DNA from: Gymnopilus junonius
Lineage: Eukaryota > Basidiomycota > Agaricomycetes > Agaricales > Galerinaceae
Direction: 5' to 3'
Length of the DNA: 64,000 nt
Assembly (NCBI GenBank): GCA_015501075.1
Contig: JADNYJ010000004.1
Span: 62,001-126,000 of the forward strand
Made by a program: the position numbers and the translations under genes
Shown here: positions 1 through 64,000 of the stretch, piece after piece
Position numbering within the stretch: the stretch's first letter is position 1
Layout: every line of letters starts with the position of its first letter
The notes under the pieces: generated by a model
Seen by the model: only the letters and a program-made list of their open reading frames with translations
What the model was told of the DNA's origin: nothing
Databases searched by the model: none

Positions 1-640
1 ACAGGTCAACAAGGGTAGGCAAAAGAAAAGACAAAGACACACCTTTGTTAGGGCTCACAACACTCTGTGTAAGAACAGACACCCAAGTGATATAGCTGCA
101 ACACTGCCAGACTTCAACTAAGTGAGTGACCATAGAGCCATTACAAAAGCCGAATTCAGGAATGGACAAGAAGAGGAAAAAAGAGACAACAAGCAAGCAG
201 AGAACCTTCATCCTGAAGAAAGCTTCAAGCATAGAGAACTGGATGGATGTTAAGAACTCAAAACGGTTTGAACCAGAAAGCTCTCAAACAAACGTCAACA
301 GATGTTCAGGTTGAATCATGTGCCCATCAACAAAAATTACCACATGACATAAGTTTTCGCAATTCAGAAACTAGGTCCTCAGACTCAGAACAACAATTTT
401 TTTGATGATGCCAGGCAAAACAGATGATAAATTTCAGAGAAACATCGGATGCTATATACAACATACAGACTAATTTACTAGATCCTGGCTGACAAGGAAA
501 TTTATATCAGTAAAGTCCAGGTAACACATTGAAAGATCAAACTGACACATTGTCATCTACATTGGCTTCAGTACGTGCCTCTGGATCTACTTCTTGTTGG
601 GGGTCTTTGGGCATATCACTAGATGCCAAGGACATCTGTC
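1..640. other. no gene recognised
   Basis: No reading frame with family character is visible. Short open frames on both strands look like chance. The stretch may be the 3' flank of the minus-strand fragment that follows. Confidence 0.4.
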
Positions 641-654
641 TCAGCACTCATGCT

Positions 655-922
655 ACAATGCAAGACAAAGACGTACTCACCGGTATACCATGTAGTGTGC
701 AAACTGCTCGAGAACCACCCATTCCAGCCTATTTTCATATGCGAAGTGGGGATGATTGACAAGGTCCTCAGGAAGTTCTAGATTTGTTTCAGCAAGCAAT
801 AGAACATGTTATGGACCAGTCTTACTGATATAAATCTTGAAGGCAATGATGTCGTTCTCTGAAGCATGCTGAAGAATTTTCTTCACATCAAGAGGGTTGA
901 AGTAGAAGGGTTGACGGGCCAT
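655..922 (-). pseudogene. uncharacterised protein fragment
   Basis: Not recognised. On the minus strand an ATG at 922 opens a frame beginning MARQPFYFNPLDVKKIL, which meets a TAA and then continues in the same frame (LELPEDLVNHPHFAYEN...) to a likely donor site GTGAGTACG and an acceptor TTGTAG about 28 bases later. Dense aromatic and charged residues without low complexity suggest real ancestral coding sequence. The internal TAA and the very short putative intron argue for a decayed copy. It is read toward the window start, like the fragment at 1791-2880, and could belong to the same former gene. Confidence 0.3.
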
Positions 923-1790
923 TATTGTAGTGCTATAGCTGGCAGGATCTTTACAGCAAACGGAAGGAAGTCAAATAGCATCCTGGGGGATCCAATGGCT
1001 TTATACTACTGCCCACCGAGGCCACATTGATAGAAGGGCAATGGATTCTTTAAATGATTTGCAGTGGCAATGTGCACATGAGCTGACCATCATTATTTTC
1101 GCAATGTGCAGCCGGGTATATAACCAAGGATGCAACCATTGTAGAAATTAGAATGCTCTTGCATTCTTACCTCTGCATTTTCAACAGCAAGACATCATGG
1201 ACACTTCACTTGGTCTGGCCGGCTGGTATAATCCACCCATTGTATATGGGATGTTGGCATACACACCTTCGGTAGTCATTGAGGAATTTAAAAGCCAATA
1301 CCTGAGTATGCTGCATCTTTTTCAATATGTTTGGTAATCTAACAACATCTGTCTTCTTTTAGAACTGCCTGCCGACCTCATATCACATTCATTCTTCAGT
1401 TACAAAAACCAGTCAAACTGGGTTGTTCTAGAGAAATGGCTTGCTTTCATGAACGAAGAGATCAAGTACATCTTTTATTTCTGCTTTTGTTTTTTTTTTG
1501 TTTCTTTTTTTTCTGAGTGCAAAAACGAAGTCTGATGAGACATTTGGCCATAGTGAATAAATACCAGCATGTTCAACAGCCCGAAGACTGCATACAGCTA
1601 GTCAGTAGTAAACAGAGGTTTTTTCGGAGGAACATGTTGTGCATTTGTCATGAATATATGGAGTTGACCAGAACATTTTGAGAGCTACTTGCACAAGCAA
1701 AAAACAGGGCAAGACATGAATTGAGGTGGCTCGTTACACCACAGATTACACAAAGGCAAGAAAAGCACGAAAATTAATTTGAAAAAAAAA
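923..1790. other. no gene recognised
   Basis: Non-coding in appearance. There is a T-rich tract near 1488-1512 and no repeat boundary or RNA gene that I can support. Confidence 0.4.
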
Positions 1791-2880
1791 TTATACATGA
1801 AAATCACTGTCAACCCTTGCTCTCTTTGCACGACGCCTATCGTGGTCTTCAGGTACCATTTGATGTGCAGACTGGGAATGTCTCTTCATGGCCAAAAAGT
1901 ATTTGGTATCAAGGGGAGTTATGCCAATTTTGACGAAATCTTTGAGAACAGATAAGTATAAAGTCACAACATAAGGACAGAGAACACACTTTGAGACTTT
2001 GACCTCCATTGAGGTTCCCAGTGCTGTTTCCACTTGACATTGTAGTCAGACTTGCCATTAAGTTCCAATGAATCAGCTGGGATTTCCGATCTCAAAGACC
2101 ACATGGCCTGCAGGGTTGCATCACATTCAACAACGTTAAAGGCTTGGCGCTCAAGTAGAGAAACAGAGCAATGGGGAACCCCATCAAGATGTTTGGCAAC
2201 AGCTGCTCTTTTGTATGTCAACAGCGAATTGAGGATCTGGACAAAAAACTGAGAGGGAAGATCGTCGACAACTTCACCGTTTGGACCCGTGATGACCGTG
2301 CAAGAGCAAACCCATTTCATGACATAGAGAGCGACACCTCTCGCATAGCAGCATGCGACACGCTCATTATAGGATATGCTATTGACATCATAGTCATCCA
2401 TCAATAGCTTCTGCTGCGGTGTGGCCCTCTTATCGTTGGCTTGATTCGGAGCACTGTAAGTGCAGAAATCAAGGACATTCCCAAGGACAACAAGCACACA
2501 GACAGATAGAAGGTTGAGAAGGCCTTCAATTGTTTCGACATTGGGAAGATGGACAGCAGATCAATCTAGTAGACATGTTATGCTACACGAAATAAAAAAT
2601 GAATAAGAGTTGGCATACCAGAAGAAGGAATACTTCCATCCACTAAACCGAGGTGGTAGAAAAGAAGAATTCTGCACATGACTTGTTGCGTGGCAAAATG
2701 CTGGGTGTTCGTTAGAAATTTATTCAGAACAAAGGCATGGACAGTTCCCTGTAACGTCTGCTGCATGAGACAAGTTATATAATAGTGACCACCATGACAA
2801 ATTGCCTCCATGATGCCATACACGAAATGAAGAGTATTCCCTTTCATAAAGCTGTGAACTCTCAGTTGATGCAGGTACTT
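1791..2880 (-). pseudogene. uncharacterised multi-exon gene, 5' part lost at a Gypsy junction
   Basis: Not recognised. Reading down the minus strand, an open frame runs from the Gypsy-1 breakpoint near 2880 to a donor GTATGC near 2621, with an acceptor GTAG near 2583. The next exon continues through LLSVCVLVVLGNVLDF and NERVACCYARGVALY to about 1980, and a last frame ends with a basic tail (DRRRAKRARVDSDFHV) at 1791. One in-frame TGA just after the acceptor fits a former CGA. The N-terminal part is missing because Gypsy-1 sequence begins abruptly at about 2880. About 270 residues remain. No domain is evident, so no function is assigned. Confidence 0.4.
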
Positions 2881-2882
2881 AA

Positions 2883-5447
2883 ATGATGGGAAACTTCGTA
2901 TTTTCGAATGTGGTGGGAATAGCCACTGGGTTGGTTCCGAACATGAGTTCAAATGGGGTTCTTTGCCTGTCCGCATGTCTTCGATCGTTATGGACGAATT
3001 CCAGGGTGCCAACGTGTTGTTTCCAGGTGGTCGGGTTTGACGAGCAATAGATAGCAAGATACGCTTCTATCTCCTGATTGAATCATTCCGTGGTACCATC
3101 TGACTGAGGGTGATACGCCGTTGACAGTTTTGACTTGATTCCAAGAAGTTTGAGCAGTTCTTGGAAGGCTTTTGCTGCGAATTGGGGTCCTCTATCGGAA
3201 ATGATGCTGTCCGGTAGGCCAAATCGCTTGAAAAGGTTGTCCTGAAGGAGTAATGCCGCTCCTTCTTGCGAAAGAGTTTTCGAGCAAGGCATAATAATTA
3301 CCCCCTTTGTAAGTCCGTGATCGACCACGATCAATAATGAGTCATATCCGTCAATGTTAGGGAGGTCCATGATCATATCCATGGAGCATTGTGCGAATGG
3401 TCTCATGGATTTGGCTCCCTCAATCAGGTGCAAGGAGGGATTCGCCGGGTTTCGGTTGATCTTGAACTGTTGGCATTGTCCACATCCTTTAACGTAATTT
3501 TTGACGAACGTTCGCATTCCGGGCCACCAGTACAGTTGTCGTACAGCATTGTACGTTTCCAGTTCTCCGGGGTGTCCTGCGGTGACCGAGTCGTGGTACA
3601 TCGCGACGATTTTCCTGCGTAGTTCCTGGTCATCGGGAATATAGTTCTTTTTCTTGTAAAAGATCAGTTCCCCGATGCCTTCCATTTGCATTGTCTCCCA
3701 GTCGTCTAAGTCTTTGACGAGACTTCGAGGTCCTTCTTGGGTGAGGAGTTTTAATGCGTCCACTACGTCTTTGTCCTGTTTCCTTGATTGGGCGATTTCT
3801 ATTTGCAGATCGGCGTCAATCAAATTTATAAATAGATTCTCTGGAAGGAGAATCTTGTCTTCGTTGTCATGATCCTCATCGGGGATCATGTCCGGTCTTC
3901 GTGAGAGGGCGTCCGATTGTACCATTTTGCTTCCGGGGAGGTGGACCAGTTGGATGTCATATTCCGAAAGGAATAGAGACCATCTTGCTTGGCGTCTATT
4001 CAATTTCTGAGTACTTCTAAAGTACGTCAAATTCTTGTGGTCGGAATAGATGATCGTAGTAAAGGTTGATCCTTGAATGTAGTGTCGCCATTCTTTGAGG
4101 GATCGGATCATCGCCAATAGTTCTCTGTCATAAATCTCGTAATTTCTCTCGGTGGGAGAGAACGTCTTAGAGATAAATGCCACCAGGTGTCGGTCTCCAT
4201 TGCTGTCCAGTTGTGTTAAAACTGCTCCAGATGCGTATTTTGATGCGTCGCATTTGATCTGGAATTGTTTTGCGGTGTCCGGCATGGTTAGGACGGGTTC
4301 CTCCGTGAATTTTCGTTTTAGTAGTTCGAATGATTTCTTAGCGTCTTCATTCCATTCGAAGCTACGGTCCTTTTTCAATAGCTCGTTAAGCGCGTGAGCT
4401 ATTTCCGAATATTTCCGAATAAATCTTCTGTAAAAGTTTCCGAATCCTAAGAAGGATCGGACCTGTTTTACGTTCTTCGGTTCTGGCCAGTCAGCAATAC
4501 CGCTGAGTTTAGAAGGGTCCATCGATATCTTTCCTTCTTGGATAATCATTCCAAGATAGTCGATCTTCGTTTGGGCAAATGCGCATTTTTCCGGTTTCAA
4601 ATACAAATCGTTGTCCTGTAGTATTTGAAGTACTTCTTTTGTTATCTGTTCCAGTTTCTTCTTATCTTTATGGAAGATAAGAATATCATCCATGTAGATA
4701 ATAACGAAGCCTTGATGGACGACGTCCTTGAACATTGAGTCCATCATTGACTGGAAGGTTGCCGGGGAGTTGCACATGCCGAAAAACATGACCGTCGGTT
4801 CGAAAAGTCCTTTGTTCGTCTTGAACGCCGCTTTCCATTGGTCACCGTCCTTGATCCGAATGTTGTTGTAGCCCCATCGGACGTCAAGTTTAGTGAAATA
4901 CTTGGCTCCTTTGAGTTTATCCATTAGTTCGGGGATCAGAGGGAGAGGATAGGCGTTTTTGACAGTCCATTCATTCAGATATCGGTAGTCTTGGCAGGGT
5001 CGAAGCTTCCCATCCTTTTTAGACACGAAAAAGAAGGGTGAGGCCATGGGCGATTTAGACGGTCGAATGTATCCTTTCTTCAAGTTTTCTTCCAAAATTG
5101 TCCAATTCGGTATCCTCTGAAGGCGTCAGGGGATACGTCTTGAAAACCTTAGGTTGAAAACCTTCTTTGAGTTCGATCTTATGGTCCCAAGATCGAGACT
5201 CTGGGAATCGGTTGGCGGTGTCCTTGTCGAAGATGTCCAAGTATTCGTGGTATTCCGGTGGGATCATTTCCTTGAGCGGTTTCTCTTCCTTCTTCACATC
5301 ATGCTTCTGAGCGAAGATTTGTGAGGAGGTCAGTTTCGCGTTGATCCAAATTTCATTGTCGTCCTCAGGGATGTTCCAGATCTCCTTCGTTTCCGGAAGG
5401 GGTTCGTTACCTAAAAAGGAAATGATTAAATCCGAAGAGTCGTCCAA
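2883..5447 (-). pseudogene. Gypsy-1 copy 1 pol: RT, RNase H, integrase
   Basis: 5447-5055 holds the linker before RT, including PEYHEYLDIFDK. After a frameshift, 5095-3083 gives RT with the YMDD box (IYMDDILIF, about residue 135 of this frame), RNase H (KCDASKYASGAVLTQ, YSDHKNLTYF), the integrase H2C2 zinc domain (HDSVTAGH ... CGQCQQF) and the DDE core (SMDMIMDLP ... ISDRGPQF ... YHPQSDGTTE). A TGA at 3080-3082 ends the frame. The same frame then runs on to about 2883 before unrelated sequence starts. The roles are cDNA synthesis and integration. The copy is broken by the frameshift, the stop and the loss of the C-terminal chromodomain region. Confidence 0.9.
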
Positions 5448-5502
5448 TTGATTGACTTGTTGGATTTCCTCATCGGGTACTTCTTCTATTTGGGAAGTAG
5501 TA

Positions 5503-5934
5503 CTAATCTCCCTGTTGAGTTTGACTGTCCGTTTTTCCAGTTGATGTCCGGGTTGTTTTCTTCGAACCAGGGAAAGCCAAGAATGATCTTCTGCTTTCCG
5601 AGGCCGGTAACCAGTAATCGTTCCGTTCGGGTTGTCCGTCGATGTCGAGCTTTAGGTCTACGTAGCGTTTGATGGTTCCCTTTTTGTTCGGGGTTCCATC
5701 TACGTTGTAAACTCGGATTTCATTTTCCAGTGCCTTTGTTACCAGGTTGTGTTTCTTCGTGAAGTTCTGGTCAATGAACTTCCCTTTTGCTCCAGTGTCT
5801 CCTAGAGCGGATCCAACGATTTTCGTTCTGTTCTCGGTCTCGAATGAAAAGGGCAATTGGAGCGATTTATTTTCAATTCGAGCCGAGACTACAGAATAAA
5901 TATCTAGAGAAGGAGTTGCATACGTTGGTTTCAT
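5503..5934 (-). CDS. Gypsy-1 copy 1 aspartic protease region
   Basis: A 143-residue frame with the retropepsin signature around ALGDTGAKGKFID (catalytic Asp in DTG), followed by typical beta-strand-rich sequence. In the element it matures the Gag-Pol polyprotein. It lies between the gag zinc knuckle (about 6100-6140) and the RT linker, in the expected gag-PR-RT order. The boundary with pol at about 5447-5503 is in a different frame, so either a frameshift or a lesion separates them. The given start is an in-frame Met and need not be a true initiation codon, because this domain is normally part of a polyprotein. Confidence 0.7.
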   Translation of the reverse strand: MKPTYATPSLDIYSVVSARIENKSLQLPFSFETENRTKIVGSALGDTGAKGKFIDQNFTKKHNLVTKALENEIRVYNVDGTPNKKGTIKRYVDLKLDIDGQPERNDYWLPASESRRSFLAFPGSKKTTRTSTGKTDSQTQQGD

Positions 5935-5942
5935 GCATCTCC

Positions 5943-7279
5943 TTATTGAAAACCCTCTTGGTCTCCCATCTCATACACTTCTTCGTGTTCTTCTTCGGTA
6001 AGGTCCTGCATGAGGGACCTTATGTGCGCATGGAGCGCTTTCCCTTTGAGGGGGTTCTTTTTCGGCGGAGGGTTCCTCCTGTTCTTGCCCTTCTCGGGGC
6101 AGTCTCTTGAGACGTGCCCGGGCTTCTTGCATCGGAAGCAAAGCCCTTTCCTCATGAGCTCGCTTCGTTCTTCCTGGGTCATGGCGTAGACATCGATCTT
6201 GTCTACGTCCATGGGTTCGGGTCTCGGTGGTTCGTTCGGGATGCCGGGCATGGTAGTGCGGGGCGGGGTTTCCTCTGGCTATGCTGGCCCACCAGGTCTT
6301 TCGTTCATTCGGCGCTTGGGTGGTGGTCTTGCCCAAAAGGCGCGCTAAGTTCGTTCGATGGGTGTCATACTCGACTGCCTTTCGCTGCCAGGCAGCGAGT
6401 GTGGTTGGGAGGATGTCGAGTCCCATAATCTTTTCTTGAAGCCAGTTGTTCAAGGCGTTCATGTAGTAGTCGATCAAGACGCTCTCATTCCAGTAGTGGG
6501 AATCTTGGCGGTCTTCACAAGTTCGTTGAACTTGGTGTTCAGTTCTGCAGCTGAAGCTTTTCCTTGCTTCAGGTTTCGGAGTTCGAAGAATGCTTGGTCC
6601 TTCGTCTCGGTCGGTTTGAAGGCTTCATTGAAAAGCCTTTTCGAATTCTAGGGCAGAGCCGTAGTTCTTGGTGATTGTTCCGGTTGGTACGCCTGCGGCG
6701 TTTTTGTCCTCTGTGGTGTGGTCTTCTCTGAAGGCCTTCTTCCAGGCTTCTGCTTCTCCTCCTTTGAGAAGTCCAAGGGTAAATACGATTTTTTTGACGT
6801 CGGTATTGTAGATGTCGCCATTTAAGTCGAAGTAATCGCCCACATCTTGGATGAAGGTCTTGACCTTGGAACGGTCTCCGGAAAAGGGGGCAGGAATGAT
6901 TCCTATTCCTTTTCCAGTAGGGGAGGTGGGGGCGGCAGGGGGAGCATCAGAGGATTCTCCGGGCATTTCGGGTTCGTTGTTGGGTAAAGACGGGTTGGGA
7001 TCCAAGTAGGGTGGCTAGCAAAGATTCAAAGTCAGGTCTTAATACACCGGGTTCTTGGAGGTTAGATCCAAGAAAGTCGATCGGGTTAGAGGAGGTTCTT
7101 CTCCTTCTGGTGGTGTTTAATTCGTCGGACGCGCCTGCATCAGAGGTTTGGTCGGTGTTTGGGTCAGAGAATTCTTCGTCACTAAAACTAGCGGCGAATC
7201 GTCCTCTTCTTCGAGCCGTAATGTCGGCGGATAACGCTTGCTTGGCAGAAGCGTTGAATGAGGTAGTAGCTTGTTCTTT
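5943..7279 (-). pseudogene. Gypsy-1 copy 1 gag with CCHC zinc knuckle
   Basis: An open frame starts directly inside the 5' LTR edge (KEQATTSFNASAKQAL...) and runs to about 7000. It is frameshifted into 7005-6625 (acidic, Pro-rich, then PFSGDRSKVKTFIQDVGDYF, a Gag capsid-type start) and again into 6477-5943. The knuckle CFRCKKPGHVSRDC at about 6140-6099 is a perfect C-X2-C-X4-H-X4-C. Gag would form the particle and bind RNA. I see no convincing ATG near the LTR, so the real start is uncertain. At least two frameshifts make it a pseudogene. Confidence 0.75.
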
Positions 7280-7734
7280 TGTTACGACGTTGACGACAGA
7301 ACCTAATCAGATAAGATAAGGTCTGGCGTAGTAGTCGTAGAGTTCGTTCGATGAAGTCCGCTAGGTATTGTCTTCGACAGAAGAATGCCTAGTGGTTCAA
7401 GTTCGTCTCGAATGTTACAAGAGATGTGTATTTCTCAAGAACAAGCTAATGTACATCGTAGTCTAGCTACTGTTTATATAGTTATTTGTGGTTGATAATA
7501 ATATAATGAAACGGTGACGAAACAAGGGGAATCGAAGGGGATGATCATCATAGAGTACTGCGGAAGGGATGATGATCAGAAAGGGAAGATTGTCCTCATA
7601 CAAGTAAGAAAGAATGATCATCTCGCGAGTGAAGATGATCATGAAGAAACTATAAATAGTAAACGTTCGAATAAATGATAAGAAAAAGGAAATGAGGGGC
7701 GCGCGATAAGATAACCGAGAAGAGAGTCGTAACA
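7280..7734 (-). repeat. Gypsy-1 copy 1 5' LTR (455 bp)
   Basis: On the minus strand it starts TGTTACGAC and ends GTCGTAACA, a perfect 9-bp inverted terminal match with TG/CA ends. It aligns along its length with the 3' LTR of copy 2 (13599-14062), including repeated GATGATCATC motifs. Outside its end lies the pogo-like pseudogene (GGCAG on the minus strand). Confidence 0.88.
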
Positions 7735-8980
7735 CTGCCTGACCCTGCAAGTGTGTGCTGATTTTGTATGTTCACCAGTGTTGTGGCAGTCCATTCATTC
7801 TTGCCTTTTTCCTTCCACTTGCTGATTGTCCCTTTGTTGATTTTCTTGAACAGTCCAGGGTGATCACATTTCAATGCCTTCTCTGTTGCTGCTGTACTCC
7901 AATCATGAAGGCGCATGGCTTTGTCAATATGAATCCAAAGAAGAGGATGAAACCAGTTTGTACATGATGCTCGTTGTTGAACCGCACCTCCTACCTTACC
8001 ATTCTGCAGTTTCTTCCACTTGTCATGACCAGTTCGAGAGACAGCTTCAAGATCAGGTAGCGAAGTCCCAGAAGCAATGGCAGTGGCAGCACCTCCATCC
8101 ATAAGCATCTTTTTAGTATCCTTTCCATTGTCGTTGCTAGAATCCACTTTCTCAGCACAAACTTTAGCACGATGCTTGCATTGGCACTCGCGTTCCATCA
8201 TTCGTTGATGTTCTTTTCTTTCTTTATTGGTTCTCTTCTTGGCTTCTTTCAGGGCGCATGTCTTCGCCTCAATCTCAGTCTTCTCGCAGGCATGAGTGGC
8301 ACGTTTCTCCTCCTCGGTGGCAGGTCTCCATAGCCCACTCAGTGTACCCTGTTTTAGATTCTTTGGTATGGGTCTAGCTTGTGCCTTCCTCTGAACAGGA
8401 ACTGATTGAGCTATCATTTGGCTAGCACTGGGACCTGCAGTAGCATTTGTAGTATGTCGAGAGCTTGTAATAAGGTAAATAGGGAGATCAGAATCATCTG
8501 AGGAAGAAATCTCCACAATATCTTGGTCTTCAAGAGCTGCTCATGGCCGTTTGGTAAAGTGATCTTGTGTCAAAGCTTCCCCGTTTGCGGGAGTGGCATC
8601 ATGCATCTCTTTACATTTCTTGCCTTCCTCTTCTTGTAATTGATTCGAGCACCCTGTTTAACAGCTGATTCAATTAGACGCTCAAGCCATGCATCCTTTA
8701 TGACATTCCTATCATTTTCGGACATGAGCTGAATGGCTCGTTTCATTGTTGCAATGAGGTCCTCTTCGAGGTGCCGCCCTCTTTCAGTGAAGTGTATGAT
8801 AGGGTCTGAGCTCCACCATGTTTCGAAGCAGATCTCCATATTTGAGGAGAATGCCCCAAGAGGTCCACAGTCATCAAGTTTGTCATTGTCAAGGCAAAGT
8901 TGTACTTTGTCTCGACGGGATTCAGAGGCAGAGTTGCTGGTAGGCTCTTCAGAAGTTCTCGAAGGTGGTTTACCCTTGAA
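7735..8980 (-). pseudogene. pogo-like DDE transposase, N-terminal helix-turn-helix part, truncated by Gypsy LTR
   Basis: The minus-strand frame from about 8526 to 7735 holds an acidic start (VEISSSDDSDLP), a charged coiled segment (EEEKRATHACEKTEIEAK), and an HTH-like region (TAATEKALKCDHPGLFKKI ... WTATTLVNIQNQHTLAGSG). This resembles the segment that precedes the DDE domain in fungal pogo/DDE_1 transposases. The DDE domain would follow but is replaced by the Gypsy-1 LTR. An upstream frame (8839-8570, WLERLIESAVKQG) joins with a frameshift, and an in-frame TGA near 8540 fits a CGA. The family assignment is from pattern memory and is moderate. Confidence 0.5.
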
Positions 8981-8984
8981 ATGA

Positions 8985-9304
8985 GAGTCTGAGAAGGTCC
9001 TGGAGGTCTTGTATTCGGTTTTGGCTAGGTCATAAGGGATGATAGCTGTCTGAGGAGAGATGGTGAAGCAGTAGAATAATTATCGGGATATTTGTCATTA
9101 TTCGAACAGGCTACAACAATGGACTATTGATACTGGGCCAACGGCCCTCATCCTCGTCGATCCTCTATCCACCAAATAGGCCTCATATCTGAAGTTGCTA
9201 ATTTAGGCAATGGTCACGGCTCACAGTGGGCCAGTTGCTAACCTGGATCCTATTTTTTCTGTCATGGTGCCTCAACCGGTTGCCTCCCTACATGCACGGA
9301 CAGT
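8985..9304. other. no gene recognised
   Basis: A spacer between the pogo-like pseudogene and the abrupt 5' breakpoint of Gypsy-1 copy 2. No LTR or target duplication is visible at the breakpoint. Confidence 0.5.
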
Positions 9305-9310
9305 AGACAA

Positions 9311-12065
9311 ATTCTTGGAAGAAAATCTGAAGAAAGGATACATCTGACTGTCTAAATTGCCCATGGCTTCACCCTTCTTTTTCATATCTAAGAAGGATGG
9401 AAAGCTTCGACCCTGCCAAAACTACCAGTACTTGAATGAATGGACTATCAAAAACACCTATCCCCTCCCTCTGATTCCCGAACTTATGGACAAACTCAAA
9501 GGAGCCAAGTATTTCACAAAACTTGACATCCGATGGGGTTATAACAACATCAGGATCAAGGATGGTGACCAATGGAAAGCAGCCTTCAAAACAAATAAAG
9601 GACTATTCGAACCGACGGTTATGTTTTTCGGCATGTGCAACTCTCCGGCGACCTTCCAGTCAATGATGGACTCAATGTTCAAGGATGTCATCCATCAAGG
9701 TTTCATCATCACTTATATGGATGATATTCTTATCTTTCACAAAGATAAGAAGAAACTGGAACAGATAATGAAGGAAGTACTTCAAATACTGCAGGACAAT
9801 GATCTGTATTTGAAACCAGAGAAATGTGCATTCGCCCAGATGAAAATCGATTATCTTGGAATGATTATCCAAGAAGGAACAATCTCGATGGACCCCTCAA
9901 AACTCAGCAGTATAGCTGACTGGCCAGAACTGAAAAATGTAAAACAGGTCCGATCCTTCCTTGGATTCAGAAACTTTTACAGGCAATTTATCAGGAAATA
10001 CTTGGAAATAGCTTGCGCACTTAATGAGCTATTGAAGAAAGACTGGAATTTCAAATGGAATGAAGAAGCCAAGAAATCATTTGAAATGCTTAAATGAAAA
10101 TTTACAGAGGAACCAGTCTTGACCATGCTGGACACTGCTAGACAATTCCAGATCGAATGCAATGCATCAAAATATGCATCTGGAGCAGTTTTGACACAAC
10201 TTGACAGCAACGGAGACCGACACCCAGTGGCATTCATCTCAAAGACATTCTCTCCGACTGAGAGAAACTACAAGATTTATGACAGAGAACTATTGGCCAT
10301 GATCTGATCCCTCAAAGAATGGCAACATTACATTCAAGGATCAACCTTCATGACAACTATCTATTCTGATCACAAGAATCTGATGTACTTTAGAAGTACT
10401 CAGAAACTGAATAGATGCCAAGCAAGATGGTCTCTTTTCTTATCAGAATATGACATTCAACTGGTCCACCTCCCCGGAAGCAAGATGGTACAATTGGACA
10501 CCCTCTCATGAAGACTGGACATGATCCCTGATGAGGATCATGACAATGAAGATAAGATTCTCCTACCAGAAAATCTATTTATAAATTTGATTGATCTCCA
10601 AATGGAAATTGCCCAATCAAGAAAACTGGACAAAGACATAGTGGACACATTAAAACTCCTAACACAAGAAGGACCTCGAAGTCTTGTGAAAGACTTAGAT
10701 GACTGGGAGACAATGCAGATGGAAGGCATCAGCAAATTGATCTTTTACAAGAAAAAGAATTACATTCCTGATGACCAAGAACTATGAAGGAAGATTGTTG
10801 TGATATACCATGACTTGGTCACTGCAGGACACCCTAGAGAACTGGAAACTTACAATGCTGTATGACAAGTTTACTGGTGGCCCAGAATGTGAACATTCAT
10901 CAAGAACTACGTCAAGGGTTGTGGACAATGCCAACAGTTCAAGATCAACCAAAACCTGGTGAATCCCTCTTTACACCCAATTGAAGGAGCTAAATCCATG
11001 AGACCATTCACACAATGCTCCATGGACATGATCATAGACCTCCCAAACATCGACAGATATGATTCCTTATTGATCATGGTTGATCACAGACTTACAAAGG
11101 GGGTAATTATCATGCCTTGCTTGAAAACTCTTTCACAAGAAGAAGCAGCATTACTCCTCCAAGACAACCTCTTCAAATGATTTGGTCTACCTGATAGCAT
11201 TATTTCTGATAGAGGACCCCAATTCACAGCTAGAACCTTCCAAGAACTGCTTAAACTTCTTGGAATTAAGTTGAAACTGTCAATGGCATATCACCCTCAG
11301 TCAGATGGTACCACTGAATGGTTCAATCAGGAAATAGAAGCATATCTCACTATCTATCACTCCTCCAACCCGACCACCTGGAAGCAACACATAGGCACCC
11401 TGGAATTCATTCACAATGATTGAAGACATGCAGACAGACAAAGGACCCCATTTGAACTCATGTTCAGAACTAACCCGGTCACAATTCCCACCACATTTGA
11501 AAACATGAAGTTTCCCTCAGTAGAGGAGAAACTGAAGAACCTTATTTCAGACAGAAAAGAAGCTCTTGCTGCACATGAACTAGCCAGAGCAAGAATGGCC
11601 AATCAATGGAAATCAAACTTCATACCATTCAAAGAAGGACAAAAAGTATGGCTCAATTCTAGAAACCTCAAGATGTGATACAACAAGAAGCTGGCACCGA
11701 GAAGAGAAGGACTGTTCAAGATCAAATGTGTCTTAGGGCCACTCACTTATCAATTACAACTGCCAAAAACATGGAGGATTCATGACATCTTCCATGCAAT
11801 ATTGTTAATGCCTTACATGGAAACACAGGTTCATGGTTGGAACTTCACACAACCACCCCCTGAAATGATTGATGGAGAACCAGAATATGAGGTCGAAACT
11901 ATTCTGAACCATTGAAAGTACAGAAATGGACACTATCAATACCATGTCAAATGGCTTGGCTACCCAATAACCAAAGCATCATGGGAACCCAGATCAAACC
12001 TGGCCAATGCATCAGAAAAACTTGAAGTTTATAAACAACTTCATCACCTTCCACCATTCAACTGA
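9311..12065 (+). pseudogene. Gypsy-1 copy 2 pol: RT, RNase H, integrase, chromodomain
   Basis: The frame is continuous except for many TGA codons. RT has the catalytic box YMDDILIF (9717-9740). RNase H follows with CNASKYASGAVLTQ, then the integrase core with SMDMIIDLP and YHPQSDGTTE. After the core the reading continues where copy 1 is lost and ends in a chromodomain (EYEVETILNH ... YHVKWLGYP ... ASWEPRSNL, about 11886-12003), the module that targets chromoviruses to modified histones. Every stop that can be compared with copy 1 is a CGA-to-TGA change, and other differences include CCG-to-CTG and CGx-to-CAx. It cannot encode a full-length protein. Confidence 0.9.
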
Positions 12066-12431
12066 GCTAAAACGCCATGCCCTCCCTACTGAAATGAGTC
12101 AAATCTGCACTGTTTCCTCCTCCTCCTCCTCTCAAACAACCCACAATGATTGATACTATACAAGATCCTGATTGGGATCCAAAAATAAAGAAGATTGGAT
12201 TCCTGGTCTTCTACCAAGACCCAGAAGTGAACTGGCTGTGGAATGATCATTACTGATACCTCACAGCCCAGGATGCTGTCAAACCGTCCACTCCCATTGC
12301 CCAGAAGTTAGTGAAACAGGACTGAAGAAGACAGAAAAGGAACTTCAGAAAATGCTTAAGAAGGTGAAATTGACCATGTTCTGAGTCCCAACTTGAACTT
12401 CAAACTCAAACCCTGACCTACCTCTATTGAA
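12066..12431 (+). other. spacer after pol, possible short basic ORF
   Basis: An ATG near 12148 opens a frame (MIDTIQDPDWDPKIKK...) that, past several TGA codons, continues into a basic tail (RRQKRNFRKCLRR). It may be a short or split reading frame of the element; support is weak. A (TCC)n stretch sits at about 12115-12133. Confidence 0.25.
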
Positions 12432-13563
12432 ATGTCTTCCCTCTACTCTCGTACTTGTGCTGCCACTTCTGCTCCTTCCTCTTCTTGCTCTGAAATCTGC
12501 ATCTGTCTCTCCCAGATGGACTCTTCCTCTGACTCACCCAACCTGAATGATGCTCCCTACACTCGATACCCCCCTCCCATCCCGACAGTACATGCTCCCA
12601 TCCATTCCATTGAGGATTTTTTGAATTTACTAGATTTTGTCAACTTTCAACAGTTGACCCACAAGGAACTTGTCCAGTTCCTGAACCATCCCTGCCACTA
12701 TTCCACTGCCCTTGAGGTCCTCCAGAATGATCCTTTCCTCATGGATACCCTCCGACAATTCAAGAATGAAACCAACTGCACCAACCAACACCGCAAAATT
12801 GTCAAGGCATCTCGAACTAAGTCCCTTCAACTGTTCGAGACCCTCATGTGCTTTCAGCTTGAAAGAGCCATCAACCCCATCATTGTCAGTAGCAGATGAT
12901 GAGCAGAATGCCCTCCTGCTGCTACCTCTGCCATCAGGTCTGAAGAAGAGGCTTTCTCTTCCCCCTCCACTTATAATGTCACTCCTCAGATCTATCCACC
13001 CATTCCTCCTTGTGACAAATGATTCATCAACACCATCTCTGTCAATGACCATTCCCCAAGACCCATTCTGACACACCCCAGTACACCACCCCCAACCATG
13101 CCGCCCATCACCGTTCCTCGAAGACACACCCTCACCACCATGCAGATGACCTCTGCCCAAAATGCTGCCCATAATGACCCTCCTGCCTACACTGTACCCC
13201 TTTCACTACCATCCTGACCTCAGACTCCTTTCCGACCTGCCTGAATCCCAACACACCCATGACTGAGCCCACAATGATGCTGCTTTGTTTGCAGCAGTGC
13301 AAACCACTGGCAGGCGGATTGTCACAGCTACTGCTGCCACCACTGCCACCAATACCACCCAGGCCACAACACAATCGACTGCAGTCAACAACTGATCCAA
13401 TGCAGTGACAGGGAGTTCGTAGGCTATGCTTATGAATTTACTGAAGAACAATTGGCACATGTCGATGACATCGACAACATGCCTAATGACTGGTATAACA
13501 TGGCACATGATAGTTGGCAGGGACCTGAGGCAGAAAACAACATGTTGGGTGAACTGCATTATT
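12432..13563 (+). pseudogene. Gypsy-1 ORF3: extra gene between pol and 3' LTR with zinc knuckles
   Basis: ATG at 12432. One frame runs to 13563 (about 377 codons) interrupted only by TGA codons, all at places consistent with lost CGA. The N-terminal third is Ser/Cys-rich, then alpha-helical (IEDFLNLLDFVNFQQLTHKE), followed by a Pro/Thr-rich linker. Near 13283-13385 come a C-X2-C-X4-H-X4-C knuckle (CFVCSSANHWQADC) and a second C-X2-C-X6-H-X4-C motif (CHHCHQYHPGHNTIDC). The C-terminus is acidic (YEFTEEQLAHVDDIDN). It is separate from gag, which carries its own knuckle in copy 1. No signal peptide or membrane helix is seen, so it is not env-like. A nucleic-acid-binding accessory protein is the reasonable inference. 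The competing frame over the knuckles is a Thr/Ala-rich shadow. Confidence 0.65.
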
Positions 13564-13598
13564 GAAGCCATGGGCTTCAATTCTTAGTAGGGGGGTAA

Positions 13599-14062
13599 TG
13601 TTATGATTCCTCATTTCTTTATCTTATCACCCACCCTCATTTTTCTTATCATTTTTGAATGAATTGTTATTTATATAGATTTTCATCATGATCATCTTTC
13701 TTCATAAAGATGATCATTCTTTCTCTTACTCGTCATATATGCAGACAATCTTTCCTTTCTGATCATCACCCCTTCCGCAGTATCTCTGTGATGATCATCC
13801 CTTCCAATTCCCCTCATTTTGTTACCATTTCATTTATATTATTATCAACCACAAATAGTATATAAACCATAGCTAGCCTACTGTATTCTTTAGCTTGTTC
13901 TTGAGAATATAACTCTCTTGTAACAATCAGAGCAAACTTGACCTACTAAGGCAATCTTCTGTTGAAGACAATACCTTAGTGGACTTCATCGAAATGAACT
14001 CTATGACTACTATGCTAGACTTTATCTTATCAGATTAAAGTTCTATCATCAACATTGTAACA
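13599..14062 (+). repeat. Gypsy-1 copy 2 3' LTR (464 bp)
   Basis: Begins TGTTATGAT after the polypurine tract and ends ATTGTAACA. It is homologous to 7280-7734 on the other strand. Its terminal inverted match is degraded by C-to-T changes relative to the perfect one in copy 1. Confidence 0.88.
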
Positions 14063-14100
14063 GTCACATTGACTGTCTGAATTGTTGGTCCAGAGATTGA

Positions 14101-14990
14101 TGTGCAGGAGCAGGTGAAGAAAAGACAGAAGAGAACAGTGAAAAATCACCATCGGTACCATCGTCCTCTAGAACAGCAGGCAGGTAGGGCAACTCAGGTG
14201 CACAACCATCTTCAAATTCATAGAATAAAGAGGAAGAATAGAAAAGAGGGGGTAAACCCACAGTGGAAGGGGAGGGCAAGAGCAGACCAAGGCCTAGATT
14301 GTCAAGTCCTGTCTCTGGCTCTCCTGTGAGAACTGGTTCTTGGGGTGCTGGTAAAGGAGGCAGCAGAGGTGACAAAGAGAAGGGAGGTGATGGTGTGGGC
14401 GATAACGCCAATGGTTCAGATGGTCATGCCCCTAGTGAAAGAGATGGAGAACGCAGTGCCAAACCAAAAGCTGAAGTTCCAAAGTATACTCAGGTTCTAC
14501 TTCAAGCTCTGAGAGCACTGGTGGTGGAGGTGATAGAGAGGACAAAGAAGGCAATTGTGACAGTGATGACAATAATAGTAGGGGTGGTGACAGTGGAGAA
14601 AGCTGCAGAGGCTGCTCATCTTTGCCTTCATACTGGAGCTGAGGTTGAGGTGATTGTCCTACTTCCAGTTCGAGTTCAGGAAGTGAATGGGGTGAAGGCA
14701 AATGTGAAGGTGATAAATTCAATGATAACAGAGGGCAGAGGAATTCCTCTCCTCCAGGGTCTGCAAATTGGGTCAGTGGTGGTGGATCTGAGGCTGGTAA
14801 GGGTTGTGGTGATGGTAATGGTGATTCATCTATATGTTGGTATCAGTTTTCATGTTTCTCTTCTCAGTCCTCCTGTGCCTCCTTTGGTGGCATGATTGTG
14901 GGTGGCGACATTCTTGCCTTGTCCATTACAGGACTGGTTGGAACCATGTTTCCAGACTCAATCTCAGCCATTGTAGATGCAGCTGCCTAA
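14101..14990 (+). pseudogene. Gly/Ser/Asp-rich low-complexity coding remnant
   Basis: Not recognised. A charged, Ser/Gly-rich frame (EKSPSVPSSSRTAG ... PRPRLSSPVSGSPVRTGSWG ... SERDGERSAKPKAEVPK) shifts near 14490 into another frame (STGGGGDREDKEGNCDSDD ... GSEWGEGKCEGDKF) and ends at a TAA at 14988. Two TGA codons interrupt the second part. A 29-base string at 14786-14814 recurs near 17063-17091, so this is repeated material. The Val/Glu-rich alternative frames here are shadows of the G-rich composition. Confidence 0.3.
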
Positions 14991-15043
14991 AAATTAAATG
15001 AAGATTTGTTAATTGTCCAGGAAAACATGACATGAGAATTGAG

Positions 15044-15262
15044 TCACATACCAATGACCTCAAGATACCCTTCGGACCCTCTGCTCTGTTTAGGAGTTGA
15101 GTTCTGGTATCTGAACCTCCTTGCCCAAGCCAAAAAGGCTTGAATGCACATACTTCTTGTCTGGCCAATGAGGAATGTCATCTTGCCAGTCCACAAGCAG
15201 CCACCCACCATGACCATAATGCAGACTTCAAAACACAGACAAAACAGAGTCAGGAGGGGCAA
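15044..15262 (-). pseudogene. second partial copy of an Epl1-like segment
   Basis: About 100 bases here match 16850-16950 at high identity in the same orientation (minus). They cover the segment read there as HYGHGGQLLVD ... PDKKYACSSLFGLG. The copy diverges into unrelated sequence near 15100. It lies downstream of the C-terminal end of the main Epl1-like pseudogene, so the locus holds a partial tandem duplication. Confidence 0.5.
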
Positions 15263-15408
15263 GAGTGAGTCTTTCGAATTGAAAACTAGAGAGTAGAAGG
15301 AAAAAAGAAGAAAAAGGCAGCAAAGTGTGAGGACAACAAATTAAATCATATTATGCACAGCAAAGGGACATCTTATCCAAGGTAAATTTCCATTTGACAG
15401 AAGATAGC

Positions 15409-16960
15409 TCAATATATGCTCTGCATCCCACCAACAGGTTGCTGTTGCTGTAAAGATGGTGATGCTATGCCCATGTTGGGCATCATTGGCAGATGAGGAG
15501 GCAATTGCAATTGCAAGATGTTGGGCAATGGTGAAGGTGAATGCACTATGTGAGGCAACATGGAGTGTTGGCCATTGATGTGCACCCCGTTCCTCATTGG
15601 TACAGGCTGCGACCCATTAGCAGAAGGTGATCACACAGGTACTGCATGTCCAATGCTAGGGCTTGATATGTGAGTGTCATTGATCTGGCCATCAATGCCA
15701 TTGACTGTAGACGGTGGTTGCTGGATGGCTCCATTGTGCCATTGCATCTGTCAAGAGGGTGGCAGCTTCAGATTTGGCCTGGAAAGCAGTGAGGTCAGGG
15801 GTGATGTTGGGCATACTGCTTGCAAACATGGTGCAGAGGTTCTGCACCTGTTGAGGAGACAGACCATGTGCAAGCTGCTGAGCTTGATTGTGTTGCGAGA
15901 AGGATGCTGAATTGACTGCTGTTATACCCAAGACACCAGGCATCTGAGTGAGATGATAGCTATTGGTGGGCACACCAAGGCTCAGATGAGCCTGAGGTGT
16001 CACATTCTGTGACTTCAGTCATGGAGGAACACTATTTGCAGTGATCTCGGCATTAGGTTCCATCTGAGGAATGGAAGTCACACCATTGGCAATAGCAGGA
16101 GTAGACACAACTTCAGGCTTCTGTATATCAACATGAGGCATAGTGATGGCAGCCTGACTGACACCATTGACACCATTGGGAGGCAAATGTTGAGGGATTG
16201 AAACGGGAAGAGGATGAGGAGGTGAGACATGGTGGGCGATGGTTCCATTTGGCTGCAGGTTGGTCACAGGGATCCCAGGAGGACACATGCCACCATTGGA
16301 AGATATCTGCATTTGAGGAGTGGCAGTAGGCAGCTGCATCTTCTTGATTTGATGCTGCATTGTAATGGGGGTACCATTGGCTGCAGCAGTCATGGCAAGA
16401 GGATGGTTGGGAGGAAGGGCATGTGGAGGGAAGGGCATGTTGGGTGGATAAGCATGTAGGACTCCTTGGGGCTTCACATGATTGCTGGAGGCATACCAAG
16501 TTGGTAGGGCATAACAACATATTGACAACCATCCTGCCCATTAACAATCACCAAGGGATTGTTCAGGAGATGGAGATGGTCAGTCTCTGTGAAGAGGGTC
16601 ATTGTGTGCCTTAGGTAACTGAAGATTCTATCAGCTATTTGTCAACCTATGCAAGATATAAAAAACATACATTGCATCATAGTCATTGACCAATATGTGG
16701 TCCTGCTTATCTGAACCCTCTGGTCCAACAGGAGGCACATCATCTTGGTCAAACTTCCATCACTCTTCCAAATGTCACTGGCACTCAGCTTCCTCTGGAT
16801 CTTCCTCAACATCCATGGCATTCTCATCCTCTGATTTACCCTCCTCACCCAAGCCAAAAAGGCTTGAACATGCATACTTCTTGTCTGGCTGATGAGGAAT
16901 GGCATCTCACTAGTCCACAAGTAGCTGCCCACCATGACCATAATGAAGACATAGGGCTCA
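15409..16960 (-). pseudogene. Epl1-like (enhancer of polycomb-like) gene, decayed
   Basis: The minus strand reads HYGHGGQLLVD, an acidic linker (SEDENAMDVEEDPEEAE), WKFDQDDVPPVGPEG, DKQDHILVNDYDA, then a clean intron (GTATGTTTTT ... CTTCAG, about 16622-16670), YLRHTMTLF, and MPYQLGMPPAIM. A Pro/Gln/Asn-rich C-terminal part follows to 15409. The WKFD...VGPEG...DYD..YLRHTMTL...LGMPP series is the conserved stretch of fungal Epl1, a scaffold of the NuA4/Piccolo histone acetyltransferase complex. In-frame TGA at 16775-16777 and 16760-16762 sit at expected Arg positions. A frameshift follows LGMPP and the N-terminal EPcA part is not found. It is a duplicated, inactivated host gene; the intron argues against a retrocopy. 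Confidence 0.65.
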
Positions 16961-17535
16961 TGTAGGGGTGCATGGCAGACTTGGAGGGGAGAGAATCTTC
17001 ATCAGTCTTGTCTGATGAACTTGTAGATGGCCATAACGGAGCATTCCACAGAGGGAGGTACTGCTGGTAAGGGTTGTGGTGATGGTAATGGCAATGGCTG
17101 ATTAGTGTTGTACAAATGCAATGGGTGTCCATATTCTCGGTCCTCCTGGACTCTGGACTCAAGGACCAGTGGCAGAGCAAACAGGTGATGGTCCTGATAT
17201 GGCAATAATGGCAAGAGCGAGAAGAGAGATGCAGGGGGCACAGCAGTAGACTGGATGCAATCAGAGTAAGGGTTGCAGGTTGAAGCTTTTTGCTCCACCA
17301 GATGCAGGCATGCAGGATGTGCCTATTGGATGAGGTGGGAGCATGGCTTGAGGCTAAGGAATGGCAGTAAAAGAGAAGCAGCAGTGGGAGAGAGATGATG
17401 AGGAGACAGAGAGCTAGAGGATGGGAGACATCATGGAGTGGTGAGGGTGAATGGGGGGTGAAGGGAAGCAAGCTGCCAGTGAGGGAGGTAGTCACAGTGA
17501 GATCTAAGATGAAAGAAAGCATCAGTACATCATTT
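16961..17535 (-). other. possible upstream remnant of the Epl1-like gene, unresolved
   Basis: All three minus frames are partly open and Ser/Pro/Leu-rich. None shows the expected Epl1 N-terminal domain. The 29-base repeat shared with 14786-14814 lies here. Confidence 0.25.
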
Positions 17536-17985
17536 TCATATCAAGTAAACTTTCATTCCAACTCTTACCTTCTCTGATCTCTTCCAGATCTCCTCCAATT
17601 GACCATCGCCAGTCCACCACATTGTCTTGTTCCTTGACAGAGACCGACGGCTTCCTTCAATATCCAACGACCTGGTAGAACTGATATCCATGATGCCAGG
17701 AATGGCCTGCGAGTGGAGGAGCAGATCACGGGATGGTGTTGTTGGGCATAGGGAAAGCGGGGGGAGATACTTAGGCCCTGAAGCTTGGAGGGGGGGCTTC
17801 TGGGCCACTTCAGCCTTTGGTGCAGGGGTGGAGGAGTTGAGGGAGTGGGAAATTGAGATATCAAGTCGATTTACACTCTCAACTTTCCCAGAGTGAGTGG
17901 TCAACAATGAAGGAGAGATCAACACAGACATGACTGATGTGACTGAGAAGTGAAAGGTATGGTCACGTGGACTTACTTCATGCAT
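17536..17985 (-). CDS. uncharacterised minus-strand ORF divergent from TET-A
   Basis: A 149-codon frame without stops: a Ser-rich start, then APKAEVAQKPPLQASGPKYL, PGIMDISSTRSLDIEGSRRS and WWTGDGQLEEIWKRSEKVRV. The last part may read into an intron (GTAAGAGTTGG near 17570). No domain is recognised. It faces away from TET-A, and the palindrome/E-box module overlaps its 5' end, so either it or its promoter is the divergent partner of TET-A. A small acidic or phosphoprotein-like product is possible but not supported. Confidence 0.3.
   Translation of the reverse strand: MHEVSPRDHTFHFSVTSVMSVLISPSLLTTHSGKVESVNRLDISISHSLNSSTPAPKAEVAQKPPLQASGPKYLPPLSLCPTTPSRDLLLHSQAIPGIMDISSTRSLDIEGSRRSLSRNKTMWWTGDGQLEEIWKRSEKVRVGMKVYLI
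17828..17969 (+). promoter_or_regulatory. palindrome + CACGTG module A, upstream of TET-A
   Basis: An imperfect inverted repeat (GGGAAATTGAG ... CTCAACTTTCCC, about 17847-17890), a conserved string CCCAGAG...TCAACAATGA...GATCAACA, then an E-box CACGTG at 17964-17969, 65 bases before the TET-A start. The same order recurs at 46692-46795 and 49529-49656. Confidence 0.5.
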
Positions 17986-18033
17986 CGGGATGGCTTACAT
18001 AAACAGAACCCCCTAAGTACATCTCCTCATTGT

Positions 18034-19737
18034 ATGGCATCCCTTGTTCTCTCAGCTTCTGATTTTGCTGCTATTGTCTCTGCTCTCTCTAATCCTTCAC
18101 AAGCCAGTGGGCCTGAACTGTCTCATTTGCATTGCTCTTGCTATGAAATTCAAGCCAATTTAAATCCTCCAGCCATTTCCTTTTCCAATTCTAATGCCAT
18201 GAACTTGCTTCTTGGACCCTAGGTACATCATCATCTGAGAATCTAATCTTGTGTTGTGATGTCTGACATGTGTAATAGACAGCTTGTCATTTCTCTGGTC
18301 AACTCTCACCTGGCATGCCTGCCACCCAGAGTTATGGGGATGATGGTCCTTTCCCTTTGCCAGGTGACAGTGCTGATTCTTCATTGTTGACAGCCAATGC
18401 ACTTCACTATGCTTCTCTGGCACCTCATGTGATCCCCCCCACTCATCTGCCTGTGATTTCTTCTCAGAGCTGGTCTTCTCTGTGTGTGAATGCCTCCACC
18501 TCCATCTCTCAAAATCTTGCTTGCAATGAGTTTCTGAATTCCTTCATCAATGACAATCTCTTTGGTACTGAGGACCACAATCCATCAGGCTTTCCAAACA
18601 ATGCATTGCATTTGCAAAGCTTTAACTCTTTACTGCCAAATGCTAGTATTCCAGACCAGACAGTGCAGGTTGCCCCACCACTTGACATCAATTCATTATA
18701 TCCCCCATCGACAGCACCTTCCTCATTCACCAATCCCTTTCACTTGGATTCTCCAAGTATGCCTTGGCAGCCAGTCACTAGTGCAGGACCTTGGTCAACT
18801 CATTCACCCATGGAGGCTATATCAAGTGCACACCCCGCTGAAGCATCAGGCTCTCCAAGCCAAGAGCAAGGGCATCACAGCAGTTCAGAGGAACTCATGA
18901 ATTGGATGAATGACTATACACTCCAGGCCATAATGGAGGTGGTGATGGCAGCAGTGGGGGTGGTGGTGATGGAGGAGGTGGTAATGGAGGAGGTGGAGCT
19001 GGAGGAGGAGGTTGGGGTTGGGGAGGTTTGGGTGGTGGTGGCAGAGGAGGTGGCAGAGGAGGAGGAGGTGGTGGTGGAGGAGGTGGTGGTGGCAGTGGTA
19101 GCGGCAGTCCTTGGCTACCCCCCAGAGATTGTTGTGGTATATCTCATGGAGGTGAAGCCTTGCAGAATTGTCAGTCACAACAATGTGCAGAGGATTGGGG
19201 CCAGGATCATGCCCCTAATGATGCAGCTATTGATCAGTTGCTTAACCCTGTTGAGCAACCTGGACCATTAGTCAGATCTCAAGATGAGGAAGCTGAGGAA
19301 AATGCTTCTGGGAACCCCAGTGATGCACCACCTGGCAACAGTCATCCAAGGCAGTGCAGAAGTCCTCCGACTTACTCAGCTGCAAGTAGCATCCTACAGG
19401 CAGAGGAACCTCCACCCTCAATGCCACTTTGACAGTTCTTCACCTCAGTTTTTAATGTGGCTGAACTCTGCAGTGCTCAACCTTTGACCTCAGCTCAGCT
19501 CAAAAAGAAAGGTGGTATAATTGGGCTACCTGAAGATGTCCTTTGTCTTCTTTCAGGGCAGGCTTCAGCACATGATATCATGCCTTTCTTTAATGGCATC
19601 AACAATGTACCCCAAGGCACTGACATGATCAGAAAGATGCTACACTTCACTAATGCTTGTGCAGCAGTTGATCAATCAGAAGTGCTTCTTCAATTGGTTT
19701 ATTATCTCAACATGATGAAGTTTGCATGTTTAGTACC
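18034..19737 (+). pseudogene. TET-A, part 1 of 4: N-terminal exons of a TET/JBP-like dioxygenase gene
   Basis: ATG at 18034 (MASLVLSASDFAAIVSAL) aligns with the TET-B start (MSNIVLSLSELARIVAAL). A short exon ends at a donor near 18222. Exon 2, from about 18300, is Ser/Pro-rich, passes a poly-Gly tract (about 18935-19105) and ends in a helical region (MPFFNGINNV ... NACAAVDQSEVLLQLVYYL) parallel to TET-B (AFFNGVSNA ... DACYAAEQAEALLQLVYFL). There is one frameshift before the Gly tract and a TGA at 19431. It stops at 19737, where Gypsy-2 is inserted. The low-complexity N-terminus precedes the catalytic domain, which lies in parts 2 to 4. Confidence 0.75.
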
Positions 19738-20212
19738 TGTTATATATGCGCCTCCAACCAACTCCGATCTCCGACTATACGAACTCTGACCTCATGATCC
19801 CCTTGAAGTACTACAAGTCCTGGAACACATAGACACTTAGATTACATGTAGCTAGGCAACTCCAAGTAGTGCAGAATAACTTACATGTCTGCCTGCTCAC
19901 TAGTACATGTACAGTCTCCGCTTAGTTTCCTCTGTAGTATAAAAACCTTAGAACTATTATTAGGTACCTCAGTTCATATATTGTTCATTAATCAATCCAT
20001 GCTCTCTACTCTGCTCTCTCATTCCGATCCAACTCCGAAATTCGAGACAACATCCAGACAACAGAGTGCAACACACACATTGAAGCTGAAGTCTCAACCC
20101 TATGTCAACATACATTATGCTAAGACCAACTCTGACACTGATGTACTCTGACGTAGCTCTGATGTGGATCTCCTCTGCCTGCTCCGCCCTTCCCTTCATC
20201 AAGAACTTAACA
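19738..20212 (+). repeat. Gypsy-2 5' LTR (475 bp)
   Basis: TG...CA ends with TGTTA/TAACA inverted termini. It is near-identical to 26642-27113; many of the differences are C/T or G/A. Confidence 0.93.
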
Positions 20213-20249
20213 GTATATATGAACTCATACCACTTCTGGACTCCCAACT

Positions 20250-21254
20250 ATGCCCACCACAACATCCCATACTACTGCCAACTCCCATGCAGCCAGACAA
20301 AATGAATCCTGCACCATCATGATTCAGAATGTCAGAGACTACCCTGACTGTCCAAACACACAACCTCCATCCAGCCTCAGCACTCTGACTCCCTTACCCT
20401 CAGGACCCTCATCAATGAGACAAACCAGTCCCAACCCATTGCGACCTCCTGCTCCTGGTTCCCCTGGTGGTGAACCCGACCCCGATGATGATGGCGATGA
20501 TTTTGACCCCCACCACTCCAATCACTCTGATCACTCTGATCACTCTGATCACAACTCCAACCACGACCCCACTCCGAATCTTGCTGAAGCTATGATGCTC
20601 ATGACAAAGAGCTCCGATGCTGCTGTAGCCCTCAAAAACTTGAAGATGCCTGAGAACCAAAGGATCATCAAGTACAATGTCAAGTTCAAGTGCTTGTCTA
20701 TTCGCTCATGCTGGGACAGCATCACTCTCCAACACTGCTACTACTCCAGTCTGGCAGAATGCATCAAGGACGTTATGGCTAGCTGTGGCAAGCCACAAAC
20801 TCTCAAAGACCTTCAAGAGCTCACCCAGGATATCGACACTCATTACTGGGAATGCATCTGTGAGAAGCCCCAACAGGACAAGAATGCGCAAAGGTCCTCT
20901 GACAAACTGTCTGATTGTACCTCCAACAAGTCCTCTGACAAATGTTCCAATCACAACCACGGCAATAACAACAACAACAACAATAAGTCCTTGCAATTCT
21001 CTTCCAACTGCAAGAACAACTCAGGCAACTCCTCCAGCTTGAAAACCTCTGACTCTATCTCTGACAAACTTGGCAAGGATGGCAAGCTGACCACCGAAGA
21101 ATGCAAATGCCGCTTCGACAACAATCTCTGCCTCTTCTGTGGGTCACTTGGACACCAAGCTAGTGAGTGTCTGAAGTCCACTTCCTCTGCCTCCAAGGCA
21201 AAAGCATGCACCACCAAAGTTTCAAATCCCAGCACCGAGGATTCAAAAAAATAG
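20250..21254 (+). CDS. Gypsy-2 gag
   Basis: An uninterrupted 334-codon frame from ATG 20250, 37 bases after the 5' LTR. The N-terminus is Ser/Pro-rich, followed by an acidic and His/Ser/Asp repeat stretch (about residues 73-105), a capsid-like helical region (EAMMLMTKSSDAAVALKNL ... SCWDSITLQHCYYSSLAE), an Asn/Ser-rich spacer, and a C-terminal knuckle CLFCGSLGHQASEC (C-X2-C-X4-H-X4-C). Gag builds the particle and binds RNA. This is the only long frame of the element without a stop, though Arg-depleted composition suggests CpG loss has hit it by missense changes. Confidence 0.85.
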   Translation: MPTTTSHTTANSHAARQNESCTIMIQNVRDYPDCPNTQPPSSLSTLTPLPSGPSSMRQTSPNPLRPPAPGSPGGEPDPDDDGDDFDPHHSNHSDHSDHSDHNSNHDPTPNLAEAMMLMTKSSDAAVALKNLKMPENQRIIKYNVKFKCLSIRSCWDSITLQHCYYSSLAECIKDVMASCGKPQTLKDLQELTQDIDTHYWECICEKPQQDKNAQRSSDKLSDCTSNKSSDKCSNHNHGNNNNNNNKSLQFSSNCKNNSGNSSSLKTSDSISDKLGKDGKLTTEECKCRFDNNLCLFCGSLGHQASECLKSTSSASKAKACTTKVSNPSTEDSKK

Positions 21255-21407
21255 TCAGTGGTCCTCATCCCTTCACACACACTGGGGATTGCATTGACAC
21301 TGGCTGTGTGCATATGAAGGAAGTAAGGCTCAATGCATCCGCTCTTTCTCACCCCAACTCTCTCTGACTCTCATTAACATCTCTGCTCTGACCCGACCTT
21401 AAGTCAC

Positions 21408-22425
21408 TAATGTTAATTGACTCTGGCTCTAGCCATTGTTTTGTTGATACCCATTTTATCCATTCTAATAATTTACTCCCTTCTCTGATCAATCTGGTTA
21501 AGCTCAAACTGATTGATGGCTCCTATGGCAACATGATTACTGAAACCCTCTCCATTCCAATTACATTTCCCTCTGGTGAAACTATTACTGTACTAAACTG
21601 ACTGACTCTTCAGTCATGCATCACAAAGCCAGCCGAAGAGAAGAGATTTCCCTGTTTGTCATGTGTCACTGAGGGCTCCGAAGAGGGTGACAGGCCAAAA
21701 AAAAAACAGCCAAAAATGGTAAAAAAAACTTGAAAATTTTCTCCCTCTACCTGTGTAGTGTTGTATACAAATGACAGCGACAAGATTTATCAATTTCAAA
21801 CCATCCACCATGATTTGCAACCAGTCGAAGAGTTTTGCCTCTTCGTCACGCATCCCAGGCACCCCCGAAGAGCTGAAGAGATGGCCAAAATGTGTCATGC
21901 ATCACCCTGCTGAAGAGTCAGTCAGTTTGGTACAGTACCATTGACTTTTTCATAACCTTGCTGGACTCCTCCTGTGTTCTGGTTCTAAGATATAACTGGC
22001 TCTTCTGCTACAATCCATTGATTGACTGGAAATTGGGCTGCATCAACTTCTGTTCTGAACTACTTGACAACCCAGCTCCGACATCATCCCATAGGCCAGC
22101 TCTGCTGCCTACACCTCCATTATTGGAACCTCTGACCCCTCCGCTTCCTCCGCCAACTCCTATGGTTACACCTCCAACCCCTCCAACCTCTATAGCATCT
22201 TCTGATGCACCTCGCATCTCGCTAATCAATGCAGCTGCTTTCGCAAGAGCATGCAAGTTACCTGGTGCTCAAAGTTTCACAGTTCACCTCTCCGATCCCG
22301 CCATCTCCGCTCATGCCGCTTCCATCTCTGATGAAGCACCTGATCTGTCTAGTATTCCTCCTGAATACCATGACTTTGCGGATGTCTTCAGTAAATCTAA
22401 AGCTGACATGCTCGCACCCCATTGA
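21408..22425 (+). pseudogene. Gypsy-2 aspartic protease region, interrupted
   Basis: MLIDSGSSHCFVDTHF at 21410 carries the retropepsin D-S-G active site. The domain continues to about 21598 and meets a TGA. It is then split by about 280 bases of unrelated sequence flanked by a 12-bp direct repeat (21613-21624 and 21893-21904), after which CITLLKSQSVWYSTIDFFI resumes. A Pro-rich hinge (about 22075-22200) leads to IPPEYHDFADVFSKSKADML, the usual pre-RT motif, ending at a TGA at 22423-22425. Confidence 0.8.
21625..21904. repeat. ~280-bp insertion in Gypsy-2 protease, MITE-like
   Basis: The protease reading stops at 21624 and resumes after 21904. The string GTCATGCATCAC occurs at both edges, so one copy is extra. 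The insert contains an A10 run, and CCGAAGAG-type motifs lie near both ends. No clean terminal inverted repeat could be seen. Confidence 0.45.
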
Positions 22426-25336
22426 CCTTACGACCTCAAGATCAATCTTGAACCTGGCACTTCCCCTCCTGTTGGAAATATGTACTCCCTTTCACAATCC
22501 AAACTTCAATCCCTCCAAGAATTTATTGACGAGCACCTCTGAATCAGTTTCATTTGACCTTCAACCTCTCCACATGGTGCTCCAATCCTTTTCATTCACA
22601 AAAAGGATGGTTCACTATGACTTTGCATTGACTTTAGAGGATTAAACAAGATCACGAAGAAAGACCAATATCTGCTTCCGCTCATCTCTGACCTCCTGTC
22701 CACTGCTGGTAAAGCACACATCTATATGGCTATTGACCTCCGACATGCCTATCACCTAGTCCACATAGTGGAAGGCAACGAATGGAAAACAGCATTCCGA
22801 ACATGCTATGGATCATTTGAATGGAATGTTATGCCATTTGGACTATCCAATGCACCTGCCATTTTTCAATGCTTCATGAACGACATACTAAGTGATTTAT
22901 TAGATGTGTCTGTCATCATTTACCTTGATGACATCCTGATCTACTCCGATGATCCTACCCAGCATAAGGAACACATTCGCAAAGTCCTCCGACGTCTCTG
23001 ACAACATGGTCTGTATGCCCACTCTGACAAATGCAATTTCTCTATGAACACGGTTAATTACCTTGGATTCATTCTTTCACCAGAAGGCCTCAAGATGGAC
23101 AAAAGCAAGATCAAGACTATCCAAGATTGGCCTGAACCCAAGAAGATTAAGGATGTTCAATCCTTCTTAGGTTTCATGAATTTCTACTGATGATTTATCT
23201 CCGACTACTCTGACATTGTTGTTCTGCTCACCTGACTCACTAGGAAAGGAACCCCTTGGCAATTCAATGACGCTGCTCGAAAAGCCTTCAACAAGCTCAA
23301 GAAAGCGTTTACAACTGCTCTGATACTTACTCACTGGGTTCCCGACTGTCCGATTATTGTGGAAACTGATGCTTCTGACTATGCACTTGGAGCGATCCTC
23401 TCCATCTGCACCTCCGATGATGAGATTCACCCTGTTGCGTTTCACTCACGAACCTTCACAGGTCCTGAAATCAACTATGACACCCATGACAAAGAACTAC
23501 TAGCAATCTTTGACGTGTTTAAAGTATGGCAACATTATCTGGAAGGCTCTGCTGCTCCGATGACATCATCACTGACCACAAGAATCTAACATATTTTGCA
23601 ACTACCAAAGCTCTTACTCACCGACAAGCCTGCTGGTCTGAATATCTCTGCCAATTCAACCTCATCATCTGCTTCCACCCTGGACATCTTGGTATGAAAC
23701 CTGACTCTTTAACTAGACGATGGGACGTCTATCCCAAAGGGGGAAATAGCGACTATGCAAGTGTTAACCCAAGCAACTTCCGACCTATTTTCACCCAAGA
23801 ACAACTCTCTGCATCCCTCCGTGCCACTCAACTCTTTGAACCCACCCTCCACACAGTATCCCTCATGGACTCCGACCTACTCCGACATGACATCCTCACT
23901 GTGCTACCCTCCAACCTGGTTTACCTCACTCACATGAAGAAACCAAAACCACACTGGTCCCTTGATCCAGATGGTTACCTCCATCATGAATCACGCATCT
24001 ATGTTCCTGATGCATCCAACCTCTGACTCCGCATCCTCCAACACAAGCATGATCATATCCTTGCCGGACACCCTGGACAAAATAAGATGACTAGTCTTAT
24101 CCTTTGTGAATACACCTGGCCTGGACTACAAGACTTCGTGAAGAAGTATTGCAAATCATGTACGACATGTATGCATTCCAAACCTCAATGACACAAACCC
24201 TACAGATTGCTCAAACAGCTCCCAATCCCTGAACATCCCTGGAATTCAATATCAATGGACTTTATTGAAATCCTTCTGACATCCAACAGACACAATGTGA
24301 TCCTAGTCATTGTTGACTGACTCACTAAGCAAGCTATCTTCATTCCAACCACCTCTGCTTGCACCTCTGAAGACCTTGCCATGCTTTTCGTCATTCATGT
24401 GTTCTCCAAGCATGGCATCCCCAAACACATCACCTCTGACCATGGACCTGAATTCGTCTCCTGCTTCTTCTGATCCTTAGGAAAAGCACTCAACATGAAA
24501 CTCCATTTCACTTCCAGATACCATCCTGAAGGTGATGGCCAGACTGAATGCACTAATCAGACACTAGAGCAATACCTCCGAATTTATTGCAACTATCAGC
24601 AAGATAATTGGTCAAGTCTATTACCTCTTGCAGAGTTTGCTTACAACAATGCTCCTAGTGCTACTACTGGCATTTCACCATTCTTCGCTAATAAAGGTTA
24701 CCACCCTAACATGGCTATCCACCCCGAATGCGACCTCGCCTCCACTTGCACTCACGATTTCGTTGTTGATCTAGATGAATTATACAAAGAACTCAAGAAT
24801 GCTATGCTGAATCACAAAAGTGTTATCAAGTCTCCACCGACCTCCGATGCACTCTGCCCCCTGACTTCCAAGTCAGACAGCAAGCATTCATCAAAGCAAA
24901 GTTCTTCCCCACCACATGTCCCTCCAAGAAACTCTCCGAAAAATATTACAGTCCTTTTGATATCATTGCCAAAGCCAGCACACACTCTTTTACTTTATGA
25001 CTTCCTGACTCCATGCACGGTGTTCACCCCATTTACCACGTTTCTATGCTGGAACCATTTACTCCAAATGATATTCTAAATCAGACTCAATCTCTGCCTC
25101 CACCTGTTGAAGTCGAAGGTGAAATCAAATATGAAATTGCTGAAGTCCTCGACTCCAAGCTTGATCAATGACACAAGTGCAAGTATTGTACTTGGTTCAC
25201 TGGTTAGGTTATGAAGGCACTGATGAAGAACAATCCTGGCTCCCAGCTACTGAACTCGAACACACACCTGACCTCATCTCTGACTTTCACTCCACTTACC
25301 CCGACAAACCCGGACCTCTTTCATCTCTCACTTAGC
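22426..25336 (+). pseudogene. Gypsy-2 pol: RT, RNase H, integrase, chromodomain
   Basis: A frame with several TGA codons and frameshifts. RT: FIHKKDGSL, then [34 protein letters not shown] and the catalytic [11 protein letters not shown] (22921-22953). RNase H: ETDASDYALGAILS (23362 onward) and DHKNLTYFATT. Integrase: zinc-domain cysteines near 24160, SMDFIEILLTS, HGPEFVS-type core and RYHPEGDGQTECTNQ (24516-24560). The chromodomain remnant ends at [16 protein letters not shown] (about 25230-25280). Stops such as DGSL*LCIDF and HPID*PYDL stand at Arg positions of this conserved family. It is non-functional as read. Confidence 0.88.
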
Positions 25337-25479
25337 TTACGATTCACCAAAAAATGTCATTAACAAGAAAAAACAAGTATATAGGAAAAAGAAAAAAAAA
25401 AAAAACTCTACAAAATTACTATCTATTGACAAGTGCACTTTGCTGGCACCTCATACATCCTCATTCCTTCAATCCTCCA

Positions 25480-25524
25480 TCATCCTCATCCTCATCCTCA
25501 TCCTCATCCTCATCCTCATCCTCC
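25480..25524. repeat. (CATCCT)n microsatellite
   Basis: About seven hexamer units (CATCCT) in the spacer after the chromodomain; antisense it would encode an acidic run. Confidence 0.8.
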
Positions 25525-25555
25525 TCTGAATCCAATGACTCATCCCTTTTCCTCT

Positions 25556-26518
25556 TCAACACCCTAACCTCTCCCTTGCTCTCACTCCCGTTTCTGCATC
25601 TGACCTCTCCTCCTCCTGTTCACCCATCACTGCTCTGACTACCTCCTTCTCTGACTCCTCCGACTCCTCCGACTCATCCACCTCAACCTTCTTCCCTGCA
25701 TCTAAGGCCACCATGACCCTCTCATACCTCTTGTTCAAGTACTCCACCTCTGCATCAATTCCCTCCTGGTCTGATGGTATGTACTCTGATGCACTCAGCT
25801 CCAAGGTGCATATGGGGGATCTTGAATCCAGGACATGTCTTCCAACAAGTCCCAGATCTCCCTCAGGTATCGAGCAATGTGCTTGATACCCAGCCCTTTC
25901 TGCCCTCCGCCGTCATCTTGGGCTTGGGCTTTGCCCCCCCATTCCTTGGCTGGTCGTACCTCCACTCTGCCCAACCCTCCACCTCGCAGCTCCTCTGCCG
26001 ATCTTGCAACCCTTGCACTGCACTTGGCAGTGCTTGCACGATGCCGCCTTGCTGGTACCCTCCCTAAAAACAAATCACAAGTCAATAATTAAATCATAAC
26101 AAAGAAAAATTAAAAATGGGACTTACCTTGGCCATAGGCACTTCACCCCGCCTGCACGCACTGAATGCAGATGACTCCAACCATCGCCTCATACACTCTG
26201 GCTGACTCCGCATTGTGACTGCCTTCTGCTGCATTGCAGCTGCCTTCTCCTTTGGCTGCACCTTCTTCTTTCCCTTTGCGTTTTCCTCCACTCCGCCTCT
26301 GCCGCCTTCTCTGCCTCTGCTGCCTCCTCTGCCTCAGCCACCTTTATGCTTCTTCTGCTGCCTGTTCCGCCTCTGCATGCTCCTCTGCCTCCCATCGCTT
26401 CTGCTCCATCCGTTCTCACTTCTGATGAAGCTCTTCCCTCTGGAGCACAGTTTCTGCTCCTGCGCTTCAAGGTCTTCGAGGTCTTCAAATCCTCCAAGTC
26501 AGAATTGGTGTGTGACAT
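25556..26518 (-). pseudogene. antisense, intron-containing ORF between Gypsy-2 pol and 3' LTR
   Basis: On the minus strand a frame starts MSHTNSDLEDLKTSKTLKRRSRNCAPEGRAS, passes an Ala/Glu/Arg coiled-coil-like stretch, shifts frame once (to EENAKGKKKVQPKEKAAAMQ) and reaches a donor GTAAGT near 26126. After about 57 bases an acceptor TTTTTAG leads into a Cys-containing region and a C-terminal acidic domain (SASEYIPSDQEGIDAEVEYL ... VDESEESEESEKE) ending at 25556. Similar antisense proteins with a Cys cluster and acidic tail are, from memory, common next to Agaricomycete Gypsy elements. Function unknown. An antisense intron survives retrotransposition because it is not spliced from the sense transcript. 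Confidence 0.5.
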
Positions 26519-26641
26519 ATCAACGGGGGAGGTAGAATGATGATATGAAGAGAGGACTGAACAAAAATTTCAAACAACCAAAACCAACCAGCACATGACC
26601 ATTCCCACACAGGCCTCAAGGTTGGCCTAAGGGGGAAATAC

Positions 26642-27113
26642 TGTTATATATGCGCCTCTGACCAACTCTGATCTCTGACTATATGAACTCCAACCTCATG
26701 ATCCCCTCGAAGTACTACAAGTCCTGGAACACATAGACACTTAGATTACATGTAGCTAGGCAACTCCGATAGCACAGAATAACTTACATGTCTGCCTGCT
26801 CACTAGTACATGTATGGTCTCTGCTTAGTTTCCTCCATAGTATAAAAACCTTAGAACTATTATTAGGTACCTCAGTTCATATATTGTTTGTAATCAATCC
26901 ATGCTCTCTACTCACTCTCTCATTCCAATCCGACTCTGAAATTCGAGACAACGTCCAGACAATGGAGTGCAACACACACGTTGAAGCTGAAGTCTCAACC
27001 CTACATCTACATATGTTATGCTAAGACCAACTCCAACACCGACATACTCCGACGTAGCTCCGACATGGATCTCCTCTGCCTGCTCTGCCCTTCCCTTCAT
27101 CAAGAACTTAACA
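26642..27113 (+). repeat. Gypsy-2 3' LTR (472 bp)
   Basis: Preceded by a purine-rich tract (AAGGGGGAAATAC, about 26628-26640); flanked on the right by the target duplication GTACC at 27114-27118. Confidence 0.93.
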
Positions 27114-29069
27114 GTACCAAGGTAAGCTTTTTGGTTTGTCTTATATAACAAAATTAGAGATCTCATTCTTCAATAGATACATGGATAGTCATCTGGGGTA
27201 CACTATGAGTCATGTTTGGGATGAGCTCGAACCACTTACCAAACTGTCAAGAGACAAATTTCATACTTACCTTGCACATGGTATTATTACAATCAGATTG
27301 GCTGGCACTGGTATTTTTTTCCTTTCCATTCAAAGCTGAGTTGTATGTCTAACATACAGCAGGGTCTATCTACCTTCTTGTTCTCATTTCATGTGCTCAG
27401 ACAAAGACCCATCTTCTCCACATTGATGGTACAACAATTGGAATCATGGCTAGATTTATTCGCTTTCCCTCCAGTAAGTTTTCTTCTTCTTTTCAATTGC
27501 AATGTAGGCATTATTTATTTCCTTGCTAGGCTCCCCTCTTGGTAACATGGTCAAGAAGATCCTTATTCCTAAGATTGCTTACCTTCACAGGAAGTACCCT
27601 TTACAGATGATGGTATTCTTTCTGACAGAATTCCTACCAAGCTTTTATCAGACTCAAGATATCAATTGTATGGATCTCATTAAAATGGACAACATTTTTG
27701 ATAGCTTTGGTTTATTCAAGTAAGTTAGCTACTATGTTTTTTCCATCTCCATTTTCTGAGAAGTTCACATTCTTTGATAGTGACTTCATCAAGGCCAGAG
27801 ACTGGAACAGTTGGGGAGAATGTGTGCTAGAAGTTGCCTTACCTGGTCACTCACTTGACCTCCTCAATACCACAATGTTTACCCCGATAGATTTTTCTGC
27901 CGCAGCTGCTGCTGCTAGGTTGGTTTCTCCTGCAAGGCAGTGCAATGTTTCTGCATACCTGCCAACACCTCCTAGGGACACACCTCCTCTTGCAAGAGAG
28001 CCTTCTAATATAGAATCAACAAATGATAAGCTGTTTTTAAATCCTCCAAATTGGCACTCACCTATGTCCCATGGCAGTCTGGAGACTTTTAGAGTCAATT
28101 TCAAAGCAGACAGAGTATATAATACCAAGATATGGTATCCTAGGGCTCCAGTTGGGAGATTCAATGAAATGGAACTTCAAAGAAGCCTTGCAAGTCATGC
28201 TGCCTGGCCTCTTGACCTGGAGGACTTCAAGCGAAAGGTAAGTTTTTATGTATATATGTGTCATTTTGCTTTTTTGAATTGGAATTTAGTTTCATCAACA
28301 GCTCACTTCTGGACAATGCCCAAATCTCCAAACCTATCTTGGTCTTGATACAACTCATCTTGAAGGGTATGTTGTGTTCTCCTGCATTTACTTCAATGTT
28401 TTTACCTCTTGAAAGGAAAATGTTATGAATCAACAACTCTAGTGATGAACTGTTGACGATGGTCCTTCCCAACATGCCAGAATCCATGCGAGAAACTCTT
28501 CTCAATAAAGTGGAATTCATTTTAACTAACAAACTGCATTTCATCAATACTTCAGAAGAAGGCATTTCTAATACCTTTGAGGCCCTTCACTGTTGATACT
28601 ATGCAAAGTTTGGAACAAAGGTACAACATTAGAACCTGGAGCATTGAATCTAACATCAAACATCTGAAGGGTTACAGTACTCCACCAAATGCTGATCTGT
28701 CAACACTGCAGTGGGATGGTTGAAAATGAGTTAATTCTAGCCTGAATGTTCCTTGTCTAAGCCAAGAGGCCAAGGCTAATGATGAAATATACAAGATGCT
28801 ATCTGATGCATTTGAGCCAGTATTCAAATGGATTCATGACCTGGTGAGTTTCATTTCTCTATCTTGGGATGAAGTTCCTGATCATTTTTATAGCTTAGAG
28901 AACTCCTCCCTGATGCATTCAAAGAGTTGTTGATCTTTGTCGATATGCTTCCAAACTGCAGTATCTCACCTGTCTATCCTTTCAGTGGCTACGTATTGAA
29001 TATCAATGTCTCCACAAGAATTCACAGAGACATGGGAGATAAGGATATCTGCATTGTTCTTGTTATATC
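27114..29069 (+). pseudogene. TET-A, part 2 of 4: middle exons and start of the catalytic core
   Basis: After the Gypsy-2 target duplication the exon ends at GTAAGC. Following exons track TET-B: SHVWDELEPLTKLSRDKF, LHRKYPLQMMVFFLTEFLPSF, SDFIKARDWNSWGECVLEV, YLPTPPRD, a short RNA-processing-like region with several introns (GTAAGT/GTATGT ... CAG), NVPCLSQEAKANDEIYKML, and FSGYVLNINVSTRIHRDMGD. The HRD at 29023-29031 is the HxD iron-binding motif of 2-oxoglutarate/Fe(II) dioxygenases of TET/JBP type. Several stops (28430-28460, 28724-28733) make parts unreadable. The frame runs up to the Copia insertion after ...IVLVIS at 29069. Confidence 0.75.
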
Positions 29070-29287
29070 TGTTGGGATAATCAGGTGATCAGCCAACACG
29101 TGACGTGCTTAACAGCGCTTATTTATTCCTTCACATATTAATATTCTTACTCATCCACCATAGTACTTTCTAGTATTTAGAAATTAGTGGAATTGTCTAG
29201 TAAATAAGTACATAGGTATATAGACTGTCCAGAGGACAGTCAAGTATTTTTACAATCTCATATCAAATTATTATGCTGTGCTCAATA
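29070..29287 (+). repeat. Copia 5' LTR (218 bp)
   Basis: TGTTG...CAATA termini (CAACA with one transition). Contains an inverted string TGTCCAGAGGACA. The primer-binding region GGTTATGGGCCCC follows directly. Confidence 0.92.
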
Positions 29288-29386
29288 GGTTATGGGCCCC
29301 GGCCGTAACTAAGTAAACAAAGAAACAACTCGACTTACTCTGCTAGGCAGCCCCACTCACTCTCATCCTATTTTTAACTCATCAAC

Positions 29387-30175
29387 ATGCTGGAAGAAGC
29401 TTCATATACATCAGGCTCTTACCGAATGGAATTGCTGAAGGCCGACAATTGGTTACCATGGAAGCGACGTATGCTTGTGGTATTATGTGACCTTGGATTG
29501 GAGAAATATGCCTTAGAAGATGCTCCAAAATCAGCTGATGGAACAAGCACCTTGGATCAGGTGTCTATACAGGAAAGATGGAATTTAGGGGACTCGAAGG
29601 CCAGGATGTGGATAGAATTGGCATTAGGTGACTCAGAAATGATTCACATCAGTGGTGCCATGACAGCATGTGACATGTGGAAACAACTCACTATGGTTAA
29701 GGAATCAAAGGGCCATTTAGGCATACTTGCCACTCGAAGAGCACTTTACCATGCCACTGCCGAAGAAGGATTTAATATGGTGGATCATGTATCCAATCTA
29801 CGGAAGCTACAGGAGGAACTACATACTATGGGTAACCTCATTTCGGATGAAGATTTCATCATGATCTTGATCACATCACTTCCGGAATCTTGGGATAATT
29901 ATACCTCATCTTATCTTGGATCAAGTGGCAACAAACTGGAGTTGAAATCACATGAGCTAGTCATGATATTATTAGAAGAGGATCGGCAGCATAAAGGCCA
30001 GACTGTGGACATGGCTACTACCCTACAAGCAAAGAAGAAGGGAAAATGGAAGCCAAGTGCTAAATCAGACAATTCAGACAAGGAGTGCTATAATTGTCAC
30101 AAGAAAGGTCACCTCTCCAAGGACTGTTGGGCCAAAGGAGGAGGACATAAGGGTCAAGGACCCAAAGAAAGGTGA
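29387..30175 (+). CDS. Copia gag polyprotein part
   Basis: ATG at 29387, 262 codons without a stop. The region NWLPWKRRMLVVLCDLGLEKY is the retrotransposon Gag (UBN2-type) start. It continues through DMWKQLTMVKESKGHLGIL and FNMVDHVSNLRKLQEEL and ends with a Lys-rich tail and the knuckle CYNCHKKGHLSKDC (C-X2-C-X4-H-X4-C, about residues 237-250). The TGA at 30173-30175 lies where other Copia elements continue into protease, so it could be a lost CGA or CGx codon rather than a natural end. Role: particle formation and RNA packaging. Confidence 0.88.
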   Translation: MLEEASYTSGSYRMELLKADNWLPWKRRMLVVLCDLGLEKYALEDAPKSADGTSTLDQVSIQERWNLGDSKARMWIELALGDSEMIHISGAMTACDMWKQLTMVKESKGHLGILATRRALYHATAEEGFNMVDHVSNLRKLQEELHTMGNLISDEDFIMILITSLPESWDNYTSSYLGSSGNKLELKSHELVMILLEEDRQHKGQTVDMATTLQAKKKGKWKPSAKSDNSDKECYNCHKKGHLSKDCWAKGGGHKGQGPKER

Positions 30176-31918
30176 GGACCGAACCAGAACAAGGCAAACC
30201 AGGTACAAGAAGTCAATCAAACCTTAAATGAAAGGGCATACATGGCACACACACCCAGAAATTTCTCTTCAGAAATTGGCAAATATGATTGGCTAAAGGA
30301 TTCTGGCACTACCTCACCAATTTGCAATATCCATAATGCATTTATTGAATTCCATCCTGGACATGAAGAAATAACTGGCTTCAGAGGAGCCAAAACCATT
30401 GCAAAAGGCCGAGGAACCATGGCAGTCAACTTTGATGTTGATGGAACTATTTTTACACACAAACTTTCAGACACACTATATGTCCCCGAGGCCAAGAACT
30501 GTCTATTTTCAGATGGGAAATTTTTGCAAGCAGGAGGAACAATTCTCAAGCAAGAAAATGGGTGTATATTGAAGGACAAAAATGGAATTGTCATTGGGAA
30601 AGGAACATTAGTTGGGAACCTCTTCAAACTCCATGCCTGAGCAGTCATACTGGACCAAGAATGCACTAATATTGCAACCACACCAAAAATATCTTGGGAT
30701 CAATGGCATCGGAGATTCAGACACATCTCGATCAAAGCACTGCAATGTCTTAATTTGGACAATCTGGTAGAAGGCCTATTAATAGACAAATCCAGTATCC
30801 CTTCACACTTCACACATATGTGAGGCTTGCATACAGGCAAAGCAAGCACATAGGGCATACCCAAAGGAAGCAGAACATTGTGCAGAATTACCAGGAGAGA
30901 GAGTTATGTCTGATGTATGGGGACCCACACCCATTGAATCAATTGGACATCAAAGATACTATGTTTCTTTCATTGATGATTGCACCTGGCATGGACATGT
31001 TCTATTTTTATGGAACAAGGGAGAAGCCGAGGCTAAAGCAGAAGGACATGTGGAGTGGATTGAGTGGCAAACTGGGCAGTGTGTGAAATGGATCCAGATG
31101 GATAATGGAAAGAAATTAATCAATCAGAAATTAAAGGACTGGGCACTTCACAAAGGGATAACAATTGAAGCAACAGCACCTTATTCACCATTGCAAAATG
31201 GAGTTGCAGAAAGATTTAATCAGACTCTATTGGAACTAGCAAGGGCAATGATGATTGAAAAAGGAATGCCAGCATTTTTGTGGGATGAAGCAATTGCACA
31301 TGCAAATTATCTACAGAATTGGGCACCTACCCATGCATTGGAGGACAAAACCCCTTATGAAGCCTTCAAAGGAAAGAAGCCAGACATTTCCCACTTATGA
31401 GAATGAGGCAGTGACGTGTGGATCTTGGATGAATCCCAAAATAGAACAAAGTTACAACCAAAATTGAGGAAGATGAAGCTAATGGGATTCAATGACGGAT
31501 CAAAAGCAGTCCATTACTATGACACATGCACCCGGACGTCAAGGTCTCATGGAATTTTACCTTTAATAAAAATGAGGAGCCAAAGGAATGGCAAGGTCCA
31601 ACCAAATTACTGGGTTTGCGAGCTGAGGGGGAGATTTTGGACAATTCACCTCAGCAAACCCCTTCGGAAAATAATCAGAAACAGGAAAATCAACCTGTTA
31701 CACCTGATGGACAGCAAACAATACCTCAAAACCAAAGGAATTTATGTGATAGGACCAAACAAATTGATTACAAACTCCTTGTGAATCCCAGCTCTCACAT
31801 TCCTGCACCACAATTTATTGAACCGGAGATCTCCAGACCTACAGAATCATCAAAAGCTAAATCAACAGCTAAGGAATGAGCCAATGTAGCCATCAGCCAA
31901 TCATTTGATGAACTATTT
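30176..31918 (+). pseudogene. Copia protease and integrase
   Basis: Protease: DWLKDSGTTSPICN-like reading at about 30285-30330 (D-S-G active site) through SDTLYVPEAKNCLFS. A GAG-pre-integrase region (WDQWHRRFRHIS, about 30700) follows, then the integrase core: MSDVWGPTPIES and FIDDCTWHGHVLFL at 30906 onward, IQMDNGKKLIN near 31092, and TAPYSPLQNGVAERFNQTLLELARAMM near 31177-31257. TGA codons at 30638-30640 and 31398-31400, and frameshifts around 30830 and 31400-31530, interrupt the polyprotein. From 31526 to 31879 is the Gln/Pro-rich linker before RT. Confidence 0.85.
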
Positions 31919-32649
31919 ATGAAGGGAGAATTATCATTGATGGCTTCTGAACCAGATTTACCAAAGAACCCTGAAGAAGCACTTGCAGGAAAAGAAGCAG
32001 CTGATTGGAAGGCTGCTATGGATGAAGAATATAGAACTTTGCAGCAGATGGGAACATGGCAAATTGCTGAATTACCTCCAGACTGCAAAGCAATAGGTTG
32101 CCGATGGGTATTTACCAAGAAGCATGATGAAAATGGCAAATTAATTAAATTCAAGGCACGATTGGTTGCTCAGGGATTTTCCCAGAAGCCCGGAACAGAC
32201 TTCAGCAATGATGGGACCTTTGCACCAGTCATGCACTTCGAAACTTTGCACACAATCCTTGCATTTGCTGCCATACACAATTTAAAATTATGGCAATTTG
32301 ATGTCAAGGGCACCTATCTACATGGGAACCTAAAGGAGGAGATATTTATGGCACAACCAGAAGGCTATTCAGATGGAACGGATTGCGTCTGCAAATTAAT
32401 CAAATCCCTTTATGGATTGAAGCAAGCCGGAAATGTGTGGAACCATGAACTCGACTCCGTACTCACAAAATTAGGATTCTCGCAGCTAAAAACAGACTAC
32501 TGCTGCTATATTAGGCAAAATGGAGAAGAATTCATGATTCTATTAATATGGGTCGATGATTTCATCACTATCTCAACAATGGATGAAGAAAATGATTGGA
32601 CGGAAAAGAATCTACAAGCACATTTTGACATCAAGTCACTCAGACAGCC
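31919..32649 (+). pseudogene. Copia reverse transcriptase, first part
   Basis: RVT_2-type RT: ALAGKEAADWKAAMDEEYRTL, GCRWVFTKKHDENGKLIKFKARLVAQGFSQ, LWQFDVKGTYLHGNLKEEIFM, SLYGLKQAG and the catalytic LLIWVDDFI (YVDD variant, about 32548-32574). The frame is open to HFDIKSL at about 32649, where the non-coding insertion starts. The rest of RT resumes at about 36284 (GGPLKQVLGIKIH). The domain would be complete if the insertion were absent, so the insertion post-dates an RT-competent element. Confidence 0.9.
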
Positions 32650-32656
32650 ATCATTA

Positions 32657-32717
32657 TTACGATGCTTTTACATAAGTAAAACTTCGTTTACGATGCTTTT
32701 ACGTAAGTAAAACTTCG
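32657..32717. repeat. two 30-bp direct repeats, period 31
   Basis: TTACGATGCTTTTAC(A/G)TAAG... occurs at 32657-32686 and 32688-32717. The single difference is a CpG-to-CpA change. Each unit holds a near-palindrome TTTTACGTAAGTAAAA. Confidence 0.85.
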
Positions 32718-33365
32718 TTCTTTTAGGAGGACCTTGATGAAACGCCTGGCCGTCACGCAGCATCTCAACATTTCTGCAATCAGAGCAAATGGTGTGCTTG
32801 GGCAGGACATATCCGGTACTTTCTATTATTAGAACTGGCCAGTCTGATCACTGTGGCGATGCTGTACTGTATTCTGTGTGCTTGCACTATAGTTTTAGTT
32901 TGTAAATGACTATAATGTGTAATTCCTGTATTTTATATTTGATCTACATTCCTTTGTGTTTTATTTTTACATTCTTGCTGGGCATTTGCTGGCTGTTTAA
33001 CTGAGGTGGCTATAATTGGCCAGGATTTTTATTAGCCAGAATGCTTGGTAATCATGCTTTCTGGGACAATTGTGTTATAGTAACACCCTGACCTTTGTTT
33101 AAGTGAAATGTTCTATCAATCCAGTGTAGGGTGGGTTAGTAGGTGTTATTATATAGCACATAGGTTTTATCTATGCTGTAATTGAGGATGAAGGTCATCC
33201 TTGTTGTGCTTGATTGGAAATGTAGTGTCAGTGAGTGGACATATCAAATATTCTTGTCAGGTGGACAATCCTTGTTGGGTTCAGCATTTCTATTTACAGG
33301 TAAGGTGGGTAGGTTGGTATGCTGGACATGATTACTTTGCTACATTCATGTCCATCAATTATTTA

Positions 33366-33403
33366 GCTTAAGTAATCGAGTCCAAAAACCCGATTACTTA
33401 AGC
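33366..33403. repeat. hairpin repeat, copy 1
   Basis: GCTTAAGTAATCG and CGATTACTTAAGC form a perfect 13-bp inverted repeat around a 12-base spacer. Confidence 0.8.
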
Positions 33404-33779
33404 AATTTATTGGTGTTTAAGTGATTTATCTATAATTAGGGCGACTTATAATTAACTAGCCATTGGATACTTGGTAATTGTATTGTCCAGTATGATTGTG
33501 TTGACAAATATAAATTTTGCCTAGATAATAAATGTATACTTTACTCAGATTGGTATTTGATGCCAATTCATCTGCAACAAAGCAGACAAAACTGAACAAT
33601 TTAAAACAAAGGTCATCATTGCTGTGCTTGACTGGAACTGTGGTAGTGTTGAGTAGCATATAAACACTTTCCTGTCAAATGAATTTAAATGGACAGACAT
33701 CCTTGAATTCAGAAATGCTACTCCCATGCAAGGTGGCAGCACTGTACCCAATTGCTTAATTATATTTATCAAGTGGTTT

Positions 33780-33817
33780 GCTTAAGTAATTGAGTTTTTT
33801 GACCTGATTACTTATGC
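33780..33817. repeat. hairpin repeat, copy 2
   Basis: GCTTAAGTAATTG ... TGATTACTTATGC; the same 38-base design as copy 1 with a CpG-to-TpG change and one other mismatch. Confidence 0.7.
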
Positions 33818-33826
33818 CGAGGGATT

Positions 33827-34080
33827 TACAAGGGCTTGGGCAGGTGCCGAGTGTGCCGAGAGTCATGTGCTCATGACCTGCAATCGAGGGCGGACGCGTC
33901 GCGTTCGAGCGCCTGGGTGTCCTCCAAAGTCAAGAGAACTTGCAGGCACAGCTTTCCCCAGCTCGATCGGGATGGACACCGAGGGCGGATTGATGGGACT
34001 GATGCGCTGGGTGGCCCAAAAATAGCCCACTTCTCAGCCCATCACTTGGCAGCGGGATGCGTCTTTGGCAGCCATCTTCG
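33827..34080. other. CpG-rich patch in AT-rich insertion
   Basis: Contains GGACGCGTCGCGTTCGAGCG and GCTCGATCGGG, with CpG density far above its surroundings. No gene is recognised; it looks like a recent or protected insertion. Confidence 0.45.
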
Positions 34081-34298
34081 GTCTCATCTCGAGCTCTGTT
34101 CCCTCCCTCCCTCCCTTAAACACATCTTATGTACCAAAATAATTACACAGAAATGCAGAAACATGTACTAAATATGTTACAATGGGAATAGACAGTGGCA
34201 ATGGCCTTTTCAATTGGGTACTGCTTCTGCAGACTGCAATTTGAGCTGGTTCAAGGCAATAAGTATTCCTTTTGGCGGACATAAGTTCAATAAGTAGC

Positions 34299-34762
34299 TT
34301 ATCTGGAGGGATTTACGGTAAATCCAGCTCGCTTTACACTGGATTTACACAAAGTGAGCTGGTTCATTTCCGCTGTAAAGCCAGAGCCTCGGAGTGATGG
34401 GTGGCTCAAGCTCTCCCGAGCATGCCGGTGTGAGCTCAGGTACACTCTAGACACGTCTTTTCCATACCTTTGAACTTCAAAAAAATTTCTCTGCCTCCTG
34501 AAAAGAATGCTGAAATTTTGGTGATCTATTCTCTTTGACTAAAAAATTTCCCTTGAGTCCCTACTGTACATGACTCTAAAAAAAGCCTTTGTAATTGACT
34601 TCCTTTTTGACTTCCTTTCCGCAAGCTCGGCTACCTTCATGTGCAATCACATCACACCTAGCCCAGAACTGGACGAGTTCTGATGCATTCCGGGGCACCA
34701 TCCTCAGGTCCGTGCTAAAAATATCTGGCTTTACGGGCTTTACAGTAAATCTATCCAAATAA
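34299..34762. repeat. TIR element (MITE candidate), ~464 bp
   Basis: The left end TTATCTGGAGGGATTTAC and the reverse complement of the right end TTATTTGGATAGATTTAC continue to match for about 27 bases (22 identical). Non-coding. No clear target duplication. Confidence 0.45.
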
Positions 34763-34792
34763 CCCTACTTAATTGTTCTCATCATTGAGCTT

Positions 34793-34830
34793 GCTTAAGT
34801 AATCGTGTCTGAAAACCCGATTATATAAGC
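34793..34830. repeat. hairpin repeat, copy 3
   Basis: GCTTAAGTAATCG ... CGATTATATAAGC; a degenerate copy of the 33366 hairpin. Confidence 0.7.
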
Positions 34831-34843
34831 ATAGCAGTTGATG

Positions 34844-34880
34844 GCTAAGTAATCAGGGTTTTGGAACTGATTACATAAAC
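34844..34880. repeat. hairpin repeat, copy 4
   Basis: GCTAAGTAATCAG ... TGATTACATAAAC; the most degenerate copy, 13 bases after copy 3. Confidence 0.6.
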
Positions 34881-35290
34881 AAATCAACTAGGTCATGTAA
34901 ATATAGTATGAGCATCTGGGAGGTGCAGGGAATACTTCCATCCCATTCCATACACTGCCTATTTTGGAAAGATCACCCACAATATGAGGAAATTCTTTCA
35001 TCAATCTTGATATTCAGGTTATATAAAAGACAAAACTTGCTTCTGGTAACCTCATTCCATAGGTGTGTCTCAATGTAATAAACTAGAAGGTTACTTGCTT
35101 TTAACAACTTACTGATATGTGGTTATCAAAGAAATTGATGTGGTTCTCAAGCACTCTGGTGAAGTCCCCTAACTCCACTATGTGGTTATTATGTGCAAAA
35201 TTTTTGAACTGCAAAGTCAAATTCTCTTAGTGAATCACTGCTGTTTATTTCTCAAGATCTTTGATGACTCAAGCTCCCTGATGCAATTCT

Positions 35291-35867
35291 CAGTAGTGTT
35301 TGAAGGTCTAGTTAGGTCTGGTTTTTGGGGTCCCAGGGTTGCTAACTGAGACCAAGACTGGTTAGGCTTTCTTCCCAGACCCAAAATAACTGAAAATAAC
35401 TGCAAAAAAACTGTTAACCACAGTTACTAACAGGTTAAGACTGAAATATTAAAAACTGGTCATAACCAGCTATAACCATTGGCAATTGCATCTTTGTCAC
35501 TCAGGATAACTTGTTGTAGTTTTTGTAAGCTTCAAAATGACCTCAATAACATTAAATTTGGTTAAAAAATGGCTGAGTTATGAATTTTTAACTGGAATCT
35601 ACTCTTTTGGCTGATATTTCACAGTTTTTAGCATAACTTAATGAGTTTTTGGCCTAAAAATATGATATTGGGGTTGTTTTGATGGGTAGAATTAGGGCTG
35701 CACATTAACTGGTCTTAATCAGTCACTTACCAGTCTCATAACTGCAAAAAGACCTGTTAGTTAAAGTTCAAACTAGGCTAACCACTAACCATGGTCCAGT
35801 TATTTGCAGTTAGGGCCAGGTTAGGTCTTGGTTAATTTCCAGTTAACTAAGCTAACCCTCAAACACT
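35291..35867. repeat. hAT-like MITE candidate, ~577 bp, TSD AATTCT
   Basis: It starts CAGTAGTGTTTGAAGG and ends CCCTCAAACACT, with AGTGTTTGARGG as the inverted terminus. AATTCT flanks it at 35285-35290 and 35868-35873. The interior is dense in AACTGG/CCAGTT/GTTAG repeats and has no ORF. CAGT-type termini suggest a hAT relation, but hAT elements normally give 8-bp duplications. Confidence 0.5.
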
Positions 35868-36283
35868 AATTCTTGAGCTCTCTGATGTGGGTTTCTATTG
35901 TAGCCATTTGCACAGATATATTGTGGATTGCATCTTTGTATTATAAATGTTTTACAGACCCAGATAAGCAACAATTGATATCAGAAGTTCAAGTACAATA
36001 AATCACTCAATAAGACAGGGTATTGTGCATCTATGATAATGGACTTACTAATGCCAACCCCATTCATCACAATATGGTTGTACATGGTGTGGTTGTAGGA
36101 TCTGATGTCACTGCCCCTCCCACCACTATCTCCATTTTCTGATTTTTCTCTAAGTGTGTGTTGTTTTATTGTAATCAACATCTTACTATAGTATAATTAA
36201 TACAGAGTAACTATATAGCATTCTCCCAATGCTCTACCACTGCTTTCATAAAGCAGGAAAAGCATTGTCCTGCCATGCAAAGT

Positions 36284-37139
36284 GGTGGCCCACTAAAACA
36301 AGTATTGGGAATCAAAATACATCAAGGGGATCATATTATTATCCTCTTGCAAACACATTTTATCGATATCCTACTCAAGAAATTTAAATTACAGGATGCC
36401 AACCCTGTAATGACACCCCTCGATCCCCATGTTAAACTTGATGACAACACCAAATATGGAAATGTCAACAAGGAGGATGAAGAAACTTTGATCTCTCACA
36501 GATATGCAGTGCTTATTGGATCATTGATGTACTTGGCACACAGAACATGACCGGATATTGCTTATTCAACTCACAAACTTGCGCAGTACACATCAAATCC
36601 AAAACCAAAACACTGGGCAGCTGTAAAACAAATATTTCATTACCTCAAAGGTACCTGGAACCATGCTCTCATATTCAGAGGAGAAGAAGATCATTTATTA
36701 AATAATCAATTACACATCTATTGTGATGCTGATTGGGCTGCCGACCTTGACAGAAAATCAATCAGCAGTTATGTAGTTACTATGGCAGGGGGGGCCATTG
36801 CCTGGAGCTCGAAAAAGCAAAATACTGTTGCTCTTTCAACAGCTGAGGCAGAATATGTCTCCACCACTCATATTGCCAAACAAGTAATTTGGCATAGATC
36901 TTTATTTTTGGAGCTCGATTTACCAATCCCAACAACCTCCACTATTTTTTCAGACAATCAGGCAGCTATCTCAATTTCTCACCACCCGGAATTCCATGCG
37001 AGAACAAAGCATATCAACATATCTTATCATTTCTTATGAGATCTCATGGAAACTGGAATTATTGATGTAGTCTACATCAAAACGGATGAAAACCTTGCAG
37101 ATATATTTACCAAAGCACTAAATAAACCAGCACACGAGA
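36284..37139 (+). pseudogene. Copia RT tail and RNase H
   Basis: Continues RT after the insertion (GGPLKQVLGIKIHQGDHIII), then the end of RT (DANPVMTPLDPHVKL, RYAVLIGSLMYLAHRT, TGA at 36548-36550, PDIAYSTHKLAQ). RNase H follows: IYCDADWAADLDRKSISSY, WSSKKQNTVALSTAEAEYV (36806-36862), IFSDNQAAISI, and HARTKHINISYHFL with a stop TGA at 37037-37039. It closes with DENLADIFTKALNKPAHENFMY. Both TGA stops are at positions where Copia RNase H usually has Arg. The end of the frame is just before the polypurine tract. Confidence 0.9.
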
Positions 37140-37181
37140 ATTTTATGTATGAACTCGGAGTGTTGCCTGACCAAGGGGGAG

Positions 37182-37399
37182 TGTTGGGATAATCAGGTGA
37201 TCAGCCAACACGCGACGCGCTTAACAGCGCTTATTTATCCCTTTGCATATTAATATTCTTACTCATCCACCGTAGTACTTTCTAGTATTTAGAAATTAGT
37301 GGAATTGTCTAGTAAATAAGTACATAGGTATATAGACTGTCCAGAGGACAGTCGAGTATTTTTACAATCTCATATCAAATTATTATGCTGCACTCAATA
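37182..37399 (+). repeat. Copia 3' LTR (218 bp)
   Basis: Directly follows CCAAGGGGGAG. Differs from the 5' LTR almost only by C/T and G/A changes (for example ACACGCGACGCG versus ACACGTGACGTG). Followed by the target duplication ATATC. Confidence 0.93.
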
Positions 37400-37404
37400 A
37401 TATC

Positions 37405-37480
37405 CAGTGACAATTGTCAAGGCAGCGAGTTGGTCTTGGTGGAACCAGGGCTTGTTTTAAAGCTCAGGAATGGTGATATG
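37405..37480 (+). pseudogene. TET-A, part 3 of 4: catalytic core continuation
   Basis: With one copy of ATATC retained, the frame reads on from ...DKDICIVLVIS into SDNCQGSELVLVEPGLVLKL and RNGDM, the double-stranded beta-helix segment after the HxD motif. TET-B has SDCVGRELVLVEPSVVLRM there. It stops at codon ATG (37478-37480), where the 22.6-kb element begins; the next codons of the gene are at 60104. Confidence 0.85.
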
Positions 37481-37523
37481 TACGGTGTTCGAGAACTGCA
37501 TGGATGAATTTCGACTTTCAATT
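37481..37523 (+). repeat. left TIR of the 22.6-kb element
   Basis: Starts TACGGTGTTCGAGAAC and ends TTTCAATT; pairs with 60055-60097. Confidence 0.9.
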
Positions 37524-37584
37524 TTTGATTGTCCATTGTACACGGGTCAGGCCGACTTTTAAGCTCTGCTCACACACATTATCA

Positions 37585-37860
37585 ATGTCGACGATGGCCT
37601 CTACTTCACCTGTAACACCCTCAGCACAGCGAGTACATGATGGGAATGACAGGAGGGGTGATTGGGAAGGACTATCAGGGTGCATTACAAGCACCTATCG
37701 AAAAACACTTGCTGATTCTCATGGCTATTCCAGATCCTTGGCTGAGAGGACGTTTGCCAACACCATCACTGGCAAGAACGTAACTTCCCTCCTTGTGCAT
37801 ATTGACAAGCTGGAGGTCTGCTGGCACATCCATCACCAACTCCCTCACATGCAAGAGTGA
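37585..37860 (+). CDS. small uncharacterised ORF next to the left TIR
   Basis: ATG at 37585; 91 codons, no stop until TGA 37858-37860. Sequence: MSTMASTSPVTPSAQRVHDG, then GCITSTYRKTLADSHGYSRS, FANTITGKNVTSLLVHIDKL and HHQLPHMQE. It has normal amino-acid composition and retains several Arg codons. No domain is recognised. It sits 62 bases inside the TIR and points inward. It could be a first exon, since the TGA is again of the CGA-derived kind, or a small element-encoded protein. Confidence 0.35.
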   Translation: MSTMASTSPVTPSAQRVHDGNDRRGDWEGLSGCITSTYRKTLADSHGYSRSLAERTFANTITGKNVTSLLVHIDKLEVCWHIHHQLPHMQE

Positions 37861-38600
37861 GATGGAGTCAATCCATGCCCATTGACACAAGTGACAAGGT
37901 ATGTCAAGCATGTGATCACAATATCAACTGCGATATCATGATCACATTGATTTTTTACTTGATCTTATTGCAAATTGTGTAATCTGATACTGTATATTTC
38001 AGATTCCCAGTGTAGATAGTGTCCGCCATATCTTGACATGTATTGTATCCTAGCATGTTCATCACCCTCTCCCTCGCAGGCAATAGTGAGCTGCGAGATG
38101 GAGTTGGTTCACTCATCCCAGTTCCTCACATCACGGTCATGTTTTGCCTGCGCGTACGCACCCTTTCTCACCCCTGGATTTCCTATCCATTGCTTCCGAC
38201 CCATGTCACCACCAGATCTCATCCTTCCTTGCATGCAAAGCAAGTGTCACCACTGTCTGGTGTTTCTCATGTACAAGGTGTCTTGCCCTCATACAGGCCC
38301 TCTCTTGTTACTCACATCATCACTGACAGTCTCAATTTCCTTGCGGACTTTCATTGCAGACTTTCATTGTAGATAAATAGTGGGATTCATTTTTGTAGAG
38401 TAGACTAGCAAAATTTAGTGGCAGTCTGAGTCTGCTAAGGGTTGTTGAGCTAAAGTGTTCTTATGAAGATCATATCTGTGATCATCAACGAAGCTGCATT
38501 ACTGACTGCCCAATGTCAAGGCCTCTGAAGATTCACTAGCATTGAATGGGTGGACGTAAAACAGGTGAAATTCAATCAATTATCAGATGCACATGAATAC
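37861..38600. other. no clear gene
   Basis: Overlapping open frames at 38038-38376 on the plus strand are Ser/Pro/Leu-rich and none is convincing. The region separates the left-end ORF from the integrase gene. Confidence 0.4.
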
Positions 38601-38604
38601 AAGG

Positions 38605-40380
38605 CTAAACTCCCTCCTCTTCTGCCTCCCAGTCATTGTTGTCAATGCAATAATTCACCATGTTACAAAATATCTCCCATCCAAACTTTGCAAGTAAGAT
38701 TGGCGATCCAATTGCAGCATATGTTTTCTCACATAATGCTACTTCCTCATCTGTTCCAAATTGAAGTAAGTCTGGCTGATCGAACTTGAGGAGAAGCTGG
38801 TCAATATCTTTCTCTGGAACTTTAATGAGACAGTCTATCAATTCATGATCTTCGGGGAAGTTATAGATATCAATATGTCGGGTGCTGCTCGGCAAGAGAA
38901 TCTTTTTCTGCTTTCTGATCTTATGGTTCTGATTTTCTTCTACAATCTTGTCAAGATGCTTCTGAATGATCTGCCCCCAAAGCCAAGAAGATATTGCTCT
39001 GTAAAATAGCAAAATGTTTGAGGGAATTATAAGAGATGCCAAATGTGAACTTACACATGGGTTGGATCTCCCTGATGGAATCCAGATGCTATCTTGCCTA
39101 GTTGGTACTCATGAGTGACGTTGGACAATTCCTTCTCCCACAGTGGGTGCCAACTCCTTTCACGAGTAATATTAAATGTGCTTTTGACTGCCTTAAAAGA
39201 TGGAAGGATGTCTTCGGGAACATCTGCATAAAGTGCCCTGAATTCAAAATAAAATCAGTTCATGTTTGTTGGATAAGGGAAGGCTCGAAGACTGACCTCA
39301 TTGATTTGACAAGGGATATAAGTTTTCCGACCTCTGTTCCTTTATCCATCATAGTGGAAAGAGCCATATCTATTGGATGAAAAGGTGAGGCAAAAGTTAA
39401 AACAAGACTTGGAAATTATACATCCTACCTCCTTGTTTCTTGATGAGTTGGAGGTATAGCGCAGGTGGCAGCTCCTGTACACGAGCATTTGGCATTGCCC
39501 AAAGCCCAAGTTCCATATGTGCACACTTGTCTGCTATGCCCCAGACTGCAATGCCCATTGATTTCAGTATCTTTTCATGACCATCTATGCACCATTCCTC
39601 ATTTGGACCAAGGGACCACAGACCATGTGGATGAGCTTTTTTAATATAGGGATTACAACCGTCAGTGGCATCTTTATCTTGGGCAGCCTGATATGCCATG
39701 ATGCCATCCCTGGAGGATAACATTATGTGACTTTCAAATGATTTACTTCCAGTCGAGGTAGTAATGAACTCACTGATGAATATGAATCCCTTGGAGAGCA
39801 AGTTTCTCCTGTACTGTACAACAACCCCATTGTCCAATGGGATCTTCTTCAGTAATGATGTTGATAGCGAGTGCTTGCTCCTCAAGCATGAGACCATTTT
39901 GTCTGACAGTTACAATGTTGAAATCTTTTGAATATTTCTGAACAGTTTGAAGCCTGGCAAATGATGTCATGGGAAGATGAAGATGAAAGAAAACATCATC
40001 TCGAAAGGGAAACTTATGCCACAGTGACTCCATACTCTTTCTCCAGAACCCTGGGCACATTCTTTTGAAGAACCCCATGATCTGAGTACCATTGGAGTAT
40101 TTGAGGGAGCTGGGGAAGTTCTTTGACTGACATAGGCAAGATGTAGGGTCAGGTAATAGGTTTATGCAGAGAGGCATATATATGACATATGCAATGGTGG
40201 TCCTGAACGGTGCTGGTTTCTTCCAGTTGGATTATTGGAGCATTTATGAGTAGTGCATGGCATCCTTGTCGAAGTTGGATGGCAATGATTTTAGGGCTGT
40301 ACAACTCCCATTTTAAAGATGTTGAGACAATGGTCTGTTGTTTCAAGTGATTGTGGTGGGTCTGCACCTGGGTAGCAGTC
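38605..40380 (-). CDS. rve/integrase-like DDE protein, multi-exon
   Basis: On the minus strand: an N-terminal region (MTSFARLQTVQKYSKDFNIV ... QALAINIITEEDPIGQWG, then TVQEKLALQGIHI), next MLSSRDGIMAYQAAQDKDATDG and LWSLGPNEEWCIDGHEKI with the first catalytic Asp. After an intron (39358-39419) comes MALSTMMDKGTEVGKL with the second Asp, and after further introns IISWLWGQIIQKHLDK-like sequence, RKQKKILLPSSTRHIDIYN and the C-terminus EAEEEGV at 38605. The order matches the large fungal family annotated as integrase core domain proteins. It is the gene closest to a TIR and the best candidate mobiliser of the 22.6-kb element (inference). Frames change between 39770 and 39900, as expected of introns or lesions. 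Confidence 0.65.
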
Positions 40381-40911
40381 TCGCAACTGTCATCAAACCC
40401 CTACCCAAAATGCCAAGGCCAAGTACAGACAATGAAGTTTAATGAAGTGTAAGGAATGGGCCATATTGAGAGTGGGTCTTCAGACATTGGTCAAAGCTGT
40501 TACTTAGAATGTTGAATTCATTCATCATCTTTTTTTTGTGTTGTTATTCATTGTCTAAATATTCCCAGATTCTCTGGCCATCCATTTTTGGTCATGAATT
40601 TACCATTCTAAGTAACAACTTTGACCTTCGGAACATCTGAAGACTGCTCTCAACATGGCCCATTCCATACACTTCATTGAACTTCATTGTCTGTACTTAT
40701 TCCTGGCTTTTGATGGTCAATGGAAAATAATGCCAGTTTACTATTTTGGTTATTTTCTGTATCTGGAGGGGAATATTGACTGGGTCCAAAGGCCAGTACT
40801 TTCCCTGATAATGATAAGTGCATTGTCTTGTCCTTTACTCAAAAAATATATAAAAGGTATTAACTCTTCTGTACCTTTTCACCCTGTCCTTTCTTGACTC
40901 TGTCTTCACAA
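40381..40911. other. intergenic; inverted repeat
   Basis: GGAATGGGCCAT (40453-40464) and ATGGCCCATTCC (40654-40665) are complementary and each is extended by matching sequence (TTCATTGAACTTCATTGTCTG and its complement near 40420-40450), making a roughly 270-base hairpin-capable MITE-like structure. No gene. Confidence 0.45.
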
Positions 40912-41655
40912 ATGGCTTGCTCTGGATGCTCTTGACTTTACAAATACTTACCGGAAGGCAAACATTGTGATTCATGTGGACAGCTGGCTGCTAACAACAC
41001 CTCCAAACCTGTGGATGATTGGCCACTCTGTAACCTTTGTGGGAGTGCTTACAAGTTTCTTAAAGGAACAGTTTGTGCACCATGTGAAGCTCGAGAGCGA
41101 GGGGAGGACCTACCTCTACAGTCTTCTAGCCAGGCAAATCTAGCAGCTGAGCTAGCCTCTGATCATTTGGACCCTGTTCGTGAAGCGATCTCCCAGCCTA
41201 CCAATCCTCACACTGCTAGTAGCTACTCGACTCCTGCTGTTAATATTGGCTCAAGTTATGATCCAACCACTGATGTATGTCATTAATTTCCTTGCTGTCA
41301 TCACTTTAAAGCCTCATCTTATTTACATCATACAGCCTCGCCAGCCCCATGCCACTTCAATGCTTGATCACCTTGCTTCCAATTATAGGCAGGTTTATGA
41401 ACATGCTCAAAGCAAGGCTAATGCTTCTGCTCTCAGAATGGCTAAGCCCAAGCCCACTGTCCCCATTGTCAAAAGCGCTTCTGTTTCAAAGCCAATTCCA
41501 AAGGTTCATGTTGCAGTATGTCTTTTTTTATCTTTTGTCCTTTGAGTAGTACTGTAGTACTGTTGACATTATTTTTCAGATCACCCACATTGAGAACACT
41601 AATAATACATCAGGAAAACATGTTTTAGCTCTGCACCTGACTGTGAGTAGACCAG
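40912..41655 (+). pseudogene. Cys-rich (CX2C finger) protein, N-terminal part of a kinase-linked family
   Basis: ATG at 40912; MACSGCS, a TGA at 40933-40935 (Arg expected), LYKYLPEGKHCDSCG, then WPLCNLCGSAYKFLKGTVCAPCEARERGE. This gives four C-X2-C pairs that could form two zinc fingers. Two introns (GTATGT near 41275-41335 and 41517-41579, each ending CAG) separate QPHATSMLDHLASNYRQVYE and ITHIENTNNTSGKHVLALHL. In Agaricomycetes such Cys-rich starts often precede alpha-kinase domains, but none follows here before the oppositely oriented transposase. It may be truncated at about 41655. Probably decayed. Confidence 0.5.
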
Positions 41656-41848
41656 GAAAATCCCATGATCTTTGGTCACATGGAAGCTTATCAGAGCACT
41701 TTCACAGCTCTGTGTTACTCTGAGCTTCTCTGCAATGCAGAACTTTGTAGACATCATGGTAGATCAAATTACAACAAGCATAAGTTATTAGAAGGCCTTC
41801 AGCCAGTGTAGTGTACATTAAAGTTGATCAATAAAGACTGTCTACATT

Positions 41849-44800
41849 CTACCAAATTGTCTGATAACAATATTTACTAACCCAGTTATTAACTAAAAAG
41901 CTCTCTGCTTTGTCAAGAACATTTGTTGAATTCCACTGATTTTGGTCTGCAGCTTCCTTGAATACAGGAAAGAGCATACAACTTTGCCTGATGCTGGTTA
42001 CTGGAAGAACTTCACCTGGTGGGTGCCCACTAGCCTCTGGTTTGGGCTTAGAAATTCTATACATGCCATGCTGGACAGAAGGTTCAGATGGTAAGTGGGT
42101 ATACCACTCAACATATGCAAGTGGAACTTTAGGCCATGCTTCCGGTGCCGGGATTGGTGCTCCAGGTGCAGGTATCAAATCCAGAAGGCGAAAAATGACT
42201 TTCAACTGGCCTATTCTTGTCCCTAAGTGGAAATTAGAGTACTGAAACTCAGAGAAGAACCTTGCCTACACACCTGCAAGTCCATGTGATTCTGCTTCAT
42301 CAGTAGTCATTACAACAACTGTATCAAAATGGCCATTTGGAAGCTTTGCAGACTTTGGCATGGCCCTGACAATATCCTTTTCGCCTTCAATTTCATTGTG
42401 TAAAGCCACCCAGTGAAAGCGAAACATGTTGTAGACATCAAGATGGGTGATTGGCAAAGGTGCAGTCTCCAGAGCACATTGACATAGTGGTGAAGGATCC
42501 AAAAAGGTATTTAAATATTTCTTCAGGTGGAAGGAAAAATGAGGGGCATTATGAAGAGTTTCAATGTGGGTGATAGCTCGCCTAGGGTAGTCAGGGCATT
42601 TAGCAATTGCCTGAAGAGGTTGGGATAAGCTGGGTATCTGAGAGCCTGTAGACTAGGGCTTTGTGGTTCGTAGCTGGATAACCATATTAAAAAACGTGAT
42701 CTTCTCCTGCCGACAGAGCCAATGAATCATTTGCGGAAATTCATCCCATTGATTGGTGGCCCTCCAACCATGCTTAGCAAAGTCAATGTGAAGATGTTCA
42801 AACATTTCAGTGTTGTAGTTGTCAGTTGTTCTGAAGAGCTCAATGCTTTCAATGTAGTGGGAAAGAGAATGTAACTTGGGAAGATTCAGATGTTCTTGGC
42901 ATTTGACATCGACAAAGTAGCTTTTGTTATCATGGAATTCCTTGAGAGCAGTTCTTAAATAGCCCAGAGTTTCGTTGTTGTGAGTTGGATACTGCGCAAG
43001 GTATATGAAATCAAGCAGTGCCTTCATGGCCTTGATCCCAGGAGTAGCCATAACACTGACCAAGCAACCTAGAAGTATCTTTGCCATATTCTTTCATTCT
43101 GATCCTGAGATCTGTGAGAGATTGGAAATGCCATTCTTGAAATGTCAGAGCCCATTGCCAAAAGAAAGAGATCGAATTCTTTGGTCTAGTTTCTTTTCAC
43201 CCACGACACTTTGGCACCAACTGACCAGGTGTTTGAAGATGCCTTGATACAGCTGGTGAAGAATGTCTGGCATGATTGCTTTATGGATGTCAGCAAATGG
43301 AAGATCCTGCCAAAATGGGGTAAAGACTCTGCCTGCAACATCATTGGCCATGCACTCCTTGTGGAACACCTGAGGAGACCCTTGAGCTTGGGCCTTTGCA
43401 TCATTGATGATCTGCTGAGTCCATGTTTTAGTCCTAGGAGGCAATACGGCAGGATCCTGAAGTTCCTTGGCTGGACAATGGCACTTGGGGCAAGTGCTGT
43501 ACTTAGTACAGGCAACGAGACATTGTTCAGGGTAGTCCACCACGTAGCATGCAAGGATTGGAAAGACCAGCCTCACTGCTCCATCACTGCAAGTCATTCG
43601 GATGCCTTCCTTTCCTGCCTTCTTCAGAGGGTGAAGCACAATGCTCATTGCTTCATGGAATATATGCTGGACCTTTGAGCGGTGTTCTGCCTCAGTCATC
43701 TCTGATCAATTGAGTTTGTCGACAGAGAGATAAGTGATTAAGATGCACGCATGTTGACTGGGCCTCCTCCGTGTCACTTTTGGCAGATTTCCAATTGTCA
43801 GATACACTGGATATGCTGATTTTCCACCAGAGAACTGGGTGAGCTGCATCTTGTCTGTTGCTATAATGATAGGAGCAATGGTGGCACCCTTGGGCAGGAG
43901 GTTCTAAGTAGGCATCAAGAAAATGAGTGACCAAGCAATTCATCACCAAAGTGATTGATCACCTGAACTGCATGCCACCATTTACCTGTCCACATCTCAG
44001 AGAATATTCTGGACTTCCTCCCTTCATCAGTGAAGACTTTCTTTGGACAATAGACTCTCTCCTTCTCAAATGCGGGGTTGGCAAAAAGACTCTTGACAGC
44101 CTCAACAGGATCTCTGAAACGTATAGTGTACACTTCCTCTGGTCAGTCTCGGAATGAGAGGTGTCATGTTTGCCAATCTCCAGCTCATTCAGGGATTGAA
44201 TCAACTTTCTGATGTAAAGTGCGAACATTGTTGTATGATAATCCAAGCTTTTCTTTGACCTGAACAAAGTGAGAAATATTCTTTCAACAATAATAAAGAC
44301 AGCATACTCCAGGAATAGCGAGCAAGCGATTTACAGCATTATGGCCGGGTCCATCCTTCACAGCCCATTCTGCAAATCTCCAGTCCAGCTCTGAGTTGAA
44401 AGGATGATGCTCAGATAAAGGATCTTGCATTATAGTGTCACCCTCTGGATCTGTTGTTATGAATTGCTGGTCTGCATGCCCAAAGATCTGACCAGCACCA
44501 GGATAAGGAGCTTCCTCTCTAGTATCCTCATCATCGTCCAGAGACCTGTGCATGTTAGGATGGGATCTGTTGGGTTGTGAAGGTCCTGCCTGTGGCTCAT
44601 TGGGTAAGAGAATAAACTCATCTTGATCGATATCCTCTGATGGCAGGACATCAACATTTCCCTCTTCCAAGTTGGGCCAGTCTGACAAATCCCAGTCAAA
44701 TGAAGAAGCGGCCTCTTCAGCAAGTTGTTGCTGCAGTATAGCTTGATCTAGATTATACGGGGATGGCATTGGATCTGGCAATGGCTGTATGTCGTCCAGG

Positions 44801-44952
44801 CCAAAGGCTTTGATTTTGCCCTTTCTATACCACTCACAAGATTTGGCAGAGGAGAGATGTGCATTGAGTCCTTGGAAGGTCTTGAAGATCTTGGAGCAAG
44901 CAGGGCAGCCAGGGAAGTCATTGTCTGGGAAATGTGGCATAATGTCCAGCAA
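41849..44952 (-). pseudogene. Plavaka-type transposase, near-complete
   Basis: On the minus strand: a C2H2-like N-terminal finger (CPACSKIFKTFQGLNAH), acidic linker, WRFAEWAVKDGPGHNAV, RFRDPVEAVKSLFANP, SEMWTGKWWHAVQV, and the segment read as IIIATDKMQLTQFSGGKSAYP. Then come MTCSDGAVRLVFPILACYV, DYPEQCLVACTKYSTCPKCH, PFADIHKAIMPDILHQLYQG, ALLDFIYLAQYPTHNNETL, FRTTDNYNTEMFEHLHIDFA, and a C-terminus with LAYVEWYTHLPSEPSVQHGM. This series is the Plavaka family, EnSpm/CACTA-related DNA transposases of mushrooms. Several introns; one TGA (minus 43708-43706) at a likely Arg. It is the better-preserved transposase in the element and an alternative mobiliser, or a nested passenger whose own ends I could not find. 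Confidence 0.8.
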
Positions 44953-45600
44953 TCCAAACTATAGCAGCAATAGAGAGAGCAGGTAGTGGTTATCACAATA
45001 AAGATCAATGTTATTGACAACAAGTTATATATATAGACAGTCTATAAATGACATCCTTTAGTCTCATACATGCAATGAAAGCCAGATTACTCACAAATAG
45101 TGACATTCAGAGTGAGCATTGTTGGAAATGAATGTGTAATAGTAATGAGTGACAGCAAAGTGAGTGAACCATGGATAGCAGAATAGATAGCAGGAAAATG
45201 AGCAATGGGGTATATATAAGTAGGAAAGCGATAAGTAACTTCAGTGCTTGGTTGTCTGACAGTGGTGATGCTTGACATGCTTCTATACAACTAGTGGTTG
45301 ACCATTTTTCTGGTAGACTGAGGTACCTATTCATAAGCTCACAATACTTTGGTAAGCATTAAGAAGATGACTGCTCACTTTTGCCTTTAAGCAGTAACCA
45401 CAACCGTTGAATAGCCATCCGGTAGGCAATCCAGCCAGTATAAGCTACTGTTGTCTCAACTATAAGAGGTCCAAAATGGAGTTAATAGTAAACACAAGAT
45501 CAGAGAGACTGCCATGCTCACCCTCCTCTGTCTCCCAGTCTAGCAGGACCACTGTAGGAGTCTCCGAAGTTCCAGAGTCCATCAACCACCGACTACTGGG
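44953..45600. other. no clear gene
   Basis: Intergenic sequence upstream of the transposase. Short Ser/Leu-rich frames on the minus strand are not convincing. Confidence 0.4.
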
Positions 45601-45614
45601 GATTTGACTCTTGC

Positions 45615-46335
45615 TCATGCTTTTCTTGGTAATACTGGAGGATTATCTGGTCGATTTCTGGAGAGGAAAGAGCTCGATAAACAATATAATGTCCCAGAGA
45701 CAGAAGAAAGAAGACGAGGCCCTGCAGCAAAAGGGGGGACACAGAGAGCATGAGGTAATAAAGAAAGCTTTGAAGTTGCTATTTTAGTCATGATCTTGGA
45801 CGATCTTTCCTCAGTCACCCATGAACTTATTATCTCTCCAATTAAAATAAAATTAATAGAGTACTACATCTATGTATCTAACATGAATTGTTTTTCTTGG
45901 AGCTGACCCTCCTAATTCTGTGCTTTAACCTGAGAGCCATTCTTTGCAAGACCTTTTGTCTCTCCACCTCAGCTTTTGCCTGCCTTTTCAATGAGATGTG
46001 CCTTGCCTTTGCCTTTGCCTTTGCCGCCTTCACTGCCTTCAGCTTCTGCAGCAGCCTTATCTTCAGAAGGTTGATTGCTGGAGGTCCATGAATCGGACTA
46101 AGCAGGGGAGGAGTCTGGACAGCTGGAGGAGTGATAGGGACTGGGATGGGACTGGGCAGTCTGGATGATGAATCAGAAATGATTATGACATGGTGATCTA
46201 GTAGTACAGCTCAGACATATTTCAGATTCATGTAAAGAACCAGTTGTGCACCTTGCATCTCTTCATGGTTACTCTCGACATTGACTAGTACCTCGTCATC
46301 AGAGCCATAGTAGATAGAAGATGAGTAGATTATAT
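45615..46335 (-). pseudogene. uncharacterised gene with basic coiled-coil
   Basis: The minus frame reads SIYYGSDDEVLVNVESNHEE, a TGA where Arg fits, HHVIIISDSSSRLPSPIPVP, a Pro-rich linker, then LLKIRLLQKLKAVKAAKAKA and HISLKRQAKAEVERQKVLQR, a highly basic helical segment ending at 45888. A downstream frame (45818-45615, TEERSSKIMTKIATSKLSLL) may be the next exon. No family recognised; a nucleic-acid-binding or nuclear protein would fit the charge. An upstream exon near 46400-46450 is possible. Confidence 0.4.
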
Positions 46336-46691
46336 GTGGGTGTGGGCGAAAGTTTGGGATGGGCTAAAAGGACAGAATGAGCATAGCTGGGTTTGTGGGC
46401 ATACCAGAGACTTACTTTATACCCTGGATAGGTGTCTCTATTCCGGGATCATAGGTATTCTTGAGAATTGGGGTAGTGCCACCTCTGTGGTGACATCAAT
46501 CCCCACTCATCTTCATGAGAGACAGCAGAGCAGCGAGAAACAGCAGAGTAGGGACTGGAGCATCTGGCAGACATACAGAGCTGACATCTTTGAAGAATGT
46601 GACTGGTCAGAATTGGAGGGAGAATGTAGGCAGAGGCGCAAGTTGCTGGACTAGTGATGTCAGTCAAGATATTCAACAAGAGATTTCTTGT

Positions 46692-46795
46692 GGGAAAGTA
46701 GAAACAGAAATGCTGCTTTACCTTTCCACTTTCCCAGATGGAAAGAATCAACAAACAAGACGCGAGACATGTCGAAAGTGAGAGGATGTCACGTG
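46692..46795. promoter_or_regulatory. palindrome + CACGTG module C
   Basis: GGGAAAGTAGAAA (46692-46704) pairs with TTTCCACTTTCCC (46724-46736) with one mismatch. CCCAGA and ATCAACAAACAAGACGCGA follow, then CACGTG at 46790-46795. Same order as modules A and B. Confidence 0.5.
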
Positions 46796-46986
46796 GATGT
46801 TAAATGATCATGTATTATCAAAAACTCGAAAAACAAGTCAATCAGTGAGAATGTGAGGTAAAAGAAGGCAGAGATGCCAGCTTTCAGCCATTGGAGGAGG
46901 ACAAGCAAAGCAAACATGATGGCGGAATGTGATTTTGGGCCATGAAGGATGGGAGAAGAACAAGTGCAGCAAAGGTAAAAGATGAA

Positions 46987-47888
46987 TCAGGACATGCGAA
47001 GAGATACATGATGAATTATGCAGCAAGGTCCACCAACCAGCTTGCTGGTGAGCCAGAAGAAGCGGGTGAGGTGGTGTTGGAAGGCAGCATAAACGCACAT
47101 GCTGTTGACATCTCCACCCATGCTCTTCACTTGGCGGAGGATGGCAGTGACATTCAAGGCCTCGTCCAGAGCAGGAACCATTATGTTCATGAGAGTCACC
47201 ATGTCAATGGGCTTCAAGTGCTCATCCAGAGTGAGAGCCATGGCAAGAACCAGACCCATGGCAGCGAGCATCCAACTCACGCCTGTGGCGAGAACCCGAG
47301 CCATGGTGGTGAGCTTCCAAACCATGCCCATTGTGAGAATTGTGGTGAGAGCCTGAGCCATGATGACAGGCATCTAATTCACATCTGCGATGGGAACCAG
47401 AGCCATGGTGGCGAGCCTCCAATTCACGCCTATTGTGGGAATTGTGGTGGGAGCCTGAACCATGGTGGTGAGCATCAAGCTCACGTCTGTGATGAGAGCC
47501 TGAACCATGATGGCGAGCCTCCAAATCACACCCATTGTGAGAGTTGTGGTGAGAACCTGAACTGTGGTGATGAGCTTCCAACTCACAGCCACTGCAAGAA
47601 GCATGACGGGAACCTGAGCCATGCCTATGAGCTTCAAGGGCACATCCACTGCGAGAGCCATGGTGGAAGCCTGATCCATGATGGCAGGCCTCGAACTTCG
47701 GAAGAGGATCTCTGCCATGAATGATGTCATGAGCAGCCACCTCAGCACTGGAATAGTGGTCTAAAAATCAACCATGTCAGCATGAACAACAGAGCTGGTT
47801 ACAGGTGCACAAGACCACTTACGGGGAGAGCATGAGTTGACAAGATGGCAGTGAGGATGAAGGCAATGAAGCTCTTGTGGAATTGCAT
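46987..47888 (-). pseudogene. putative secreted His/Gly/Ser-rich tandem-repeat protein
   Basis: Minus ATG at 47888 starts MQFHKSFIAFILTAILSTHA, a good signal peptide. A 62-base intron follows (47822 down to 47761, GTAAGT ... TTTTTAG). Exon 2 contains HYSSAEVAAHDIIHGRDPLP and then alternating 19- and 15-residue repeats such as LEAHHHSSGSHHNSHNG and ELDAHHHGSGSHH down to about 47222, with a degenerate tail beyond a TGA. The splice as read puts the signal peptide one base out of frame with the His-rich repeat, so a lesion or another splice is needed; the alternative frame is Met/Val/Leu-rich. Secreted small repeat proteins are common in mushrooms; an effector-like role is speculative. Confidence 0.4.
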
Positions 47889-47987
47889 TTTGATTGGAGT
47901 TTGTTCAAGTAATAGCTGTTTAAGGGCAAGCTGGAGCTGAAGTAGGACTTTGAGACTGAGGAAGGATTGGGAGATGACCACTTGAAT

Positions 47988-48677
47988 TTATATCATTCCA
48001 AACCCTAGGAAAATGTGTTCATACCTTGGCAATTTCTCAAAATACCATGAGAATCTCACCTTGGCATTTGAACCATAGCTTTCAGTGCTGCCGTCAATTG
48101 GTGTGGAAATAGCATGCCAAGGTGAGGAAACATAACCCTTGCCCTGGATAGAAATTTCATTGGTACATTCAAAGCCGTAAAGTTTGGTATGCTTCTTACA
48201 TTTATTGTCCAGATATTGGCTAGAGTATTGACTGAACAACATCTATGACCAATCTGCAGAGATGCTTGACGGCTATAATGCAAGACATCAGAATCGAGTT
48301 TCTGACAAGAAAGGATGAGAAAGTGGCTTACCTTCCTGGCTGGTCATCATGGGTGGTCGATGGGGAGATATCTGGCTGCCGCAGCAATTAGGGAATTGTT
48401 TGATGACCTATGGTATCAAGTCATAAGGAAGCACATAAGCAACTATACTACAAATGAAATACTCACCAATTCTGCATCCAACCATATCCCTTGCCTTGCA
48501 GCAATCACCTACAGTACCACCACGGCCTACGACACACTTAGGAGACCCATTTCGCAGTCCTGCATGCTTTGGGATGCTGAGAACGGATGGCCATTCCAGA
48601 TCAAAGGAAAGGCAGCAGGTGATGCTAGGACAAAAAGAGATCGTTGAGTCTATTCGACTCTCTAAGCTCTTCGCCAT
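47988..48677 (-). pseudogene. uncharacterised coding remnant
   Basis: Not recognised. The minus frame 48677-48408 has LSFDLEWPSVLSIPKHAGLR and a Cys-containing stretch before a donor GTGAGTATTTC. The frame 48242-47988 reads LYGFECTNEISIQGKGYVSS and SPWHAISTPIDGSTESYGSN. These could be exons of one gene read in the same direction as the His-rich gene. No domain or secretion signal is evident. Confidence 0.3.
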
Positions 48678-49528
48678 GGATAGATCTGAGGTAAAGGGTG
48701 AGCATCAAATTTATTGAATAGGATGTGGTGACTTACTTATAGACACTCTTCCAACACTATCCCCAGCTCCAGCTCTGTGCGCATCAAAGCAGCCAGTTAT
48801 CTCCACTGTATGCTGCTCTCATTGCTGCTACTGTCGATGCTGGTGGCAGAATGGCTGGGTGCCAGGGATTCAATGGCTGAAGAAACCAAACTACAAATCA
48901 GTAAGTATCTGACCCAAGTCCACATGATAGAGGTGCATACTCACCTCGTGCCAAGCTCTAGCTTTGTCTGGAAGCTCTCTGTCTGCTTGTAGATGGGCAT
49001 GAACATCATTCACAGCTCACCTACAAGTGGGACGGCATGGCACTTGCTGCATTCTGTTGATCATGTGTGCTGCTGGCAACAGTGGGATGGAGCAGTGGAG
49101 AAATTGAGGGTCAGAAGGGAGTAATGCTGACCTAACAAAGAGATGGTGAGCAGCTCAGAGAATTGGCAGTAAGCTTACCATCGTCTTACCACATGTGCAT
49201 AAGAGGCACAATGAAGGGGCGACCAGAGATAAGAACCAAGATTCTAAGATCAAAGATAGTAAGTGATAAGTCAGTATGTCATACTTGCAAAGGTACCTGA
49301 TCCTGTGATACTTACCTTGACTATAGACTTGCATGACAGATTTCAAAGACTCCCACCACCATCATCTTGCAGGCCTCCAGGTAATGCGCCACCATACGGT
49401 TCATCTTGCAAGTGATATTGTCAATTGTGTTGGGAAAGCAATGGGGATGAGGAGGTGGCTGAGGAGTGGTGCAGAGGTGTTTGGCTGATTCGGTCAGTTC
49501 AAGGCAGGGTCAAGGTGGGTATGGAGGT
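48678..49528. other. no clear gene
   Basis: Short hydrophobic frames (for example 48777-48992, plus) are not supported by neighbours or family pattern. Confidence 0.35.
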
Positions 49529-49656
49529 GGGAAAGTGCAAACTCAAAGGTCGATTTGAGTTTGCACTTTCCCAGAGGCAGGTATCAACAATGAGGGTGAG
49601 GATCAACAAGCAGACGCGACTTGGATGTGTCCAGAGTTTGCATGATGTTGCACGTG
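49529..49656 (+). promoter_or_regulatory. palindrome + CACGTG module B, upstream of TET-B
   Basis: A perfect 19-bp inverted repeat: left arm 49529-49547, 6-base loop GGTCGA, right arm 49554-49572 (ends TTTGCACTTTCCC). CCCAGAG, ATCAACAATGAGGG and GATCAACAAGCAGACGCGA follow, then CACGTG at 49651-49656, about 80 bases before the TET-B ATG. Confidence 0.6.
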
Positions 49657-49737
49657 ACTGTTGCATCCTGCAAGTTCGGACTTCGACATTGACCATGTCA
49701 TGTCCTCATGCCCTCCGGACCTCCCACTCTTCTGTCG

Positions 49738-52700
49738 ATGTCAAACATAGTCCTCTCCCTGTCTGAGCTTGCCCGTATTGTTGCTGCCCTCTCCAGTGCT
49801 CCTGGAGAGGATGTCGTTGATGAATTTGAATGAGCAGCAATTGCTCTGAAACTGCAGGGTGCCCTTAACTCTGCTTGGTCAACCTCTGGCCCTTGGGGAA
49901 TTCCTTCAGCAACACTCTCATTTCCTGCTGCCAGTCCTCACCTTCCACCGGCTTCCTTGCAGGTATGTGATCTTTGCGGCATCTCTTTTAAAACAAGGTT
50001 TGACAGTGTGATTGCAATAGACAAGGGGTTCAAATCCCAGCATGGCAATGCCTTTTTCGGCCAACTTGAGGTCATCAGGCTTTGACTTCAGGCCTAATAA
50101 TACTTTCAGGTTATCTATTGACTTCAGATGTGCAAAATCCAGTTCCAGCCATTCCTATCACCCAGTCGCCTTTCCAGACCTCTCGAGCTCCTCCTTTCCT
50201 GTAGGATCTGGGACACCTGGACCTCTTCCCACTCTGCAAGATGCTGGATCACCCTTACCTTGCATATGTCCTCATCTTTTGACAAGCGTATGAGTTGCTA
50301 ATCCCTATATCATTATTCAGAGTTCCATCGTACAGCCTGGGCAATGCGGTGTATATTCCTTCAATATGGTCACCAATGATCCTTGAATTGCATTGCAAAC
50401 CTACCCACCCCATCTCTTGATGTCATCTTCTTCGAATATGGGTGATCCGACTCCTTGTGTCAACCCTCGAGACCTCACATTGCCAATGCAACCTCTCCAG
50501 CGAATCGACTGTCAGCCTTCCAGCCATGGATTCTTGGCATTTGATGAGGATCAGGAAGAGAACGAGGACATGGAGGAGGTCATCATTCCTCCAGCACCTC
50601 AACTCCATGCTCCAGATCCATCTGCAGCTGGACCTGCCCATGCATCCTTTGATATAGATTGGGATAGCAATGAGCATCATGATGACCCCATGGGCAACAA
50701 TGACCTTGGTGACAGTGAGGACGACAATGGTGACAATGGAGACAACGATGGTGGGGGGGCCGATCGCCAATGCCATGGAAGTACTGAAAGTTTGTTCAGA
50801 TGGCTGGGGTATGATCCTCCAGCTGGTGGAAATGGGGGTCCTGGCCCTGGAGGTGGAGGAGGAGGAGGAGGCAGAGGAGGTGGAGGAGGAGGTGGAGGTG
50901 GTGGTGGTGGTGGTGGTGGATGGGGTGTGGCAGTCCCCAACTATTGTCCTCGAGCAGGCGCAAACACTATTCACGAGCCCAACTGCCCTCACAGAACTGC
51001 CAATGCTCTAATTCAAAATGACGCCCCAAGAGACAAAACTCTAGATGTGTTTCTTGCCAGTGACAAACCTGAATCTGGACCAGGAGATGGACTACAGCGC
51101 ACCAGGCCAAGAGGACCACCCACATATTTGAATGCGAGTGCTATGCCCATTGCAGAAGACCCTCCTCCTGACATGACTGTTTGTCAGTTTTTCATTGCAT
51201 TGGACTCCCTCGGGGACATCTGCCTACATCCTAGCCCGGGAAAGAAGCTGAAGGGGAAGGGGAAGGGGAAAGAGAAGGAAGTGACATTCATTGGCCAGCC
51301 GGAGCAACTATTATGACTCATTTTTGGGAAGTCCTCAGTTGAAGAGCTGTCGGCATTTTTCAATGGTGTCAGCAATGCACCTTCAGCCAATGATATTCTA
51401 GGGAGGATCAGCCATTTTGCAGATGCATGTTATGCAGCAGAGCAGGCTGAAGCTCTTCTTCAGCTTGTTTATTTTTTAAATGCAATAAAACTTGCCTGCC
51501 TGATACAGCAGTATGTTCAACTTCCACTTCGATTCATGGCACCAATCTAATGTATTATTGTAGGTTTCTGAATGCTCACCATGGATACTTAATCAGTAAC
51601 ATTTGGAATGACCTTGAACCCTGAACAAAACTGCCTTGATGGAAGTTAAGGATCTACCTTTTTCATGGGCTGGTAGCCATCAGAATGGCTGGTGCCAGTC
51701 CGTCTCTATCCTTTCTTGTGAATATCTAAGGCTGACTAGAAAATGGGGTCTATGTACCTTCTTGTAATGATTGCATGCATGAAACTCAAGACAAAGTTGC
51801 TCAGTATTGATGCAGCAACTATTGGAGTGATTGCCCATTTCATTCGCTTTCCTAGCAGTAAGTCCATTGCTACAATTGTCAATCTGTCCACCAGCTGACT
51901 CCATTTAAAGAGTCCCCTCTCGGAATGCTGATAAGGAAGAATGTCATTCCTGCCATTGCCATGCTTCAACAGAAGTATCCCCTTCGCATGACCTGCTTCT
52001 TTCCGACAGAATTCCTGCAGTCCTTCTATGTCACCCAGGATGTCAATTGCACAAACCTGGTTATGATGGACACTATATTCGATAGCTTCAAGCTATTCAA
52101 GTAAGTAGGCCTTAAATCTCTCCATGTGTGTTGGGTTTATTTGCTTGAACAGTGACTTCATCAAGGCCAGGGACTGGGATGCTTGGGTGGAATGTCAGCT
52201 GCAAGTTGAACTTCCAGGAGGTCCATCTCTTGATCTGCTGAATACTGGCCTTTTTATGCCTGTTGACTTTTCAGCTGCAATCAAAGCTGCCAGAGAAGCT
52301 GGTCCTTGTGGTCGCTGTATGCTCTCAGACAACAACAACTACCTCCCTACTCCTCCTAGAGATGCCTCACCTGCTACTCCATCTAGGCCCACTGCACCTG
52401 CTACCCCCATGATGATGGCCACTCCCATGGCCACTCCTCAAGCCCAGCAGCCTATTGGTCACCCACAGAGCAGCAGTCATGTTCTTGCTGGTGAAGAAGA
52501 GGATGACATATCAGAATCTGATGATGAGGTGACTCCTCTGGACTGGAACTCAAGTATGGATGATGAACTGCTATACATGTTCAAAGTCAACTTCAAGCCT
52601 CAGCTTGACTACAACACTAGGGTTTTTTATCTGACTGACTATGAAGGAAGGTTTGAAGAAACAGAGCGCCAAAGGGGGTTTGCTGCAAAAGCAAATTACC

Positions 52701-53841
52701 CAGAGACTCTTGAAGAGTTTGAGAAGTGGGTACATTATCATTTCCCTGTTATCTAAATTGGACTAAAACTGACCACCACACTCATATAGTATCGAAAGCA
52801 ACTTACCAGTGGAAAGCGACCCAATTGTCAGACTTTTCTGGGTCTTGACTACAGAATTATAGAAGGGTATGTTCTTGCTTTTCCAATTCCCAATGACATC
52901 TCTGTCTGACTAAAGGGTGTTCAGGTGAATGTTGCATATCAACGATGCCAATGGCAACCTCCTTCTAATGTTTTGGGATCATATGAAGGATTATATGAGG
53001 GATACATTGCTGCATAAGATGGAATACATCCTCTCTGGCCAAGTCAAATATGTGACACTGAATCTGAAGGCATCAACAACATATTTGGTGCTCTTCATGC
53101 CTCATGGTACCCGAGATTCACCAAGAATGTGAGTTTAAAACCCAGATTGTTCATCCTCCAGTCAGCTTAATGATTGTTTGTCTTTAGGGGTACAGAGCTC
53201 CTTCTACTGCAGATCCTTCTACACTACAGAGGGATGGCGAAGACCTGTCAACACAAGCCTGAATGTCCCCAGGCTTAGCAAGGAAATCAAGGATAATCAA
53301 GAGGTCTATCAAATGCTGTTGGACGCTTTGTGTCCAGTCTTTGAGTGGATCTACACAACTGTAAGCTAATTGCCAATGACTTCGCAAGCCAATGCTGATG
53401 TCTTCAATATAGTTAAAACACCTTTTCCCAGACACATTTCTCTCCCTGTCCATCAGTGTGCAGTTCCTTCCAAACAGCACAATGTCCCCCATGTACCCAT
53501 TCGCTGGTTTCATTCTCAACATTAATGTCTCTACCTGCATGCACAGAGACACTGGGGACAAAGACATCTGCCTGGTACTTGTCATCTCTGACTGCGTAGG
53601 CAGAGAGCTGGTCTTGGTCGAACCCAGTGTTGTTTTGAGAATGAGGAGTGGGGATGTGGTGGTCTTTCCCTCCAAAGCTTTTACCCACCTGAACCTTCAC
53701 TTCAAAGGGAAGCACATTTCTTTGGTGCTTCATACTGACAAATGCATGAAAGGTTGGGAAAAAAATGGAAATGGATGGCTTGACAATGCAACATTTCGAT
53801 TTGTCATGGATGATGATGACCATTACAGTGGCCATAGGTAG
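49738..53841 (+). pseudogene. TET-B: TET/JBP-family 2OG-Fe(II) dioxygenase-like gene, cargo of the 22.6-kb element
   Basis: Exon 1 starts MSNIVLSLSELARIVAALSS. The large exon 50393-51545 is acidic, then poly-Gly (about 50840-50920), then AFFNGVSNAPSANDIL. Later exons: LQQKYPLRMTCFFPTEFLQS, DFIKARDWDAWVECQLQVEL, YLPTPPRDASP, LYMFKVNFKPQLDYNTRVFY, NVPRLSKEIKDNQEVYQMLL. The catalytic exon (53460-53841) has PFAGFILNINVSTCMHRDTG with HRD at 53542-53550, ELVLVEPSVVLRMRSGDVVV, THLNLHF with the distal His at 53686-53688, and ISLVLHTDKC. TET/JBP enzymes oxidise 5-methylpyrimidines in DNA. TGA at 49831, 51314, 51622 and 51637, and His (CAC, 53713-53715) where TET-A keeps Arg, suggest inactivation by CpG decay. 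Exon borders are approximate. Confidence 0.75.
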
Positions 53842-54056
53842 ATGTCCTACTCTGTCAAAGGTCTGGTTTCTTATCTTCCCTTCCATATCACATTCTGTAC
53901 CTTTTCAAATATATCATTACACTGTATTTTTGTTCATGATGTCTATTGTCATGTGGCACATATATTCTCCTGAGAATGAAAATGCCCTCATAATTCTTGT
54001 CAACCACTTCCATCTCTCATTGGCTTGCTCTGCCACAAGGGTCTGCATTGCCTCTC

Positions 54057-56221
54057 ATGCCTACAATTACTAGAAAAGCAGCTGCTGCTGAGTCTGCTGG
54101 TGTAAATGCTCCGGAGAATGAAATGGCCATGCCTGCAAAATGGAAGGCCACCAGCTCGAGCAATGCCAAGCATACTGCTGGCAAAGGTGGTGTTTTCTTG
54201 TTTCATCAAGCAGTAGACTGCTGATAACTTGAGTGATTACCTTTCTAGCAAGCAAGCCCCTGTCGGCAAGTCAGACCGCAGCCCCAAAGTCAAAGAAGAA
54301 AGGAGGCTCTGTGTCTGTGTCAGAAGAGGATTACCAAGCATTTTTGAAGTACCAACAGGGCCAGGGCCAGAGCAATAGTCCTGCTCAGCAGAAGATCGCA
54401 GAAAAGGAAAGAAAAGCTCAGGAAAACCTTGGTATGCTTTTATCTTCAAATTATATTCTAATGATGCATTTTTCCCTTCTATATAGCTATTCAGGAATGT
54501 AACAGGGCTATGAGAGACAAAGAAGACCTCTCTGATGATGACACTGAGGACAACACTCCCCCTACTAAGAAGTCTAAGCCATCACACACTGTCTTGAGTG
54601 ATGATGAGGCAGAGCTTTCCAAAGAACTGGGCAGTACTACGACAGTACCTGGTCTTCCAGATTTTACTAACATGACTGAAGAGGATGTAGAAGATGAAGA
54701 TGAACCACAGGGAGGTGCTCAGAAAGGCGAAGACAATTCCGACGAGGAGGAAGAAGTCAAAGTTGAGGAGCAAGGTGGTCAAGGATCTCCCAGTGAATCT
54801 CAGGCTAGTACAGCTGGAGGTAACCTGGTAGATAATGGGGTATTGTATCCTTTGCTTTGCGACTCACAATCAACTGACACCCTTTGTTTTTAGATGGAAG
54901 TCTCAACACCCATGTTGGAAAAGGCATATCAAAAGCCAAGTTCCAAGAATTCAAGTGCGCCAAAGCTTGAACATGCCTCAGTATCCCCTGCATTGTCTTC
55001 TACCAAAACCAAAGTGTCATCCACATCCACCGCATCCACCGCAAAGAAGGCAGTTCCTCCAAAGAGTTCTGGAGGTACGAAAGTTGTACGCGAGCAGTTC
55101 TCAAGCCCCGAAGTCCTTGCCCTTGCCAATGCAGCCAAAAGTCATCTCCGTATGCAGATATGCTTTGGAAACTGGAAGCCCAACTCCAATCCTGAAAAGC
55201 CTGACTGGATCTGGACCATAATTGCTGAGATGCCTTCTGCTCTTGGTGTCAGCTCACGCCCAAGGGCCACAGAGGGACTGAAGCAACTTCTCAATGACAA
55301 TGCAGAAAAGGAGAAAGTCATGACTTATGTATGTGTTGTTCATTCTATCTGGTCATCTCATTTAGTTGTCTCTTTAGGTTGGTTATGGGAAGACCGTTCT
55401 CTTCAACACAATTGTCACTAAGGCCTGTAACAAGGTTGCAGGGTATCTGAGCCTTCATGGATCTGTGCAAGACGTAACAGACAAAGTTACTTGGTTACTA
55501 CAAGCATCTAATTTTCTATATAGAGACCTAAATGTCAAGGTATGTTTTTCTTCAAGCCTCTCTTTCATTGCTAATGCCTTGACCCAGGAGAGGACATTCA
55601 ACAGTAGTAAGCCTTTTGGAAACCCATTCATCAAGGACCTTATCCAGACCGTCTGGTTCAACACTTCCAAGAATGGTTCCAAGGCAGAAGCAATGACCAC
55701 CAAGAAGATGATTCAGAACAAAGAAGTTCCATTGACAATTATTCTTCTGGTAGTCACTGTGGTAGTATCAATTATTTTTTTTCTGAGCATTGTTCTTATC
55801 TATTTTATAGATCGAACACAGCATAGGGGAGTATCACCCAGGAACTTTATCTGTTACACAATTCCATGAAAGTTCTGTATGGAATAGGTGCAAGGTCTTG
55901 CTCTTTTGAAGATGATTTACAGCTAATGGATTGCTTTAGGTTTATGCACCATTCGAGTACGTGGAGGGGCCTGGTCCAGAAGTCAAAGAAATGGTCTGAT
56001 GCATACCCAGCGGCAGTGTACAAGTTGATTATGTGAGAAATAGTTCAGTCTGTTCATTTTTCATTGCTGACTTTTTTCTTTTCTTTCAATGCAGTCTCAC
56101 TTGTGGTGACTTGAGCTATCTGCTGATGGAAGAAGAGGAAGTGAATGAAGAAGAGATCAAGGATGTCAAACCAGAGGACCTTGACAGCATTGCTGATAAC
56201 AGAATGGCTGAGGTGTTCTAA
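54057..56221 (+). pseudogene. DUF6532-like gene B, following TET-B
   Basis: Starts MPTITRKAAAAESAG. The N-terminal half is disordered and charged (KSKKKGGSVSVSEEDYQAFL, DEDEPQGGAQKGEDNSDEEE). The C-terminal half, after frame changes near 54960-55380, reads NKVAGYLSLHGSVQDVTDKV, TWLLQASNFLYRDLNVK, SSKPFGNPFIKDLIQTVWF, KAEAMTTKKMIQNKEVPLTI and FEYVEGPGPEVKEMV, ending LDSIADNRMAEVF and TAA. The W-L-L-x-x-(A/S)-x-F-x-Y-G/R-D pattern and the following F...I...I...WF block resemble DUF6532, a basidiomycete family of unknown function. Several introns. Its start is 216 bases after TET-B, the same arrangement as cassette A. TGA codons near 54966 and 55200 suggest CpG decay. Confidence 0.6.
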
Positions 56222-56404
56222 CAACGCCAATGACACTTTGCTTTTAGTCACATATTAGATGGGTGCTACTTTATCTCTTTCCATGTCTTTCATTGTCTCC
56301 TGGGCTTCTCGTTCCTTCACTTGTTCATAGAGTGCGCTACATACATTCCTTCCTAATTGCAATGAAAATATAGTCCATTTGCCTCCCACATGTTGTCCTT
56401 GTCC

Positions 56405-56540
56405 TAGAGAGTGTCAGAGCCTGTCAGAGCAACAGAGAGCAACATTTTCCCAATCTGTCAAAGAATTTTGAGGGATCTCCAGACTGTCAGAGAGCTTGTA
56501 GAAGCATCTCAGAGCACCTCAGAGAAGTTGGCCTCAGGAC
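56405..56540. repeat. CAGAGC/AGAGCA-rich repeat after DUF6532-B
   Basis: Imperfect short repeats (GTCAGAGC, AACAGAGAGCA, TCTCAGAGCACCTCAGAG). A similar tract lies after the DUF6532-A gene (61800-62050). Confidence 0.5.
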
Positions 56541-56580
56541 CCATGGTCAAGACTTTGCTCTGCAGCTGCCTGGCACCCTT

Positions 56581-58594
56581 TTGAGCTCTAGCAGCTCTGA
56601 GGTTCTCTTGCTTTCTCTGCTGTTCTTGTCACAACTCTTGTCTATTCTGAGAGACAAGACCCTTTTTCCTGATGTAAGAAGCTCAAAACTGTCTTTAATA
56701 TTCAAATGGTCTCTTATCCTGACAACACTTCTTGGACGGAAATTGCAGAGAGTCTACAAATTTGGCTTGATGGAATTTACATCAAGCAGTTCAGTCACAG
56801 AATTCAGTCAGAGTAAGTCTACAGTTCATAGTACTGTGCAGTCGCTTCCATGATATTGATTTCAACAGGGATGACTTTACTCTTACCTTTGCTGAGTCAA
56901 AGGCAACTCTTAGTAGCTCTGGCTTCTCTCCATTAAATGGCACAGTTGGGAATTTATGGAAAGCCAGTACTGAGATCAGTGGCTTACATGTCTCTGCAAA
57001 GAATATCAAGGTTCGCAAGTTGGACTTGATGGCTTTTGTCAACTTTCCACAAAAGCCAAAGGAAAGCGATTATGAAGATGAAGACCAAGATGTGCATATA
57101 CTGGTTATTTATTCAAAATAATCCTTTTCTGACTTGCTTACATGTGAACTTAAGCTGTACTATTCAACTCGCTACTCGACTCACTCTGGAAAGATGAAAC
57201 AAAAAGCTATTGAAGAGGTACCAAGTGATGATGAAAATATACCTTCTAGGAAACGTGAGTAATGTTTGATTTGAATCACCCAGGACTCATAGTTTATCTG
57301 TGTTTAGGTCGTGCTGATGGTGCAGCCTCGGGTGCTGGCTGCTATTTTACTAATCTTACAGGGAATGCAACTTTTATCAGCAATGCTGATTGATATGTTG
57401 TAAAGAAGCTTACAGTACAATTTCGAAATGGGGCTCAGTTTCCAGAGTGGGTAGAAGCTGAAGAACGATTTACTATCTGGGTTCATCAGAAGAAATTCAC
57501 TAGTGGACAAATGAAAGAGGCATTCAAAGTAAGAGTGCTTCTTTTAGGTGTTGGCTGTCATTGACTAATACTGGGAATACTAGATGCAATTTGATGGTTC
57601 CTTCTATGCTGCCAAGGCTTTCTACACCTTGGGAGATTTCTTAGGTACTCCTTCACCATCGGAAAACTTGGACTATTTGAAAGAAGAAATTCTGCATCTC
57701 AAGATGATTGGACATGCTTTGGATGAATTCAATAAACAAGCTAAGAAGGAAAAAATTTCTGTTTACCATATGACTCAAGTCCTCTCATTTCCCTTTCATT
57801 ACTCTTGACTTTACTTTCTAATGTAGCTATGCAAGTGGCCTCCTCATTCCTGCTTAAGGTCATTGATGGCCCCAAAGCAGGCTTTGCCTGGCTGGTAGAT
57901 TCTTTCCTGGATCACGAGAAGATGCATAAATTTTCAGGTTCTGACATTGCAGGTCACAACCATGACTTTGCTGGCCAGACTTGCAATGCCTTTGCACATT
58001 GGGTCTTGGAGGACTCAGGTTCTGAATTTGTTCCTTCTGATACCCAAGGTCTGTGGTTCAACCTTTGATATCTTTCATATTGCCAATCCCTGAAATCTCT
58101 TTCAGGAATTGTGCACACTGTCCTGTTGAAGCAAAATATTGCTGGGCCTGAAAGCCTTACCCTGTTCAACTTGATGAGCCACAGGTAAATTCACTTTCTG
58201 ATTTTTTTTTGTTCCTAAGGTCTATGCTACAGCAAGGATAAAATGATGGGGCTTGGAGACAATGGTATAATGGGTATCAAGCAGTTCTGCAAGCAACATC
58301 AGTGCAATACGATCTGTAAAAAGTTTGGCCTTGGAACGATGAAGGCACTCTCACAAGCACTAGAAGGTCAAAGCCTTGACTATTTTCACCAGATTTAATT
58401 GAGCTGACATGCAATAATTAATAGATGACAATGGCATTGAGAACTCCAAGCTGAATATTGACAATCCAAATAATTGCTCTCGAGAGGAGGGTGGTAATGA
58501 TGATGATAAAGTCAATGATAACATTGATGAGCAGGAGGTTGTCGATAAGGAGCCTGAGGCAGAGGGCTACAAAATGAGCCTAAGGTCTGAGTAA
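56581..58594 (+). pseudogene. alpha-type protein kinase-like gene
   Basis: Exons in order: FQMVSYPDNTSWTEIAESLQ and GIYIKQFSHRIQSE before a donor GTAAGT; FTLTFAESKATLSSSG and LDLMAFVNFPQKPKE; ADGAASGAGCYFTNLTGNA; YVVKKLTVQFRNGAQFPEWV; MQFDGSFYAAKAFYTLGDFL; LLKVIDGPKAGFAWLVDSFL; FAGQTCNAFAHWVLEDSG; VHTVLLKQNIAGPESLTLF; and GLGDNGIMGIKQFCKQHQCN with TICKKFGL. The last G-x-x-G-I-x-x-F-x-x-x-H-x-C-N-x-x-C is the C-terminal signature of alpha-kinases (MHCK/EF2K type). VVKKL carries the likely ATP-binding Lys. The acidic tail ends at TAA 58592-58594. Stops near 57119 and 57393 (TGA) indicate decay. It completes a TET-DUF6532-kinase series on one strand. Confidence 0.65.
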
Positions 58595-60054
58595 TAGAGT
58601 TATTTATCACAGTATTAATTTTTGTACAAATTTACAATCTTGAAGGCCAACTCAGTAATTTTTGGATTGAAATTGTAGCAGATACCCAATTGGTGCTCGA
58701 TGGAACAAAACATCAATAAAAGTGTGGCAGGGGCTGGTGACTGCAATGCTTTTGCCACAAGATCATGTGTGGCAAATGAGTCGCAGTCACTGGGTAGGTA
58801 ATTTAGTGCCAGTTACTTACCAATATCACATCACCCTGGGTAGAACGGCCTTTAATATAAATTCTAAGTACTCAATTACAGGCTACAGCAAATTCCTGAC
58901 ACACCCAAGAATGTGCAGAAAGACCTCATATTGACCACTACAATGTACAATCTTTTGGTATTTCAGTTATATTCCATACTGTTCATTCATTCAAAGCAGA
59001 AAAACAATACTATTCACTATAGACTATTGGAGGGCAATTCACCAGCATAAAAGCCATAGACCAGCAGTCAGGTGGGTCCATGATGAAGAGGAGACAATGG
59101 AAAGCAGGGGGGTCAAAACTGCTCCTGCTTGCATGTGCATCCGACCAAGGCAACAAACGGGCAGTGGCTTCATAAGATGAAACCAGCTTGCTTGCTGGTG
59201 TATGAAGGACCCAGGGGAAGCAGAGGCAGTGGCACCAGGAGGCACCTCCATCGTGGTTAGCATACAAGGGAGGCTAGGAGGAGGTGGGATCATGATGGCA
59301 TAGGACAGCAGGAAGGAGCCTTTGGCAGAGGCAATGGTGGGGAGATAGATCAAGTATGATAACCTTCATCTGGCACTTACATGCGAGGGGAGGGCTGTTG
59401 GGGTTAGGTGGGCGCTGAAGGTGGAACGATGTGGAGGCAAAGCAGTGGTGGCAGCACCACAGGTCATCTCACACTTGCATACAAGGAGGGTGGTCAGCAA
59501 ACGTGTGTTTGGAGACAACTGTCACACCTTATGGAGGTGCAGGCCATCATCATCATCCAGAAGATGAGCCATACACCTCCAGCTTGCTTTTCCTGGCAAG
59601 GGAGGTGAGGTTGGGTGTGGTGGCAGCCAGCAGGGCCCATAAAGGCTGCCTCCAGCACAGGTGAGCAAGCTGGGAGGGTGGTGGGAAGAGGGAGAAGCCA
59701 TCTCCATCTCATTCTTGCAGATGAGGGAGGTGGCGCAGCAGCGATGAGTACCAACAGACCTCTGACTCGCTCTTCCTGGTGAGGGAGGCAGTGGTGGCAT
59801 TAAAACATGCCAACATCTACAAAAACAAGGTCAATATCATCATCAAAACAAAAAAGTCAGAGAGAACGTGGTCAGGAATTGGGTCATGGAACATACAGCA
59901 GAATAGACAGGAGAAAAGACATGAGTTCGGCTGCATGCGTCTGCTGCTTGAGGATGGTATGCCAGCTGGGACACGTCACAGAGGGGGATGGTTGTGGTTG
60001 AAGAATGTGCTGGCAGAAGTTGCCAATATATGGGCCCAACAATCAATATTCAAC
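58595..60054. other. no clear gene; right sub-terminal region
   Basis: 58600-58990 is AT-rich. 59000-59800 is GGAGG/GCAGC-rich with overlapping low-complexity frames on both strands, including imperfect direct repeats (CCTGGYRAGGGAGGYRG-like at 59597 and 59779). I see no protein family. It separates the kinase gene from the right TIR. Confidence 0.4.
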
Positions 60055-60097
60055 AATTGAAAGTCAAAATTTATCCATGCGGTTCTCGAACACCATA
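60055..60097 (-). repeat. right TIR of the 22.6-kb element
   Basis: Ends GGTTCTCGAACACCATA; inverted match to 37481-37523 (39 of 43 positions). Confidence 0.9.
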
Positions 60098-60301
60098 GAT
60101 ATGGTAATATTTCCTTCTAGGAATATTACTCACTTTAATCTGCACTTCTGCAGAAAAAGAGTGTTGCTTGTCTTCCACACTGATAAATGTTCCAAAGGCT
60201 GGGTGGTAGATGCGAATGGATGGAAGGATACCAAAACCTTTCGCTGGAGTAGAGACGGTCATCATGATGAGGAATCTGATGGAGATTCAGAGGAGGATTA
60301 G
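60098..60301 (+). pseudogene. TET-A, part 4 of 4: C-terminal catalytic segment
   Basis: Begins with the duplicated GATATG codons (GDM) and continues VIFPSRNITHFNLHFCRKRV with the distal iron-binding His in THF (60131-60133) and an Arg (AGA, 60158-60160) at the expected 2-oxoglutarate-binding position. LLVFHTDKCSKGWVVDANGW and an acidic tail follow, ending TAG 60299-60301. TET-B has matching sequence with ...KGWEKNGNGW. This exon is separated from part 3 by the 22.6-kb element only, so the gene was interrupted here after most of its sequence was fixed. Confidence 0.85.
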
Positions 60302-60502
60302 ATACTTATTACAACCACATAATTTCTATTAATGTTACATAATATGTTAATGTTCCACTGATTTTTAAAGCCAATTCAGATTTACCATCTCACATGATCT
60401 TTTTTAAAACTAAACTTGTGCTCTACAGTTTGTGCATCTTTTATTCTTTCATACCTTCCATCCTCTCTTCCTTCCCTTATCTTTTACATCAACTTTCACA
60501 CA

Positions 60503-61586
60503 ATGACCATCACCAGGAGAGGAGCTGCTGAGGCCATGTCTACTGGGTCTCCTGATGTGTCAGAAGAGGAAAGCACCACCGCTGTGCCAGCAAAGCATAA
60601 AGCAAGCTCTAGGGTGACCAAAGGTACTTGCTACTTCTCTTGGACCATACATATTTTATTTTCTATATTAGGGACCCGAGGAGCATCCTCCCAAGGAAAA
60701 GCCACATCTTCTTCTGCTTCCAAATCTAAGAAGGCACTGACAGTTTCCCCAGAGCAATATGCAGAGTTTCTAAAAATCCAGAAGGCTCAGCAAAAAGGTG
60801 GAGCTAAGCAAAATCTGTCCTGTGGATCAAGTGACGATATTAAAGAGAAAGTGACATGGTTATTGACTGCTTCCAACTTCCTCTATGGAGACCTGGACAT
60901 TAAGGTATGTTACATTGTTAATGATGTGCTCATTCTAATTGCTTCTTTATTTTAGGCAAAGACATTGAATAGCTCAAAGCCCTTTGGGAATGCCTTCATC
61001 AAAGACCTAATCCAGGTGATCTGGTTTAATATGACAAAAGGAGGGTCTAAGGCAGAGGCGATGACAACAAAGTGTATGCTCCAGCAGAAGGAGGTACCAA
61101 TAACAATCATCATCCTAGTCATTGTAGCTGTGGGCCATCTTTTGACCCTCCATCTTTATCAGTACTCATTCTAGCCTTTACTTTTAGATTGAGCATAGTA
61201 TTGGTGAATATCACAGAGGTAGTGGGTGCATCTTAACTCACTTTTGAGAACCTCAAATCAGAGCAAGGTATGATCATTCAACTTTTATCTATGCATTGCT
61301 TATAATGCTCCATTTACTAGGTTCATTTATCACTTCAAGACTTGGAAAGGCCTAGTGAAGAAATCCAAGAAATGGATGGATATGTATGCATTGACAATAT
61401 TCAAGATAATCTTGTGGGATTTTTGGTTGTCTTCATGAATTTGTTTTCTGACTTGTCTTCAGGCAATCATGCAGTGACTTGTCACATCTTCTTGAAGATG
61501 AAGATGAAGTCAATGAGGAAGAGATCAAGGACATCAACACCACTGATCTCAACAATATTGCAGACAATGGAATGGATATCTTTTAA
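60503..61586 (+). pseudogene. DUF6532-like gene A, internally deleted
   Basis: Starts MTITRRGAAEAMSTGSPDVS, parallel to the cassette B gene (MPTITRKAAAAESAG). After one intron comes the SKSKKALTVSPEQYAEFLKI segment. It then jumps directly to DDIKEKVTWLLTASNFLYGD, SSKPFGNAFIKDLIQVIWFN and KAEAMTTKCMLQQKEVPITI, so the acidic linker and the first part of the folded domain present in gene B (about 54440-55450) are missing. The end is LLEDEDEVNEEEIKD and IADNGMDIF, TAA 61584-61586. It lies 201 bases after the TET-A stop, keeping the cassette order. The deletion and stops near 61190-61250 make it non-functional. Confidence 0.6.
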
Positions 61587-61799
61587 CAGCCACCGGGCCC
61601 ACCAGTCAGGCTAGTATTCATATACTATTTCTTTTATCCATCTGTCAATAATTACTGCTTGTCTGTCCCTGCCATGTCACCTCCCCATGTTGTCCTGCTT
61701 GCTTCTCTATCTTATGTTCTGCTCTGGGCTATGCTTTGCTCTATTCTTTGAGATGCTATTCAATCATTATGCCCATTATTTAATACCAGCAATCAATTG

Positions 61800-62060
61800 A
61801 TTTTGAAAAGAGCATCAGAGCATCACAGTGAATCTGAGAGCATCACAGAGCTAAATAATAAATGTAAATCTGGTTAATCTGACCAGGTGTGTGGAGCATT
61901 ACAGAGCATCCTGGGTTAACTCAGAGCATCCCAGAGAAAAGGGTCCAAAAACAACTTGGAGGTGGGATGCTCTGGGATGCTTTGGGCTGAAGGGCACTCT
62001 GGGATGCTCTGAGCTTCTCTCAGAATCTTTCACATTCTCTGGTTTAACCCCAGAGCCTAG
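61800..62060. repeat. GAGCATC repeats with 16-bp perfect inverted repeat
   Basis: TCAGAGCATCCCAGAG (61921-61936) and CTCTGGGATGCTCTGA (61997-62012) are exact complements. Further GAGCATCA/GGATGCTCT copies surround them. Similar to the tract after DUF6532-B. Confidence 0.6.
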
Positions 62061-62076
62061 AGTGTTTTTCCTGATG

Positions 62077-62356
62077 AAATAAACCAGCATATGAGAATTT
62101 TACATATGAACTTGGAGTGTTGCCTGACCAAGGGGGAGTGTTGGGATAATCAGGTGATCAGCCAACACACAATGTGCTTAATGGCACTTATTTATTCCTT
62201 CATGTATTCAATATTCTTACTCATTGCCATGGTACTTTCTAGCACTTAGAAATTAGTGGAATTATCTAGTAAATAAGTACATAGGTATATAGACTGTCCA
62301 GAGGACAGTCGAGTAATTTTACCAATTCATATCAATTAATTATGCTGCACTCAATA
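62077..62356 (+). mobile_element. truncated Copia 3' end: tail, polypurine tract and LTR
   Basis: Sequence from AAATAAACCAGCATATGAGA matches 37119 onward of the full Copia, including the end of RNase H, CCAAGGGGGAG and the whole LTR (62139-62356, ending CTCAATA). It is CpG-depleted relative to the full copy. The 5' part is missing, so it is not a solo LTR but a 5'-truncated insertion or deletion remnant. Confidence 0.88.
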
Positions 62357-62360
62357 TGAG

Positions 62361-63490
62361 ATGACAGATGTTATGCTGTGCTATAAATTAGGAACCCTTG
62401 CTATGGGCACAAAATCCAAGATTGCTGATGTGATAAAACCTACTATTTACAACTTCACCAACATCAGCTTAGAACATGTACCTTGTGATTTTCTCTGGTG
62501 CACCAATAGTGATGCACCAAAATCAGAGGTAGTCATTAATGTGATTACAAGAATTGATGTGGGCTGGTGCAAAAATGTACAAAATGTGAGTGCTGTAAGA
62601 ATGGTACCCATGACCACCTTACATCACAGTCACATTGGCTCTTTACAAGCTCATTCACTCCTTTACTTCATACCACTATGTGCCCAACTAAGTCCTCTGT
62701 ACATTTGTTACCCATATAGAGTGAGGTCCAGTTCTTTTCTGTGTGACCTCAAGTCTCAGTGTTTTCTGTCCTGCCAGCAGGTTTCCAAGTGCATACTTCT
62801 TCTTTAGGCTTCAGTGTCATTCAGTTTTCATAGATCAAGATGATAGAAAAAATGCTGTAAGGCAGCTAAGGCTAGTGCCCTAAGCATGTACCATTCTAAT
62901 TTCTAGTATCCACCTATAAAGTCCAGACTCTGATTGTAGATTGTCATCTTGCTTTCTTTCTTTTCTCTCACTTACTCTCTCTATACACTTCATTACACTC
63001 ACTGCAATTGTTGTCATTTCTACTCTTGTGAATTTTCATTTGAGTATTTTTCCCACTATCATTCTGAAGACTTTGCTACAACAATTCCATTCATACACAA
63101 TATGGCAGTGAGTACTAATTTCCATTTCCACAAAGGCAAGCTTTCTATTCTCAGGCATTGAGATGGACAGGTCAGATGCACACAGTTTTATGTCTATGGG
63201 TATTTCAAGGGGAAATTGGCTCAAAGTATTTTTGAGAATGGATAGTAGTGTTGGAGGACTTGAGCTGGCAGTTTCTAGTAAGCACTCATCATTTTTGGCA
63301 TACATAGATACTCACCAACATCACCTTGCACTAAACTTGACTTTTGCCAAGACTAGGATTTTAGGGCCATGTTTGTGGCATGTGCAAAAAAGCCATCAAA
63401 TCCAGCATGAACAACTGTTGTTGCCAGAATTTGAGCTTCAAGCTACTCAAGTGAGTCGTGAGAAAGTTTTGTGGAGTGGGACCATTTAGT
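62361..63490 (+). other. unresolved coding-like region
   Basis: The frame from about 62361 to 62590 (LCYKLGTLAMGTKSKIADVI ... YNFTNISLEHVPCDFLWCTN ... VVINVITRIDVGWCKNVQN) looks like real protein sequence. Further pieces occur near 63100-63480. From its position after DUF6532-A it could be the counterpart of the kinase gene of cassette B, but I cannot align it to that gene and no kinase motif is seen. No function assigned. Confidence 0.3.
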
Positions 63491-63514
63491 GTTCACACTG
63501 ACCTACGCTGTGGC

Positions 63515-64000
63515 ATGATGTCTACGCCATTCCAGTTCTCGCCCGGAATGCCCGCGCCACCGCATCCGACTCCTCTGTCCCTCTCAGCCGACTCGCTCTC
63601 AAAGCCAGGGACAGCCCGCCCACCCATCCAGAATCCCTATGACAAATTCACACAACCCGAGTTTGACGCGTGGATCGGCGATCTCACCCATTTACTGCGA
63701 CACGCGCTCGGCCAGGCCGACGAGCTCCCTCAGCCCAATGAGTCCTCCGAGACTCACCCTGCCCATGCGTTCTCCCGATACCGCTTCCTAGGCCCCGATG
63801 AGAGCGACGACGAGCCTGCGGAGGATTCATTTGCCGAGCTCAAGGCCCGTCGTAAGGGCAAGGCACGCGATCCGAGGGAGGGCCCTGGTCTAGGTAAAGG
63901 CGATCGCAGTCAGCCTATCGAGATCGTTTCTTCCGACGAAGAGGATGCCGAGGAGGTGGAACTCTCTATGCTATCTATTGCTCAAGGCGAAGAATCTGAG
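63515..64000 (+). CDS. Gypsy-type gag, N-terminal part, runs off the window
   Basis: ATG at 63515 opens a frame with no stop to the window end (162 codons): MMSTPFQFSPGMPAPPHPTP, then ARPPIQNPYDKFTQPEFDAW, HAFSRYRFLGPDESDDEPAE, FAELKARRKGKARDPREGPG and PIEIVSSDEEDAEEVELSML. This matches my memory of gag starts of Agaricomycete Gypsy elements (KFTQPEFDAWIGD motif, then an acidic stretch). It is CpG-rich and Arg codons are intact, unlike nearly everything to its left, so it marks a recent insertion or a different chromatin state. The sequence boundary is near 63490. Confidence 0.65.
   Translation, partial: MMSTPFQFSPGMPAPPHPTPLSLSADSLSKPGTARPPIQNPYDKFTQPEFDAWIGDLTHLLRHALGQADELPQPNESSETHPAHAFSRYRFLGPDESDDEPAEDSFAELKARRKGKARDPREGPGLGKGDRSQPIEIVSSDEEDAEEVELSMLSIAQGEESE

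Follow-up and report, generated by a model that had tools for sequence, protein, structure and literature searches.

TET genes pass between transposon superfamilies, a transfer that is called passive and for which no vehicle is named in the available part of Kojima 2025 (PMC12730594). Two of the transposon groups concerned are close to the locus described here, and what follows about them is taken from the accessible portions of the papers cited. IS3EU elements have TA..TA termini and a 6-bp duplication (PMC12730594, PMC10045372), and the IS3EU families of rusts have TAYGG..CCRTA ends and terminal inverted repeats (TIRs) of >30 bp (PMC12730594). TET+ IS3EU families, reported from rusts and Tuber indicum, carry an alpha-kinase gene opposite to the transposase, with TET between the two (PMC12730594, PMC10045372). 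PlavakaB transposons have CATCA..TGATG termini and a 2-3 bp target duplication; TET+ members are known in Agaricus bisporus and Gymnopus confluens, and the TET type assigned to Plavaka is PE, with HxE in place of HxD (PMC12730594).

In the window analysed here, a stretch of 64,000 nucleotides from the agaric Gymnopilus junonius, these two kinds of transposon are found together. It is very probable that the locus consists of nested layers, with a 15-kb TET+ PlavakaB inside a 7.5-kb IS3EU-type transposon, itself in the TET gene of an older Plavaka. For each of the two insertions, IS3EU-type and PlavakaB, both junctions, a duplication and, elsewhere in the same genome, a natural uninserted relative (on C44 and C91, respectively) were found.

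Ends and uninserted site of the outer element

The outer element is delimited by the following features.

37475..37480, left copy of the 6-bp duplication, GATATG, of the IS3EU-type element
37481..37523, + strand, left TIR, TACGG.., begins TACGGTGTTCGAGAAC, 39/43 against the right end
60055..60097, - strand, right TIR, ..CCATA, read inverted from 60097 begins TATGGTGTTCGAGAAC
60098..60103, right copy of the 6-bp duplication, GATATG, of the IS3EU-type element

The 39 of 43 equal bases and the flanking GATATG given in a preliminary description of this DNA were both confirmed in the window; counted from the outermost base, 50/64 are equal, and a repeat search returned arms of 64 nt at 84%, TSD bases included. 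Candidate pairs, ~550,000 in number, had to be flanked by an exact 6-bp duplication and to lie 2-40 kb from each other; in six simulated order-1 windows the best 43-base inverted pairs among them had 25-27 matches. The real window holds one inverted pair stronger than the TIR pair, with 40/43 at 3376/11028; this is read as inverted gypsy copies, gypsy being a label from the reading of frames rather than from a family scan. The same description held that removal of the element and one GATATG restores the interrupted gene in frame. The frame is indeed open once both are left out, and a paralogue on C44 has that sequence in nature, with one GATATG and 415/436 bases equal in an ungapped comparison (95% identical); this empty site shows the insertion directly. 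Accidental spacing of a MITE pair is ruled out by the same uninserted site.

The 120 bases of the left end match at three places in the 58-Mb genome: besides their own position, these are the right end (E 4.4e-11) and a lone end on C295. In the 9 kb read around the latter, nothing matched transposase, kinase, TET or Plavaka at E 1e-3. The paired TIRs expected at other loci were not found, there being no second paired copy in the 58-Mb assembly. Scanned against Rfam at gathering thresholds, the window gave no match.

The surrounding site is made up of the following parts.

27532..29069, + strand, insertion target: initial stretch of the outer (older) Plavaka's TET gene, P0019
29070..37399, + strand, copia-type LTR element within the same outer TET gene, ATATC duplication at 29065-29069 and 37400-37404
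37405..37480, + strand, middle stretch of the outer TET gene, flanked by copia and IS3EU
60098..60301, + strand, final stretch of the outer TET gene
60824..62076, + strand, outer Plavaka: DUF6532 (60824-61123) and right end TTTTTCCTGATG at 62076

The gene described earlier as an interrupted host gene is itself a transposon gene, the TET of an older Plavaka, and is broken also by the copia element, whose label comes from the reading of frames and not from a family scan. No exact CATCAGGAAAA that could be the left end of the outer Plavaka was present within 40 kb to the left of the window, and three places there had one mismatch.

Transposase and split alpha-kinase gene

Three gene segments of the outer element lie between its TIRs and the nested insertion.

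38608..40133, - strand, IS3EU-type transposase, P0001, 408 aa, spliced, with D141, D201 and E243
40939..41607, + strand, left part of the IS3EU Cys-rich/alpha-kinase gene: Cys-rich and following part, the last two bases being the TA duplication
56677..58591, + strand, alpha-kinase, P0016 (PF02816, E 2.5e-22), the part of the split IS3EU gene to the right of the insertion

The three acidic residues of P0001 are invariant across 14 aligned proteins. The IS3 model matches 4 of these 14 transposase relatives (best E 7.6e-7) and the IS481 model also matches one; P0001 itself matches neither, scores 22.1 bits against rva_4, under the cut-off of 26, and a PDB search with the transposase alignment returned chance-level rows only. 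The exons of P0001 remain open, and its integrity is uncertain because the deposited model is without the NPxGxNQH start found in relatives. Distant integrases lie on C57, C246, C277 and C379 (38-39% in one comparison, 24-34% in another); when 10 kb was read around each, neither a kinase nor a TET match appeared, and there was no TAYGG..CCRTA pair of good identity; C379 has two pairs with matching 6-mers, at 9/30 and 11/30 bases. The alpha-kinase gene on the + strand and the transposase on the - strand have opposite orientations. The outer element fits IS3EU in its ends, in the length of its duplication, in the relatives of its transposase and in its gene order, as judged by published descriptions and not by Repbase sequences. 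The earlier account of a DNA element with TIRs and a 6-bp duplication is thus upheld, but not its assignment to a class unlike any known.

The nested PlavakaB element

Of the 22,617 bases of the composite, 15,067 belong to the nested PlavakaB.

41608..56674, - strand, PlavakaB transposon, 15,067 bp, ends CATCAGGAAA..TTTCCTGATG, TA duplication at 41606-41607 and 56675-56676
42266..44958, - strand, Plavaka transposase region: Plavaka domain 43145-43705, DUF6830, zinc-finger-like start
46933..47724, + strand, His-rich repeat-bearing open frame
51779..53838, + strand, TET/JBP-like gene, P0017, HRD motif
54894..55761, + strand, DUF6532 gene

The transposase domain is PF18759 (E 4.2e-56), and the CATCA..TGATG termini are present at 41608 and 56674. 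Two blocks, 41604-47082 (93-95%) and 49227-56676 (91-96%), recur on other contigs, stopping at CATCA..TGATG ends, and beside them on those contigs 40240-41603 and 56680-60103 have no match. A relative of the IS3EU element on C91, with gene order as in the window and a spacing of 370 vs 360 bp, runs uninterrupted across the Plavaka site (ITQIENINN-KKLRTPF vs ITHIENTNN-KKLKTVF), its DNA agreeing with the window at 43/64 bases, ungapped. That TA is the target duplication of the window Plavaka is required by this ungapped comparison. No 2-bp duplication was seen at the four other Plavaka copies read at both ends (C135, C221, C476 and C2, the last with an altered left end), which differ mid-element from the window copy by 74-89% stretches and an extra 3.5 and 1.2 kb.

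P0017 scores 23.2 bits against Tet_JBP, under the cut-off of 34.9, and has HxD (HRD), not the HxE of PE-type TET. Neither the nested TET nor its five-sequence profile matched any PDB chain, CcTET included, and a PDB search with the TET relative P0021 gave chance-level rows only; a canonical TET stretch on C92 of the same genome matches CcTET at 3.7e-19. As judged from sequence, the nested TET is not a close CcTET relative, as an AG-type TET would be.

Origin of the composite

The preliminary description took the 22.6 kb for one cargo-carrying unit, that is, a single transposon of a new class moved by its integrase, in which Plavaka, TET and DUF6532 would be long-established cargo. The genes it named are present, and all of them lie inside the outer TIRs, the GATATG copies and the limits set by the uninserted site. 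However, there are two transposons, with TET-DUF6532 and the alpha-kinase in different ones, and the Plavaka portion is bounded by ends and a TA duplication of its own, so that this reading is now hardly credible; as an origin it is refuted by the recurrence of Plavaka blocks elsewhere without the IS3EU part and their absence from the uninserted C91 relative. A nested origin followed by joint arrival at the outer TET gene, IS3EU moving with Plavaka as its passenger, is favoured by the survival of the TIR pair and of a transposase gene whose exons are open, and the C44 site is without both elements, which fits joint or stepwise arrival alike. The assembly holds no second composite copy, however, and 22.6 kb is far above the 7.5 kb of the insert-free element, which makes joint arrival improbable.

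An outer element that is instead an IS3EU relative (IS481EU, Ginger or a degraded Polinton) would share the retroviral-type integrase core common to all of these (PMC10045372, in its accessible part); the single relative matched by IS481 points the same way, as does the published tree, which in that part does not separate IS481EU from IS3EU. Against this, TA..TA termini, a 6-bp duplication and an alpha-kinase partner are those of IS3EU as published in the portions consulted (PMC12730594, PMC10045372), and Polinton genes besides integrase were unrecognised in the frames given to Pfam (10, 10 and 8 proteins), which leaves this alternative very unlikely.

On the very probable reading of nested layers, an old TET-bearing Plavaka surrounds the site, and the copia element entered its TET gene. 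The IS3EU-type transposon of 7.5 kb, which has the transposase gene close to its left end and the Cys-rich/alpha-kinase gene in the opposite orientation, went into the same TET gene, duplicating GATATG. Either before or after this arrival, the 15,067-bp TET-bearing PlavakaB entered the Cys-rich/alpha-kinase gene, duplicated TA and split that gene. IS3EU and Plavaka were presumably each mobilised by their own DDE transposase; following a published proposal, the Plavaka TET may oxidise methylated bases and loosen silencing, and IS3EU might in principle now take Plavaka along.

Comparison with known systems

The nested state in this agaric puts TET where the TET+ IS3EU families, as described in the accessible text, have theirs, with both junctions backed by uninserted relatives, and nested insertion thereby becomes a testable route of TET transfer. 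That TET is here changing carriers, a TET+ Plavaka lying inside IS3EU ends with the IS3EU transposase on one side and the alpha-kinase on the other, and its TET being a further type (HxD, not CcTET-like), is a tentative and rather doubtful proposal. If true, a TET+ IS3EU of the layout published in those portions would remain once the Plavaka ends were lost; an HxD, non-CcTET-like TET type for Plavaka is not described in the available part of PMC12730594 or in the open-licence literature searched. Because mushroom TET neighbourhoods can mix several nested transposons, claims of cargo need both ends of each element.

The composite resembles Maverick/Polinton and Starship elements in its large size, and Polintons also in integrase type and 6-bp duplications, but its size is due to nesting, and no further hallmark gene, including protein-primed PolB and capsid genes of Maverick/Polinton, was recognised among the frames scanned with Pfam. 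With CcTET and the AG-type TET of Kyakuja and Zisupton, the nested TET shares a Tet_JBP-type 2OGFeDO domain and HxD, whereas it is the C92 TET and not the nested one that matches CcTET. As in the TET+ PlavakaB transposons of the accessible descriptions, the nested element has a Plavaka transposase domain, CATCA..TGATG ends, a 2-bp duplication and an internal TET; it differs in species, in HxD vs the published PE-type HxE, and in adding DUF6532 and His-rich frames, neither of which is mentioned for the published families in those descriptions. The outer element is like the IS3EU (IS3EU/GingerRoot) DNA transposons, so far as the available text describes them, in its TACGG..CCATA ends, TIR of >30 bp, 6-bp duplication and DDE integrase-type transposase, and like TET+ IS3EU in having the alpha-kinase opposite to the transposase and TET between both. 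Its host, however, is an agaric, whereas the published ones in that text are from rusts and Tuber, and its TET is no simple IS3EU gene but came in with an entire nested Plavaka, by which the kinase gene is split.

Ends and uninserted site of the outer element

Both GATATG flanks and the inverted ends (37481 and 60097; 39 of 43 bases equal) are present as the preliminary description had them. As a chance control, six order-1 simulations of the window were each searched for the best 43-base inverted pair flanked by an exact 6-bp duplication; these pairs reached 25-27/43, against 39/43 for the element ends. One pair in the window itself scores higher (40/43, at 3376/11028), which we read as inverted gypsy copies. 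Ty3/gypsy-like frames, by reading of frames, lie at 3083-5125 (-), 9348-10097 (+) and 20223-25079 (+), two of them mutually inverted, and we read the window as densely packed with nested retroelements.

The recurrence of these TIRs as a pair at a second locus, proposed as a check on the element, was not borne out in the 58.0-Mb, 898-contig assembly, in which the left end had just three matches: its own position, the right end and a single unpaired end on contig C295. In the 9 kb examined there, this lone IS3EU-type end (L019, C295:3585-3622; 38 bp, 97%) had neither partner nor transposase. An uninserted site on contig C44 demonstrates the insertion more directly than paired TIRs elsewhere. In a DNA search with window 60098-62300 (best 40 of 45 candidates), C44 gave 97% matches. 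Against the window sequence from which both insertions (copia and the 22.6-kb element) and a single copy of each duplication had been removed, C44 showed 415/436 identical bases with zero gaps, and ATATC and GATATG each occurred once. The corresponding features in the window are as follows.

29070-37399, copia element, its LTR stretches sharing 95.9% identity across 218 bases
37481-60097, outer element, IS3EU-like transposon
41608-56674, inner element, 15,067 bp, PlavakaB transposon
60824-61123, DUF6532 of the target, 59% to the DUF6532 of the inner element

The target of the outer element consists of a TET gene, then DUF6532, then a Plavaka-type right end at 62076, and because of this arrangement we take the region to be an older Plavaka. 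Its left end was absent as an exact match in the 40 kb left of the window. The copia LTR stretch recurs a third time (62139-62356, 83%) shortly right of the outer Plavaka end, and the search with 60098-62300 returned many copies of it across the genome.

Class of the outer element

The leftmost gene of the outer element encodes P0001, a 408-aa protein deposited for Gymnopilus junonius. Proteins at E up to 0.001 numbered 15 among 2507 candidates, and 14 were aligned, with the weak, unnamed P0015 left out. P0006, encoded on contig C91 of this assembly, is 62% identical to P0001, and the remaining twelve are 44-53% identical; the invariant columns include D141, D201 and E243. The Pfam integrase core rva_4 is matched by 12/14 proteins and HTH_21 by 3/14 (E up to 0.05). 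The NCBIfam IS3 transposase model is matched by 4/14 (best E 7.6e-7) and the IS481 model by 1/14, with P0001 itself matching neither. A second, distant rva_4-type integrase family with longer open frames occurs on C57, C246 and C277 (L021, L022, L026; identical match score) and on C379 (L023), the last near TACGGG-type repeats.

IS3EU elements are described as having TA..TA termini and usually 6-bp duplications (PMC10045372), and rust families as having TAYGG..CCRTA ends and TIRs of more than 30 bp; in TET+ families as described, TET lies between transposase and alpha-kinase, the two oppositely oriented (PMC12730594). The window element has the same ends, the same duplication and an alpha-kinase (Pfam E 2.5e-22) facing opposite to the transposase, and is IS3EU-like. 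Judging from the family and the duplication, the transposase would bind at the TIRs and cut with a 6-bp stagger on insertion. Elsewhere in the genome, this kinase is found on C91, C68 and, weakly, at one place on C24. Counting against the overall reading, the start that relatives have is missing from the deposited model of P0001. The kinase frame as read has one in-frame stop, around which the deposited model splices, so that either gene may or may not be functional.

The nested Plavaka element

When window 40240-60103 was used as query, the best 26 of 118 candidates on other contigs matched only inside 41604-56679. Among these 26, C135, C221, C2 and C476 carry the left block (41604-47082) at 93-95%; these four and C755 carry the right block (49227-56676) at 91-92%; 47570-56674 recurs on C128 at 96%, and the middle on several contigs at 74-89%; pieces occur on at least C3, C252, C541 and others, all of these being lower bounds. 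The inner element has a plain Plavaka domain and ends in CATCAGGAAA..TTTCCTGATG, the termini published for PlavakaB (PMC12730594), and is a PlavakaB transposon.

The insertion separates the Cys-rich part of the IS3EU gene from the kinase part. Joined without the Plavaka, the window flanks read ITHIENTNN-KKLKTVFNIQMVSYPDN, and the IS3EU relative on C91, with no insert at the same site, reads ITQIENINN-KKLRTPFRINMTFYPES (DNA 43/64 equal, ungapped). TA is counted as the duplication because the reading frame across the joined flanks requires removing one TA. The C91 layout is that of the window, with the transposase in one orientation and Cys-rich and kinase in the other, and the Cys-rich and kinase matches are 370 bp apart on C91 vs 360 bp in the window minus 15,069 bp. 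The C91 right end resembles the window TIR; a left end was looked for there and not found. The junctions show that the Plavaka inserted into the kinase gene, presumably through its own transposase. The IS3EU element may possibly carry it as a passenger.

Counting against nested insertion, no 2-bp duplication was seen at any of the four other copies for which both Plavaka ends were read. These copies share single flanks: C135 and C221 have a common right flank (359/359 bases) and different left flanks, and C2 and C476 a common left flank (97.4% over 455) and different right flanks. We take them for probably rearranged or chimeric, through copy recombination or as assembly chimeras. Relative to the window copy, they have ~3.5 and ~1.2 kb extra and lack ~0.9 kb. 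The C755 copy shares the right flank of C135/C221, also with no duplication (L010-L017 and L027 cover C135, C221, C2, C476 and C755). At C3:139138-140075 (L028), 805 bp of Plavaka left end abuts an inverted right-end-like stretch (74%), and left-end homology resumes about 3 kb past it; this appears to be a rearranged copy.

TET genes and comparison with known elements

The family search found 20 Tet_JBP stretches in the genome, which fall into two grades, 11 above and 9 below the Pfam cut-off. The latter include C755, C2 and C128 (nested kind) and C44 (outer kind); the window's own copy is missing from the list. P0017, the nested TET, scores 23.2 bits against Tet_JBP, under the curated cut-off of 34.9, and has the motif HRD, with H and D invariant in five aligned relatives. 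Following the published proposal of TET as an anti-silencing enzyme (PMC12730594), the TET of the element would act against silencing.

Plavaka TETs are described by Kojima as PE type with HxE (PMC12730594), whereas P0017 has HRD. A canonical TET stretch on C92 matches the AG-type CcTET at 3.7e-19, whereas neither the nested TET frame nor a five-sequence TET profile matched a PDB chain. By these comparisons, the nested TET fits neither PE (motif) nor AG (CcTET). The case is real, well resolved and composed of known kinds. What is new is a nested TET that differs from the type reported for Plavaka, and the site, where a whole transposon has brought TET to the position in which TET+ IS3EU families carry theirs.
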